DNA of 64,000 nt from Deroplatys truncata (Eukaryota > Arthropoda > Insecta > Mantodea > Mantidae): contig CM060977.1 of the NCBI GenBank assembly GCA_030765065.1, positions 100,721,795 through 100,785,794 of the forward strand. Reading direction: 5' to 3'. This document shows, in pieces, positions 1 through 64,000 of this stretch (the first letter of the stretch is position 1; every line of letters begins with the position of its first letter). Both the position numbers and the translations under genes were made by a program. The notes beneath the pieces were generated by a model. The model saw nothing but the letters and a program-made list of their open reading frames with translations. It did not search any database and had not been told where the DNA came from.

Positions 1-222
1 GCTTTATTTGGATTCAAGGCACCCCAAAACATGTATGTCGGGTAAAATATTCCTATCGAATTTTTGGGTGGAATGCAGTACTTCCAATACATAGCAGAGA
101 AAGTAAAACTGATTTATTTGGATTAAGAACACCTTAAAACATGCATTTTCGGCGAAATTGTGGTATCGAGTTTTTCGGTGGAATGCAATACTTTCGCTAC
201 TTACTATACGTAGCTTAGAAAC
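1..222 (+). repeat. Fam-1, two 3'-end fragments in tandem
   Basis: Two successive ~110-bp copies of the Fam-1 3' terminus. Each carries the block AAAACATG, then TTTTTGGGTGGAATGCA or a close variant, then a terminal GTAGAGAAAGT-like motif (near 97-107 and 210-220). Tandem 3' ends suggest a truncated copy abutting another. No coding potential is evident. Confidence 0.8.
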
Positions 223-225
223 TAA

Positions 226-857
226 AAATCTGATGCGATACATTAAACATGACCTTCTTTACCCTGTATCGTATGTTTGTAGGTATACAAGCTATTCTTG
301 CTAAAGTTTATTTTTTTATCTACTACATTTTTATTAAAAAACCTTTTGCAGAAATAGCTGCATTAAACATTTCTTTAGAAAACAATGGTAATAGTGATGC
401 TGAAATGCTTAAGAACTGGATGCTATATACTGTCTCTAAAATTCCATACTGTTGCCATGCAATCTTCAGAAACAAGTGACGATGGGACTTATAAAGAAAG
501 ACAAAGTATTGAACAAATCGAACCATTAATAATGGATATGTTGGAAATGGCTGGTGCTACAAAAAAGTTATTTGAAATTAATTGCTTTACGTTTACCGGC
601 TATACAAGGTTCTACCAAATTTCTTCCGAATGAACAGGATTTCACAGGCTATTTCTAGAAAATTCAAGATATACATTTATTTGTCATGTAAATACTTTTA
701 GTATACCTTATTTTATTCAAAATTGTTAGAGCCATTTTTTAGAAAATCAAACATTTTCCATATAAAGGGCAGTTTGAAGTAGGGGGATTTGGAAGGTACT
801 GAACTAAATACCAAGTTTAGGTTCAGTAATTTTTGTTTTTAAATTCCGGTGTTCACA

Positions 858-914
<57 letters not shown>

Positions 915-1047
915 GGACCTTTTTCTAAAAATTCTTCTTTTGGATCCAGATGGCCGCAAAACATGTACATCCGTTGAAATCTCGATATAGAATTTTTGAG
1001 TGGAATGCAATATTTCCCCTACTTACTATACGTAGTAGAGAAAGTAA
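226..1047 (+). repeat. Fam-1, near full-length copy
   Basis: Complete module order: CTGATGYGATACATT start, CTTTCTYTACC inverted-repeat motif, TCTATCTACT block, AAGAACTGGA block, TTCCGAATGAA block, near-palindrome TAAATACCAAGTTTA, CA microsatellite, AAAACATGTA block, TTTTTGAGTGGAATGCA block, and a terminal GTAGTAGAGAAAGTAA. I know of no transposon class with this structure. Short open frames inside are not conserved enough between copies to call a gene. Confidence 0.85.
859..910. repeat. (AC)26 microsatellite inside Fam-1
   Basis: An uninterrupted AC dinucleotide tract of about 52 bp, at the same place in Fam-1 where other copies have 4 to 20 AC units. It follows the GTTCACAGAC motif. Confidence 0.97.
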
Positions 1048-1433
1048 TTATTTAGGGAGTATTTGGCAATAAAGCACATGGTTACTTCTAATACACAACT
1101 ATCGTATTACTCAACTATTAGAGTTAAGATATTTAGGTTGCTATTGTTTTACTATTATTCTTATTTTCAGGCGTGAACCGTTGTTTAAATCCGAAGAAGG
1201 CTTCTCCTTACAACTCTGTATTATTCTCGGCTACTTTAATTGGATTTTCTTGTTCATTGTGTGCCATCTTCTTCTAGAATCTAATTAGTGAGCACAAACG
1301 CCTTTTGTGGTGTTCTCCGCATTGTTTTACAGTTCCTGTTTTCTGTTCCGGCGCATTAGAGCTTGGAGGATCTATTTACGTATTTATGTCTAAATTGGAA
1401 ATGGTTATACAGAAGGAAATATTGATGAAAAAA
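1048..1433. other. Unassigned AT-rich spacer
   Basis: No recognisable gene, repeat shared elsewhere in the window, or RNA signature. It includes a less AT-rich patch near 1290-1375 without an open frame of note. Confidence 0.5.
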
Positions 1434-1526
1434 TAATCTATTTGTTACATCCACGTAATCTTCTTTACCTACTATCGTTAATTTTAATTGAACTCTTTTT
1501 ACGAAAGCTTATTTTTCTATCTACTT

Positions 1527-2255
1527 TGAGGCAGTATTTTAACACTTAAATGATTTCAGTCCAATTATATAATATAAAAAATAACAGCCCGCCTTAAAGT
1601 AATGTGTATAATATAATATATAAAAAGTATGTAACAGTCATTGTATTATGTTTATATAATTGTGTACATCTATAATAATGTTATGTGAATGTATTACGTA
1701 ATTTAATAATGTAGGAGCTGTGAGAATATAGGTCAAAAGTTGCGAACAATGAGGTAACAATGAGGTGACCTTGAGGCAGTAACGAATATGAAAATTTAAT
1801 AATACTACTAGTAATTCTTGAAAAATAATGTAATTTTTTAAAACAGTTTATAAATAGCCAATCAACAACTAATAAAGCTGAAAGTTAAATAAAAGTATTA
1901 TATTGGAGTAAAATTAGTCAACCAGACGTGAAATAAAAAAAATGTACAAATTTAAGTGCTAAACGGCAGTCGCTACACGGCAACATTCCTGAGCAGTTTA
2001 ATACGAATTCAGTATAAGTCATATAAAATTCATTACGGCGAGTATATTATAAAGCTTACGTGTTAAAAAGTGCAAGTAATTAATAAATAATCCCACAGCT
2101 CTCTATATCAGTGAAGTGCTATTTAATCGTGCGAAGGATTAATAAAAGGAGTGAAGTAAAACTTATAATATGTGTAAACCTACATTGTTTAGCCGCATCA
2201 CCCCCTGATAAGAGATACATGTTTCTACAAATTAATACTGACGTAGCCGAGGCAA

Positions 2256-2290
<35 letters not shown>

Positions 2291-2435
2291 ATATTTAAAG
2301 AAAACACAAAAATACAAAGTTGATTCCTAAAAGTTGGGGCGAAGGCCACCGGAAACTTTGTATCGCACGTCGTTGCAACTACATCAATTTTGGCTCCCCA
2401 CACGTAGAACTATAATACAACTCCTCCTAAAACTA
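1527..2435 (+). mobile_element. Solo LTR, family LTR-A, copy 1
   Basis: A 909-bp repeat beginning TGAGGCAGT, with ACTT directly repeated at 1523-1526 and 2436-2439, a typical 4-bp LTR target-site duplication. It matches 32086-33099 (same strand) and 28984-29929 (opposite strand). It contains AATAAA signals near 2085 and 2137 and a short CA/TA microsatellite at 2256-2290. No internal retroelement genes flank it, so it is a recombined solo LTR. The 3' terminal CA seen in the other copies is altered here. The parent superfamily cannot be told without the internal region. Confidence 0.8.
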
Positions 2436-2852
2436 ACTTCATGTTAATCGAGATAAACTTTGGCAAACAAATTCATTATATATTTCCTTGTAGGTACGGG
2501 ATGGCTATAGGATATTGAATCGATAGTCAAATGTTTAAAATCCGGGTCGCTATACGCTGGTCTAGAAATTCTCTACTCTTTCCACGGTATTGCGAGAAAT
2601 AAAATTCCTTCCGAATGAAGAGAAATCCACAAGCTATACCGAGAAAATGCAAGATATTCTGTGAATTTGTCATTTAAACATCTTAAAGATTGTTGTTTTT
2701 CAAAATCGTTAGACATTTTGAGAAAGTATAAAATCCTGGAAAATATTCCATGTAAAGAGTACTTTTGGATGGGCCATTTTCCTAAACTTCGTGTCGCATA
2801 CGAGGAGGATTCTGAACTTAAATCTCATGCTCTTGAGTTATTCTGCACATTA

Positions 2853-2855
<3 letters not shown>

Positions 2856-2891
<36 letters not shown>
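2856..2891. repeat. (AC)18 microsatellite inside Fam-1
   Basis: A second expanded AC tract at the homologous Fam-1 position, following a shortened version of the upstream block. Confidence 0.95.
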
Positions 2892-2893
<2 letters not shown>

Positions 2894-3029
2894 ATATTTT
2901 TCTAAACACGATTTTCTGGGATTTAAGTACCTTTGTAGTGATATCTCGGTATTGAATTTTTGGGTGGTATGCAATACCTCCTCTACCTACGATGCACGTT
3001 ATAGAGAAAAAGAAACACACAGAAGCAAA

Positions 3030-3085
3030 CTCTTTTGTATGAAAAGAATGGGGATGAGTAACAAATGTCATGTGAATACAACACA
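3030..3085 (-). repeat. Fam-1 isolated 5' end, reverse orientation
   Basis: Carries the reverse complement of the Fam-1 start (ATGTGAATACAACACATCAGA), a few bases after the 3' end of the forward copy. Such orphan 5' ends recur near 27443, 33110 and 63500. Confidence 0.6.
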
Positions 3086-3089
3086 TCAG

Positions 3090-4324
3090 AATCTTTTAAG
3101 GCAGCTGTAAGCTTCCAATGTCTTAAAAGGGTTGAAGGACCCTCAAGTCGTTGTTTATTCGGAGTAATATTATAAAGCACGGCTATTGTAATATAAAAAT
3201 CCTCGTATCTTCAATCGAGGAGCGTAGGCATTTAAAATTAAAATCCAGTGCGCTCTAAAAGCAAGCGTCATGATACATTTGTAGGAATAGGCACGATATT
3301 TTTAGTACGCGAATGTCCCTAGCCGGTCTGATCACACTCTTATGCAAATCGTTCGATGTACTGCAGGCTGAAGAAGAGAAGAAAAACTTGGGTATGAACT
3401 AAATACTTAAGTCGTCAATAAAGTTTGTGGGGATGTGCCATAGAATAGAAATTCCTGCGTCGGCCGCAGAGAGGGGGGTTGGGTTGGGGGAAGGGAAGTG
3501 AGTGGTTTACGGGCCAAGCTTCCTGCCTGACTCCAGGAATCTTCAACTTGTGAGAAATGCCAGGCATCTTGACACCTGCTTCGTCCTTAATACTTCTCCG
3601 TTAAGTTTCTGAACCAGGTCGTGCGTTAACAAATCCATGACTTGGAGGAGAGGATTTTCGTCCTCACCCTCAACGCGGTGAGGCAAAATTCTCAACTGTG
3701 ATTAAGCACATGTATTTGAAACATCTGGTGCAGCAGTCAGCTAATCATATGATAAATGGAGAACTGTTGAACCCTATAAGGGAAATGTTTCCAGCTCAGC
3801 AAAGGCATAAACTAAGCCTTCTCCGATAGCGCGTGAAAACCTTCACATTGGAATTAATGAGCTTTTGATTCTAGGCCGAGGAACATTAGGACCGTACATG
3901 TAATGAACATAGTGGTTAGGAGATAATATAATGTATATGTGTTTTGCTCTGTAAATGTTTTAATTATAAAAAACTAAATTTAGTGACGCCGCTAAGGCAA
4001 CACGGACACAGTGAAAGAAGCAAGAACGGTATGGCTGACAACATTTGTCAGATGACTTGGAAACTCCTTGAGCTGGGGGTGCGAGATTCCAGTAGTTTTC
4101 CGAGATGCTTGCTGACGTGAGCCAACAACGGTAGCTGAAGCAAATTTAAAATGTATGAATGAACGGATGAGATTTAATTTATCTAAAATAGCTTGTGTTC
4201 TATAAAAGGCAGTGAGAGAAATGAACACGGGGGATTATGAATATTAACATTTTCCTTGCTTCGTGCTCAGTCCTCTGATTATAAGGGGAGAAGGGTTAAG
4301 GGGTTGAGGAATGGCGATGTCAAC
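3090..4324. other. Unassigned region with G-rich tract
   Basis: No gene or shared repeat recognised. Base composition is more balanced than the surroundings at 3430-3700. An open frame on the minus strand at 3992-4228 (78 codons) has no motif I recognise and looks incidental. Confidence 0.5.
3473..3495 (+). other. Potential G-quadruplex
   Basis: Four runs of at least three G separated by 2-base loops (G6 TT G3 TT G5 AA G3). This is a textbook intramolecular G-quadruplex pattern, and is unusual in such AT-rich DNA. Confidence 0.7.
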
Positions 4325-6865
4325 TGACAATAATTATTAAAGCCAAGTGTCAAGAAATACTAAAGCCAAGTGTCAAGAATTACTAAAGCCAAGTGTCAAG
4401 AATTATTTAGGCCAAGTGTCATTAATTACTAAAGCCAAGTGTCGTTACTTAAAGCTGTGTCATTAATTATTAAAGCCAAGAGCCATTAATTATTAAAGCC
4501 AAGTATAAAAATTACTAAAGCCAAGTGTCATTAATTATTACAGACAAGTGTCAAAAATTACTAAAGCCAAGTGTCAATAATTATTAAACCAAATTGTCAT
4601 TAATTGTTAAAGTTAAATTTCATTAATTATTCAAGCCAAGTGTCATAATAAAAACCAAGAGTCAATAATTATTAAAGGTAAGTATAAAAAATTACTAAAA
4701 CCCAGTGTCAATAATTACTAAAGCAGAGGTCATTAATGATTAAGACAAGTGTAAATAATTATTAAAGCCAAGTGTTAATAATTAATAAGCCCAAGAGTCA
4801 ATAGTCATTAAAGCCGTGTCATTAATTATCAAAGCTAAGTGTCAAAATTATTAAAGCCAAGTATAAAAAATTACTAAAGCAAGTGTCATTAATTATTAAA
4901 GCCCAGTGTCAAAAATTACTAAACCCAAGTGTCAATAATTATTAAAGCAAAGAGTCATTAATTGTTAAAGTTAAATGTCATTAATTATTAAAGCCAAGTT
5001 TCAAAAATTACTAAAACCCAGTGTTATTAATTATTAAAGCCAGGTGTTAATAATCACTAAAGCAAAGGTCATTAATGGTTAAAGACAAGTGTTAATAATT
5101 ATTAAACTCAGTGTTAATAATTACTAAGGTCAAGAGTCAATAATCATTGAAGCCGTGTCATTGATTATTAAAGCCAAGTATAAAAAGTTACTAAAACAAG
5201 TGCCATTAATTATTAAAGCCAAGTGTCAAAAATTACTAAATCCAAGTGTCATTAATTGTTAAAGTTAAATTTCGTTAATTATTAAAGCCAAGTGTCACTA
5301 ATTAAAGCCAAGTGTTATTAATACTAAAGCCAAGTGTCAAAAATTACTAAAACGCAGTGTCATTTATTACTAAAGCCAAGTGTCAATAATCACTAAAGCA
5401 AATGTCAAACTATTAAAGACAAGTGTCAATAATTACTACAGCCAATGTCAATAATTACTACAGCCAAATGTCAATAATTACAAAAGCCAAGTGTCAATAA
5501 TTACAAAAGCCAAGTGTCAATAATTACTAAAGCCAAGTGTCAATAATTACTAAACCCAAGTGTCAATAATTCCTAAAGCCAAGTGTCAATAATTACAAAA
5601 GCCAAGTGTCATTAATAATTAAAGCCAAGTGTCAATAACTACTAAAGCCAAGTGTCAATAGTTACTAAAGCCAAGTTTCAATAATAATTAAAGCCAAGTG
5701 TCATTAATAATTAAAGCCAAGTGTCAATAATTACTAAAGCCAAGTGTCAATAGTTACTAAAGCCAAGTGTCAATAGTAATTAAAGCCAAGTGTCAATAAT
5801 TACTAAAGCCAAATGACAATAACTACTAAAGCCAAGTGTCAACAATTATTAAAGCCAATTGCCATTCATTATGAAGGGCACATGTCATTAATTATTACAG
5901 CCAAATGTCAATAATTATTAAAGCCAAGTGTCAATAACAACTAAAGACAAGTGTCATTAACTACTAAAGCCAAGTGTCAATAATTATTGAAGCCAACTGT
6001 GAATAATTACTGAAGCCAAGTGTCAATAATTATTAAAACCAAGTGTCAATAATTATTAAAGCCAAGCGTCATTAATTATTAAAGCCAAGTGTGACTAATT
6101 ATTAAAGCCAAGTGTGATTAATTATTAAAGCCAAGTGTCAATAATTATTAAAGTCAAGTGTCAATAATTATTAAAGTCAAGTGTCAATAATTATTAAAGT
6201 CAAGTGTCATTAATTATTAAAGCCAAGTGTCATTAATTGTTATAGCCAGGTGGCAATAATTATTAAAGCCAAGTGTCAATACTTATTACAGCCAAATGCA
6301 ATTAATTATTAAAGCCAGGTGTCAATAATTATTAATGCCAATTTTTAATAACTACTAAAACCAAGTGTCAATAAAGTATATAATAATAAATAAATACCAG
6401 CCTGTAATCGCTCAGGTTGATATCCTCACCCAAAAATCAAAAATAAAGTAGGGATTAAACTACTTTAAAAAAAATGAAATTATTAAAGCCAAGCGTCAAT
6501 AAGCGTTAAAGCCAATTGTTAATAATTACTAAAGCCTAGTGTGAATAATTATTAAAGCCGAATTTCATTAATTATTAAAGCCAAGTGTCAATAATTATTA
6601 AATCCAAATGTAATTAGTTATTAAAGAAAGTGGAAATAATTATTGAAGCCAATTGTTAATAATTATTAAAGCCAAGTGTCATTAATTATTAAAGCTAAAT
6701 ATCAATAATTATTAAAGCCAAATGTAATTAATTATTAAATTCAAGTGTCATTAATTATTAAAGCCAAGTGTCAATAATTACTATAGGCTAGTGTCAATAA
6801 TTATCAAAGGCAAATCAGTAATTAATAAAGTCAAGTTTCAGTCAATTAAGGCAAGTGTTAACAAT
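4325..6865. repeat. 23-bp AT-rich minisatellite array
   Basis: About 2.5 kb of tandem units with consensus TTATTAAAGCCAAGTGTCA plus AATAA, period 22-24 bp, on the order of 105 units. Variation is structured. Distinctive variants (AAGCCGTGTC, AAGCRRAGGTC and ATTGTTAAAGTTAA) recur at 294-358 bp, mostly about 340 bp, in the left half. The middle (5460-5860) is more homogeneous. Units are interrupted at 6378-6480. There are no conserved spacers and no unique sequence between units, so this is a satellite, not a CRISPR. Confidence 0.95.
6378..6480. other. Non-satellite insertion in the minisatellite
   Basis: About 100 bp without the 23-bp motif, containing CAGCCTGTAATCGCTCAGG and an A-rich stretch at its right end. 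It may be a retroposed fragment, but no clear target duplication was seen. Confidence 0.6.
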
Positions 6866-7479
6866 CGGTGTCCATTTATCCACCTGCACAACCACACCTG
6901 CAACAAATGAGATGGAGTGAATAGACAGGGCAACGGAAACAACATCTTGGCAGCTAATAACCCACGAATACAATGGTATTGTTGAGGAAGCAAACCCAAC
7001 AACCCATCCGCTAGAACATCAAAACTACTTTTAATGATGACAATGGTTTTTAGGAAGTTGTGACATGTAATGATTTGTGTAATTAAGATTTTCCCTTATG
7101 TTTTTTGGTAAGAATAGGCAAACAAAGGAGCAAAGTCACTTTAACACTAAAACCTGAGGTAATGAATGAAGATGTTCATTACCAAATTTCAGTGTTTCAG
7201 TACTGGCGTGACTCAGCACAAGAATAAAGTCTTTGGGCAGAGTAACGTTACCTCTCTGATGAAGGCCAAGAACTTGTCCATCAGCTTCCTAGTATAACCC
7301 GGTGTTCAAACAGTTTTCGAGTCCGATAGGTCTGAAAATATGAAATATATAACATTTTCTCTCATATGTTACGATTATGAACAAATTGATATAACTGCAA
7401 CCGCTCCTAATAATCATAATAATAATGATTAATGACATTTTTTGTAGTTTAGCGTTTTGTAGCCGGTTAAATCATATTG
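6866..7479. other. Unassigned spacer
   Basis: AT-rich, with an imperfect AAT/ATT-rich patch near 7395-7435. No gene, repeat or RNA seen. Confidence 0.5.
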
Positions 7480-7668
7480 TGCGATGAATGAAATTGGTGA
7501 AATGATGCTCAAATGAGTCCAATGGCCATAGATCTTAAGTTACCCGACATTCATCTTTTCAACATAAGAGAAAACCTGGGAAAAAACTATCTGGGTATCA
7601 GAGATTCGAACTCAGGACCTCTTGAATGTGATACAGACATGCTACACTCACACCACAGAGGCGGGCAT
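7480..7668 (-). mobile_element. tRNA-derived SINE, reverse orientation
   Basis: Read on the minus strand, it starts with a tRNA-like head having a box-A-like GTGGTGTGAGTG and a good box B (GAGTTCGAATCTC), followed by a T-rich body and a conserved-looking tail at lower coordinates. It cannot fold as a full tRNA because the acceptor arms do not pair, so a SINE is preferred over a tRNA gene. Confidence 0.6.
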
Positions 7669-9364
7669 AATACATAACTTGTCTAACGAAAGAAAGATCG
7701 TCTGGTTTTTTTCTCTGTTTTTAGCACACCGTGTTAAATTAAATTGTAATGTGTAAATTAAACTGTAGTTGAGATTATGCATGGTTTGGAAAAACCGAGA
7801 AATGTTTCGTGCTTGTACATTACTTACTTCTGCTACAGTGACTGACTCTAACCGTATGCTACCACCTAGTGGCATTGATAGTATGGAAACAGAGTGTGAG
7901 AAAAAGTTCCGTCCGCTAGTGCACGTCTTCGAATCTTCTTTTGGTGAGCGGGCACGCCCTCCTCTCCTGGCGATCAGAGGCTACATCATCTCTCCATACA
8001 CAGCCTGCTGTTCAAGTGTGCACAACTCGTACGTATTTAGCCCTACAAGGTAATACGTCATACCAGTTGCACATGCGCAGATTCTCCTTAAAACGTTCAC
8101 AGGTCAAGATGTGCTACCGACCCTGTTGCCACGTTTCATGGAGTTTAGAAGAGTAGCGCGGTAGATTTTAAATTACCACATATACGTAACATTTAATAGC
8201 TTTCAAAGAAAAAACCAACCAATAAATATGCAACGTGTCAAACGTTAAGGTGTTCACATGCTCTTGTGCATGTAGCGAGGAAACGGTAGCTGAGCGTTAT
8301 TTGTAGCGGGAAATCGTAGGTCCTTGGGTTGATGCTGTCTGCTGCAGTGTTCTTCCTTGGCTGTGGATGCTCGTCGCCTGTTGCGTTTTCCATTCCTAAC
8401 TTTTCCCTATGTGTATCTAACTCTTGGTTCTCAGGGTTATCGTGGGTGAGGCAAATTAAAAATATACTTCATTTCCCTTACTAAGTGTAGCTTATTAACA
8501 ATTTAAATATTTATGGGCAGCTAGTTTTTCCCATTATTCCAATCCCACCACTTTAAATAGGTCAGGAGCCTAACTATCTGCACACGCACTCCCACCCATA
8601 GGCACACACGTGCTTCTGTCGCTAACAGCGTGGCACTTCATATCGACAAAATTCTAGAAGAGAAGAGAGAGAGTTCTGGGGCCTTGTTTGCCCTTATATA
8701 CCTGAGCCTAGTGACGCTTACCTCTGCGTTTAAAAATGTAACGACGTTTCTAATTGGTCCTCAGACCGCGTTACCTTAACATGTATGAGAATATGTTACT
8801 CCAAATTCGTGCGCTTACGCGTCACCCTGGTGCGTTGTGAAGCGGGTTCAATATCTTCGTCTCTTTCTTTTCTCTATTTGTCTCTTTGTATTTCTCCTGA
8901 CCGTTACCGGTTCCCTACTCGTTGGCTTGGTGAAAGGTGAGCTCTACTTAAATTTTGCTTTACCTGGAATTTGCTAGCTTGCCCTTTCTTACAATTTGCT
9001 GTGTACAAATATTGGATGTTGAACATTTTAAGATGTTTCTTTCTGAATTATATTACTGTACAATTATTATATATGGATGTTATATCCCCTTTCATGCAGC
9101 AACCGCACCTGCTTGCATATATACAAATATTTTCGCGAACATGATAATAGATGCAAAAATAACGTCGTGTGTAAGGAAAGTATTCTTGGCTAGTGAACAA
9201 TATTTACCACAGAGGGTGACTGCATAATACGATTTCAACAGTGAGTCTTCGGTTTCACAATGTTTACACAATACACAGTTTCTTCTCTAAATATGTACAC
9301 TGTGTGATAACGTTTTCAAGTCCAAATGTCTGGCCTTAATTACACAACCATGGTACAGTGCCTT
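7669..9364. other. Unassigned region, mixed composition
   Basis: No homology recognised. An open frame at 7769-8053 on the plus strand (94 codons) lies in more GC-balanced sequence but shows no domain, signal peptide or repeat. A second open frame at 8955-9227 (90 codons) is hydrophobic and equally unassigned. A CTCF-like motif lies at 7861-7874. An untranslated exon or an undetected old repeat cannot be excluded. Confidence 0.4.
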
Positions 9365-9375
9365 TCGTTTATATT

Positions 9376-10405
9376 GTGACCACCGCACGGCTGTTCGCGC
9401 GCTGGCCGCCGCAACTCTGACTCGCGCCGAAACAGTTATAATATCCCCGCAACTACCTCACGTTCTCCTAGCTGCAATTACAATTACAATGATAATAAAC
9501 ACATACCCTATCATAAGAGATATTGGAGATCTTGTTCTTCTCTATCCATACATTTCTGGTATTTTCTCAGGAAATGTTCTTTTACATTCGAGAGTTTAAT
9601 AGAAAATTGACTGAATTTCTCGCCTGATGCATTCCTTTAGTTCTTCCAATGAATGGGAATGTGTTCTCAGACTTTATATTTCATGTGATCATCAGAAAGG
9701 GTAAATTTCTGTAACTGGATTCTGCGACATGATAAAGTAATTCACCCACGCTTAATATTCTTCTCTGTTTTGTCACAAAATAACAATTATTGGAGCACGT
9801 TGAAACCCGAGTTTACACACCAGACTTGGCGTGCAGTAAATACTAATTGAATAAAAAAACCTATATCTTTTTAACAAACAATAAATTCAGAGAGATATAG
9901 AATTGTCATTCTCACACCTTTTTTTCGAACAGCTGACCGACGTTGAATGTCATTCTGGATTTTTCCAACAAGACTCTGCTCCCGCGCATACCGCTTATGA
10001 GTTGTTAAATTTCATTCAGGACTTAAGATACGACAATTAGTAATGAATTGGGGCCTCCAAGATCCCCTGATTTAACTATATGTGATATTTATCTATAGGG
10101 GAGCTTTAAATATAAAAATAAGGAGTGTGTAACCAACCCTTACAGAATGTAAGACCTAAAAGAAGCATTAGGCAAGAAATTAATTCAATTTCGGATATTG
10201 GACTCTCCAGTGTGAATGAAAATTTCCTGACAAAATGTTAAAAGTACGTGAATAGAGAAGGACAACATTTCAAACACTCTTATGATAAGGTATGTGCTTA
10301 TTATCATTGTAATTGTAACGGGAGGCGGTTGCGGTGATATTATAAATGATTTTGCGGAAGTACTAGCTGCGGCGGCTGGCACGCAAGTAGCTGTGTGGTA
10401 GCCAC
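9376..10405. mobile_element. Mariner-like element with long terminal inverted repeats, internally deleted
   Basis: The ends are inverted copies of each other over about 120 bp. GCTGGCCGCCGCA, ATAATATCCCCGCAAC and ACAATTACAATGATAATAA on the left match GCCAGCCGCCGCA, ATAATATCACCGCAAC and ACAATTACAATGATAATAA read inward from the right. Between them lie remnants of a transposase in plus orientation. At ~1.03 kb it is shorter than an autonomous element of this type (~1.3 kb), so it is a deletion derivative. A rearranged relative lies at 50068-50625. Confidence 0.8.
9740..10275 (+). pseudogene. Mariner/Tc1-type transposase remnant (C-terminal half)
   Basis: Pieces of a DDE/D transposase can be read in shifting frames. 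Near 9760-9800 is SQNNNYWST, equivalent to the block after the first catalytic Asp. Near 9945-9995 is FFQQDSAPAHTAYELL, matching the FQQDGA-HTA block with the second catalytic Asp kept. Near 10170-10250 a C-terminal block reads RQEINSI, VNENF and NREGQHF. Several in-frame stops lie between them, around 10038 and 10070-10090. The third catalytic block (usually PPRSPDLTP) is recognisable only as eroded sequence near 10050. It lies within the long inverted repeats at 9376-10405 and cannot encode active enzyme. The family call rests on these motifs alone. Confidence 0.7.
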
Positions 10406-10469
10406 AGTGTGAAGTAAACGCACTGTGTAGACGTAGCATAACACATAATGGGTATTCTTAAAGAAACCC

Positions 10470-10590
10470 ATTTTATGAAGGTGTTCTCTTAGTCTAGAGT
10501 GAGTAGGTAAAGAGGCCTATTATTAACCTTATTTGTGGCCTACTGAGATTTAAGACACCTTTAGTAAGAGAGAGATTTGGTCTTTTAACT
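10470..10590 (-). pseudogene. LINE 3'-region fragment
   Basis: About 120 bp similar to 44600-44740, sharing TTAAATCTCAGTA, AATAGGCCTCTTTAC and the following bases on the minus strand. That segment in the larger copy encodes the linker between the RNase H domain and the C-terminal Cys/His motif of a non-LTR retrotransposon. Too short and frameshifted to be functional. Confidence 0.55.
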
Positions 10591-11824
10591 CACAATGAGA
10601 TGGTATTCCTTATAGTGGTTAAAACCCCTTTTAGATTATCTAACTGTTTTTCAATTCAAGAATTTACAAGAACAATTGTCAAAATATATTATAAAATACT
10701 TGACAACATTGAACAAGACTTGACAACATCGTAAATGTGTATTTGCACTTTGTCTTTTTGCCAAACTAATAAACACTACAGAAATATTAAAACTGGAGGT
10801 GAATTTTTAAACGAACGGACGAATGGTGCGGTATACCCTCGTAATGGGGAGCATAACTCGTAGTATGCCGCTATATTAATATATGAATTCATATATTAAC
10901 TATAGTGATTATCTTGGTGTTTTGGTTGTTAATATTAAATTGTTTATGATGTTATTATATTTCTTGCCACGGCTGCTGTTGTTTGGGTTCTTGGTAGAAC
11001 GTGTGTGACTTATTAGGGACTGGTACGGGAAGGAAGGTAAGTATTAACAACACTAACATAAGATTAAATCAGTGGAAGAACATAATGATTTAATGATACA
11101 CGCATTTCCTGCTGTATTAAGAAGGAACACCGTTACTATAGAAATAACTGAGTTAGTTGGAGCTGTACAAAGGTCGCTTAGAAATCAAATATTTTATAAG
11201 TGCTCTAGTAATAATTGTAGTATTTATCACACGTGCCTGAACTATACTTTGTTTCCCTTCTCATAACTTGCACTTTCAAATTGATATAATTTCAACGTTC
11301 CCACTACATTACGCTAGGTAATTATTAACTCCTGCTTCGGAGAGCTTATACGTATGTTCTACATATCGAGGCACTTTATACACAACTGATTTAGGCTTGG
11401 GGACGCTATCTCTACCTTCCCGAACTTAAACATTTAAACATATTTTTCTTAAAATCTTATTGACTGAGTTCCTTCAGCTTGGAATATTCTAGAAAACTTA
11501 CCAGGATATTATTCTTTGTTTCCAAACACGTGACCTCTCTTCAAAAATATTCGTTGTGCTAGCTTGTCGCATTTTCCCTTACACAATGACTCAAGGTCTT
11601 GCTTTTGAGACTTCCCCCTACAAGTCCTTTTTGCCTGGGCCCTAATTCTAGCAAAGCATGTTTGTTTTCTTTTAACAAGTGTCCCACAGCTTCAGCTAAA
11701 CTCCTACACGTACATAAAACTTATGCTTTAACATCTATTTATATAAAAAAGTATTTTGCTTATTAATATTATTTTACATTATTATTTAAATTATTATAAA
11801 CATGGTATGTATGACCATAGTTAC
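10591..11824. other. Unassigned AT-rich region
   Basis: No gene recognised. The 64-codon plus-strand frame at 11072-11266 has no motif. A perfect 24-bp palindrome is listed separately. Confidence 0.5.
10876..10899. repeat. Perfect 24-bp palindrome
   Basis: The half site TTAATATATGAA is followed directly by its reverse complement, with no spacer. It could form a cruciform. In AT-rich DNA it may be chance or a scar. Confidence 0.9.
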
Positions 11825-12360
11825 TGTCTCAATGGAGAGGGCCCCCGAAACCGGGGCAGAGCACCGCACGTAGGCTAGCGTCTTGTGCTTCTACCGTGAC
11901 CCTGCAGGGAGGGATGAGGTGAAAACCGGAAGGGCGACCAAATCTGGATGACGATGGGCACAAGCACAGACGCGTCCCTAATGTTTCCAGATTGAACGCC
12001 TCCAACGCCGCCCGAGCCTCCGGAGGTCCCCGAAGCAACTACCGCCCGAAAGTACCGAGTAGCGGATATCAGCCCAGCGATCTTGGACATCCACAGTGCG
12101 CACAGCCATCTTCAGCCGCAACCCGTCGAACACAGTCGCCTGGTCCTAGAACCCTGAAACGGATGACAGGGAAGGTGATGGGTACAGGAAAAGGGAGGGG
12201 GCAGGAGAGACGTATAAGAATATGTACCACTCCAGGTTCATCCCGATCCGGGGAAACATCGAAAAATCCATGGATCAGAGTGGGCGCTCGCCGGGGATCG
12301 AACGCAGGATCTCCCGGATGCGAGTGGCACACAAGTTACCGCGGCGCCACTTCTCTCGGT
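11825..12360 (-). mobile_element. SINE-1 copy with extended GC-rich tail, reverse
   Basis: Read on the minus strand, the head begins near 12358 with box A TGGCGCCGCGGTAAC and box B GCGTTCGATCCCC, followed by a body shared with 18322-18500, 23150-23350 and 37145-37462 (for example TCAGGGTTCTAGGACCAGG). The region 11825-12030 is equally GC-rich and probably belongs to the same insertion, but I found no second copy. The 60-130-codon open frames here on both strands are by-products of GC-rich SINE sequence. Confidence 0.7.
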
Positions 12361-12380
12361 GATGATAGACTTAAGAAAAA

Positions 12381-13230
12381 TCTGAAGTGATACATTCACG
12401 TGACTTTCTCTACCCTCTATCGCTTATTAGTAGGCATACAAACTTTTACCAAAGCTTACTTTTCTATCTACTTCATTTTAATGCAAATAAACATTTACAG
12501 AAATAGTTACATTACACATTTCGTTATACATATAAAGTGAACAGCGACAGTCACATGTTTAAGAATTAGACGCTATATGCTGTTCCTAAAATTCCATACT
12601 GTTTCCATGACATCGAGAAATAACTGAATATTGATAGGACTTTAAAAGATTGACCAAATATTGAACAATTTGAGCCATTAATAACGGATATCTCAGAAAT
12701 GGCTTATTACACAAAAAAGTTAGAAAAAAAGTATGTGTTTTAAAGAGATCCATAATGTTTGTGGAGTACGTTTTCGTCAATCGCTTGACGTTTCGGAGAT
12801 ATACAAGATTATACAAAATTCCTTTCGAATGAAGAGGACTTTAGAGACCATTCCCAGAAAATTAAAGATATGCTTTTTAATTGCTATGTAAATATCTTTA
12901 ATATATGGTATTTTAATAGAAATTGTTAGCCATTTTTTTATAAAATAAAAAGTTTCGAAGAATATTCCACATAAATTGTAGTTTGGAGTAGGGGAATTTG
13001 TTGAAAATCTTCGTGTAGCATCTGTAAAAGGTACTGAACTTAAATACCAAGTTTGATGTTTATCGGACTTTTCGTTTTTGAGTTATGCATCACAAACACA
13101 TATTTTTTTTTAAAATGCTTTTTCTTTATACAGGGAGGTCAAAACCTGTATTTGCGGTGAAATGTCAGTACGGAATTTTTGGGTGGAATGCAATACCTTT
13201 TCTACCTACTCTGTACGGGGTCGAGAAGTA
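12381..13230 (+). repeat. Fam-1, near full-length copy
   Basis: Starts TCTGAAGTGATACATTC, then TGACTTTCTCTACCC, and ends CTCTGTACGGGGTCGAGAAGT. All internal blocks are present. The microsatellite position here is unexpanded. Confidence 0.85.
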
Positions 13231-14440
13231 AAGAACAATGTGTGGTTTTTATATTATATTAGTAAGTTAATTCAAATTATTATTTTCTCACTCATCTGAA
13301 CTGTTAATACAAAGAACAGAAATAAGTACACAGGACTCAGGTAAGAGTATAATGAAACAAGTTTTGTAATAAAATATATCCTAAGAACAGCTGAAAGGTA
13401 GGAGTACGGTTCCTACTGATTTTGTTGAAGGTTTGTGGAGGCGGGGATTTGGTTGTGGAAGTAGACAGGCTGGAAGAAATGTAAGGCGTTTTTCTCAGCA
13501 AGGAATGGAAACCACACCACAAATCCTTTAATCTACTTTACCGCAGCATTCACAAAGTAGAGGGGTTTCTTGTAACATCCTCATTTGTTTTCTCTTTCTT
13601 TTACTCATTTCTTTCTTTGTCTTTTATGGTTTAATACGTAGAAATATGTTCATACTAATACCAAAATTTATATTATCATATAAAGCTATTGAATTTTTAG
13701 GTGAAAGTTATAATATTTTAGATTAATTAATTATATCATATAAATATTCTATAGACATGAATCATTTTGGCCAATTTATTTTACAAACTGTCATTTTTAA
13801 TAGCCCAGTGACATGGTTAAATTCCTGAGGCGCTCCCCTTTAAGCCCATTGGATCCTTTCGGTATGTCTTTTTTCTCAGTTTTACGCTTTAGCGTATGAA
13901 ATTTGATCCATGCACTTCACTTTTGCGGTGAGTTGTATGAAAATTTGTATACATAATATAAAAAGTGTATCTAAAGAATACAGCATACATTTTAGGATGG
14001 TTTTATTCATCAACTCACAAAAAAATAATTTATACTGGAAATACTAGACAAATTTTAAGCCCAACAACTTCATAGAAACAAAGATTTATTTCTCTACAAC
14101 TAATAGCATTAGGCTCAATAAAACTCTTGTGGTCATTTAATTTAAAGTATTATAAAATATCAATACTACACTTCTGACAAATTTGAAAGCGTAACGCAGT
14201 TTTAAAAAAATTGCATTTTTTTCGCTGATTAAAAATATTTAATTGTATTATATGAGATACTATTTGAGCTAGAACTTTTGAGATTTTGCACAGTCATTTA
14301 TTTATTTACTCATACTTACTGTGAGTGAATAGATTTAAAATAAAAGAAGTATCCCTTAAAGTAATGGAGAGAAGGTGATCTATATTTCAGGATGAACATC
14401 GATTAATGTTTATGAAAAATGGTAGAAAGAAGACGAAAAA
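13231..14440. other. Unassigned AT-rich region
   Basis: No gene or shared repeat recognised. A 61-codon minus-strand frame at 13337-13522 looks incidental. Confidence 0.5.
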
Positions 14441-15003
14441 AATCTATTCACGTGGACTTCTCTACCCAATATCTACAAACTATTGCAAAGGTTAGTTTTT
14501 CATCTGATTTGTGTTAATGTATACAAAGTTTGCAAAAACAGTCGCATTAAACGTTTTTAGTGACAGTGAAAGTTTTGAAATCTGGCAAGAAATGTATTCT
14601 TTCCATGGCGTTGCGAGACCCAAGTGACAAGTAGTGATTAATTCTAACCCACAACAACCGTAATGGCTGATATCAAAAAGTAAAAAAGTTTATTTAAAAT
14701 TTGCGTTTTAAGGATATCTACATTTTTAGTGTACTAAATAATACTGTCTTCTAGGCTTTATCAATTATAAAAAATAACAAAATTCTTTACGAAAAAGAGG
14801 ACTACAGCTATTCTCAGAAAATTCAAGATGTACATTTTATTTGTCAAGTAAACACCTTAACATATACTTTAATCAAGTACGTTTTAGCAATTTTTAGAAA
14901 ACGAAACACTAACGAAAACTTATCCATTGTAGGTTGAGATACGAGAAATTGTCTCATACTTTGGGAATGCTCACCTTAAATACCAAGTTTTGTATTTAAC
15001 CTC
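14441..15003 (+). repeat. Fam-1 copy, 3' truncated
   Basis: Starts with AATCTATTCACGTGGACTTC and runs through the TTCCGAATGAA-equivalent block to the near-palindrome TAAATACCAAGTTTTG near 14975. It lacks the microsatellite and 3' terminus and is followed at once by a further forward copy. Confidence 0.75.
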
Positions 15004-15023
15004 GAAGGTGACAATGAAAACAA

Positions 15024-15853
15024 AGTCTGATGTGATTCATTCACATCACTTTCTCTATCCACTATCTTTATTATTTTTCCATTTACTACATTTTAATCCA
15101 AATAAACCTTTGTAAAAATAGCTGCATTACACATTTCGTTATAGATACAAAGAGAACAGCGATAGTCAAATGCTTAAGAACTGGACGCTATACGCTGTCC
15201 TTAAAATTCCATACTGTTTCTATGACATTGCGAGAAACGAATGAATGCCGACAGGATTTTAAGAGAATGGCCAGGAAATGAAAACTTCAATCCATTAATA
15301 ACGAATATCTCAGAAATGGCTTATATCACAGAAAGACTTATTTGACGTAAATTGTGTGTTTTAAAGATATCTACTTTTTTGTGTAGTACGTCTTCGTCTA
15401 TCGCTTAACGTTTACCAGTTATACAAGATTATACAAAATTCCTTCCGAATGAAGATGACTTCACAAGCCATTCCCAGAAAATTCAACATATACATTTTAT
15501 TTGTCATGTAAATATCTTAAATAGGTATGTGATATTTTAATGAAAATCTTAGACATTTTTAAAAAATCAAAGTTTTCGAAAAATGTGCTATGTGAAGTGT
15601 AGTTAGGAGTGGGGGATTTTCTTGAAAATCTTCGCATCGCATCTTTAGAAGGTACTGATCCTGAATAAGAAGCCTGGTATTTAACCGACTTTTAGTTTTT
15701 AGTTATGCTGTTCAGTGCACACATACACACACGTGCGCGCAGGTACGCGCGCGCACGCAAATGTTTTTCTAAAAAGTATTTTTTTATTCAGGGGCCCCAA
15801 TACATGTATTTCCGGTGAAATCTCAGTGTCAAATTTTTTGGCGGAAATGCAAG
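15024..15853 (+). repeat. Fam-1 copy with CA/CG alternating tract
   Basis: Full module order, with the extreme 3' terminus missing. The microsatellite position (15717-15762) holds alternating purine-pyrimidine sequence mixing CA and CG steps (ACGTGCGCGC, ACGCGCGCGCACGC), a diverged form of the CA tract. Confidence 0.8.
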
Positions 15854-17879
15854 TGATAATGAATCAAAAACTACTAATGTAGATTGTATTAATAGTACTT
15901 CACGATATGTGTATCATAACGTTTTATCTACTTTAGTTATGTAACATGAATATTTTTATTTACTTTGGTACACTTTTATTTCAGATGTAGTATTTGTAAT
16001 CACTGAAACATTTCACTACATTGATACATAGTTGATACGTGAGTGTAATGGGCCATGTATGGTTTGATAGACGATTTGTTTGTTAGGTTTTTGTTTAAAA
16101 CAGAAGAACATGAGTACTAAGGTGAATTAAATAAACTTTGAAAAATGAGTTCTAACGAATATATTGCAATACGCAGCTAATTCTGTTATAGATAGTTTAA
16201 TTCCTAATAAATTCCGACTTCGTATTATTTATGTGTGGCCCACACTACGCAACCAGTTTCGTGATAAGAGTTACGTTATGAAAATCGTTGCGTAATAGAC
16301 GCTTCATTACGAAACTAGTTGGTTGCGTAATGAGTTACCATTACGAAATTGATGAGATAATGAATAGATTTACAACGCTCTTTTTTTTTTGTTTTTGTTT
16401 TTAGTGATTTAAAATCGATATTACATTACTAAAGTAGATAAAATATGCATTACAGTATTCACAAAGATTATTTAATAAAATCTGTAACTTCTTGAACCTT
16501 CTTTTCGCAATGCTTGCCAGCAATTTTAGCACACCACAGTTTGATAGATAAGTATTGTATTAAGTTGGTGTTGATTCACTGCTTTGTTTTACAAAACGCA
16601 AAGTCCCTAATTCAATATTTCCCGTTAAAATTTGAATACGAATTTGTAGCCTTCCTTAGCTCAAATGCTTTAATCCCTCATCCGCTGCCATCCTTGAGGC
16701 TCTGTTCATGCTTATTGCGACATGCCTTCTTTTCCCCGACATCTTAAACCCAAATAAACCACACTGAACAACACCAACAGTAAAATAGCATTGAATCCGT
16801 GTGCAAGCAGTTAGCACTTGTTATAACGGTACAATATTTCTTGGAACATAGGGAAGGGGAAGGGGATGAGGATAACTGCAAACAATACCAAGTGTGAACT
16901 TCTATTATTCCTTCTTAGTTTTTTCCACCTCCGCTGTTTCGGTTAAGCGGGTTCCGTTTAAGCCCAGCTCGTTTAATCTGGATTTTACTGTGCATATAGG
17001 AAACCGCATGTAAATAGAGAAAACCTTCGTCAAATTTGCCAAATGCGGTCTATTAGGCGCATTTTGAAAGCGTTTCTTCACTTTGGTGTCAGTAGACGGA
17101 AACTTATACATAATTATTGAAGAAAAATATTTGTAGACTCCTAAGATATTCCTTTAGGAGATAATTATAGTAGTTGTAGGAAGAAACAATCACTAATATA
17201 ATTCTAGAACATTTCTAAGCAGGAATGCTCACACAACAATATGCTTCAGTCCCTAGTCCTAGTTCATCCTAGTCGTAAAAACATTTTAAATTAACTGGAG
17301 AATAAGCGGAAGACGTGTCATTTTAAAAACGCCCATTCAGAATAATGTAATGAACAAACTTGGTAAATACCAATTTTAGAAAGAGAAAATCATACAATCC
17401 ATTCAGTGTACAAATAATATACAAGAAATTCACCGAAACAGATCGATAACTAAATAATATCATCATCGGGTTGTAAATTTTGGTCGTCTGTTATAAACAT
17501 TTTTGTTAGCTTTAATATTGGGAATATTAAGACTGTAATGCATTTACCCAAAAGTTCCATACCGAATTTTACAATATTTCCTGAATCCTGGAAAACACTT
17601 TTAGAAAAAGCTGTGTGTATGTCTAAGAACAACATAACTAAAAAACGAAAAGCTAATTTCAGAATCTTGCAAGGATGAGTGACTAGGATTTTCAAGAAAA
17701 TATCCCTCAGCTCGTAATACCCTTTAAAAGAACAGTTTACTTTATTTTCGATTTTCTCAAAAAACGGGTATAGATTTTGTTTAAAATTCCATATATAATA
17801 ATACTTGCATAAAATTTAAATGTATATTTTTAATTTTGTGTGTTGTATGTATGTAATTATACACATTGTGGGAAGACCT
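15854..17879. other. Unassigned region with inverted repeat
   Basis: No coding gene recognised. Plus-strand frame 16514-16747 and minus-strand frames 16905-17111 and 17450-17695 have no motif. A poly-T run lies near 16381-16390. The inverted repeat at 16243-16332 is listed separately. Confidence 0.45.
16243..16332. repeat. Inverted repeat, possible DNA-transposon end
   Basis: CACTACGCAACCAGTTTCGT on the left mirrors ACGAAACTAGTTGGTTGCG on the right, with further CGTTGCGTAAT/ATTACG motifs between. It may be a collapsed pair of transposon termini or a single sub-terminal structure. Confidence 0.6.
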
Positions 17880-18321
17880 CTTCTTTCTAAATGACTTTAG
17901 TATAATTGGTAAAGTGAAGATACAGGCAAAATCTTATTACGCGAAAATGTAAATCATATTAAAGCCCACAGTTCATCTCAAATAAAATTTGTTTGTGAAT
18001 TTAACCATTTTCGAGATAATTGAAGGTTTTCTCGGTCTTCTAGCCAGGTAAATGGTTTGAAACCGACGTTTGGAAAGTGTTCAGCATCTTCGTCTTCAGG
18101 ACGAAGATGATCGTGGGTTTCAAACTTAGTATTTACCTGCCTAGAAAGAAAGTTTAGGGTTATTATGCCGTCGCAAAAGCTTCAGTTTTTATTTCATTTA
18201 GGAGATATTCTTCGTTATTGCTTTAAGTTTTCAAACACATATTTCTTTCAAGCGGGCACACAAAGAACATGGAATTTCAAAGCCATCGCATAGTTTTGAA
18301 AAATCTGACTATCGCTTCAGC
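17880..18321 (-). repeat. Fam-1 fragment, reverse, interrupted
   Basis: 17880-18030 matches the Fam-1 centre in reverse (ATAATTGGTAAAG and ATTTTCGAGATAATT). After an insert, 18155-18321 continues with GAGATATTCTTCGTTATT through TCTGACTATCGCTTCAGCC. The left piece breaks near a fold-back insert and the right end is cut by SINE-1. Confidence 0.7.
18035..18150. mobile_element. Fold-back element inside Fam-1
   Basis: A ~115-bp insert with nested inverted repeats: AGCCAGGTAAAT paired with ATTTACCTGCCT, GGTTTGAAACC with GGGTTTCAAAC, and an apical stem CATCTTCGTC/GACGAAGATG with a 5-base loop. The reverse strand has CCTGAAGACG and AAACGTCGG, resembling motifs around Penelope-type terminal repeats. 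The identity is tentative. Confidence 0.55.
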
Positions 18322-18500
18322 CTACCGAGCGAACTGGCGCCGCGGTAACGTGTGCGACTCGCATTCGATCCCCCGTCCACTATGACCCATGGGGTTTTCG
18401 TGGTTTCTCCAGGTCGGCAGACGAATGCTGGGGTGGTTTCTTCTCTACCAGTGTTTCCTTTCCATAATTTCCCTTTAATTTAGTTTCCATCTCATCTTTT
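18322..18500 (+). mobile_element. SINE-1 copy
   Basis: Head with CTGGCGCCGCGGTAACGTG (box A region) and TTCGATCCCCCG (box B), then GTCCACTATGACCCATGGG and a T/C-rich body. The segment between the boxes is shortened compared with 12280-12360. It lies directly at the end of a Fam-1 fragment. Confidence 0.75.
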
Positions 18501-18600
18501 AGGCGTGCTGGTATATGGCAGTGACGAACAGATGGCTCGGATGCACTCCCAGTGGACACAGAGGGCTGCTTGGTCGTCGGGTCGTTCATCTCCCTCTCTA

Positions 18601-20092
18601 TTATCCATTCCAAACCAGAGTGCCTTTCACTGTCAACAAACTCTTTGTATTATCCGCGCGAAAGTAGCTCGCAATCCCCGCCCCCTAATGGCCGCTTCTT
18701 CCTCTCGCATGTGCTTGCTGAATAGCACATACAGCTGAGCATTGTTTCAATCTACAAAAAGGCGCCTTGCATAAAAATCATAGTTCAAAATGCAACTGAA
18801 ATAGCAATTGGTGTTATAAACATGCGGAAATGTACATTTTACTTACGTTAATCACAATCCTCAGGCAAAGGTGCAACACCCAAATCTTCCGAACATGACT
18901 CAGCTACCATACAGGAATCAGAACTATCCTCCAAGTTGATTACAAGCTTATCCACAACATTGTCGCACATAAAATCGAGTTCCCACATTTTATTCTCCTC
19001 TTCTATTATGTGCTTAATATCCGCCTGCCACATAGCGGGTGTCACGAGATTGCAGTGTTGAAGTGCTCTTTCACTTCAGCCAGTTTGAATGTTTTGTTGT
19101 TTCTAGCGACATAGCCTTTTAAAAATGCCCAAACCAGTTCGATTGGATTTAAATTGCTATGATAGGGAGGTAATCTTAGCACTCGATGTCCAGCTTTAGA
19201 TGCAAGATCGTCTATCTCATATTTTCTTTCATCCTTGTCAGAAATTTCCTGCGCTACGTGCACTAATTCAACTTTTACACTGTTTTCGTCGAAGGACACT
19301 TCTCTTTCCTGCAACCACTCTATCACATCTTGCTTACGCCAAGAACTGTTCGGGCGACGATAAAGTTGAACGCTATGGTAGGGTGCATTGTCCATCACTA
19401 TTAAACTACTGGGTTCGAGTTTCGGCAATACACGTTCAAACCAGTTACGGAAAACATCGCCATTCATCTCCTAATGGTAATCACCTGTTTTTTTAGACTC
19501 GAAAATGAGTAATCCACCGTCCACGAAACCACTGTCGCTGCCAATATGGGTGACAATTAGGCGTTTGCTTCTGCCACTTTATTTGCACTACAAGCACCTT
19601 CCTCTGCCATGAAAACTCAAATACCAACTGACTAATCATAAGATTTGACCTGCGCTGAGCACACGTGTGCTAGCATATTATGATTAACTAATCGCTTATC
19701 ATATTTCCTGTGTTTATCCCGTACTCAGATAGCACCTCTGGGAATTCATTGCTGCAATTCTGTATATGCCAAGTCAGTGATAGTCAAGCATACTGTTGGT
19801 AATTAACAAGCACGATACTCTCAGCGTTAGCTCAATAGCAGACGACATCAACAAAATCATATTTTGTAATATCTTAAAAGTTAGTATTTTTCCATTACCT
19901 TTAGCAATGAGTTCTTATGATAACCGCAATAAAATTCGCAGTTCTATACCTTCCCTGCCCCAATATTTCACGATAAAACACATTTATTAAGGAACTATCT
20001 TCATTGGCGTAAGCATGCGTGCTTAGGTTTGTGACAAGCAGAAGCACGTGCTTTTGTTTACATCAGAGGGAACTCTGGTTTGGAATGGACTA
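18601..20092 (-). mobile_element. Tc1/mariner-superfamily DNA transposon (DDE_3 type), decayed
   Basis: Terminal inverted repeats: CCATTCCAAACCAGAGT at 18605-18621 and its inverse, with one internal mismatch-free run, at about 20072-20088. TA dinucleotides flank both ends (18599-18600 and 20093-20094), as expected for this superfamily. The 1,492-bp body carries a broken transposase on the minus strand. Confidence 0.8.
18848..19580 (-). pseudogene. DDE-superfamily transposase, disrupted
   Basis: A 141-codon frame (19042-19467) contains SLIVMDNAPYHS (second catalytic Asp) and LPPYHSNLNPIELVWAFLKG (final catalytic Glu in NPIE). Upstream of the ATG the same frame continues as THIGSDSGFVDGGLLIFES but is cut by a TAG just before the Met. 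Downstream a 1-base-scale shift near 19043 moves the C-terminus into the frame ending at 18848, which starts with TPAMWQADIKHIIEEE and has an acidic tail. The N-terminal DNA-binding part and the first catalytic Asp are not recognisable. It is therefore a pseudogene in a Tc1/mariner-type element with TIRs at 18601 and 20092. The product would have been nuclear DNA transposase. Confidence 0.85.
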
Positions 20093-20094
20093 TA

Positions 20095-21140
20095 GGTAAC
20101 TCCAGCAGTGGGACTAATCTACGAGCTTGGAAATGTTAAGAGACTTCCTCGCGTCTTTGTGACATGTCCGCCAGCGGCCTGGAGCCTCCTGTAATTCCCA
20201 CATTTCTGCCTACCTCCTGAGGGGCAGTAGCCGCAATAGATCTATGCAGGTCGCAGTTTTCCCCTTCGTTGAGTAACCTGTACCTACGCCTATAAGTTTT
20301 TATAACAGTAGTTTGTAGAAGAATGAGTAGAGACAGCTATGTCAATGAAAGTGTCTTATTTTAAAATAATATTTAAAATATATGCACTGTTGTATAATGA
20401 TAACATACGTAATTATTATTAAAAGGAAATTCCAAGGAACAAGTCTGAAAAAAGAATTCTCTCATTAAATCAGCTATACATTTCGGTGTGTTGTTTAGTC
20501 CTGTAATCTCCTTTCTCACTAGTAATCAAACCGTAAACATATTCATGAAGCTCAATATAAGTTTTAATTAAGCGGCCTGTTTATTATCACAGCTACAGAA
20601 TACACAACAAGTTGGGTAGAAGATAAACCATTAGGCAAAGCTATGTAACAGACAGGGAAAAATTTGCTGCAATAAAACCCGGACGTAGAGGCCACGTATG
20701 ATACATCATGCAAAAGTAAACATTTAGCTTATGTCAGGCTGCACAACTGCGTAATTAACTCGGACATTTTGGGTTTGAGAAAGGAGGAAATTGAGTTAAC
20801 ACAGCTACTAAATTCATCATTCCAGGAACCTCCTAAAGTGTGCTTCAGCCTTGATGCATTTTGTTGTAGCACCAGCAAGAACTGTTAAATTAGCAAGCGC
20901 TAACACAATTTCCGGGGAAGTGACGTACCGGACATAAACCTCAAAACAGCCCCTTCGGGTTACATCTGCTCTATGTACTTAACACTCTTTATACCCTCAT
21001 ACAGTTACGAAAAGACCATAAAACGGTTGTAGAATAGTGGAAAAATAATCTGTGTTTATAGTGGTTTTAAAGGAAACTTGAAAATGGCAGTCCTTACTTT
21101 CCGCTTGTTTAACGACACAGCAAACTATTGTCTAAAAACA
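20095..21140. other. Unassigned region
   Basis: A mixed-composition patch at 20110-20300 is followed by AT-rich DNA. No open frame, repeat shared in the window, or RNA signature noticed. Confidence 0.5.
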
Positions 21141-21983
21141 TTGTGTGTTACATTCACATGGCTTTCTCTACCCTCTGTCGCGTATTAGTGAGTATACAAA
21201 TTATTCTTACCAAAGCTTATTTTTCCATCTACTTCATTTTAACCGAGCTAAACCTTTACAGGAATAGCTACAGTACACATTGCGTTATAGATACAAATGG
21301 GGACAGCGATAGTCAAATGTTTAAGAACTGGGCGCTATATGCTGGCCTTAAAATTCAATACTGTTTCCATGACAACGTAAAAATCGTCGAGACACAAAAA
21401 TAATGACAAAGTATTGAACAAATAGAACTATTAATAACAAATATCTCGGAAATACCTGATGCTATATAAAATTATTTTAAATAAGCTCTGTATTTTAAAG
21501 ACATCTATACTTTTTGTGTAGTACGTTTTCGTTTATCGCTTAACGTTTACTAGTTATATAAGATTACACAAAATTCCTTCCGAATGAAGACTTCGTAGGC
21601 TATTCCCAGAAAATTCAGCATATTACATTTTATTTGTCATGTAAATCTTTATATAATGCATGATATTTTAATCAAAATCGTTAAAGTCTTGTTTTATAAA
21701 ATCAAAACTTTGTAAAGTCCTCAATGAAAACGGTAGTTTGGAGTGGGGGATTTTCTAGAAACTATTTGTATTTCATCTTTGGAATACACTGAACCTAAAT
21801 AAGAACTTTAGTATTTTTCTGACTTTTCGTTTTTCAGTTATGCTGTTCAAGGGCACACACACATGACGACCGTTTTCTAAATATGTTCTTGGATTCAGTT
21901 ATCTCAAAACATGTATTTTCGGTGAATTTTTGGGTGAAATGCAAACCTTCTCTACCTATTTGTCTACGTGGTAGGAAAAGTAA
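21141..21983 (+). repeat. Fam-1, near full-length copy
   Basis: Starts TTGTGTGTTACATTCACATG, then GCTTTCTCTACCC, and ends TACGTGGTAGGAAAAGTAA. Its 5' third is open for 91 codons (21128-21403), one of the longest frames in the family. The CA tract is short. Confidence 0.85.
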
Positions 21984-21987
21984 AAGG

Positions 21988-22444
21988 TATACGTATTAAC
22001 AAGTTCTACATTTTATGTGTAGTAAGATTTTGTACATGTATTACTATTTACTAATTATACCAATGTAATTCGGAATGAAAAGGATTTCATACGCTATTCG
22101 CAGAAAATTCAAGATATACCTTTATTTGTCATTTAAATGTGTAAATGTATTGTATTTTAATAAAAATTGTAGGAGCCATTTTTGAGAATATAAGAAATAA
22201 TGATAAATTTTTGTATGTAAAGAGCAGTTTTGGATGCTTTACGTTTTTAAAGCTTCGTTTCGCATCCTTGGATATTGCTGAACTTACATATCAAGTTTTT
22301 AAGTTAAGTTGTTCACATTCAAATTAATCATTTTCTAGAATGCTTTTTTTGGGATTTAGGGGTCCTCAAAGCGTGTATTTATGGGTGATCGGCATTCAAT
22401 TTTGGGTGTGTAACAACACTTTCTCTATTTACTACGTATATTGA
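21988..22444 (+). repeat. Fam-1 copy, 5' truncated
   Basis: Begins in the block before TTTACTAATTATACC and keeps the 3' half to TTTACTACGTATATTGACG, where Fam-2 takes over. It abuts the previous forward copy. Confidence 0.75.
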
Positions 22445-23093
22445 CGTGCACAAAATATACCCGTAATGGAACGCAGCTGTTTATGTTTGTACTGACAAAT
22501 CTAGTCCCACCCTTTACCAGAATGATCTCCTCTGTTCTTGGAGTATAATTCTAGCGCTAGATTGCCAGGGTAATTTAACCCCCCCCGAATGTATAGCCGA
22601 ACTTTCGAAGGTTAACACTACAACTTAAACCTTATATTTTCATGCTTCACTACGTTTTCTTATTGCCGTTTAGTAGCAGCAATAACTTAACCTTCGTCTC
22701 CATGCCGCTGATGAAAGCTCTCATATTTTATGTAAATGTCGTAGCTGTCGGTTCAGTTTAACTACACATTAAATATATTTTCCATCCCATATTTCTGAAG
22801 ATCAAATTATTTTCTATTGGTTTAATCTTTCCTTGTGAAGCAATCGTAGTGAAACGTCTTCATAGAGATGCTGACCGAGCTTTCCATTCATTTCAAATCG
22901 ATTATAATATACTTGAATGGTTCGTTTTTATGTCCGTGAATTACTTTTCACCCGATCACATAGAGAAGTGATACCGACTGGGTGGAGTCAAAGGTTGGTT
23001 GCTAGAAGATGGAAACCCTATGGAAGGAAAAACAGTATTGCAATCTAGGGGAACTGTACCTTTTATGCGCCTAAGTGTACGTGGTACAGAGGG
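22445..23093 (+). repeat. Fam-2 repeat, copy 1
   Basis: About 0.65 kb similar to 39203-39815 (same strand) and 42462-43050 (reverse). Shared blocks: GTAATGGAACGCAG, TGGCAGGG or similar, CCTTATATTTTCATGCT, GCCGTTTAGTAGCAGCAATA, CTTAACCTTCGTC and AGTGTACGTGGTA at the end. It follows the Fam-1 3' terminus directly and ends with a Fam-1-like GTACGTGGTAnAnAnAG motif, so the two may form a composite element. Confidence 0.75.
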
Positions 23094-23149
23094 TAAAAAT
23101 GTGACCCATACACAGGGATTTGAACCAAATGTCTACAAATGACATACAC

Positions 23150-23350
23150 TTTCAGGTTTCACCGATGCCAGGGAGAAACCTCTCCACCGCCCAGCCGCAA
23201 CCCACAGAACGCCCACGCCTGGTCCTTCAACCCTGAAAGAGAATGTTAGTGACAGAAAACGACGGACAGGAAATTCGTGGTAGAAATCGAACCACCCAGC
23301 ATTCGGGGAAACCACAAGAAAAAGCCATGTTCAGCGTAGCCGGACCGACG
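23150..23350 (-). mobile_element. SINE-1 copy, degenerate, reverse
   Basis: Shares CCGCAACCC, CGCCTGGTCCT and CAACCCTGAAA with 12110-12165, plus a GGGGAAACCAC segment. The tRNA-like head is poorly preserved at the right end (GACGCGGTGACTCCC). Confidence 0.55.
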
Positions 23351-23576
23351 AGAATTGGACGCGGTGACTCCCGAACTATCTTAAAGATCGATTTTTCCTA
23401 GAATATCCAAAAACCCCATTGCAACTGCTGGAATATGTCATCGCGTAAGAAATTTTCAAAATTCTAAGACATCTGCAAAACGCTGTGAATGATGTCGCAG
23501 AAAGAATGCTGCATGTTGACCAAGAGAACGGCGGACACTTTCCCAATGTTTTGTAAAACCCTGATATTAAGGAACG

Positions 23577-23745
23577 AGGTGGTACCGCGGTAATGCAATT
23601 CACACTCAGGAAATCCCGGGATCGATTCCCGATCCACTCTGACATGTTTTTTTCGGGGTTTTCCCGGGACATCAGACGAATTTTAGAGTGGTTTATTTCA
23701 GCCCCTGAATTCCTGTCCCTCCATTTCGTTTCATTTGTTCTTCAC
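23577..23745 (+). mobile_element. SINE-1 copy
   Basis: tRNA-like head GAGGTGGTACCGCGGTAATG (box A) and GGGATCGATTCCC (box B), then GATCCACTCTGACATG and a T-rich body. It matches the SINE-1 heads at 12358 (reverse) and 35190. Confidence 0.75.
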
Positions 23746-24065
23746 TCCATTAGATCTGTCTCAGAGTTGTAAGTGTCAGCGATGGTGCGGCAGGGGAAGA
23801 GGAACTCCCTCCGTCCCTCGGCTTTTGGCTGGTTGCCGGGGATAAACGAACCGCCCCTTCGGAGTGGGGTGTTGGACACTTTGTGTGGCGTCCCGGTCCC
23901 CGGTCTGCCTGTACGTCTTTCGGGAATCTCAATATGGAAACTGTAGGGAGCCTGTCATTGCTGTGCTGTCACTCCCGGTGTCTCCGCTCACCTCCTCCTC
24001 CATCTCGGGTCGCCCTCTTGTGGGACATAGATATAATATCTTCACTGGAGCAGTACCGATGCCCC
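23746..24065 (+). repeat. GC-rich repeat shared with 53222-53350
   Basis: The segment TGGAAACTGTAGGGA, CATTGCTGTGCTGTCACT, then CACCTCCTCCTCC is repeated in diverged form at 53222-53350. It lies right behind a SINE-1 body and could be its long tail or an independent retroposon. Frames of 60-85 codons here are compositional. Confidence 0.5.
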
Positions 24066-25669
24066 TCCAATAATCAGGAAAAGAAATTTCTGTTTGCCCA
24101 GTATACGACTTTTTCCCACATCTTAAATACGATACTATAATATTTATGTCGGTTTAAGCTTAAAGTGACCTTTGAAGTACATTATTCTACTCCAGCACAT
24201 AATGTACCATCTCAGAATACAGAGTAGAACAGGAATATTTAAGCTATACAGCTCTGAGCGTTAGCCCATTACTTTATTCACCCTGTACACATCAAATGTT
24301 TTTGAACAGTTATAAATACTACATACTCTATATTTATAACCTGATAATTAAACTATTATTATAATTAATATTATTATTCCATGTTATTCTGAATGCGTTA
24401 TTTAAGATACACCATAATGTACACACATATCTGACAACTGTATGTATTCTCGTCTCACCAGGATGACACTCTTTGGCTGTCATGTCTCGTATAGCAGAAT
24501 TACCAGTCAGGCATTATCTGCAGGACTTAAGCCCCAGGGGAGGCGCCTTATCCTCCGTTGCAGAGGACGAGTAAACCACGGATCTAAACTTCCCTCGAGG
24601 GCACGATCACATTAAGCAGGGGGGACTACAGGATCACTTGACTTTAGCTACTTTTTACCCGCTTTTAATGCAGAATAGGAAGGTTTATAAACTGTGGGTT
24701 TTATGAAAAGCCGATAGGGAGTGTAACAGCTACAGGATTTTATCTAAATGCACCTGTGCTTTAATCTGCTAATTTCCTAAAATATATACCAGTGTATTTG
24801 AAATGAAACGAAATAATAAATATCGCCATCACAATGAAATAAAAAGAAAGAAAATCATATAAAAGCATTAACTATAGAGCAGTTCCGAAACCTGTTCGAA
24901 TAGGCAACCCAAATAACCTCAGGGATGGTAAAACATTTCTATTGCGAAACAGAAGGTCGTCGTAAATTTTGAAGCAGAACACTTTACCTGTAGTCTCGTG
25001 CGCCAGCTGCTCCAGTGGTAGAGCTATGAGTGCATTTTCAGGGTGTGCGTGAATCGAATGTGAAAGATAACACCGGTTAAATTGACAGAAAATTTTAATG
25101 TGATCTAATACTTGCGCCCACCGTTTGGAGATAAAGAATGAAACTGATTATAAATCGTAGCACCAGAAGTTGTAACAATTGAATTATTATACCTGCGTAT
25201 TTCTGCAGTATCAAGTTTCCGCAATGAAAGAAACAAGAAGAACTTGCCGTCAGTCGTTAAAATGCTTATCGGAGAGACCTCTCGCAATAGCCGCGAAATT
25301 TTACTAACATAAGCACGTCACTAAAATCTTAAAATATAATTTCTTTATTTAATGATTTATATATTCCCATCCATAATTATGGTACTAATTGGTTGGTCAT
25401 TACATTGCGTAGGACTACTTGCTTCTGTTTAAATGCGTTCTGGCGTTGCTAACACTGTCACCGGCAAGTGTATTTGGTGTTCTAACATATATTTTTGATT
25501 GCTACATCGACATGTTGTTTGTGAATTATTAATTATACGGTATTTCAGTGTCTATAACATAAATATCAATGTAATAGTCCATAATACGTTACATAATACT
25601 AGCAATAATGACGATAATGATATTTCCCATTCATAATGAATCACACATATCTGAAGATCACCTGTTAGC
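24066..25669. other. Unassigned region
   Basis: Mostly AT-rich. A weakly tRNA-like segment at 25010-25065 (CCAGTGGTAGAGCTATGAG, GTGAATCGAATG) may be an eroded SINE head. No gene recognised. Confidence 0.45.
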
Positions 25670-26335
25670 ATCTTTGACTCTAAAGCCGAAAAACACATTT
25701 TTCGAAAAAAAGAGCGTAACTCACAAACAAACTCTCGGATGAATACCATACTTGGTATTTAAGTTCAGTACCTTTTAAAGATGCGACAAGAAGGTGTTCA
25801 AGAAAGTCGACTTACCCCAACTAACCTTTACAAGGAACATTTTTCGCTATTTTTTAGTTTCTAATAAGTGGCTCTAACGATTTGATTAAAATAACCGCAT
25901 ATTAAAGAAGACATTTAAATGAAAAACAAAATTATATGTTGAATTTTCTGTAAACTCTTCTTCATTCGGAAGGAATTATGTAGAATCTTGTCTATCTGGT
26001 AAACGTTAAGCGATAGACAAAAACGTACTACACAAAAAAATGTAGATCTATATAAAATATTCTTTTAAGTCATGTCGATCTCTAGTTGTTTCTCGCGATT
26101 ACATGGAAAGAGTATGAAGCTTTAAGGCCAGCATATAGTGTCCAGTTCTTGAATATCTTGCTATCCCCGTTCCCGTTGTTTCTATAATGAAATATGTTAT
26201 GTAGCTATTTCTGCAAAATTTCAACTCTATTCAATTGAAACAGATAGAAAAATAAACTTACTAAGAAAAACTTGTATAGTCACTAATGAAAGATAGAGTA
26301 TAGAGAATTTCAAGTGAATGTGGCACAGGAAATGT
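25670..26335 (-). repeat. Fam-1 copy, reverse, 3' truncated
   Basis: Starts within the GTAACTCACAAAC block, with near-palindrome AATACCATACTTGGTATTTA, and runs through ATTCGGAAGGAAT to the 5' end near 26325. It lacks the 3' ~150 bp. Confidence 0.75.
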
Positions 26336-26344
26336 TTTAATTGC

Positions 26345-26560
26345 TGTCGCTACTCAGGTTTTTCTCGCGATTGCATGGAAAGAGTAAGGAATTTTATGGA
26401 AAGTATATAGTATTCAGTTCTTACACATATGTTTATCGCTATTCCCTTAGTATCTATAACGAGATATGTATTAAAGCATTTTTGAGAATGTTTATCAGGA
26501 ATAACATGAAGTAGGTTGATAAAGTAGCTCTCCTAAGAATAGTTTGTTGAAACTGTAAAA
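26345..26560 (-). repeat. Fam-1 5' portion, reverse
   Basis: Covers TCTCGCGATTGCATGGAAAGA to TAACATGAAGTAGGTTGATAA and AGTTTGTTGAAACTGT. It meets the following forward copy 5' end to 5' end. Confidence 0.7.
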
Positions 26561-26567
26561 AAAAAAA

Positions 26568-27321
26568 TCTGATATGATACATTCACATAACTTACACTTA
26601 CTAAAACTTCCGAATAAGCATTTGCAGAAATAGCTACAATACACATCTCGTTATGGATACAAAGAAAACATCGACGGTCAAATGTTTAAGAACTGGACGC
26701 TATATGCTGGCCTTAAAATTCCACACTGTTTTTATGCAATCGCGTGAAACAACTTGAGACAATGGCGAAACATTAAACACTTATTCGAACCATTAATAAC
26801 AGATATCTCGGAAATGGTTGATGCCACATAAAAAGTTAGACATAAATTGTGTATTTTAATAAGATCGACATTTTCTGTGTAGTACGTTTTTGTCTATCGC
26901 ATAACGTTTACCAGTTATACAAGATTAAAATTCCTTCCGATTGAAGAGGGTTTCAAGATATGCCTTTTATTTGTCATTTTAGCAATTTTAATATATGGTC
27001 CTTTAATCAAAATCGTTAGAGCTATTTTTTAGAAAAACAATAATTTTTAAAAATGTTCCATATAAAGGTTTGCGGTTTGGGGATTTTTTTTAATCTTCAT
27101 GTCGCAGCTTTGAAAGGTGCTGAATCTAAACATCATGTATGTATTTATTTGACTTCTCGTTTTTGAGTTATGCTGCTCAGACACACACGCACGACCTTTC
27201 GTAAAACTGTTTTTTTGGATTTAGGGGGCTTCAAAACATGTATTTCCGGTAAAGTCTCAGTAGCGAATTTTTGGGTGGAATGCAATACCTTCCCTACCTT
27301 TGTACGTGATAGAGAAAGTAA
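26568..27321 (+). repeat. Fam-1 copy
   Basis: Starts TCTGATATGATACATTCAC and ends GTACGTGATAGAGAAAGTA. Internal deletions remove part of the 5' third. The CA tract is short. Confidence 0.8.
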
Positions 27322-27500
27322 AAATTCCTTTTCTGTATTTAAGGGATCTCAAAACATGTAATTATGGTGAAATCTGAGTATCCTAATTGTGGGTGAAATG
27401 CCGTATTTTCTCTACTACCATGTACGTGGTAGAGAAAGCAATAGGCTTTCATAAGAATAGTTTGTTGAAGCTGTACAAAAATAACCGATAATGGGTAGAG
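27322..27500. repeat. Fam-1 3' end (+) followed by orphan 5' end (-)
   Basis: 27322-27442 is a forward 3' terminus ending GTACGTGGTAGAGAAAG. 27443-27500 matches the reverse 5' end (AGAATAGTTTGTTGAAGCTGT and GGGTAGAGATAGCCATGT). Confidence 0.65.
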
Positions 27501-27844
27501 ATAGCCATGTAAATGTAAAACATCAAATATTTAGAAAGAGGTCCAGGTGTGTCGGTTAAATACCAAAGTTGTTATTTCAATTCCTTAACTGACTAGACTT
27601 TTCCCGGTGAACCACAAGGCGTTCTATAACTAATTTTGAAATAACATATACCAAAAGCGACTTATAATTTTGTAAGTACTTGAAGTCCCAGGCTTCAGTT
27701 ATCACTGATTGGCTTAATAGTGTTTAAATATGAAGTCCAGAACTTATAGTATTTACGAGTATGCGGTATGTTATCTCAAAACGGATTTGAGAACCATTTG
27801 TGATTTACTGTAAAAAATGAGTTAGTTGGGAAATTTAGTGCCGT

Positions 27845-27990
27845 GTCTAGCATTTTACCATGGATGCTCAGTTGTTAGAACAGCGGTACGGTAAGCTGAA
27901 GATCGGTGGTTCAAATCCCGGTTATGGCATTGACTTTTGCCGTCTAACTCAACCTTTCCTGCCTTATCTTACACATGGCTTGTGTGGAAG
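27845..27990 (+). mobile_element. tRNA-derived SINE head
   Basis: Contains ATGCTCAGTTGTTAGAAC (box A-like) and GGTGGTTCAAATCCC (box B) spaced about as in a tRNA, followed by GCCGTCTAACTCAACC. No pairing acceptor arms, so it is not a tRNA gene. The 92-codon frame at 27860-28138 that crosses it is not taken as coding. Confidence 0.55.
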
Positions 27991-28983
27991 TACAATTAAG
28001 TCATATTTTTACAAAAGCATATTGCTATGTCCATTTCTTACTAATAGATATAAACTTTCATTAGATATATTTCGTTGTACCTATAGGAAAAATACAGAAG
28101 GCCAAACTGAAGTCAGATTTTTAAAAAACAGGTATTGACCATTTGCATCGGGAATGAGTAAATAATCCAAACAACTTCTGTTATATATGTGGGAAAGACA
28201 CATCGCCTAAGCAGAGGCGTAATATTATCGACTTTGAGAAAAAATCATATGATGCCTATTTTGGAATAAAACCTGTAGACCAGCGTAAAGCGTGGACACC
28301 ACACAAAATATGTAGGTATGCTTGAAGAACTTTATTAGTTTGACAGCACAGGACCATCTCTGTATTTTGGAATACGTATGGTTTGGTGAGAGCAGTGATG
28401 CATAATAATGACTGCTACTTCTGTTTTGATGTGAAGGGGTACAATTCTAAAAATAAAAAACAAATTGTGTATCTAGTTGTTCGATCAGCTTTTTACCTGT
28501 GCCCCATGGACCTAATGTACCAAATCGTGTGACCACAAAATCTTGAAAACGTATCATCAGAGTCTGATGTAGAAGCGAGGGAAATTGTGAGGAGTGACAG
28601 TGACTGTCTAGCAGAATCGTCTGCTGAATAACTTGGGTGTTTTAATCAGAGTAATAAGTGACTTAGTGAGGGAACTTCCCCTCTCTAAAGAGTTATCTGA
28701 GTTGATAGGTTCTAGAATCTAAAGTCTGCTGTGCCCGAAGACATCACTTTCCTGGTACCAACAACGCGAAATAAGATTTTACACCCTTTTCTCCGAAGAT
28801 GGTCATCCTGCAGCAATGTGAAAGGACTTGAACTTTCACACTATGACTCAATTGAAAGGAGGCTATTTATTGATGCTTCCAAGCGAAGTTTAAAGGGTGT
28901 CCTGCTTCACATGGAAACGTTTTTGATTCAGTACCCGTTGCCTATTCAGTGATCCTCAAAGAATCCTGCACGAATTTGCAACT

Positions 28984-29929
28984 TGAAGAAGCCTGTTGCT
29001 TCACGTATGGAAAGCCAATTTTAAGTAGGAGTTGTATTGTAGTTCAACTGTTGGGGAGCGGAACTTGTAGCTGCAACCGCACGTATGGTACCCGGTAGCC
29101 TTTGTCCCTAAAAGAAATGTTTAAAAAAATATTAACTTTGTAATTTTGACTGTTTCTTTAAATATTATATATTTATGTTCGTCTCGGCTGCGTCAGTATT
29201 ATTTTTAGTGACATGAATTTCTCTACAGCGCGTGATGCGGCTGAAGAATGTAGGGTTACACAGATTATAATTTTTAATTTACACCTTTTTATTAATTCTT
29301 TACACGATTTTAATAACACTTCACTGATATATAGAGCTGCGAGATTCTTTTGTTAATTGCTTGCAATTTTTAACACGTAAACTATTTTCGTCTCACACGA
29401 ATACGTATTAAATTTCTCGAAGACGCATCTCGCGTCCGATTAGGAACACTGTTACAACCAACGCGTCCAGTTATGAGTACTGTCTACAAGCAACTGGCTT
29501 CTAGATTTGTAAATTTTGCTATATTTCAGTTTCTGATTGGCTAATCCTACTCCAATAGAATACCTTCATTTAACGAAAGCTGTTTCTGGTTGTTGATTGG
29601 TTCTTTTATGAACTGTCTCAAAATTTACATTATTGTTGCTCCAATAATAACTAGTAGCATTATTAAACCTTCTTACTCATTATTTCCTCAAGGTTACCTC
29701 ATTGTTAGCAACTTTTAACCTATTATTCTCACAGCTCCTACATTATTAAATTACGTAATTCATTCAGATAACATTATTACATGTATATAATAATATAAAC
29801 ATATGCAATGACTGTAATATACACTTTTTATATATTGTTAATTAACATATTGCTTTAAGGCGGGCTGTTATTATATTTTATATTATATAATTTCACTGAA
29901 ATCATTTAAGTGTTAAAAACTTTACTTCA
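28984..29929 (-). mobile_element. Solo LTR, family LTR-A, copy 2
   Basis: 946 bp flanked by perfect AACT duplications (28980-28983 and 29930-29933). Read on the minus strand it begins TGAAGTAAAG and ends GCTTCTTCA, so it has the canonical TG...CA ends. It matches 1527-2435 and 32086-33099 in inverse orientation (GGCGGGCTGTTATTA, GCTCCTACATTATTAAATT). It interrupts the pseudogene between two adjacent protein blocks. Confidence 0.9.
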
Positions 29930-30298
29930 AACTGAACTACGTGAACACAACAGACAAATTTGTGGCGTTTTAGAGTTCTTACTATGCTGCTGGGTCAACA
30001 ATCTAATTTTACCAAATATCCATGCTTTCTTTGTCTGTGAGATAGCAGAGCACGAGTTTTACGCTCGACTAAGAAATATTGGTCACCTCGAGAAAATTTG
30101 GAAGTCGGTTCTAAGAATGTTGCACGCCAAAGTCTTGTGAATCCTTCGAAAGTTGTGCTACCTCCTTTCCACATTAAGCTTGCCTTAATGAAACAGTTCG
30201 CAATACTTTAAACAAGGAAGGAGACTGTTTCAAGTACACAGGGGAGACATTTCCAATGCTATATAAAGCAAGATTAAAATAAGGTATATTTAATGATC

Positions 30299-30651
30299 AG
30301 GGCGGTGCCGGGCCGAGTGGTTAGACCGCTCGCCTCTCACCGAGGTTCAATCCCAGGGACCCGCATGTGGTATTTGTGGTTGAGAAAGCGGCGTCTGGGC
30401 GGGTTTTCTCCGGGTTATCCGGTTTCCCCCGCCATTCATTCCACCAACTGCTCCATCATCGCCTTTCCTTTCATCCATTTCACCATCATTTCGTTTCATC
30501 TACTTCCTTCCTCCCATACCAGGCATTGGGCTGATCACCCATCCTGGATATTCTGTCTGATCCATGAGTGTCTGCTCCTCGACGGGCCTCTGACCCCAGG
30601 CACCCGCCTGCAAGTCCTACATAAGAGGAGGTTAAACAGAGAAAGAGGAAG
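30299..30651 (+). mobile_element. SINE-2 copy 1, with 13-bp target duplication
   Basis: ATATTTAATGATC occurs at 30286-30298 and 30652-30664. The head GGGCCGAGTGGTTAGACCG (box A) and GAGGTTCAATCCCAGG (box B) is tRNA-Ser/Leu-like. The body runs through CCCCCGCCATTCATTCC and GCTGATCACCCATCCTGGA to a purine-rich tail. It lacks ~8 bp next to box B that copy 2 (37930-38304) keeps. RNA polymerase III transcription and LINE-mediated retroposition are inferred from class. Confidence 0.92.
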
Positions 30652-30850
30652 ATATTTAATGATCGTGATATACGAAAACTGATGTATCATCACTGATGTA
30701 AACACTATGAATGGAAAGAAGAGAGCATTGATATCTTTCTGTTTCACAAGGATGTACCAGGGAGGCTGGAGTATCAGTATGCTTGCTGATTTTGTTGGAT
30801 GTTAAATCGTGAAATACCCGAGGATAAACATAAAAGAAAAAGGAACAGAA

Positions 30851-31356
30851 AGACTCTCAACTAAGAAGTAATGGGGTAACTTTTTGTGTAATACTTTATA
30901 CATCCAATCATGAAGTAACAAGACAAGAAAGCAATAACGCTCTAGTGATATGTACGAACAACCACACACATAACTTTAGTGAGTTGTGTTTTTAAATGTT
31001 CTTTTTGCATTTGAAATAAAAAAGAGAAATGAAAACTTTTGTGATGAAATTCACGTAACCATATACTCGTTCAATACTTGTAAAGTGTTTTTGCAAAACA
31101 ACCATCTAACATAATAGAAGTAAACCAATTGAAAATTTGATTCAGCAAGTAAGCATTCTATAAAATAGCATTATTTGCTTTTGGCAACAAATACAAAGTT
31201 TAAATTTGCAGGCTAGCGAAGGTATAATTGTGCTAACTTCCAGAACAGCGAGAGCTCGCCAGGTAGGCCATGTTGGATACCTTAAGCTCCTGCACGTATA
31301 TCCCTTGAACCAGGGACCCCCAGATCCATGTAAACAATTAGAGAACATAGTCATTA
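30851..31356. other. Unassigned spacer
   Basis: AT-rich. No gene or repeat recognised. The 31142-31354 minus frame has no motif. Confidence 0.5.
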
Positions 31357-33220
31357 GTTTTCACTTTCTCTAATACGTACAGTAAGTAGGGGAAGTATTG
31401 CATTCCACCCAAAAATTCGATACTGAGATTTCACCGGAAATACGTGTTTTCAGGTGCCCTAAATCCAAATATAGCATTTTTGGAAACAAGTCCGTCTTTG
31501 TATCTATCTGCCTGTGAACAGTTTAACTCAAAAACAATAAGTCGGATAAATACCGAAGTTGGTATTTGAGTTTAGTCTATTCCAAAGATGCGATACGAGG
31601 ATTATCAGGAAAATCCCCCAACCCAGACCACCGTTTACATGGAACATTTTTCGAAAATATTTATTTTCTAGAAAATGACTTAAAAGATTTACATTAAAAT
31701 ATCATATGTTTCAGATATTTTCATGGCAAATAAAATGTGTGTGTTTAATTTTCTCAGAATGTCCCCAAAAGTCCTCTTTATTCTGAATGACTTTCACATA
31801 ACTGGTAAACCGTAAGAGGTGACACAATTTTACTACACGAAAAAGGTAGATCTCGTTAAAATAAAAAATTTACGCCATTTGCGTTTTTTCGAGTGACCAT
31901 TTCCGAGATATTCCTTGTTATTTGCTTAAATTTATTAATACTTATAATTTTTACCAAATGGGAATTCGTTATTATTTTTTATACCCTGTACAAGCAAAGG
32001 GAATGGTATGCTTCACATAGCAACCAGCTCTTAAAGGATTTTACTATCACTTAAAGCCTACCATATTCCCCTTGTACCTACTAGATGAGGCAGTGTTTTT
32101 AACACTTAAATGAATTTAGTAAAATTATATAATATGTAAATTCAATAACAGTCCGCCTTGAAGCAATGTGTGTATGTGATAATTTGTAAAATGTATGTAA
32201 CAGTCATTGCATATGCTTATATTATTATAAACATGTTCAATAATGTTATGTGAATGCATTACGCAATTTAATAATGTAGGAGCTATGAGAAATAGGTTAA
32301 AAGTTGCTAACAATGAGGTAACAATGAGGTAACCTTGAGGCAATAATGAGTTTGAGAGTTTAAATGTTACTTGTGATTCTTGGAAGCATTAATGTAATTT
32401 TAGTGACAGTTTATAAAGATAACAATCAACAACCAGAGAAAGCTTTAGTTAAATGTAGGTATTCTATTGGAGCAAAAATAGTCAATCACAGACCTGAAAT
32501 ACAGAAATTTACAGGTTTAAACGGTTGAAACCAATTCAGTTGCCTCCAAACAGTGCTCATAATCAGACGCGAGATGTGTTCTCGAGAAGTATTCGTGTGA
32601 GACGAAAATAGTGTACTTGTTAAAAAGTGCAAGTATTAAATAAAAGGATCTCACAGCTCTCGATATCAGTGAAGTTCTATTTAATCTGTGTCAACGATTA
32701 ATAAAAAGGAGTGAATTAAAACTTAAAATTTGTGTAAGCTACATTCTTGTCGCATCACGCCCTGTCAAGACTTCCATGTCTCTAACAAATACAGACGCAG
32801 CCGAGGCAAACATAAATATATAATATTTAAAGAAACAGTAATTTTATTTTTTAAACTTGGGGCAAAGGCCACCTGAAAGTACATTTGGGGCGAAGGCTAC
32901 CGGAAAGTGTTTACTATATGTGCGGTTGCAACTACTACAAGTTCCGCACCCCAACAGTTGAAATATAATACAACTCCTTTAATACAAACTTTTTCATTGA
33001 CACCCAAAGCGGGGTAAAAAAAAAAATAACGTAACAAACCATCTACTACAAATTTAATCGTTTACGTAGGGCAAACAATGTAACAAACAAACTACTTCAA
33101 AGAAAATTAATAATAAGATGGTTTCTTCAAAATTTTATCTCGTTTAACATGAAGTAGATGGAGAATAAGCGTTTGTAAAACTAGTTTGTACAAGAGCAGA
33201 GAAAGTCATCCGATTTTTAT
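31357..33220 (-). repeat. Fam-1 copy, reverse, split by solo LTR-A
   Basis: The 3' terminus is at the left (CACTTTCTCTAATACGTACAG) and the 5' end at the right (ACAAGAGCAGAGAAAGTCAT). The centre is interrupted at 32086. The sequence resumes at 33100 with AAGAAAATTAATAATAAG, matching the uninterrupted copy at 48340. This copy belongs to the second Fam-1 subfamily (GGGAATTCGTTATT block). Confidence 0.85.
32086..33099 (+). mobile_element. Solo LTR, family LTR-A, copy 3
   Basis: 1,014 bp, beginning TGAGGCAGTGTTTTTAACAC and ending ACTACTTCA. The flanks TAGA (32082-32085) and AAGA (33100-33103) are a 4-bp duplication with one change. It is the longest LTR-A copy and retains the 3' part missing from copy 1. 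AATAAA occurs near 32640 and 32700. It contains a duplicated GGGGCAAAGGCCACC/GGGGCGAAGGCTACC segment near 32860-32900. Confidence 0.85.
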
Positions 33221-33519
33221 ACCAACCCCCTGGTTTTCATTCAACTCACCATGGCACCCTGCATTCCGGCACTAACCAGCCTCACTGAGCAGGGTATATA
33301 TTATTTTAAACACACACATTTCATTATTTATCTGGGGAATAGGATTCCAGCGAATGCTGCTTTGAAGGTGTTAAAAGGTATGGGGGAGCTGCGCGCGCCA
33401 CCAACTAAGATCATAATGAATCGATGAAGTATTATGGGTGCTATAACAGTACGGTTACGCCACATTTGAAAATTTCCCATGTATACCAGTGTGGTCAAGC
33501 AAATAATATAGCTTGGGAT

Positions 33520-33728
33520 AGCAGATTGCATCCTTCGACTATGGAGAACTTAAAAACCAGGTTTTTTATTTAACCACTTTTCGTTATTGAGTTATACTGT
33601 ACACAGACATGGACATTTTTCTAAAGAATCTTCTTATTCAGCTATCTCAAAACGTGCATTTCTGGTTTCGAATATTTGGATGAAATACAGTATTTCTTCT
33701 ACTTTAAGTGCAGAGAAGAGAAAGTAAT
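33520..33728 (+). repeat. Fam-1 3' fragment
   Basis: Begins GCATCCTTCGACTATGGAGA and continues through TTTTCGTTATTGAGTTATACTGT to GTGCAGAGAAGAGAAAGTAA. Only the 3' quarter is present. Confidence 0.7.
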
Positions 33729-34076
33729 AAATGTTGAAATAAATTATAGGGAAGGTAGGTATGAGAAACTGTTGCCTACTTCTGAAGGACGTTTTCGCTC
33801 CAACTTATTCCATGCTTTCACTTGTTAAATGTCCCCTAGCCGCACATAAAGTTCGCGTGCACTGGAAAAATGATGTTTTTTTGGTTGAGTAGGGAAGGCA
33901 GACTACAGGTATGAACATTTATTATAGGGAGACGCTGTGTACGTCAATACTTGGAGTAAGGTTCAAGTGCAAACTCTTGTGCACCACTTGACGCATGCGT
34001 ATTTAACCCGTCTTGCATTACGGTACAGTCACTTGCGTTACCTGTAACACATAATGTCAACTACCTTTCAAAAAAT

Positions 34077-34881
34077 TCTGATGTGCTACATACACACATG
34101 GCTTTCTCTACCCTACATCGCTATTCTTACTAAAGGTTACTTTTATATCTGCTTCGTTTCAATGCAAATAAAGTTTTTCAGAAATAGTTACATTACACAT
34201 TTCGTTATAAATATAAAGCACACAGCTTTAAAAACTGGACGCTATATGATGGCCTTAAAATTCCATACTGTTTCCATGCAATCGCGAGAAACAACTGAAT
34301 GTTGGCAGCACTTTAAATAATATAAAATATTTACAATATTTTGCAATTCGAACCATTAAGAACACATATCTTGGAAATGGCTGATGCTACAATAAAAGTT
34401 ATTAGAAACAAAATATTTGTTTTATGGACATCCACATTTTTGTGTCGTATGTTTTCGTCGATTGTTTAATGTTTACCAGCTATATAATATACAAAATCCC
34501 TTCCGAATGAAGAGGACTTCACAAGTTATTCCCAGAAAATTCAAGATATGCATTTTGTTTGTCATGTAAATATCTTTAATATCTGGTAGTAGTTTAATCA
34601 ATATCATCATAGCCATTTTTTTATAAAATATAAACATTTTGAAAAATGTTCTATGTAAAAGGTAGTTTGAGCTGGGGGATTTACCATCTTTGGATGGTAC
34701 CGAACTTAAATACCAAGTTAAGTATTTATCCTACATTTTCGTCGTGGAGCTGTGCTGATAACAGACACACACACAGATCCAGGCAGCCTGAAAGTACATA
34801 TTTTTGGTGAAATCTCGATATCACATTTTTTGGATGGAATACAATACCTCTCTAACTACTATGTGCGTAATAGAGAAAGTA
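34077..34881 (+). repeat. Fam-1, near full-length copy
   Basis: Starts TCTGATGTGCTACATACACA and ends TGTGCGTAATAGAGAAAGTA. The CA tract is short (ACAGACACACACACAGA), and sequence around it is deleted. Confidence 0.85.
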
Positions 34882-35182
34882 AAAAGGTAAAATATGTCCT
34901 GTGACATCCTTAGTTTGAGACACGAATTCATAACTACTCTCCTGACACAATAGACACCGCTCCACACAAAAGCAGCCCTTTCCAAACTAAACTTTGAACC
35001 GGAATGCGATTCATTTTGTCCAAGAATGTGAGTAAATAATGTACAACGTTACTCTTATTTTTCAGTTGAATACTGAAATTTATGTTTGAAGAACTATTCT
35101 TATGTAAAATGTCAGTAATATAAAAGTTTTATTCAGTTCAATGTAAGGCAATTACAAAATAAAGACTCAAAGGGCAGAAAAA

Positions 35183-35394
35183 TCAACCATGGGGCGAGGT
35201 GGTGGCACCGCAGTAATGTGTGCAACTAGCATTCGGTAGGTCTTGGGTTCAAACTCCGGGGACGACCAGTCTGACCGAAGACTTTTCCGTCGTTTCCCTT
35301 GGTCGCTGGGTGAATGCTCCCTTCGAAAATTTGAACCACGAATTTTCATATCCTCCCTTTCATCACTACATTTAATTGCCTACTTCTTAAGCGC
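35183..35394 (+). mobile_element. SINE-1-like head of a chimeric SINE
   Basis: GAGGTGGTGGCACCGCAGTAATG (box A area, split here as in SINE-1) and GGGTTCAAACTCC (box B) head a body that changes, after about 150 bp, into the 3' module typical of SINE-2 (CATTGGGCACATCACCCATCC). This suggests a SINE with a SINE-1-type head and SINE-2-type tail. Confidence 0.7.
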
Positions 35395-36755
35395 CATACA
35401 AACATTGGGCACATCACCCATCCTGAATATACTATGATCCAGAGTTTGCTTGCACCTCGACAGGCTACTGACACAAGGTATTGGACTGATCACTCATCCT
35501 GGATATGATATGGTCCAGAGCTTGCTTGCTCCTCGACAGTCTACTGACACAAGGTATTGGACTGATCACTCATCCTGGATATGCAATGATCCAGAGTTCC
35601 TTGCACCTCACAGGCTACTGACCCAAGGTATTGGACTGATCACCCATCTTGGATATGCAATGATCCAGAGTTCCTTGCACCTCACAGGCTCCTGACCCAA
35701 CGTATTGGATTGGTCACCCATCCTGGATATGCAATGATCCAGACTTCCTTGCACCTCACAGACTACTGACCCAACGTATTGGATTGGTCACCCATCCTGG
35801 ATATGCAATGATCCAGAGTTTCCTTGCACCTCACAGGCTACTGACCCAACGTATTGGATTGGTCACCCATCCTGGATATGCAATGATCCAGACTTCCTTG
35901 CACCTCACAGGCTACTGACCCAACGTATTGGATTGGTCACCCATCCGGGATATGCAATGATCCAGAGTTTCCTTGCACCTCACAGGCTACTGACCCAAGG
36001 TATTGGATTGGTCACCCATCCTGGATATGCAATGATCCAGAGTTTCCTTGCACCTCACAGGCTACTGACCCAACGTATTGGACTGATCACCCATCCTGGA
36101 TATGCAATGATCCAGACTTCCTTGCACCTCACAGGCTACTGACCCAAGGTATTGGATTGGTCACCCATCCTGGATATGCAATGATCCAGAGTTTCCTTGC
36201 TCCTCAACAGGCTACTGACCCAAGGTATTGGACTGATCACCCATCCTGGATATGCAATGATCCAGACTTCCTTGCACCTCACAGGCTACTGACCCAACGT
36301 ATTGGACTGATCACCCATCCTGGATATGCTATGATCCAGAGTTTCCTTGCTCCTCAACAGGCTACTGACCCAAGGTATTGGACTGATCATCCATCCTGGA
36401 TATGCTATGATCCAGAGTTTCCTTGCTCCTCAACAGGCTACTGACCCAAGGTATTGGACTGATCATCCATCCTGGATATGCTATGATCCAGTGTTTCCTT
36501 GCACCTCAACAGGCTACTGACCCAACGTATTGGACTGATCACCCATCCTGGATATGCAATGATCCAGACTTCCTTGCACCTCACAGGCTACTGACCCAAC
36601 GTATTGGACTGATCACCCATCCTGGATATGCTATGAACCAGAGTTTTCTTGCTCCTCGACATGGTACTGACCCAAGGTATTGGATTGATCCCCTATCCTG
36701 GATATGTTATGATCCAGAATTTCCTCGCTCCTCAACAGGGTCCTGACCCAAGGTA
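35395..36755 (+). repeat. 75-bp tandem array derived from a SINE 3' module
   Basis: About 18 units of ~75 bp, marked by TATTGGACTGATCACCCA, TCCTGGATATGCAATGATCC and CTTGCACCTCACAGGCTACT. The last unit runs into GACTTGTAAGTCC, the normal SINE-2 end. The single-copy equivalent is at 30520-30605 in SINE-2. Because 75 is a multiple of 3, frames of 69-107 codons stay open across units (THPGYAMIQS-type repeats); these are by-products, not genes. Confidence 0.93.
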
Positions 36756-36765
36756 CTGACTTGTA

Positions 36766-37140
36766 AGTCCTTGGGGTTGTAAGTCATACAACGAGAAGGA
36801 ATCTGTTGAAAAAGTAACATGAAATGAAATTAGAAACTGGTTTATAAAAAGTGTAGGTTTTGCAATTTTTTTTCAAGATTTCTGGAGTGGTTTTAAGTTT
36901 TTTTAATCTTTTTTATATTAGTATAGATTTAATCTAAGTTCATTAATTTAGCGGACAATCCAATGTAGGTATGTATGGAGGATATACAATACAACGAAGT
37001 GGACACCTCGCGCACTGTGACTTACGTGAGAACTATTGCACTACCACCTCCAGGAGGAAGGAATAAAGTGCAGGAACCTCAGGAGGCTACAGGTCATAGA
37101 GACGCGTAGAAGTGCCAAATAGTTCCTGGCTCGAAGTCCC
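36766..37140. other. Unassigned spacer
   Basis: AT-rich first half, more balanced second half. Nothing recognised. Confidence 0.5.
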
Positions 37141-37144
37141 GTCA

Positions 37145-37462
37145 AGCTATGGCGTTGCCCAAAGACAGCGATAAACGTCATGTTCAATTGGACAGCCCTC
37201 TACTATCCACGGGGAATACTCCTTCCTTGCAGCAAGCATCCGCGGCATTTTTCCGGCGCCGCCATATGCCAAGAAAGTTAGAAGTACACCTGAAAGATGA
37301 GAAGGAACCCGATTGAAGGATAAGATAGGCAACGGAAATGGTTTTAGGTGAGAAATCACCCCAGTATTCGCCCACCGAAATATCCAGGGTCAGAGTGGGA
37401 ATTTGACGGGAGTAGAATCCATGACCTCCCGAATGCGAGCCCCACACGTTACGGCGGAGTCA
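37145..37462 (-). mobile_element. SINE-1 copy, reverse
   Basis: Minus-strand head CTCCGCCGTAACGTGTGGGG (box A area) and GATTCTACTCCCG (weak box B), then CCCACTCTGACCCTGG and a body with GTGGGCGAATACTGGGGTG, parallel to 18380-18440. The frames 37147-37359 and 37184-37447 lie inside it and are not genes. Confidence 0.65.
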
Positions 37463-37917
37463 ACTAGCTTAGCATGCAGGTATGTATACCTCAGGGTCAC
37501 TGGCGAAACACTGAAAGCGACATTTGCTCACATTTACTTACTCATTGACGACTGCACTGTCCAGTATCTAATTAACATATAATTAAGGTAAGGATGATAT
37601 AGGACGATAATGTGTTATCTCAGTATTAAACTCACCCTAGAGGTTTGTTATTCAGGGACACAAGCAATTGTATCATCCCATGTGCTTATACAGGGAGAGT
37701 TTCAGATGTTAGCACAAGCCGTAGCTTTACATTAATGAACCTTTAAGGATAGTCATAAGATACTGATTATTGGATTTCGTACTTAACACAAAGATGTTCA
37801 AAATAGTAATTTATGCTGCAAGTGGATAATTTTAATTACTATGGTACAAGTGAACATTTGCGACAACTTTCACTAGTGTCATATTGACAACACTTTATGC
37901 AAGCTTAGCATCTTAAA
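37463..37917. other. Unassigned spacer
   Basis: AT-rich. No features recognised. Confidence 0.5.
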
Positions 37918-37929
37918 TTGTAGGAAATA

Positions 37930-38304
37930 TTCATTCATTATCTGTTTACCCACCTCTTATGTAGGACTTACACCCCCAGGACTTACAAGCGGGTGCCTGG
38001 GGTCAGAGGCGCGTCGAGGAGCAGACACTCATGGATCAGACAGAGCATCCAGGATGGGTGATCAGCCCGATGCCTGGTATGGGATGAAGGAAGTAGATGA
38101 AACGAAATGTTGGTGAAATAGATGAAAGGAAAGGTGATGATGGAGCAGTTGATGGAATGAATGGCGGGGGAAACCGGAGAACCCGGAGAAAACCCGCTCA
38201 GACGCCGCTTCGTCCACCACAAATCCCACATGCAGGTCCCTGGGATTGAACCCGGGCGCCTCGGTGGGAGGCGAGCGGTCTAACCACTCGGCCACGGCGC
38301 CGCC
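37930..38304 (-). mobile_element. SINE-2 copy 2, with 12-bp target duplication
   Basis: TTGTAGGAAATA is duplicated at 37918-37929 and 38305-38316. Minus-strand head GGCCGAGTGGTTAGACCG and GGGTTCAATCCCAGG is an excellent box A and box B pair. The body matches SINE-2 copy 1 closely, including CATCACCTTTCCTTTCATC and GCTGATCACCCATCCTGGA. High similarity between the two copies and intact duplications imply a fairly recent insertion. The 82- and 86-codon minus-strand frames are SINE sequence. Confidence 0.92.
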
Positions 38305-38390
38305 TTGTAGGAAATAAATCATTAAATAATTTGGTATCCGTAGCTGACATAAGTGTCCGGTAGTAAATAAGACATATATCTACATAATAA

Positions 38391-39202
38391 TCTGATATGT
38401 TACATTAACATGATCTTCTCTACCCTATTTCGTTAATTACTGGCTACAAAGATTACTCGTACGAAAGTTTATTTTTCTATCTACTTCATTTTAATCAAGA
38501 TAAATATTTGCAGAATTAGCTACATTACACATTTCGGTATATGGACACTCAAATGCCTAAAAATTGGACTCTATATACTGGCCTTACACTTTCCGTACAA
38601 TTCTGAGAAACAACCCAATGTCTACAGGACTTCAAAGGATGGAAGTATTGAAGAAATGGAACCACTAATATTTGATATCTCGAAAATGGCTAACACCACA
38701 AAAAAGTTAATTGGAATAAACTATTGTGTGTCTTAAAAATATCTACATTTTTATGTAGTGCCTTTTCATCTATCGCTTAACGTTTACCAGTTATACAGTT
38801 ATAAAACTTCCTTCCGAATGAAGATGGTTTTACAGGGTCTTCCCAGAAATCTCAAGATATACATTTTGTCATGTAAATATCTTTAGTGTGTGTATTTTAA
38901 TTAAAATCGCTAGTCATTTTTAGAAAACACAAAATTTTCGAAACATTTCCAAACAAAGTGTAGTTGGAGGTGGGATACTTTCTTCTAAATGTTAGTGTCG
39001 CACCTTTGGAAGATATTAAACATAAATACCAAGTGTGACAACCAAATACATACAGAGACACGAACACGGACCTTTTTCTAAAATGATTTTTTGGATTAAA
39101 TGGATCTCAAAGCATGTATTAGCGGTGAACTCTAAGCATTGCATTTTTGGATGGAATTCCATACCACACTACCTACTATTTATGCATATACTAGGACAAT
39201 AA
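38391..39202 (+). repeat. Fam-1, near full-length copy
   Basis: Starts TCTGATATGTTACATTAACA and ends near CTACCTACTATTTATGCAT, where Fam-2 continues. The CA tract is reduced. Confidence 0.8.
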
Positions 39203-39815
39203 AATGTGGCCCATAATGGAACGGAGTTGTTTATGTTGGTTCTGGCAAACTCTAGCCACACACCCTACCGGCGTGACCACCTCTGTTTTTCGAGGATAGT
39301 TCTATCTTCTGGATTGGCAGGGTAATTTACCTCCCCAAAAATAGGTATCGCCGAACTGCCGAAGGGTAACATCATAACCTTATATTTTCATGCTCCACTA
39401 CCGTTTTTTTAGTGCCGTTTAGTAGCAGCAATAACTTAACCTTCGTCTTCATGTCTCTAATGGAAGCTCTCATATATGTAAATTTGGTAGCTGTCGTTCA
39501 GTTTGACCAAACATGCAAATGATACTTTAGGCCAATTATCTGTAACTGGTTGAGAATTTCCTGTGCCAATCGTAGCGAAACTTCCTTAGAGGGGTATTCG
39601 AACTACCTAAAATTCATGTAGATTATAAACATCGTTTATTAGTTATTTTTTATGCCCTGAATTGTTTTTCATGCCAGTCACATAGGGAACTGATACATGC
39701 CGGGCGGAGTCAAAAGTCTGTACCTGAAGGTTAAAGCCTTACGGAGAGACAACCACTGTGGTGATGTAGGGGAATGGACCACGTTTTATGCACGAGAGTG
39801 TACGTGGTAGACAAA
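39203..39815 (+). repeat. Fam-2 repeat, copy 2
   Basis: Aligned by CCCATAATGGAACGGAG, CCTTATATTTTCATGCTC and GCCGTTTAGTAGCAGCAATA with copies at 22445 and 42462. It starts exactly where Fam-1 ends and terminates with GTGTACGTGGTAGACAAAG, the same kind of terminus as Fam-1. Confidence 0.75.
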
Positions 39816-39939
39816 GTGGTAATATACCGAAGTTTTTACATTTTCGTTGCTTAGGGGAAAGAATATCACAAAATGGTTGCAATCACTCTTTATAATCCAC
39901 GGTAACTTGAAATTTTTTATGTTATGTGAGTGCAATCGT

Positions 39940-40245
39940 GATAAACAACTGAATATCAAAGGAGTTTTAAAGGAATGAGAAAGTATTGAATACTTGAACC
40001 ATTAAGAACGAATTTCTCGGAAATGGTGATGCCACAAAGAAGTTTATTTGAAATAAATGTGTGCTTTAAAGAGGTACAAAGATTTTTGTGCACTATTTTT
40101 TCGTCTATCGCTTAACGTTTACTAGTTATACAAGATTATATAAAAATAATTAAGAATGAAGAGAACTTCAAAGGCTATTCTCAGAAAATTCAAGATATGA
40201 ATTTTATTTGTCATGTGACTATCTTTAATGTGTGGTATTACATTG
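39940..40245 (+). repeat. Fam-1 central fragment
   Basis: Runs from GTGCAATCGTGATAAACAACT through CGTCTATCGCTTAACGTTTAC to TTGTCATGTGACTATC. It then meets a reverse copy, giving a forward/reverse junction at about 40245. Confidence 0.7.
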
Positions 40246-41085
40246 GAACGATATTTACGTATAGTACTAGGGGAAATATTGCATTCCAACCAACAATTTC
40301 ATACCGAGACTTCACCGGGAATACATGTTTTGAGGCCCTCTGAATAAAAGAAAGCAGTTTTAGAAAATGATCCGTGTGAGTGCGTCTTTGTATCTGTGAA
40401 CAGCATAACTCAAAAATGAAAAGCCAGATAAATACCAAACTTGGTATTTATGTTTAGTGTCTTCCAAAGATGCAACACGAAGATTTTCAAGAAAATCTCC
40501 TACCCAAAACTACCCTTTACGTGGAACGATCTTCGAGTTCTTTTATTTTCTAAAAAAAATGGCTGTAAAGTATCGATTAAAATATCAAATATTAAAAACA
40601 TTTACGTGACAAATAAAATGGATCTTTGGAGTTTTCAGGAAGTAGCCTGTTAAGTCCTCTTAATTAGGAAGGAATCTTATATATCTAGCAAACGTTAAAC
40701 GATAGACGAAAACGTACTACACAAAAATGTAGACACCTTTAAAACACAGAATTTATTTCAAGTTCATTTTTCGTGGCGTAAGATATTTATGAGGTATCCG
40801 TCATTAAAAGTATGAATTTTTCATCACTTCGTCATTGTTTTAAAGTCTTTTTAACATTCAGTTGCCTCTCATGGAAACAGTATGGAATTTAACTCCAGCA
40901 TATAGCGACCGGCTCTTAAAAGTTTGACTATCTGTTCGCTGCATCTATAACGAAACGTGTAATGTAGCTGTTTCTGCAAAGGTTTATTTGGATTAGACTG
41001 TAGTAGACAGGAAAATACCTATAGTAGGAATATTTTTGTATAACCACTAATAAATGATATAGGCTAGAGAAGGCAATGTGGATCC
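40246..41085 (-). repeat. Fam-1 copy, reverse
   Basis: 3' end at left (ACGTATAGTACTAGGGGAA), CA tract reduced (GTGTGAGTGCGTC), near-palindrome AATACCAAACTTGGTATTTA at 40432-40451, and 5' end at right near 41085. Confidence 0.85.
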
Positions 41086-41097
41086 TATCACATTAGA

Positions 41098-41925
41098 TTC
41101 TTACTTTCTCTACTACGTATAGTAAGTAGGGGAAGTACTGTATTCCACACAAAAATTCGATACCGAGATTTCACATGTTTTGAGACCCCCTGAATCAAGA
41201 AAAAGCATTTTTGGAAACATGTCCGTGTGTGTGTCTGTGTGTATGTCTGTGAACAGCATAACTCAGAAACGAAAAGTCGGCTAAACACCAAACTTGGTAT
41301 TTAGGTTCAGTATTTTCCAGAGATGCAACATGAAGGTTTTCAAGGAAATTCCCTTACCCCAGATTACCCATTACATGGAACATTTTTCGAAAATTTTAAT
41401 TTTCTCAAAAAATGGCTCCAACAATTTTGACTAAAATATCATATGTTTAAGATACTTTCATGAAATTCTGGGAATATCTCCAAAAGCATTCTTCATTGTG
41501 AACGACTTTCGCATAACTGGTAAACCATAAGAGATAGACAAAGTTTTACTACACAAAAAATGTAGATCGCGTTAAAATACACAATTTATGTCATATATTT
41601 TTTTTGGTTGAGTGAACCATTTTCGAGATATTGCTTGTTATTCCCTTAAATTTTCCAAAGCTTATACTTTTTCTCAAATGGGAATTCGTTAATCATCTTT
41701 TTTTGCCCTGGTAGCGCAAAGAGAATGGAACACTCCACATAGCAACCAGCTCTTAAAATATTTGACTATCGCTTAAAGCCTACCATATTCTCCTTGCACC
41801 AACAAGAAACTTAGCAATAAGATTAACATTCGATTAACATGAAACATATGGAGAATAAGCGTTTGTAAAAATAGTTTGTACAAGAGTAGAGAAAGTCATG
41901 TGAGTGTAATGCATCAGATTTTTTT
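41098..41925 (-). repeat. Fam-1 copy, reverse
   Basis: Left terminus TTACTTTCTCTACTACGTA, GTGTGTGTCTGTGTGTATGTC tract, right terminus ACAAGAGTAGAGAAAGTCA and ATGCATCAGATTTTT. A well-preserved member of the second subfamily. Confidence 0.88.
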
Positions 41926-42461
41926 AAATACCAAACATAAATCTCTGCTGCAGAAGTCATACGAATGCCCTCTGCTGAAACATATAGACATCTGAAAAGC
42001 ACAAACCGCAAGGAAACCTTACATAAATAGTGGGCGGGTCTTCTGTGGTTAGAGACGAACCAGTAAACATCGTCAGAGAGAATAAACCCCTGGAGACCTT
42101 TACTGCTGTAAAGAGAGCTGCCAAGGAAGAAGAACTCTTAGCCTTAATGCTGCTCCATGCTTTTCCCCAGTTCCCTAGGGCACATTGGCTTGTTAATAAT
42201 TCCATGCATGGGTAAACAAAACACAACAAACTTGGAAGAAAGCTGCTTCTTTCAAAACTCATCTTTGGATTGATTTAAAACGCTCCTCTTTGAAAAATCT
42301 TATTTGGTAAGTCTCACAAACACTTGAGGAATAATTTTATATAAAAGAATCACGTCCAGTGAATTATATCTGAGTTCTTGTAAGAAGTTTTAACAGTGTA
42401 CCCGCTGGAAATCCATAGCAACATGTGTGTTACTCTCACATAACTTTCCGTTTCAGCACTT
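41926..42461. other. Unassigned region with overlapping frames on both strands
   Basis: Minus-strand frame 41957-42262 (101 codons) and plus-strand frame 42030-42215 (61 codons) overlap. The plus-strand product is Glu/Ala/Leu-rich and could be an exon or transposon relic, but I recognise no family. Neither has supporting splice or promoter evidence. Confidence 0.35.
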
Positions 42462-43050
42462 TCTCTACGATGTACACTGTCGTGCATAAAAATTTGCACA
42501 TTCCCAGATCGCTTTAGTGTTTTTCTCCCCTTAAGTTTTCACCGTCAGTAACCAACTTTTGACTTCGTTGGACTGCATCAGTTCCCTATGTCATTGGTCT
42601 GAACAACAATTCAGGGACATAAAAACTAACCGATGAACGATGTTAATAATCTATGTGAAATGAAGGGGTGCTTCGGATACCCCTTTATGAAATAGTTTCG
42701 GTACAATTGGCGCACAAGGAAAGGCTGAGGCTATTACAATATAATTCGGCCTTCTAGATGCAGGTGTGAAGAATCATTTGCATGGGAGGTTAAACTGAAT
42801 GACAGCTACGACATTTACATATATGACAGCTTTCATCAGCGACATGGAGACAGAGGTTAAGTTATTGTTGCTACTAAACGGCAATAACAAAACCAGCATT
42901 AAACACGGTAGCGTAGCATGAAAATATAAGGTATAAGTTGTAACGTTATCCTTCGGCCATACTATGGGTACGTAATATACCTGCTAATCAAGTGGCTAGA
43001 ATTATACTTGGGAAAAAGAGGTGGTCAAGCTGGTAGGGAGTGCGGATTGG
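42462..43050 (-). repeat. Fam-2 repeat, copy 3, reverse
   Basis: Starts CACTTTCTCTACGATGTACA (the Fam-1-like terminus) and contains TATTGTTGCTGCTAAACGGC-like and AGCATGAAAATATAAGG blocks in reverse. Unlike other copies it has no Fam-1 copy at its far end near 43050. Confidence 0.75.
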
Positions 43051-43452
43051 ATTAGATTGACAAAGATGGAGTAAGGATATGTGGCCTAACACTGACTGGC
43101 GTAGATCTATTGTATTATTCTCCTTCTTTAATGTTTAAACAGGTCAGTACTTTTAATAAGGTGCTGTAGGCTTTTAACTAGACTCTTACTTAGGAGATAT
43201 TCTGAACCAGTCGCTCCCAGGTATATACAGTTCCGTTTGTGAAAATTCCAACAAAAGAAAGAATTTCCCGAATAACTCCAAACTTTGTGGAAGCGTAGAA
43301 GAGTGTGCAAGCAAGTGATTAGTTTGCAAAGAGAGGGGTACACGTAGGCCAAGCAGAGCCTCTCGTGTTGGTTCGACAAGGTCAGTGTTGCGCTAAGTAG
43401 TAGTCAGTGCAGAGCTGTCAAACAAGGTGGAAACAATAAAGTAAATACCAGT
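43051..43452. other. Unassigned spacer upstream of Tc1 remnant
   Basis: Minus frame 43128-43379 lacks motifs. The part next to 43453 is probably the 5' untranslated region and end of the Tc1 element, but no inverted repeat was found. Confidence 0.4.
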
Positions 43453-44370
43453 ATGCCTCGTTGACGTCAAAAGGAACCATATCGGCATGAGAGTGAGTTC
43501 AAACGGGGCAGAATGATCGGTCTATGGGAAGCGGGTTTGTCATACCGTGGCATTTCGGCTCGTACAGGGAGGGTATACTGCTACGACAGTGATGTGTGTG
43601 TGGAAGCAGTGGATAGATGAAGGTGGTACGCAGCGAAGAGCGTGTACTGGACCACGGAACATGATCACACACGGGATGACCGACATCTTGTCCGCATGAC
43701 CATAACGGACCGTACAGCTTCGTCCACAGTGTTGGCTCGACGCTGCAGCATCGCAACAGCTGTAAACTTGTCTGCATCAACGCTTCGTCGCCATCTGCTG
43801 CAGATTGGACTTATTGCATGCATGTCATTACGTCGGCTTCCATTGTCCAGAAACCATAAGCTTTTCCGAATGCAACGGGCACGTGAACACCGTCACTGGG
43901 GTGCTCAATGGCAAAATGTGGTCTTTTTGGACGAGTCCCGCTTCAATGCGTCCTATAGTGATGGCCGCATACGTATCCGGCGGTACCGTGGTGAGCGCTA
44001 CCTGCAGGGCTGCATTGTTGAACGGCAACACATCTCGCCTCCTACGAATTGAGGACACTTTGAACAGCAACATGTACGTAACGGTGGTTGTAGAGCCTGA
44101 GGTACTCCCCCTGCTTCAGGCATCTCCACAGGCAACATTTCAACAGAGCAATGTCCGGCCACATATTGCGAGGAATGTACAAGCCTTCTTCGAAGAGCGA
44201 CGTGTACCATTGCTTCCTTGGCCTGCACCTTCGCCTAACAGGATTTGTGGACTCCAATACAAACTACGTAGAGGGAAATCCCTCAGTAACTTATTCAGAA
44301 CCTTTTTGATTCAATGCCATGGAGTATAGAAGCTCTAATTTCAGCGCATGGAGGCCACACCAAATACTGA
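43453..44370 (+). pseudogene. Tc1-family transposase, inactivated
   Basis: The ATG at 43453 is followed within four codons by a stop, then ESEFKRGRMIGLWEAGLSY (N-terminal helix-turn-helix start). After a frameshift near 43665 come DDRHLVRMTITDRTASS and SASTLRRHLLQIGL (second DNA-binding subdomain), then NVVFLDESRFN with the first catalytic Asp. Another shift occurs near 44030. The block QATFQQSNVRPHIARNVQAF has Ser where the second catalytic Asp belongs. A deletion after PWPAPSP removes the third catalytic block. The C-terminus SIEALISAHGGHTKY then stop (44368-44370) is typical of the family. Length is ~306 codons-equivalent against about 340 expected. The product would have acted as a cut-and-paste transposase; this copy cannot. 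Confidence 0.9.
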
Positions 44371-44404
44371 ATATTAGGGCTCAAAGGTCATGTATACATT
44401 TGAA

Positions 44405-45060
44405 AAGTTTACCGTTTGTTACTTGTCATGTACCTAATTTGTGGTATTAAATGAATTGAATTCATGCGTTTCCTTCTTGGTGTTGCAATTTTCACAAACG
44501 ACAGTGTATGTCTTCGTCTGGCTAACGTCTTGCAGTCGAAGATTTTGTGAGAGGCAGATTCTTCCTCCTCACCACACAACTTACAAAATGGTTTTTGCTT
44601 ATGCATACCCATAGTGTGTAGGCGTTTCCTTAATCTACTGTGTCCTGTAAAGAGGCCTGTTATCATCCACATTACTGAGATTTAGGATTTTTAGTTAGAG
44701 TTGAAGTTGGTTTTAACAACATTCTCTTACTATGTCTATGTCGTCCCACTTGTGCTCACTGTTGCTTATGGTCGTTTAAAACCCACTCTGCAGTGGTTCT
44801 CTTTGCGGTGGATAAGGAAATACCAAATACTGGCTCAGGGCCAATAAATTCTTAGTTGAACCTTTCTTTCCTAAGGTGTCAGCTTTTTCATCGCCTATAA
44901 CCCCTTTATGCCCTGGTACCCAACCAAGTATTACCTTGTTGTATTTTGCCAGCTTTAAGGTTTTATAGGCAGTTCCAAACTAGTTTGAGTGTCATCTGGT
45001 TACTTGCAATGCTTTAGGTTCGGCCTGGCTTTCAGAGAAAATCCTTAAGGTGCTATTTTT
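44405..45060 (-). pseudogene. Non-LTR retrotransposon ORF2 C-terminus (RNase H plus Cys/His motif)
   Basis: Minus-strand frames give IFSESQAEPKALQV (an RNase H block, with Glu in place of the usual Asp of SDS), NKVILGWVPGHKGVIGDEKA (the diagnostic WVPGHxG...NExAD-like block, at 44882-44940), then, past stops, an 87-codon open frame (44409-44672) with LFTGHSRLRKRLHTMG and FCKLCGEEEESASHKIFDC, a Cys-x2-Cys...His...Cys motif typical of the C-terminus of jockey-group LINEs with RNase H. The reverse transcriptase part is missing: sequence is cut near 45060 by Fam-2/Fam-1. In-frame stops occur, so it is dead. A related 120-bp scrap lies at 10470-10590. Confidence 0.85.
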
Positions 45061-45109
45061 ATACCCCCCCACAACAGACTTCAAAGTTTGGGTGTGGGGC
45101 TACATTTTA

Positions 45110-45650
45110 CCAGTACCAACATAAAGAACTCCGTTCCATTATGGGCCACATGTTATACACATCAATATACGTAGTACATAGAGAAGGTATTGCATTCCAA
45201 CCATAAAGTTGATACGGAGATCTCAACCAAAAATAGATGTTTTGAGGCCCCATGAAAAAAAGAAAGGAATTTAGAAAAAAAAAGTTCGTTACATGTGCAC
45301 GCGCGCGCGCGCGTGTGTGTGTGTGTGTGTGAACAGCATAACTCAAAGATTTGTTAAAAGGAAACTTATCAATATTTATACCTTTTACTTCATCTTGTTT
45401 TATAGTATCTAATTTGGATTTAAGTGGAATACATGAAAATTGGTATTTATATTCAGGACTTTCAAAGAATGCGACGCATGAAGATTTTGAAGGAAATCCC
45501 CACTAGAAATCACCCTTTATATAGAAAATTTCGTTACTTTTGATTTTGTCAAAAACGGTTGTAATGAGTTTGGTTAAAATACCATTTTTCAGCTATTTTC
45601 ATGAATAATGACAAATAAAATGTGTATTGTAAAAATAAGAACATCGGTTA
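45110..45650 (-). repeat. Fam-2 start plus Fam-1, reverse, truncated
   Basis: 45110-45165 is the Fam-2 start in reverse (CTCCGTTCCATTATGGGCC). 45170-45650 is Fam-1 from its 3' end to about the middle. An extra ~70 bp sits near 45345-45420. This repeats the Fam-1 then Fam-2 order seen at 22445 and 39203. Confidence 0.7.
45293..45331. repeat. CG/TG alternating tract in Fam-1 (Z-DNA-prone)
   Basis: About 39 bp of strictly alternating purine and pyrimidine: (CG)n then (TG)n, at the standard Fam-1 microsatellite position. Confidence 0.9.
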
Positions 45651-45659
45651 TAGCGAAAA

Positions 45660-46140
45660 CACACTTGTCACCTGTCACTCAACGTAGCATAAACGTTACA
45701 TTGGAGTTACTTTGGAACACACTGGAATACAACATAACTGAACTGCACGACTCATAACTGACAGCTGAGTTACAATTCGCAATTAAACTACACTGTCCAT
45801 TTTCACTTAGTCGCTTCTTACAGCACTTAATTCAACTGGAATAAGGCTGCTTATCCTGGTGACAGCAGTTCCTTATATAGACCTCGCATACATAGCGAAA
45901 CTTTCCAGAACAAGACCTACTAGAACATGCCGAAACGAAGGTTCTGGAGCTATAAGTAGCACGTATTTTTATTTCACACATGCTGTTTTCTTCTATTGTT
46001 TCCGCGGTGGCTAATGTTCCGGGGCCCATAGCAGTGCTCATCGTGGAAGGCAGGCCCCATCCAGATCCCTGGCCGGGAGGCACTTGCAGACGGCCTACAG
46101 GTAGCGCTGCGTGCTCGGTACAATATATTGCATTTTCCTG
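45660..46140 (-). promoter_or_regulatory. Promoter-like segment with heat-shock-element motifs
   Basis: On the minus strand a CTATATAAGG TATA box (45871-45880) is preceded at higher coordinates by TTCCAGAA-type (45903-45910) and GAAGGTTC-type (45937-45944) inverted pentamer pairs plus single GAAC units, the arrangement of heat-shock elements. Downstream sequence has no long open frame (an ATG near 45800 is followed by a stop after four codons). It may be a retrotransposon LTR/leader fragment or an orphan host promoter. The 83-codon minus frame at 45832-46083 crosses it but has no motif. Confidence 0.4.
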
Positions 46141-46464
46141 AAATAGCCTTTTAAATTCTCTTTTTTTTTTTTTTTTGGTTTATTCATTTTAAGTCGCTTT
46201 AACTCCTAAATGTCTATTCGTAACTCTTCCATCAATACAGTTGTAGTTGAAAATTAATAGGTTTCTCGGAATATGCATATATAATATCATTTGATAATAA
46301 ACAGGTTAATTTTTATGTGATCAACACAATTAAAAACAGTTATAATTATATTACAATTATTTTAAATTTCACTGTACAGTTGTATATTTTGTAAGAACAT
46401 TATAATCCTTTCTATACATTATTGAATCATTAAGACAGCTACTATTTTTTGGGATGTTATATAT

Positions 46465-46625
46465 TCTGAAAAACCTTTGCATAATTGGTAAAGCGCGGGA
46501 TATGATCAAAGGACACAGTTTATATCAAGTAAACCTTTTAGTGTGATTAACAATTTTCCAGGTATCCTTTGACATTTGTTTAAATTTTCAAACACTTATA
46601 CTATTTTAACTGGTAAATGTCATTC
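46465..46625 (-). repeat. Fam-1 internal fragment, reverse
   Basis: Contains TTGCATAATTGGTAAAGC, GGTATCCTTTGACATTTG and AAATTTTCAAACACTTATAC, matching the Fam-1 centre in reverse. It abuts the 3' end of the next reverse copy. Confidence 0.65.
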
Positions 46626-46629
46626 CTTT

Positions 46630-48471
46630 TTACTTTCTCTACTACGTATAGTAAGTAGGGGAAGTATTGTATTCCACCCAAAAATTCGATACCGAGATTT
46701 CACCGAAAATACATGTTTTGAGACCCCCGAATCCAAAAAAAGCATTTTGGAAACATGTCCGTGTGTATGTCTGTGTGTCTATCTGTGTGTGTGTCTGTCT
46801 GTGAACAGCATAACTGAGAAATGTGAAGTGGTATATTTGCGTTGGAAGATGCTTCATGTTTATCTGCACAACGTATGGAAGCCAATTTGTCGCGGTCACT
46901 TCGTGTTATCTTATTGCTGGGCCCCTGTTATTGTTTTATTATTTTGCATTTTGGGTTCATTGTGCTCCGGCTAGCTATTATTTCTCGGTCGAGCAAATCT
47001 CTTAAACAGGGTGTGTAAACGGAAAGGATTTTGTTACTGAAAGATAACACTGATAAAAGAATTTGTTTTTACACTTTTATTACCGTCACAATTAAGTTCA
47101 CATATTGATTCGTGATACACGCCAAACTGAAACTGTTCTATTTTCTAATATCACTATAATCACTTATTTACTGCACATTATTAATTCGCGTGTTTCACAT
47201 TTATAACAAACTTCAAGACGCGAGAGATTCTGTAAAATTGCGACGTGTACTTTATGTATGCTTCCGTTGAACTACGCGACGTGTAACCCGCGAACGATTC
47301 TGATGAACTAACTGTGCGACATATAACGCGTGAATGCTTCTGTTAGAATGACGAAATCTGCCTCTGACTTTAGCTTTTTATACTCCCACACCCGGATATG
47401 CCTAAAGATTATAACCGAGCTGCTATTGGTTAATAAAACGCGCCAACATTAGCGTCTATTTTTATATCCAATCAAAAATTACGAACACATATGCTCTAGG
47501 GAAAATATTCCCGCTATTTCAAAGAAAAGCGCGCCAATCTGACGTCATTTGTTTGTCTCTTCTAACTAATATTCAACTCACCCCCTCACACATTGTTATC
47601 CGCTCCTATTGACAGTTTCAGTGAGGCCGTGTAAACTTATTTCCTAACAATGCTTATAATTAACAAACATCTCAAATCAATGTCATAGAATAATGCTTAT
47701 TTACACTACAATCACTCTGGCATTTATATTATTGTGATACAAATTACTGCCACAAACGAAGAGTCGGATAAACACCAAACTTGGTATTTAGGTTCAGTAT
47801 CTTCCAAGGATGCGACATGAAGGTTTTCAAGAAAATCCCCCCACCCCAGATTACCCTTTACATGAAAGATTTTTCGAAAATTTTAATTTTCTCAAAAATG
47901 GCTCTAACGATTTTGATTAAAATATCATATGTTTAAGATATTTTTATGACAAATGAAATGTCTATTTTGAATTTCCTGGGAATGTCTCCAAAAGTATTCT
48001 TCATTGTGAACGACTTTTGCATAACTGGTAAACCATAAGAGATAGACAAAATTTTACTACACAAAAATGTAGATCGCGTTAAAATACACAATTTATGTCA
48101 TATACATTTTTTTTTGTTGAGTGAACCATTTTCGAGATATTACTTGTTATTCCCTTAAATTTTTCAATACTTATTTTCTCAAACGGAAATTCGTTTTTCA
48201 TTTTTTTGTCTTGGATATGCAAAGAGTGGGAAAGGGAATGGTGCTGCACCTAGCAACCAGCTATTAAGAGATATGTATGTGCTTAAAGGCTACTGTATTA
48301 CCAAATTGCCCTTGTAAATATATATTCCCCTTACATCTACAAGAAAATTAGCAATAAGATAGACTGTGCAAATGTTTATCTCGATTAACATGAAGTAGAT
48401 GGAGAATAAGCGTTTGTATAAATAGTTTGTACAAGAGTAGAGAAAGTCATGTGAGTGTAAGACATCAGGTT
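46630..48471 (-). repeat. Fam-1 copy, reverse, split by solo LTR-B
   Basis: Left terminus TTACTTTCTCTACTACGTA and right terminus ACAAGAGTAGAGAAAGTCA. The block CAGCATAACTGAGAAA is cut at 46823 and resumes at 47755 as AACGAAGAGTCGGATAAAC. Without the LTR it is an almost complete second-subfamily member. Confidence 0.9.
46824..47754 (-). mobile_element. Solo LTR, family LTR-B, copy 1
   Basis: 931 bp. Flanks AATG (46820-46823) and AACG (47755-47758) are a 4-bp duplication with one transition. Minus strand begins TGTGGCAGTAATTTG and ends ACCACTTCA. It contains a CCAAT box (ATTGG on the plus strand at 47425-47429) and TATA (GTATAAAAAG on the minus strand at 47374-47383), followed by imperfect tandem repeats. 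It matches 52001-53022. No coding sequence. Confidence 0.88.
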
Positions 48472-48944
48472 TTTTATGGTCTTGTAAACCCAACAAATAA
48501 AAGTCGTTTTTGACAAATCTGACTATCGATTTAGCCTACTTTATTCCCCCTATACCTTAAACAAAACGCATAATCCTTCTTTCGGTATTTCCGTAGCATC
48601 CGATAATATTTTGAGTAGTTGGGATTTTAAGAGCTGCTATCAACAGCCAGTCGAGTTTGGTGGTCTCTGATATAATTAAATGACGCTCTAATTTCCCTTG
48701 GTAGCTGTAGAATTCTCATTTCCATCTTTCTGAAGCTATAGCAGTTTATCATGAAGGGCCCGGCTCATCCCTCTCAACACAAGAGGCTCCTTAATCCCTT
48801 GTCATGCATCAGATGAGACAGTGGACAGTTTATTTATAGCTTCATTGTCCTATGTGGAATGCCCAGGCTTTGTGATTAAAGGAGAGCGGTTCTTCGATAT
48901 AACGAATAGTATTCGGTGTTGCATTTAGGTTTGGTTAAAAACGC
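48472..48944. other. Spacer with Fam-1 traces
   Basis: 48505-48545 resembles a short Fam-1 scrap (AAATCTGACTATCGATTTAGC). Otherwise nothing recognised. Confidence 0.45.
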
Positions 48945-49120
48945 TACCTCGTAGCTCAGTCGGTGAGCACCTGCGTGCTACGCGAGGGATCCCGGGTTCG
49001 ATTCCCGACTGCGGAATGGGAGTTTTCTCTAGGCAAGATTATTCCCTACCCCCCCCCCCAGAGTCTGGAACTATGAATGAGAGTTTGAAAGTGTGTGTGA
49101 TCTAATGTATAAAACCTAAA
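48945..49120 (+). mobile_element. tRNA-derived SINE (Ala/Arg-like head)
   Basis: CGTAGCTCAGTCGGTGAGCA (box A) and GGGTTCGATTCCCGA (box B) form a convincing tRNA-like head. The 7-bp acceptor arms do not pair and there is a downstream body (GGAGTTTTCTCTAGG, a C10 run, GTGTGTGTGATCTAATGTA), so this is a SINE rather than a tRNA gene. Confidence 0.75.
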
Positions 49121-49255
49121 GAAAAATCAGAAATCCAATGACAACACTGTATACCAGTTAACTCCACTGCCGACAGGCAAATGTTCCGAAGCTAAAAGGC
49201 CGCCGATATGACCATTTCAATTAATAGGGAGGTATAAGTGGAACAATTAAAATAA

Positions 49256-50067
49256 ATGTGTTACATTCACATGACTTTCTCTACCGTATATAATTTATTA
49301 ATAGGTATAAAGGCTATCCAGACGAAACCTTATTTTTCTATCTACTCATTTTAATCCCGATAAACGTTTGAAGAAATAGGTGCACTTAATATTTTTTATA
49401 AATTCAAAGGGAAGAACGATAGTCAAACTTTTAAGAACTGAACGCTAAATGTTGGCCTTAAAATTCCATAATTTCCATACAATCCTAAGAAACACCTGAA
49501 TGTCGGCAAGAATGACGAAGTATTGAACACTTCCAACCATTAATAACGGATATCTCGGTGTCGGCTTTTGCCACAAAAATAATTACTTGCAGTAAATTGT
49601 GTGTTTTAAAGAGGTCTACATTTTTGTGTAGTACTTTCTAGTCTACCGCATAATGTTTACCAGTTATACAAGATTATACAAAATTCCTCCCGAATGAGGA
49701 CTACTTCACAGACTATCCCCAGAAAATTCGAGAGATACGTTTTATTTCTGATGTCAGTATCTATAAGATGTAGTCTTTTAGTCAAAATCTTTTAAAGACA
49801 TTTTTGTGCCGGGAGTTTTTGAAAATCTTCGTGTCGCGTTGCATCTTTAGAAGGTACTAAACCTAAATAGTAAGTTTGGTACTTTCCGACTTTTCGTTTT
49901 TCAGTTATGCTGTCCACAGACACGCACACGCGGACCTTTTTTTCTAAAAATGCTTGTTTGCATTCAGGAAGGGGGCTATTTATGCGTACTTCCGGCGGAA
50001 TCTCGGTATACAATTTTTGGATGGAATGCAATACTCTTCTTTCTTACTGTACGTATTAGAGAGAACA
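49256..50067 (+). repeat. Fam-1, near full-length copy
   Basis: Starts ATGTGTTACATTCACATG, then ACTTTCTCTACCG, and ends ACTGTACGTATTAGAGAGAA. The CA tract is short. Confidence 0.85.
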
Positions 50068-50625
50068 AAAATGGTGCAAACTATTCGTATACGTCACTGT
50101 ACTTTTGTTTGTTCAGAAAATATATGTCCACACAAAACTTTTCGCACCATGCAAAGAATTAGGTGTGTAAAATCGGGTTTCCCAGTGCTAACATATCTGT
50201 TATTTTACGACAGAATGCAACTATGTAAATTGAACCATGTTTCGTCAGAGAAGAATATTAAGCATGGGTCAATTACTTATTCAGTGACACTTCGCAAAAT
50301 GCAATTACAGAACTTTACCCAACCCTGATGATCACATTTAAAATAAGGTGTTGCAAAAAAGCATATATTTAGAGAAAACAAAACAACAGGCGAGACATTC
50401 ACTCAATTTTGGATATTGAACTCTCGAGTGTAAATCTAAGAAGATGCCAGAAATGTGAAGGCAAAGAAGGAAGGATAACATTTCCGACATTTCTTATCAT
50501 AGTGTATATACTTATTATCATTGTAAATATAACTATGAAAACGTGAGGTAGTTATGGGGATACTATAACTGTTTCAGCAGGAGTCGAGCTGAGACCGACG
50601 CGCGAGCCGTCGTTGGGTGGCCCAA
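50068..50625. mobile_element. Rearranged copy of the long-TIR mariner-like element
   Basis: 50340-50625 matches the right end of 9376-10405 in the same orientation: transposase C-terminal coding (RRDIHSILDIELSSVN, RRCQKCEGKEG), then the inverted-repeat arm (TTATCATTGTAAATATAAC, ACTGTTTCAGCAGGAGTCG). In contrast, 50085-50335 encodes the first-Asp block on the minus strand (FFSDETWFNLHSC, NNRYVSTGKP). The two halves therefore face each other, so an inversion or two joined fragments is needed. The plus-strand 124-codon frame 49954-50328 is antisense to this and not a gene. Confidence 0.7.
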
Positions 50626-51498
50626 AGTTAAGGAAAAGCATTTAGAATTTAATATTTTTTTTAATAGTTCCAGTTTTTTTTGGCATTACTTTATCTTCTC
50701 ACTCTTTTATTAAGATTATATTTACGTTTTATTCTGTTTAATTAATTTCTAATGTTTTTATATCCAATCGGGCGAATATTATTACCCCATAATACACAGC
50801 TCAAAGATAAGGTCAGAACATTCTGATGGTTGTGTTTTTCATATTTTATGTGTAGCTACAACAGCTGTGTTATAGGAATATTATTGCAGCGAACTATCTT
50901 CGTAGTGTGGTATGAAAGTGAAAATATTTATTTTGGTGCTGCTATATCCATGAAATTTTCAGTTGCTTACCCGAGCTGGCACACTGCACGCTCGGGCGAA
51001 TGCATTCATTATGAAAATGACGTTAGAATCTTGGGAGCAAAATTACGCATTCGTGGGTAAGAAATGCTAATTGGAACCAAATCCTCTCCCGTCTACTGAA
51101 TTTGTGTTATTAAAGCGCTTCCATCAAGCAAATATCTACCGCTCGGGATTTCAGAGCCTGCAAAATCAAAATATTTACTTTGGCATGTCCAACCAAATGC
51201 ACCTGCTATAATAGGAAGGAATAACTGCCGTTCTCTGCCGCTGGTTTATTCAAATCACACTGTCGCTAGCGAAGCGTGCAGAGTTGAGTCTCTCTCCATA
51301 ACCTTATTGTGTTATTTTTAGAATTAAGAGGAGGGATTCTTTTATTTTATATAAATCATAATGGGAATTTATTAGAGTTTGTGGTTTCTGGAATAGTAGA
51401 TAACTTTTAACTTCTCTGCCAAGTAGATAGAGCAGTCATTGTATTTCATATAAAACTTGATATCAAGTTTTCATCGGAAATATGTTATAATAAAAATA
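50626..51498. other. Unassigned region
   Basis: The frame 50830-51060 (76 codons) has no motif. A 7-bp stem CCCGAGC/GCTCGGG flanks a short loop near 50970-50996. Nothing else recognised. Confidence 0.45.
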
Positions 51499-52235
51499 TC
51501 TGATGTGATACATACATATGGCTTTCTCTAACCTCTATCGTTTATTATTCTTATTAAAGCTGATATTTCTGTCTGCTACATTTTAATCAAAATAAGCCTT
51601 TGTAGAAATAGCGACATTGCACATTTCGTCATAGACACAAAGATAACAGCGATAGTCAAATGTTTAAGAACTGGACACTATACGCTGGCCATAAAATTTC
51701 ATGCAATCGCGAAAAAACGACTGAATATTGACAGGACTTAAAAAAATTACCAAGAAATGATCAATTCGAAACTTTAATAACGGATATCTCAGAAAAGCCT
51801 TATGCCACAACAATCTTATTTCAAATAAATTGTGTGTTTTAAAGAGGTCTGTATTTTTTTGTGAAGTACGTTCTCGTCTATCACTTAAAGTTTACTAGTT
51901 ATACAAGATGATACAAAATTTCTTCCAAATGAAGACTATTCCAGAAAATTCAAGATATGCGTTTCATTTGTATTGTAATTATATTTAATATATATTATTT
52001 TGATACGGTAATTTGTATCATAAATTACCTAAATGTAAATAATGATTGTAATATGAATATGTATTTTTATGTGACATTGATTTTAGATGTTTATTAATTG
52101 TAATTATTATTGGAAAGTGAATTTATACGGCTTTACTGAAACTGTCAATAATAGCGCAATAATGCAGCGAGGGGGTGAGTTGTTTATCATTACTGGGAAC
52201 AAGGAAGTTACGTAATGTTTCGCGCCTTTTCGGTA

Positions 52236-52254
52236 GAACCTTCTAGAATATTTC
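52236..52254 (+). promoter_or_regulatory. Heat-shock-element-like motif in LTR-B
   Basis: GAACCTTCTAGAATATTTC contains alternating pentamers GAA-nn-TTC-nn-GAA-nn-TTT, a close match to a four-unit heat-shock element. It lies ~117 bp before the TATA box. The other LTR-B copy has lost most of it. Confidence 0.55.
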
Positions 52255-52370
52255 CTAAAGCATATGTTTTCGTGGTTTTCATTGGATATTAAAATAGACG
52301 CTAATGTTGGCGCGTTTTATTAGCCAATAGCAGTTCATTTATAATCTTTAGGCATGTCGAGGAGTGGGAG

Positions 52371-52379
52371 TATATAAAG
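52371..52379 (+). promoter_or_regulatory. TATA box of LTR-B
   Basis: TATATAAAG preceded by GGAGTGGGAG and, 44 bp earlier, a CCAAT motif. The equivalent in copy 1 is GTATAAAAAG. Initiation is expected about 30 bp downstream, near the start of the tandem repeat. Confidence 0.65.
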
Positions 52380-53221
52380 TCGAGTCCGTGATAGATCGCC
52401 CCCAGTTCAACAAAATTCTCAATACCTTACACGTCGGTCGCCCAGTTCATCAAAATTTCTAGCACGTTACACGCTGTCTTCAGTGAGTCAGTTCGTCATA
52501 AGTTACGCGCAGCAGAATTACGAGAATCTAAAATATTATACAGTTAAATATACACAAAGTTGAAGTACGTGAGTTAAAAGTGATAAGTAAGAAGTGATTA
52601 CAAACAGTTTCAGTTTGGCGAGTATCTAAATCAATATGTAAATGTGTTAGTGAACGTGTTCGACAATAAAAATTATACAACCAATTTCTTCATTAAGTGT
52701 AATTTCTGGATAAAAGATTCCTTTCCGATTCACAACCTGTAAGAGATACAAGTTCGACCCAAAGAGCTAGCTGAGGACATTTAAAGTGAATTATTTCAAA
52801 ACTGATGCAAATTGCTACGACAGATGGAGCTACAAACAAAACAAGGAGTGACGTCACAAGATGGCAACGCGTGAAGTAAGCAGCACAACCTGATCTACAA
52901 GTTCTAATAACTTACGCTACACAAACTACGTAAGAAACATTATTCACTCGCAAATTGGCTTCCACAACGTGGGGCTAACAAATACAAAAACATATCACGT
53001 AAACAAGCATCATTCCGTTGCAATTTTAATGAAAATCGTTAGAGCCGTTCTTTAGAAAATAAACAATTTCGAAACATCTTCCATATAAAGGGTAGTCTGG
53101 GATGGGACGATTTTCTTTAAAATTATCTTGTCGCATCTTACAAGGTACTGAACCTAAATACCAAGTTTGGTATTTATCCGAATTTTCGTTTTTGAGTTAT
53201 GCTGTTCATAGGTACATACAC

Positions 53222-53350
53222 AATTTGGAAACTGTGGAACACTGCCATTGCTGTGCCGTCACTACTGGTTCCGGTCGCCCGCTGTCTCCTCTCACTTTCT
53301 CCTCCCTCCCTGGGCATATGTACAATATCCCCAGGCCGAGTCCCGTCCGA
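53222..53350 (+). repeat. GC-rich repeat, second copy
   Basis: TTGGAAACTGTGGAAC, CATTGCTGTGCCGTCACT and CTCACTTTCTCCTCCCTCC parallel 23933-24010. It has inserted into, or replaced, the Fam-1 3' end. Confidence 0.6.
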
Positions 53351-54006
53351 TAATAAGTGATAAAAATACATGGTGTACTTGATTTAAATATTTCTGGATA
53401 AAGGTTTCCTCTCATAAATATCGTATTATTATTATTATTATTATTAGAAGAAGAAGAGAAAACAGACTGTTATTGATATGATGGTATTTACAGAATGAAA
53501 ATCTGAATGAAGGCAGCCATTTATGCTCTGTACACAGAATGTTTGCCAATGGAGGTACCCACGCCTGCCGGGCTTGTGTCACGGCACCGCGATGGACGAA
53601 ATTAAACAAATTCTGTAATTAACAGCAAATACTATACAGACAAAACAATTGTACGTTTTAGTGACAGCATACCGTCGTTCTATTAAAATATGTTGAATTT
53701 TAAACCCGTACTGGCGCTTGTTGCTTTCCCTACCATGTACCTGGTAAGTAGAGGAATTATTACAATCCATCTTGCAGAGGGATATGGCTGGTATGGGAAC
53801 GTATATACAGTAGGAATGTTGTTGCTGTGGGATGGAATGGTAGCTCTCGGCGTGATGCCCTGGTGTGATTGTTTAATCTCCTGAGGATGCTGTAGCGACG
53901 TCTCTTTTTGTCAGGGTTTGGTTGCTCTGGATTATGGTAGGTTCTTAAGTCTATATATGTTGCACCGATGCAACTAGCGTGCTGTAGTGTTTTTAGGTTG
54001 GCAATA
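53351..54006. other. Unassigned region with ATT microsatellite
   Basis: (ATT)n at about 53424-53446 followed by GAAGAAGAAGAG. The frame 53690-53884 (64 codons) is Gly/Trp-rich but unrecognised. Confidence 0.5.
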
Positions 54007-54008
54007 TA

Positions 54009-55446
54009 CAGAGTAGACCATTTAAGTTGAGACTGCTCAATATCACCAAAACTAAGCGGTATAGAAAGAAATGTCTTTAATAAAAGATATTATTGCTTGA
54101 TATTATAAAGAAAAGTAAATGACTTGTTCGTGTTTCGTTGTTATGGTCATTTTAGACGAAATTTAATTTTTTTTAAATGGAAACCTAGCTGTTTTATTTT
54201 GTTTTCTCATTCCTCCAAAAAAATCTAAACATTTGTATAAAGCACTTCAATTGTTCTTACACCAAAGTAAATAAAGCCAAAAATTCTGAATAGCTGTGTA
54301 AGAAGAGCGCAATGAATGGTTGGACCATCCATGGATAGTCATTTTGAGGATCATTTAGAATTTTCGTTGCTTAATACAAGAGTTGTTTAATTTTTTATGA
54401 GGATTGGAAAACACATACAAAATGTAAGTTCCAATTTTAAAAAGTCTGATGTGCTACACTCACATAACTTTCTCTACTCTTGTTCAAACACTCTTCTCCA
54501 TCTACTTAATGTTAATCGATATAAAAATTTGCAGAAACTATCGTACTACTAATTTTCTTGTAGGTGCAAGGGGAATGCGATAGGCATTAAACAATAGTCA
54601 AATATTTTAAGAGCGGGTTGCTATGTGGATCATTCTATTCTCTTTGCATGTCCAGAATACATAAAAAAACGAACAATGAATTCCCATTTGAGAAAAAGTA
54701 TAAGTATTGGAAAATTCAAACAAGTAACAAATAATATCTCGGAAATGGTTCACTCGACAAACAAAAAATAAAAAAAAAATAAAAGCGTATATGACATAAA
54801 TTGTGTGTTTTAACGAGATCTACATTCTTTGGGTAGTAAACGTTTGTCTATGTCTTAGGGTTTAGCAGTTATGTAAACGGTCTTTTGGGGACATTACCAG
54901 AAAATTCAAGATATACGTTTCATTTGCCATCAAAGTATCCTAAACATATTATATTTTATTCAAAATCGTTACAGCCATTTTTGAGAAAATAAACATTTTC
55001 TAAAAATGTTCCATATAAAGGGTTTTCTGGGGTGGGGGTGATTTTCTTGAAAATCTCGTTTAGCATTTTTGAAAGATAGTGAACCTAAATACAAGTTAGG
55101 TATTTTCCGACTTTTGAGTTATGCTGTTCACAAACAGACACTCACGTGGACCTTTTTCTAAAAATGTATTTTTTATTCAGGAGCCCTCAAAATATGTATT
55201 TCCGGTGAAATCGCAATATCGAATTTTTGGGTGGAATACAACACCTCCACTACTTACTGTATGTAGTAGAGAAAGTAGAAAAATTTAATTCACTCTAAAA
55301 CGACCATCACAACGTCCTACAAATAAAACACGACTAATGACAGCTACTCTCCCCCATAGTATCAAGCAACTTTCATTAAAGACATTTCTTTCTACAACGC
55401 TTAGTTTTGGAGATATTGCACAGTCTCAATTAAATGGTTCACCCTG
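54009..55446. mobile_element. Element with ~170-bp terminal inverted repeats enclosing Fam-1
   Basis: Left arm 54009-54178 and right arm 55288-55446 are inverse copies. CAGAGTAGACCATTTAA with TTGAGACTG, AAAACTAAGCG, AGAAAGAAATGTCTTTAAT and TTATGGTCATTTTAGA are mirrored by CAGGGTGAACCATTTAA, AAAACTAAGCG, AGAAAGAAATGTCTTTAAT and TGATGGTCGTTTTAGA. TA flanks both ends. The inner part is ~265 bp of unknown sequence plus an entire Fam-1 copy. No transposase is present, so it is non-autonomous. Confidence 0.8.
54444..55277 (+). repeat. Fam-1 copy inside the inverted-repeat element
   Basis: Starts TCTGATGTGCTACACTCACA and ends ACTGTATGTAGTAGAGAAAG. Second subfamily. The 3' end abuts the right inverted-repeat arm within ~10 bp. 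Confidence 0.88.
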
Positions 55447-55448
55447 TA

Positions 55449-56164
55449 TTAAATTGCCACAAAAAAAAGGATTAAGATTTGTTTTTACTCGAATAGTATT
55501 TACTTTCAATTGTCCTCTAATAGATAATACTGTTAAGGATATGTTCATACTAACGGTTTTAGATTGACTATTCTTTAACTAATATCTGAAATTCATTATT
55601 ATAAGAAATAATTTGGCCTAATATGCGTCGTTGTACTCTACCTTTATTACTCTATGCCCATTATGGTAATTATTAAGTATTAAAAATACCAATATCTTAA
55701 GAATTTTATTGTTTTTCTTGTCCCTTTTGGCGTCACTAATTATGTAGTTGAATGATAATCCATTATTTTATCCGTAATGTCTCTTCAAAACTTAGCCATC
55801 TTTTGAGTAAAGTTTTCTGTCTGTTGATTTTCCTTGACAACCACTAGAACTTCATTTTTTGTTATTTATATTTTACTGATTAAACAATGTTTTATTACAA
55901 TGAACACCTTCAATAATGACTTTGATAAAATTATAGTTAATTTAACAATATTTTTTCAAATAATTTACATTATGAATAGAACATAAAACTTGTTTGGGCG
56001 TTTTCATAAAACTTCTGGAAATTAGATTATTTTATCTATTTCTCATTTGTTATTTTCCTCCTCTCCTTCTTCTTCTTTGTCTAAGCATAACAAAAGAGGT
56101 TCAACTAAACATTTTAATATAATCATTTGCAATATTATTCCTGTTACAGCCTAAAAGTTCGATT
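55449..56164. other. Unassigned AT-rich region
   Basis: No gene. A pyrimidine-rich patch lies near 56060-56085. The frame at 55337-55567 spans the inverted repeat and is not considered coding. Confidence 0.5.
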
Positions 56165-56584
56165 TGCAAATTTCGCCAGAAATGCATGTTTTGAGGTCCC
56201 ACAAATAACTAATCTAAAAACTTCACATGTGTGTCACTGAACAGTATAACTCAGAAACAAGGTCTTCTATAAAACAGAAATTTATATTTAAGTTCAGAGA
56301 CCTGAAGATTTTCAAGAAAATCTCCCTAACACAAACTGCCTTTACATGGAAAATTTTGTGTTCTTTTATTTTCCAAAACAGCTATTAGGATTTAGATTAA
56401 AATCATTTTCTTCGTTTTTAATGAATTTCATATAACAGGTAAACCGCAAGGAATACACAAACTCTTATCACACAAGAAATATAGATCTCGTTAAAGCACC
56501 GAATTTGTGTTACATATTTTTGACGTTGAGTATTTCCGAGAAATTCCTCATTATTAGTTAAAATATTAAGAAACCTTTTTTTTT
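56165..56584 (-). repeat. Fam-1 fragment, reverse, interrupted by mariner
   Basis: Contains AAATGCATGTTTTGAGG, CAGTATAACTCAGAAAC and AACAGGTAAACCGCAAG with internal deletions. It breaks at a TA (56586-56587) where a mariner begins. Confidence 0.7.
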
Positions 56585-56587
56585 GTA

Positions 56588-57312
56588 CGAGTGGTGAACA
56601 GAAACCGAGGCTACAAGGACGGATTCCTGGAGTTTCGTCCTGTATAGAGAAATTAGTAGTGTGCGGTAATTCTAATGCATGCGTTTGGCAACAGTGATTT
56701 TCAGCTACCTGCCCCTACAGCGCTAGTTGTAGGTAAGGACAAATGTCGACTCGTTTGGAAAACTGGCCTCGCGAAGAAATTCGCTCTGTCATTCGATTTC
56801 TGTGGGCGAAACATGTATCCGCGGCTGAAATTCACCGGCAGCTGGTAGAGGTTTACGGAGAGACCGTGATGTCTCGTCAGTATGTCGCAGAATGATGTCG
56901 AAGGTTTGCGGCCGGTAGAGAAAACGTCACCGATGAGGATCGCAGTGACCAACCCAGCACGGCATCAACAAATTTGAACACAACTGATTCAGAAGTACAA
57001 GGACACTTTACGGCATATGACGGTAGAATTTGGAATGTCCTTCGGAAGCGTTCGTCACATTGTTCTGCAGTACCGAAAGGTTTGTTTCCGATGGGTTCCA
57101 CGGAATCTGTCCAACCAACATAAGGAGAAGCGCAATAGGGCAAGTCTGCAACTTTTGCAACCGTTCTCCACGGAAGGGAACAGTTTTCTTCACCACACTG
57201 TCACGGCCGACGAAACATGGATCCACCACTACACTCTCAGCATTAAGCGGTCGTCAGTGCAGTGGAAACACCCCTGCTCTCCAAACACAAAGAAGTTTAG
57301 GGTGGCATCATT
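56588..57312 (+). pseudogene. Mariner (SETMAR-type) transposase, 5' half, 3' truncated
   Basis: Left inverted repeat CGAGTGGTGAACAGAAACC follows TA. From ATG 56743: STRLENWPREEIRSVIRFLW and ETVMSRQYVAE (N-terminal helix-turn-helix region), a stop at ~56895, then CRRFAAGRENVTDED in another frame, VEFGMSFGSVRHIV, KVCFRWVPRNLSNQHKE and FLHHTVTADETWIHHY with the first catalytic Asp (DETW). Sequence ends around KKFRV, where a reverse Fam-1 begins, so the second and third Asp blocks are missing. It belongs to the same family as the mariner at 58374-59594. It is inactive. Confidence 0.85.
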
Positions 57313-57324
57313 AATCTATATTAT

Positions 57325-58030
57325 TTATTATTTTCTCTACTATTTGCTTATAGTAGGTAGATGAACTCCAACCAAGATTTCACCACTAATACTTGTTTTA
57401 AGGTCCAATGAATACAAAATAAGATATATCATTTTAGCAAAAGGTCAGTGTGTGTTAAATACAAAACCTGGTATTAGAGTTCAGTATCTTCCAGAAATAC
57501 AACATGAACATTTTCAGCAAAATCCCTTCGCTCCAAAACACTTTACATGAAACTGTATTTTGGTATTTGTATCCCAAATAAAACGTATGTCTAAAACCTT
57601 CTAATAGCCTGTAAACTGATTTTCATTTTGAATGGCTTTTGTGTGACTGGCAAACGTAAGAGAAAGACAAACTCTTACAATTTAATTACTGTTAGCCATT
57701 AACGAGGATTTCCTTGTTTCTGGTTTGAATGTTCAAATAAATTTCTCAAATGGGAAGTCATTATTCACCTTTTTTCTCTAGTGGACATGCAAAGCGAATG
57801 GAGTTTCAAAGCCATCACAAAACGACCAGCTCTTGAAAGGTTTATCTATGTCTTATGCCTACCATATTTTCCTATTTCCCGTTTGCATGTACAAGGAAAA
57901 TATAATAATACCGTTTCTGCAAGTGTTTATCTCAATTAACATGAAGTAAATAGAATAATAAGATTTTTTAAGAATAGTTTTTGAATAATGGCTGGAGGAA
58001 GTAATGTGAATATAAAACATTAAATGCTTT
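57325..58030 (-). repeat. Fam-1 copy, reverse, with deletions
   Basis: Left terminus TTTTCTCTACTATTTGC, near-palindrome degraded (CCTGGTATTAGAGTTCAGTA), right end AGTAATGTGAATATAAAACAT. The CA tract is lost. Confidence 0.75.
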
Positions 58031-58373
58031 ACATAGCTGACCACATTCAGTTTTTTCTTGCGATGTTATGGGAACAGCGTGGAAATCCAGACCAGCTTCA
58101 GCGACATCTGACTATCATTTTGTTTCCTGTTCCCTTCTTGTACCTACAACGAAATGTGAAATGAAAATACAGGGTGGCGCAGGTAAAACTGGACCGTCTC
58201 CCTTTGAATACAAACGCGATATTTCCGTTGTGTATTAATATAAATGTCTATTAAAATTAGTCGTTAAAATTTAACCGAGCTATAGTACAACAATGGGCAA
58301 TGTTATGCAGTATGAATAATCGATAGTTGACATAGCTGGCGCAGATAATAGTGGCCTATGTAAGCATAGAGTT

Positions 58374-59594
58374 CGAGGGGTGAACAGAAATTAAGGTTAC
58401 AAAGACTGCATTGAAACATCTACATTTTATTTCATACAACCAACTGATAGTACATACATTAAGTTATTTTTTGACATAGTCACCACATTGGCTTAGGCAC
58501 TTGTCGCTTTGTGGGATGAGTTTGAATATTCTCTCCTGGTAAAAATCATGCCCATATGTGTTCAGCCACGTTGTCGCGAAACTTTTCACCTCCTCGTCTG
58601 AAGCAAATCGTCGGCCTCCTAGGTACTCCTCCAAGGAGGAAAAAGGTGAAAGTCGCTTAGAGTGAAGTCCGGGTTGTAGGGAGGGTGGTCGATGATGCCC
58701 CAGTGAAAGTGCTTCAACAACGTGGTGGTCTTCTGGGCTGTATACGGTCGCGCGTTGTCGTGAAGGAAGATCACCGCCTCGGCTTGAATTCCTTGCCGTT
58801 TCCTCCTGATCGCTTCACACAATCGTGTCAAGGCCTCGCAGTTCGGTCAGAAGTTACTGTATGCCCTCTTTCAAAACCTCCACGGGTATAATACCCGCGC
58901 TGTCCCAAAACAGTGTAGCCATTACCTTCCCGACAGATGGCGTCACCTTAAACTTCTTTATCTTTGGAGAGGAGGGAGTTTCCACTCCATTGGCGTCAGT
59001 TTACTGCTGGGGGTGTAGTGGCGGGTCCATGATCATCACCAGTGGCAGTGTTTGAAGAAAACTGTTCCCTTCCATGGAGAATCGTTACAAAAGTTGCCAA
59101 CTTACCCCCACGCATTTCTCCATGTGTTGGTTGGGCAGATTTTGTGGAACCCATGGGGAACAAACTTTAGGGTATTGCAGAATATCGTGAACAATGTAAC
59201 GAACGCTTCCAAACGACATTCCCATTCTATCGTCATATGCCGTAACGTGATCCTCCTGTTTTCCTAAATCAGCTCCTCCACGGGAACTGTGTTCAAATGT
59301 GTTGATGCTGTACTGGGTCGGCCACTGCGATACTCGTCGGTGACGTTTTCTCTAGCTGCAAACGTTCGACACCATTCTGCAACATGCTGACGATGTTACA
59401 ATCTCTCTGTAAACCTCTATCAGTTGCCAGTGAATTTCAGCCATGGTTACATGTTACGACCACGGAAATCGAATAACTGAGCGGATTTCTTCGGGAGACT
59501 GGTTTTCCAAACGTATAAGAATTACCGCATACTGCTAGTTTCTCTATAATGGACAAAACTCCAGGTCTTGTAACCTTAGTTTCTGATCACTTGT
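58374..59594 (-). mobile_element. Mariner element nested in the ACAGGG element
   Basis: Inverted termini: GGTGAACAGAAATTAAGGTT at 58379 and, read from the right, AGTGATCAGAAACTAAGGTT. Length ~1.22 kb, close to a full-length mariner. The expected TA flank is clear on the right (near 59595) and appears mutated on the left. Confidence 0.85.
58441..59540 (-). pseudogene. Mariner (SETMAR-type) transposase, near full-length, decayed
   Basis: Minus-strand blocks, N to C: RLENQSPEEIRSVIRF, MAEIHWQLIEVYREI, MGMSFGSVRYIVH, VCSPWVPQNLPNQHMEK, then MATLFWDSAGI, then an open 70-codon frame with FLHDNARPYTAQKTTTLLKH (second catalytic Asp, HDNARPH-like) and IDHPPYNPDFTLSDFHLFPP (third catalytic Asp block, PDxxxSD), then YLGGRRFASDEEVKSFATTW and LNTYGHDFYQERIFKLI, ending KCLSQCGDYVKK and stop near 58465. 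The first-Asp block is corrupted near 59010-59050. Frameshifts and stops throughout make it non-functional. The C-terminus matches the SETMAR/Hsmar-like mariner group. Confidence 0.88.
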
Positions 59595-59614
59595 TATAAA
59601 TACAGAAAAACGAA

Positions 59615-59945
59615 TGGTAAATAAACTGCTGAAATGGATACTGAAGATGTTGAAGGTGGCCCCCTGCAGCATCAATACACAGTTGTGCACAGCCCATATT
59701 CAGATACACCAGGCGTAAAGTTCCGATATCACTGGTGGCAACTTCACCGTTGCTGGCTTTTAGTTCCTGTATAGTGTGTGGATTTTATCTTATACCTTGT
59801 TGTTCCCCACAGGAAAAAACTCACACCTTGTTAGATCCGGGGAACATAGTCGCCACTCGTGGACTCATTCGTCAAGCGAACCTGTTTTCACATATGCTTC
59901 CACAATTTGAATTCTTTCTTGTATCGAGAAAGTAATTTTCCAGCA
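59615..59945 (-). pseudogene. Transposase remnant of the ACAGGG element
   Basis: On the minus strand, FSIQERIQIVEAYVKTGSLDE (an N-terminal helix-turn-helix start, 59870-59940) is followed after a large deletion by NPHTIQELKASN, then SDIGTLRLVYLNMG and AQLCIDAAGGHLQHL (C-terminus, 59640-59745). The catalytic core is entirely missing. Blocks of this type occur in mariner-superfamily transposases that end CIxxxGxHFEHLL. Confidence 0.7.
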
Positions 59946-60261
59946 TGCGAACAGCAACATGTATATCAACTAATGAAATAAACTGAAATGCTGAGAGAAG
60001 AATGCAACCACTGATTGGAGAGAATAATGACAACTATCGATTATTCATATGGCATTAAATTGACCATTGTACTGCAGCTTGATTCAATTTTAACACAAAA
60101 TCATTTTATTCACAACGGAAATATCGTATTTGCATTCAAAAGGGAGACGGGCCACTTTTATCTGGGCCGCCCTGTATTTCTGCATAGCTTTATCTCAATT
60201 AATATGAAGTAGATATGAAGATAAGCTTTGCAAGAATGCTTTATAGAAGCTGTAAAAAAGA

Positions 60262-61140
60262 ATCTGATGTGATACATTCACATTTCACACATGACCTTCC
60301 CCACCCTCTATCGTTATTCGTGGGTATACAAACTATTCCTACTAAAGCTTATTTTTCTATCTATTACATTTTTATCCAAAATAAACCCTTTCGTTATAAT
60401 ACAAACAGAACAGTGATGGTAAAATGTTTAAAATCTGTACGCTATAGCTGTATAGCTTTAACTATAGTTCGCCCTGAAATTCCATACTGTTTCCTTGCAA
60501 TCACGAGAAACAACCGAACGCTGAAAGGACTTTAAAGAATGACCAAGAAGTGAACAGTTCGAACTTTTAACAGATGATATCTCAGAAATTGCAGATGGTA
60601 CAAAAAATTATTTGTAGGAAACTGAGTGCTTTACAGAGATCAACACTTTTTGTGTAGTACGTTTTCGTCTATCGCTTAATGTTTACCAGTTATACAAGAT
60701 TATAAGGAATTCCTTCTGAATGAAGAGGACTTCAAAAGCTATTCCCAGAAATTTCAATGTATACATATTATTCTTAATGTAAACATATTTAATATATTGT
60801 ATTTTAATCTAAATATTTAGGAGTAATTTTTTAGAAAATCCATTTTTTTAATTGTTCCTTAAAGAGGTAGTTGGGGTAGGAGGATTTTCTTGAAAATCGT
60901 TGTGTCCTATCTTTGAAAGCTACTGAATGTAAATACCAAGATGGGTATTTATTTGAATTTTTCTTTTGAATTATGCTGTTAGCACACACACAGGCAGACA
61001 CACACAAGTGCGTTTTTCTAAAAATGCCTTTTTTTATTCAGGGGTCTTCAAAATACGTATTTCCGTTGAAATCTCGGTATCAAAAATTTTGGGTGGAATG
61101 TAATACCTTCTCTACCTACCATGTACGTGGTAAAGAAATC
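60262..61140 (+). repeat. Fam-1, near full-length copy
   Basis: Starts ATCTGATGTGATACATTCAC directly after the 5' end of a reverse copy, giving a 5'-to-5' junction. Ends ATGTACGTGGTAAAGAAATC. Frames at 60215-60535 (106 codons) and 60973-61251 (92 codons) lie in its 5' and 3' parts. Confidence 0.87.
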
Positions 61141-61277
61141 AAAACGATAGTAGCTGGAGAAGTTCATTTGAATATAACACATGCGATCTTTTCATGTGGT
61201 CGTGCCAGGACTATGCAATTTCAAAGACATAACATGGCGATCCACGTTTAAAATATTTACTTACGCTTCATCTAGTG

Positions 61278-63486
61278 CAGGCATGGCGAGACTGTAAGCC
61301 TGCCCCGAAGCACCTTGATGCAACCTGGATAACAAAGCTATGGAAGGGGGAGAATTTGGAAGGCGGACGGGTTAGTGGTAAAGAACGAACTGATTCAGTG
61401 GCGTCCGGTACTCTGTATTCAAAAATAAATTAAGCTTTGCCGATGTTGTTTACAATGAGAGATTCGAAATTGGGAATTATGTTGTTTACAGCTAGACGTA
61501 ACTGGTCAAGAAAATGTTCGTTCGTCTGTCGGGATCTGCATTTGCTTTTTACTAATTTAATCATGGAAAATAACTATTCACAGACTACGTTGTACAAAAC
61601 ATTGCTTCCTTGGAAATTGCATATAATCGAAGTTTCGGATATTTATTGTCGCATAAGATTTTAAAGCATTCCACTCCTATTAAATCCTTGCATCTGACTT
61701 TCATGATTTCGTCAAATTGTAAATGAATCAGCTCCCCTTGCAGATTGATTCTGGCCTTTCTTACGTCTATGTTTAATGGATAGACATACACTGATATATC
61801 ATATTTAAAAACCCTGAAATAACGAAATTTGTAATCACAAAATTCACTTTTAAGTGTTAAGAGAATACTAATATAGGTGATATCTGAGGAGAAATTTGAA
61901 AGGAGATTTAAACATGGAAAATAGTGCACCTGCCCCTCTTTCAAGTGATCTACCCAGAGTGAAAGTGTGTTTACGAACGCCGGCACCGAACTATACTTAT
62001 CAACAATATTTTGATTGCGTCGTTGAAATGTAGTATTCAGTTTAAGTGCGTACATATATCGCATAAGAAAGCTAAGTCGCGACCCAGACCTCGTTATTTA
62101 ATTCCTAAATTTCCATTCCCTAAAATAAGGAAACAATATAATTACAATAAAATGACCTTAAAGCATATGAGAAAATGTAAATGTAAAGCTAAAATAAATT
62201 GCCTTTTCTTTCATGAATCCGGGGAATGCATCTCTAAGGTCGAAGAACCGACGTAACATTGCACCTCTGCTAAGCCATCTAACATCACACAAATACTTAA
62301 TATCTTAAATTATTCTCCCATATTTTTAAGTATACATATTTCGAAACTGTCGGTGTTTCAAAGCCTTTCCTTTTATTTTGTTCACAACACAATCCATCAC
62401 TATTGTAGTGTAACCGACTTGGCACAAAGTGCTTCTTGATGCAACAGACAATGCCAAGCATAAAAATTGCTCGAAATACCTTTATCACTGAAAAAAAATG
62501 TTTTAATCTGTCAATCAACCCACATCAACCATGTTCTTTGCTCCGTCTGATACTAATTTTGACCACTGTAAACAATATCTTTCAATACTAATTTTTAGAG
62601 ATTTAAATATCTCCTCGCCAGTAGTACTGCCTTTTAGTGGGACTAAATCGAGCAAATACTCTTCAACATTAGGTTCCTTATCAACACCTCGAATGAAGGT
62701 GGCCAATTGAGGTGCGAGTTACATCTGTACTCTCGTCCAGTGCAGGAGAAAACTTCACAAAGTCAGCCATTTTCAAATCCATCTGCCTTATTACGTCGGC
62801 AGAAAGCACTTCAACTTTCTTTGCAGTGGTTTGTCGGAAAATATGCTAGCACTCGAAATTATGGACCTGTTGAGGACATAAAATCTCAGCAATTAAACAT
62901 GTTTTAATAAAGTCTCCTTCCTTAAACGTCTTAAGGCCTTTGCAATTTCCCAGGTTACAATATAAATAGCGTGATTTCTTTTCTCTGCCATAGTCTGAGT
63001 CTTTGTAGTTGGTTTAGGTCCATTGTTTTCTATCAGTTTCAAAATTTCTTGCGTTCTTTCGCGTCCTGTGAACATAATGAAAATTAGCAGTCTGACTTGT
63101 AGTTTAAATAACAACTAAAGTCTCATTAAATAAAATGTTTAATAATAACAATAATTACAGACCCAACTTACCTTGTAACTTGGCATATTCGCAATGATAA
63201 GCATTGTAATGGCGTTTCATGTCGAATTGCACTACTCCGCTTTGGGACATATTAAACATTTTGCATTGCCACCATCCTCAACGAAGAACTTCTCCTCCCA
63301 TTCCATGAAATGTTCTGCTCTTCGAACGTTGCTTTGCAAGCGGCATTGCTAGCCACCACTGTTTGACGTAGTACTGACCACGCTGACATGGGTAGGAGGT
63401 GGAGGGGCGGGTGAAGCTACGGAGGGGTAGTGCGCGAGTCAACTGAAGCGCAAATTGACTCGCGAAGCACTGTTTCGCCATGGCTG
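61278..63486 (-). mobile_element. hAT-superfamily DNA transposon, complete ends
   Basis: A perfect 8-bp target duplication ATCTAGTG lies at 61270-61277 and 63487-63494, the hallmark of hAT. Terminal inverted repeats: CAGGCATGGCGAGACTGT at the left and, inverted, CAGCCATGGCGAAACAGT at the right. 2,209 bp, with the transposase on the minus strand. Confidence 0.95.
61440..63330 (-). pseudogene. hAT transposase (GTF2IRD2/ZBED5-like), disrupted
   Basis: Minus strand, N to C: WEEKFFVEDGGNAKCLICPK and DMKRHYNAYHCEYAKLQG, a BED-type zinc finger (Cys-x2-Cys...His) broken by a stop or frameshift; a GT-AAG follows and could be an old splice donor. Then KRNHAIYIVTWEIAKAL; MADFVKFSPALDESTDVTRT (catalytic-core LDESTDV); the 63-codon frame FIRGVDKEPNVEEYLLDL with TTGEEIFKSL and LVSDGAKNM; WLSRGAMLRRFFDLRDAFPG (62210-62285); a 159-codon open frame (61585-62064) with FVNTLSLWVDHLKEGQVHYF and LQGELIHLQFDEIMK, part of the C-terminal dimerisation domain; remnants to 61440. 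Frameshifts separate the pieces. The relatives named are host or transposon proteins of the same hAT branch. Confidence 0.88.
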
Positions 63487-63499
63487 ATCTAGTGTATTC

Positions 63500-63575
63500 T
63501 TTTGTAAGAAGAGTTTATAAAGAGTGAGTAGAGAAAGTAAAGTGAATGCAGCACATGAGGTTTTCGTCGCAGCAT
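63500..63575 (-). repeat. Fam-1 orphan 5' end, reverse
   Basis: GAAGAGTTTATAAAGAGTGAG and TAGAGAAAGTAAAGTGAATG match the reverse 5' terminus (for example 41880-41920). No further Fam-1 sequence follows before the window ends. Confidence 0.6.
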
Positions 63576-63654
63576 TCCTTAAGCACAGAATTATGCTAAT
63601 GTATGTAAAATGCGAGTTCTGTTATAATGCTATATAATATGTGTGTGCGTAAGG

Positions 63655-63735
63655 GGTGTTGGAGAGGGAGGAGAGAGGGAGAGAGAGAGAAAGGGAGAGG
63701 GAGGGATAAGAGAAAAGAGACAGAAAATACGTGGA
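63655..63735 (+). repeat. Purine-rich (GA) tract
   Basis: About 80 bp of nearly pure G and A (GGAGAGGGAGGAGAGAGGGA and similar), a polypurine stretch that could form triplex DNA. The frames 63596-63838 and 63630-63863 are reverse readings of it (Ser/Leu/Pro-rich) and not genes. Confidence 0.85.
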
Positions 63736-64000
63736 AGTGCTGCAGGAACCTTTGGGCCTGTGCCGTGGGCACATAAAAATACATCTCGACACAAATTAGC
63801 ATATAAATCCGACTTCTTATAATAGCAGTGCGATTCAAAAGGAAACAAATTGCTGGCCACCAAGCACTTTACCTCGCCAATGGTGACATAAACTAACTAC
63901 AGAATTTAAATGTCTCGAGAGGCAAGGTGGTTTCATACGAGCGTTTCTTGTTTGTGCAAATAACGAAGTAGCTTTTATTCGTGTATACGGACATAGAAAA

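Follow-up and report, generated by a model that had tools for sequence, protein, structure and literature searches.

Fam-1, an interspersed repeat in the 64,000-base stretch of the Deroplatys truncata genome analysed here (the window), is in our reading a HINE of the DINE-1-like kind, a non-autonomous element that depends for its movement on the Rep/helicase/endonuclease protein of a resident Helentron family; we put the probability of this at roughly 0.93. The assignment follows from its anatomy, its insertion into T-runs, and the 5′ region and the 3′ end that it has in common with an endonuclease-bearing Rep/helicase element, a combination that contradicts the statement in an earlier note on this DNA that the repeat belonged to no recognised class. 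Elements of this kind are already known (HINE/DINE-1), and it is the unusual scale of Fam-1 that is notable: the assignment names, and gives the likely mover of, what may be the largest repeat in the D. truncata genome.

A Fam-1 profile built from 20 genome copies and run with nhmmer gave 42 matches in the window, covering 18,103 of its 64,000 bases (28.3%), and none in the reversed window used as a control. Matches were divided between the strands (22 minus, 20 plus); nine spanned both ends, while the 5′ end was present in 17 and the 3′ end in 18. As matches are pieces, their number exceeds that of copies. All eight copies previously listed as the best were recovered close to the coordinates given, although that placed at 226-1047 was returned as two matches, 224-879 and 894-1047, flanking a CA tract. 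The pieces were as follows (all nhmmer; coordinates, strand, description, model positions and, for some, identity to the consensus):

1..108, minus, piece, model 2-118
106..227, minus, piece, model 2-123
224..879, minus, piece, model 132-850, 74.3%
894..1047, minus, piece, 5′ end of the copy at 224..879, beyond the CA tract, model 4-157
2436..2584, minus, piece, model 642-772
2601..3009, minus, piece, model 8-437
12376..13231, minus, full copy, model 4-850, 76.8%
14449..15001, minus, piece, model 185-829
15022..15846, minus, copy, model 46-849, 79.1%
17535..18019, plus, piece, model 38-558
18195..18328, plus, piece, model 545-713
21135..21985, minus, full copy, model 2-849, 78.7%
21996..22437, minus, piece, model 18-502
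25711..26081, plus, piece, model 159-529
26102..26337, plus, piece, model 640-850
26347..26548, plus, piece, model 613-807
26563..27324, minus, full-span copy, model 1-850, 78.6%
27320..27442, minus, piece, model 3-124
27409..27531, plus, weak piece, model 755-849, E 1e-4
31359..32085, plus, copy, model 2-733, 84.1%
33100..33215, plus, piece, model 730-832
33526..33729, minus, piece, model 2-234
34072..34884, minus, full copy, model 2-850, 73.0%
38387..39179, minus, copy, model 22-849, 74.3%
39981..40247, minus, piece, model 332-590
40256..41101, plus, older copy, 3′ end abutted by the young copy 41099-41923, model 17-849, 76.3%
41099..41923, plus, youngest full copy in the window and anatomy reference, model 2-850, 94.9%
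45170..45346, plus, piece, model 19-172
45431..45627, plus, piece, model 191-384
46465..46626, plus, piece, model 424-622
46627..46829, plus, piece, model 1-183
47751..48474, plus, young copy, model 170-850, 94.3%
49256..50070, minus, full copy, model 2-841, 76.4%
51407..51484, plus, weak piece, model 4-87, E 2e-4
51494..52004, minus, piece, model 335-850
53016..53222, minus, piece, model 142-349
54440..55280, minus, full copy, model 2-850, 87.4%
56147..56403, plus, piece, model 48-342
56408..56581, plus, piece, model 416-595
57326..58028, plus, full-span copy, model 2-849, 77.9%
60258..61142, minus, full copy, model 4-850, 74.3%
63499..63564, plus, weakest match, model 787-849, E 8e-4

The repeat is dense elsewhere in the genome as well. 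In 26 stretches taken at round coordinates (63,000 bases in total), Fam-1 accounted for 16,575 bases, or 26.3% (bootstrap 16-38%), with matches in 16 stretches, and its exact 5′-end pattern occurred 165,079 times in the genome, upholding both the earlier description of an abundant, interspersed repeat and the expectation of a very large family at similar genome-wide density. Fam-1 thus makes up perhaps a quarter of the 4.3-billion-base genome, suggesting that one rolling-circle family is able to build such a share. By the criteria of PMC2374699, DINE-1 is recorded at 334 to 6,297 copies, against these 165,079 exact 5′-end matches. In morabine grasshoppers, whose genomes are of similar size, rolling-circle elements likewise account for 17-22% of assembled sequence and 23-29% of read data, as far as PMC7754599 was drawn on; that figure sums all Helitron families, whereas the ~26% of our sample is one family with old and young subfamilies.

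Read in the sense opposite to that of the earlier note, Fam-1 comprises, in order, a T-run start, an 11-bp subterminal inverted repeat (subTIR) within a 5′ hairpin, a GT microsatellite, a 3′ subTIR, a putative short 3′ stem and a T-run end. In the reference copy (plus strand throughout) these lie at:

41103..41113, 5′ subTIR ACTTTCTCTAC, read from sequence
41103..41136, 5′ hairpin holding the 5′ subTIR, a DINE-1-type inverted repeat, from sequence and folding
41219..41251, GT-rich microsatellite, read from sequence
41698..41704, internal T-run, empty here and holding nested Fam-1 in other copies, from sequence and copy comparison
41886..41896, 3′ subTIR GTAGAGAAAGT, read from sequence
41897..41914, 3′ stem-loop position, consensus ATGTG-N7-CACAT, imperfect in this copy, from consensus and sequence
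41919..41925, 3′ terminal T-run, read from sequence

ACTTTCTCTAC follows a T5 start, and GTAGAGAAAGT starts 39 and ends 28 bases before the element end; at 11 bp both reach the minimum subTIR length for a HINE. For 27 fetched copies and that of the window, 28 in all, we aligned the ends; 25 could be anchored on the 5′ side and 24 on the 3′ side, and in these subTIR letters were kept at 0.84-1.0 and the ends were sharp, the top letter reaching 0.75-1.0 inside against 0.28-0.56 outside. Similarity between copies stopped at the T-runs and did not extend beyond the true ends. Profile matches and end alignment bear out the common module order and short inverted ends noted earlier; one of the proposed ends is subterminal, since what was taken as the 5′ motif is the 3′ motif in the Helentron sense and is followed by ~28 further conserved bases ending TTTTTT. 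Most of those bases already fell within the coordinates of the earlier note.

Folding of the 5′ hairpin was strong for the consensus 43-mer (z -3.9, 0/200 shuffles as good) and weaker for the bare 34-mer (z -2.05, 4/200). Among 71 distinct 5′ ends, 19 double-sided pair changes were counted, against a maximum of 15 in 500 shuffles; a control slid by -1 gave 18, near the observed value, with only 43% of its cells pairing. The putative 3′ stem is short, at 5 bp; 91.5% of its cells pair, 40/200 shuffles folded as well (z -0.7), and a search for double changes in it returned none. As previously claimed, the repeat holds no transposase: the longest stop-to-stop frame was 75 codons in the consensus and 65-103 in 20 full copies, differing among these in strand and position. 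The microsatellite is a GT tract in the consensus and a CA tract at window positions 854-914. As to a SINE with a tRNA-like head, ARAGORN found no tRNA genes in the window.

This anatomy is close to that of HINEs and Helentrons as described in the part of PMC4067079 used here, which likewise have one subTIR near the 5′ end and another set back by tens of bases at the 3′ side, a T-rich target left unchanged, variable terminal Ts, and a Rep/helicase partner with an endonuclease; their 3′ palindrome would correspond to the putative stem of Fam-1. The subTIR is 11 bp in Fam-1 and 12-15 bp in mite HINEs, and the 3′ subTIR lies 28 bases from the end compared with about 38-60 (PMC4067079). DINE-1/INE-1 of Drosophila, on the account drawn from PMC2374699, also pairs a subTIR with a 5′ inverted repeat, and shares the microsatellite in the 5′ part, TT insertion and the absence of an ORF, while its 3′ stem-loop would be the counterpart of the putative Fam-1 stem; its subTIR is 13 bp, its 3′ stem 7-11 nt (5 bp in Fam-1) and its microsatellite GTCY-rich rather than GT, and, unlike DINE-1, the Fam-1 consensus lacks central tandem repeats.

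T-runs at the ends varied in length, from 2-7 on the left and, on the right, 5-8 in 18 of 22 copies and 0-2 in the other four. In these 22 copies, which have both ends, the words flanking the element matched no better (2.32) than with shuffled partners (2.47; 385/500 shuffles reached the observed value), so that, as the earlier note had it, no target duplication is detectable beyond the T-runs, although a T-only duplication would escape detection. If Fam-1 were instead a MITE derived from a TIR transposon that moves by cut-and-paste, its T-rich flanks could hide a 2-bp TT duplication, and the short inverted ends, the Tc1/mariner-like relics in the window and the use of the term MITE for DINE-1 itself (in the part of PMC2374699 drawn on) all lean that way. 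We nevertheless give this origin a very slight probability, as the 3′ repeat stops ~28 bases short of the element end, flank duplication is absent beyond the T-run, and a Rep/helicase element has the same 5′ region and the same 3′ end. The end alignment showed neither inverted repeats at the very ends nor a fixed target duplication.

The putative source of the enzyme is a group of Helentrons in the same genome with an open 2,324-codon Rep/PIF1/endonuclease frame (Helitron_like_N, E 1.2e-27; PIF1, E 1.9e-28). An AP-like endonuclease domain, Exo_endo_phos_2, was detected at the C-terminus when the last 235 residues were scanned alone (E 1.6e-6; 28.4 bits, cut-off 27.4) and was unlisted in the whole-protein scan at E 0.01. 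Residues 1605-2062 only, the helicase part, matched PDB 7lcc (E 1.4e-22), the structure of Helraiser, a canonical Helitron; the partner is alike in this part and additionally ends in the endonuclease domain. Canonical Helitrons have an A^T target, 5′ TC and 3′ CTRR. Derivation of Fam-1 from one of these is scarcely credible: its type is also rolling-circle and other Helitron_like_N copies exist in the genome, but Fam-1 has T-runs at its ends and targets, and a C-terminal endonuclease, as in the partner, is a mark of Helentrons in the part of PMC4067079 consulted. Those further Helitron_like_N copies are mostly decayed.

Fam-1 and the Helentrons carry identical 11-bp subTIRs. In one Helentron (L062) the 5′ block agrees with Fam-1 at 94.1% of 709 positions; in another (L060), 37 of the last 39 bases are those of Fam-1. 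Over the last 60 bases, ungapped, 43 match L060, which places the two in different subfamilies because this falls short of the published 80% rule; the Culex cases in PMC4067079, as far as that source was used, exceed 95% overall. None of the three Helentrons looked at had Fam-1's own 3′ part. Among exact Helentron-type 3′ ends, 35 of 39 come within 8 kb after a listed Rep match. It is improbable that the Helentron has simply captured a Fam-1 copy at its 5′ side and has its true ends elsewhere: all three elements do contain extra Fam-1 blocks on the 5′ side, and two also on the 3′ side, but the innermost block extends past the internal T-run into the Helentron body, no intact subTIR was seen between that block and the frame in L062 or L064, and the subTIR and putative stem recur at the 3′ end of the Helentron.

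Judged from sequence, Fam-1 probably borrows the enzyme of this larger relative. The Helentron protein, acting in trans, would recognise the subterminal repeats and 5′ hairpin of Fam-1 and nick within the T-run at the element end; its helicase would peel off one strand while replication refilled the donor, rolling-circle copying would run on to whichever 3′ subTIR, stem-loop and T-run came first, and the peeled strand would enter a T-run elsewhere without target duplication. With its own T-run of about 7 to 9, Fam-1 would keep inserting into itself, and some nested products may move as units, such as a Helentron within Fam-1 that carries the outer Fam-1 5′ end as well as its own. We consider it an even chance that the Helentron/HINE family is a self-feeding repeat, in which growth makes new targets because each copy bears a preferred kind, and in which self-nesting has made a new mobile, two-5′-end Helentron spreading as a unit; at ~1.1 Gb in one genome, the family would rank by bases with the largest single transposon families known from animals.

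Insertion into T-runs is seen in nested filled sites with paralogous empty sites. Fam-1 lies inside its own longest T-run at 18,247 exact junctions; nested copies also occur at model position ~527, where the second-longest T-run lies, and near a T5 at ~120. Self-nesting at an internal T-run is not mentioned for HINEs in the part of PMC4067079 drawn on. The short internal site, present with and without an insertion in thousands of versions, offers a natural experiment on how Helentrons insert, and the two-5′-end form makes the start and stop of rolling-circle copying testable from sequence. That the high count is mostly secondary, produced by tandem duplication, by recombination or when old composites were copied rather than by repeated insertion into the internal T-run, is in our view less likely than not, though a real possibility. 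One junction of the two-5′-end composite recurs at 29 places, a 3.4-kb tandem array carries one empty site 31 times, and chains of 5′ junctions spaced 608-671 occur; against this, junctions vary in T number and adjacent letters, and insertions are found at the ~527 and ~120 sites too. Taking the first 100 occupied 5′ junctions in the list, we found a matching 3′ junction within 3.5 kb for 30 of them, compared with one upstream; for 14 it lay at 834-904 bp, enclosing one element length.

Fam-1 stands out for how much of it there is and for its tendency to nest in itself. An 851-position profile, built from 20 full copies out of 28 (27 from elsewhere in the genome plus 41098-41925 of the window; the remaining eight, partial or compound, were excluded), gave 42 matches covering 18,103 of the window's 64,000 bases and none in the reversed window, which bears out the earlier count of over 25 copies, whether full or partial. 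Identity to the consensus was 73-95% for the 15 matches longer than 600 bases. The youngest copies and some other features of the window are as follows.

41099-41923, + strand in Helentron sense: young Fam-1 copy
47751-48474: young Fam-1 copy
4321-6848: 23-bp unit in tandem, about 112 copies
35413-36755: 74-bp unit in tandem, about 18 copies
19042-19470, - strand, and 43621-44052, + strand: Tc1/mariner-like transposase fragments (DDE_3 and HTH_Tnp_Tc3_2 matches)

The earlier note had assigned Fam-1 to no known class, a view we abandon: it has most of the features given for HINEs (non-autonomous Helentrons) and DINE-1, which parts of the published accounts list as subterminal inverted repeats (subTIRs), an inverted repeat on the 5' side, a microsatellite, a stem-loop towards the 3' end, targets that are rich in T and left unchanged, and an absence of genes (PMC4067079, PMC2374699). 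The longest Fam-1 frame has 75 codons in the consensus and 65-103 in single copies. Read in Helentron sense, the element starts with a T-run followed by ACTTTCTCTAC within a hairpin, and finishes with GTAGAGAAAGT, then 22 bases, then about six Ts. The short inverted ends reported earlier are present as subTIRs, and the motif placed at the left terminus, in fact the 3' repeat of the element, is subterminal. Ends could be anchored in 25 of 28 copies at the 5' side, 24 at the 3' side and 22 at both (losses of three, four and six), and in anchored copies the top-letter frequency was 0.75-1.0 inside the ends vs 0.28-0.56 outside. A MITE reading was rejected since the 3' repeat is subterminal and since, in the 22 copies anchored on both sides, the two flanks resemble each other no more than shuffled ones do; a canonical Helitron was rejected on the T-run ends and T-run targets. 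A SINE reading was kept apart from these rejections, the evidence on it being an ARAGORN search of the window that yielded no tRNA gene. Judged against published descriptions, we file Fam-1 as a new HINE member within a known class.

The 5' hairpin is supported by folding (z -3.9 for the 43-mer, reached by 0 of 200 shuffles; z -2.05 for the 34-mer alone) and by covariation, with one slid control nearly as high. After deduplication (5' ends 86 to 71, 3' ends 76 to 72), 90.2% of hairpin cells were paired across the 71 distinct 5' ends, with 19 double changes, above all 500 shuffles, an excess that kinship among related sequences can also produce; the slid control showed 18 double changes with 43% paired. 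The 3' stem, conserved but short, received no backing from folding energy or covariation.

Across 26 stretches at round coordinates, Fam-1 made up 26.3% of bases (16,575 of 63,000; bootstrap 15.9-37.5%), pooling two unequal samples (29.2% of 48 kb in the first vs 17.0% of 15 kb in the second); extrapolated from these 63 kb to the 4.29-Gb genome, the total would be about 1.1 Gb. Sixteen of the 26 stretches held a match and ten did not, and Fam-1 occupied only 1.3% of 20 other loci; these results, like the gap between the two samples, speak against uniform density, although the 20 loci were picked for Rep homology and hence are not a random sample. Exact end patterns occurred genome-wide on both strands 165,079 times for the 5' end and 153,173 times for the 3' end, with zero for either reversed control. 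Assuming 87% mean per-site likeness, the exact 19-base 5' matches would correspond to about 2.3 million ends, or 1.2 to 3.6 million at an assumed 90% and 85%. Among the 15 sample matches longer than 500 bases, five lay at 76-81% identity to the consensus, two at 85-87% and eight at 93-98%, a spread that suggests one old and one recent wave, as measured against a consensus built from young copies. To our knowledge, it is unusual for a single rolling-circle family to reach such a level. That rolling-circle elements can be plentiful in large insect genomes is already known from grasshoppers: portions of the published reports give all Helitrons together as 17-22% of the assembled sequence and 23-29% of the reads in morabine species (PMC7754599), and as 7-20% of repeat content in gomphocerine species (PMC7486953).

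Fam-1 frequently sits within Fam-1. The longest T-run of the consensus lies at model position 623, and 14 of 24 nested junctions in the sequences examined fell at model 619-629, counting both sides of some insertions and including loci fetched for Fam-1 or Helentron content. One 3-kb stretch (L069) carries five pieces ordered 5', 5', whole, 3', 3', and the empty site is visible in uninterrupted copies. Genome-wide, exact searches found 18,247 occupied 5' junctions (control 0), 13,211 occupied 3' junctions (control 0) and 79,282 empty sites (control 1), which, taken at face value, puts the occupancy of exact self sites at 14-19%; these counts are places rather than independent events, with composites and tandem arrays counted repeatedly. 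On contig C1, of the 100 occupied 5' junctions that head the list, 14 had a matching 3' junction one element length away (834-904 bp) and 30 had one within 3.5 kb, compared with one in the upstream control. With the same numerator, T-runs elsewhere gave 2.8% for runs of at least 7, 6.2% for at least 8 and 12.7% for at least 9 (the 63 kb contain only 78, 35 and 17 such runs), and this comparison did not bear out that Fam-1 favours its own site by anything more than T-run length. Runs of at least 9 Ts may receive insertions at almost the same rate as self sites, in which case a taste for long T-runs is enough to account for nesting. No account of self-nesting HINEs came to notice in our survey of literature listings; as a sign that none exists, this is weak. 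Outside the window, near the start of the same contig (20306-122587), 31 exact self sites spaced about 3,408 bases form a tandem array, with part of a Fam-1 copy in the repeated unit. Also on C1, at 13833732-13843086, 22028068-22033263 and 26123579-26132956, pairs of nested 5' junctions on the - strand, 443-451 apart, are mirrored by a + strand pair some 4-8 kb off; here Fam-1 chains run divergently within a larger composite.

The likely mover of Fam-1, judged from sequence, is a Helentron. The genome holds at least 152 Helitron_like_N matches (150 of 291 candidates scored), and one class of these places has long open frames. Its protein frame P0001 spans 2,324 codons stop to stop with Rep, PIF1, DUF6570 and Herpes_teg_N matches; Exo_endo_phos_2 matched just above the cut-off when the last 235 residues were scanned alone, and was absent from the whole-protein scan. 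Fam-1 sequence forms the 5' side of all three fetched elements of this class, the innermost 5' block of locus L062 being 94.1% identical to model 1-720 over 709 positions. At the 3' end of locus L060, 37 of the last 39 bases match Fam-1, but only 43 of the last 60, which together with the shared 11-bp subTIRs places Fam-1 and the Helentron in one family by the published 11-bp rule and in different subfamilies by the 80% rule. We counted 39 exact instances of the Helentron-type 3' end, and 35 of these lie no more than 8 kb downstream of a chosen Rep match; since the 49 Rep matches were hand-picked from the Helitron_like_N list and come mostly from one class, 35 of 49 should not be read as a share of all Rep matches. 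The three fetched copies are 98% alike across about 7 kb, suggesting recent movement.

Loci L060 and L061 both carry two tandem 5' blocks, and their upstream stretches (L062 and L064) are 98.1% alike from the outer 5' end onward. The exact between-block junction is present at 29 places, including a pair separated by 1.4 kb; downstream, a listed Rep match follows at 14 (4.6-5.7 kb) and the Helentron 3' end at 13 (9.6-10.1 kb; upstream control 0), and at 15 neither is among those listed. On the simplest reading, a Helentron would have inserted into a Fam-1 copy at its internal T-run, after which copying would have run from the outer Fam-1 5' end to the inner 3' end. Segmental duplication is possible behind some of these loci; a start at the outer 5' end with a stop at the inner 3' end is what the rolling-circle model predicts. 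Within the Helentron frame at L060 (627-7598), a K/E/R-rich stretch consists of 63-bp (21-residue) repeats, and in that stretch the copies align with offsets that are multiples of 63. The 20 other Rep-homology loci (L009-L028) represent a second Helitron_like_N class, many nearer the Pfam model and mostly broken by stops.
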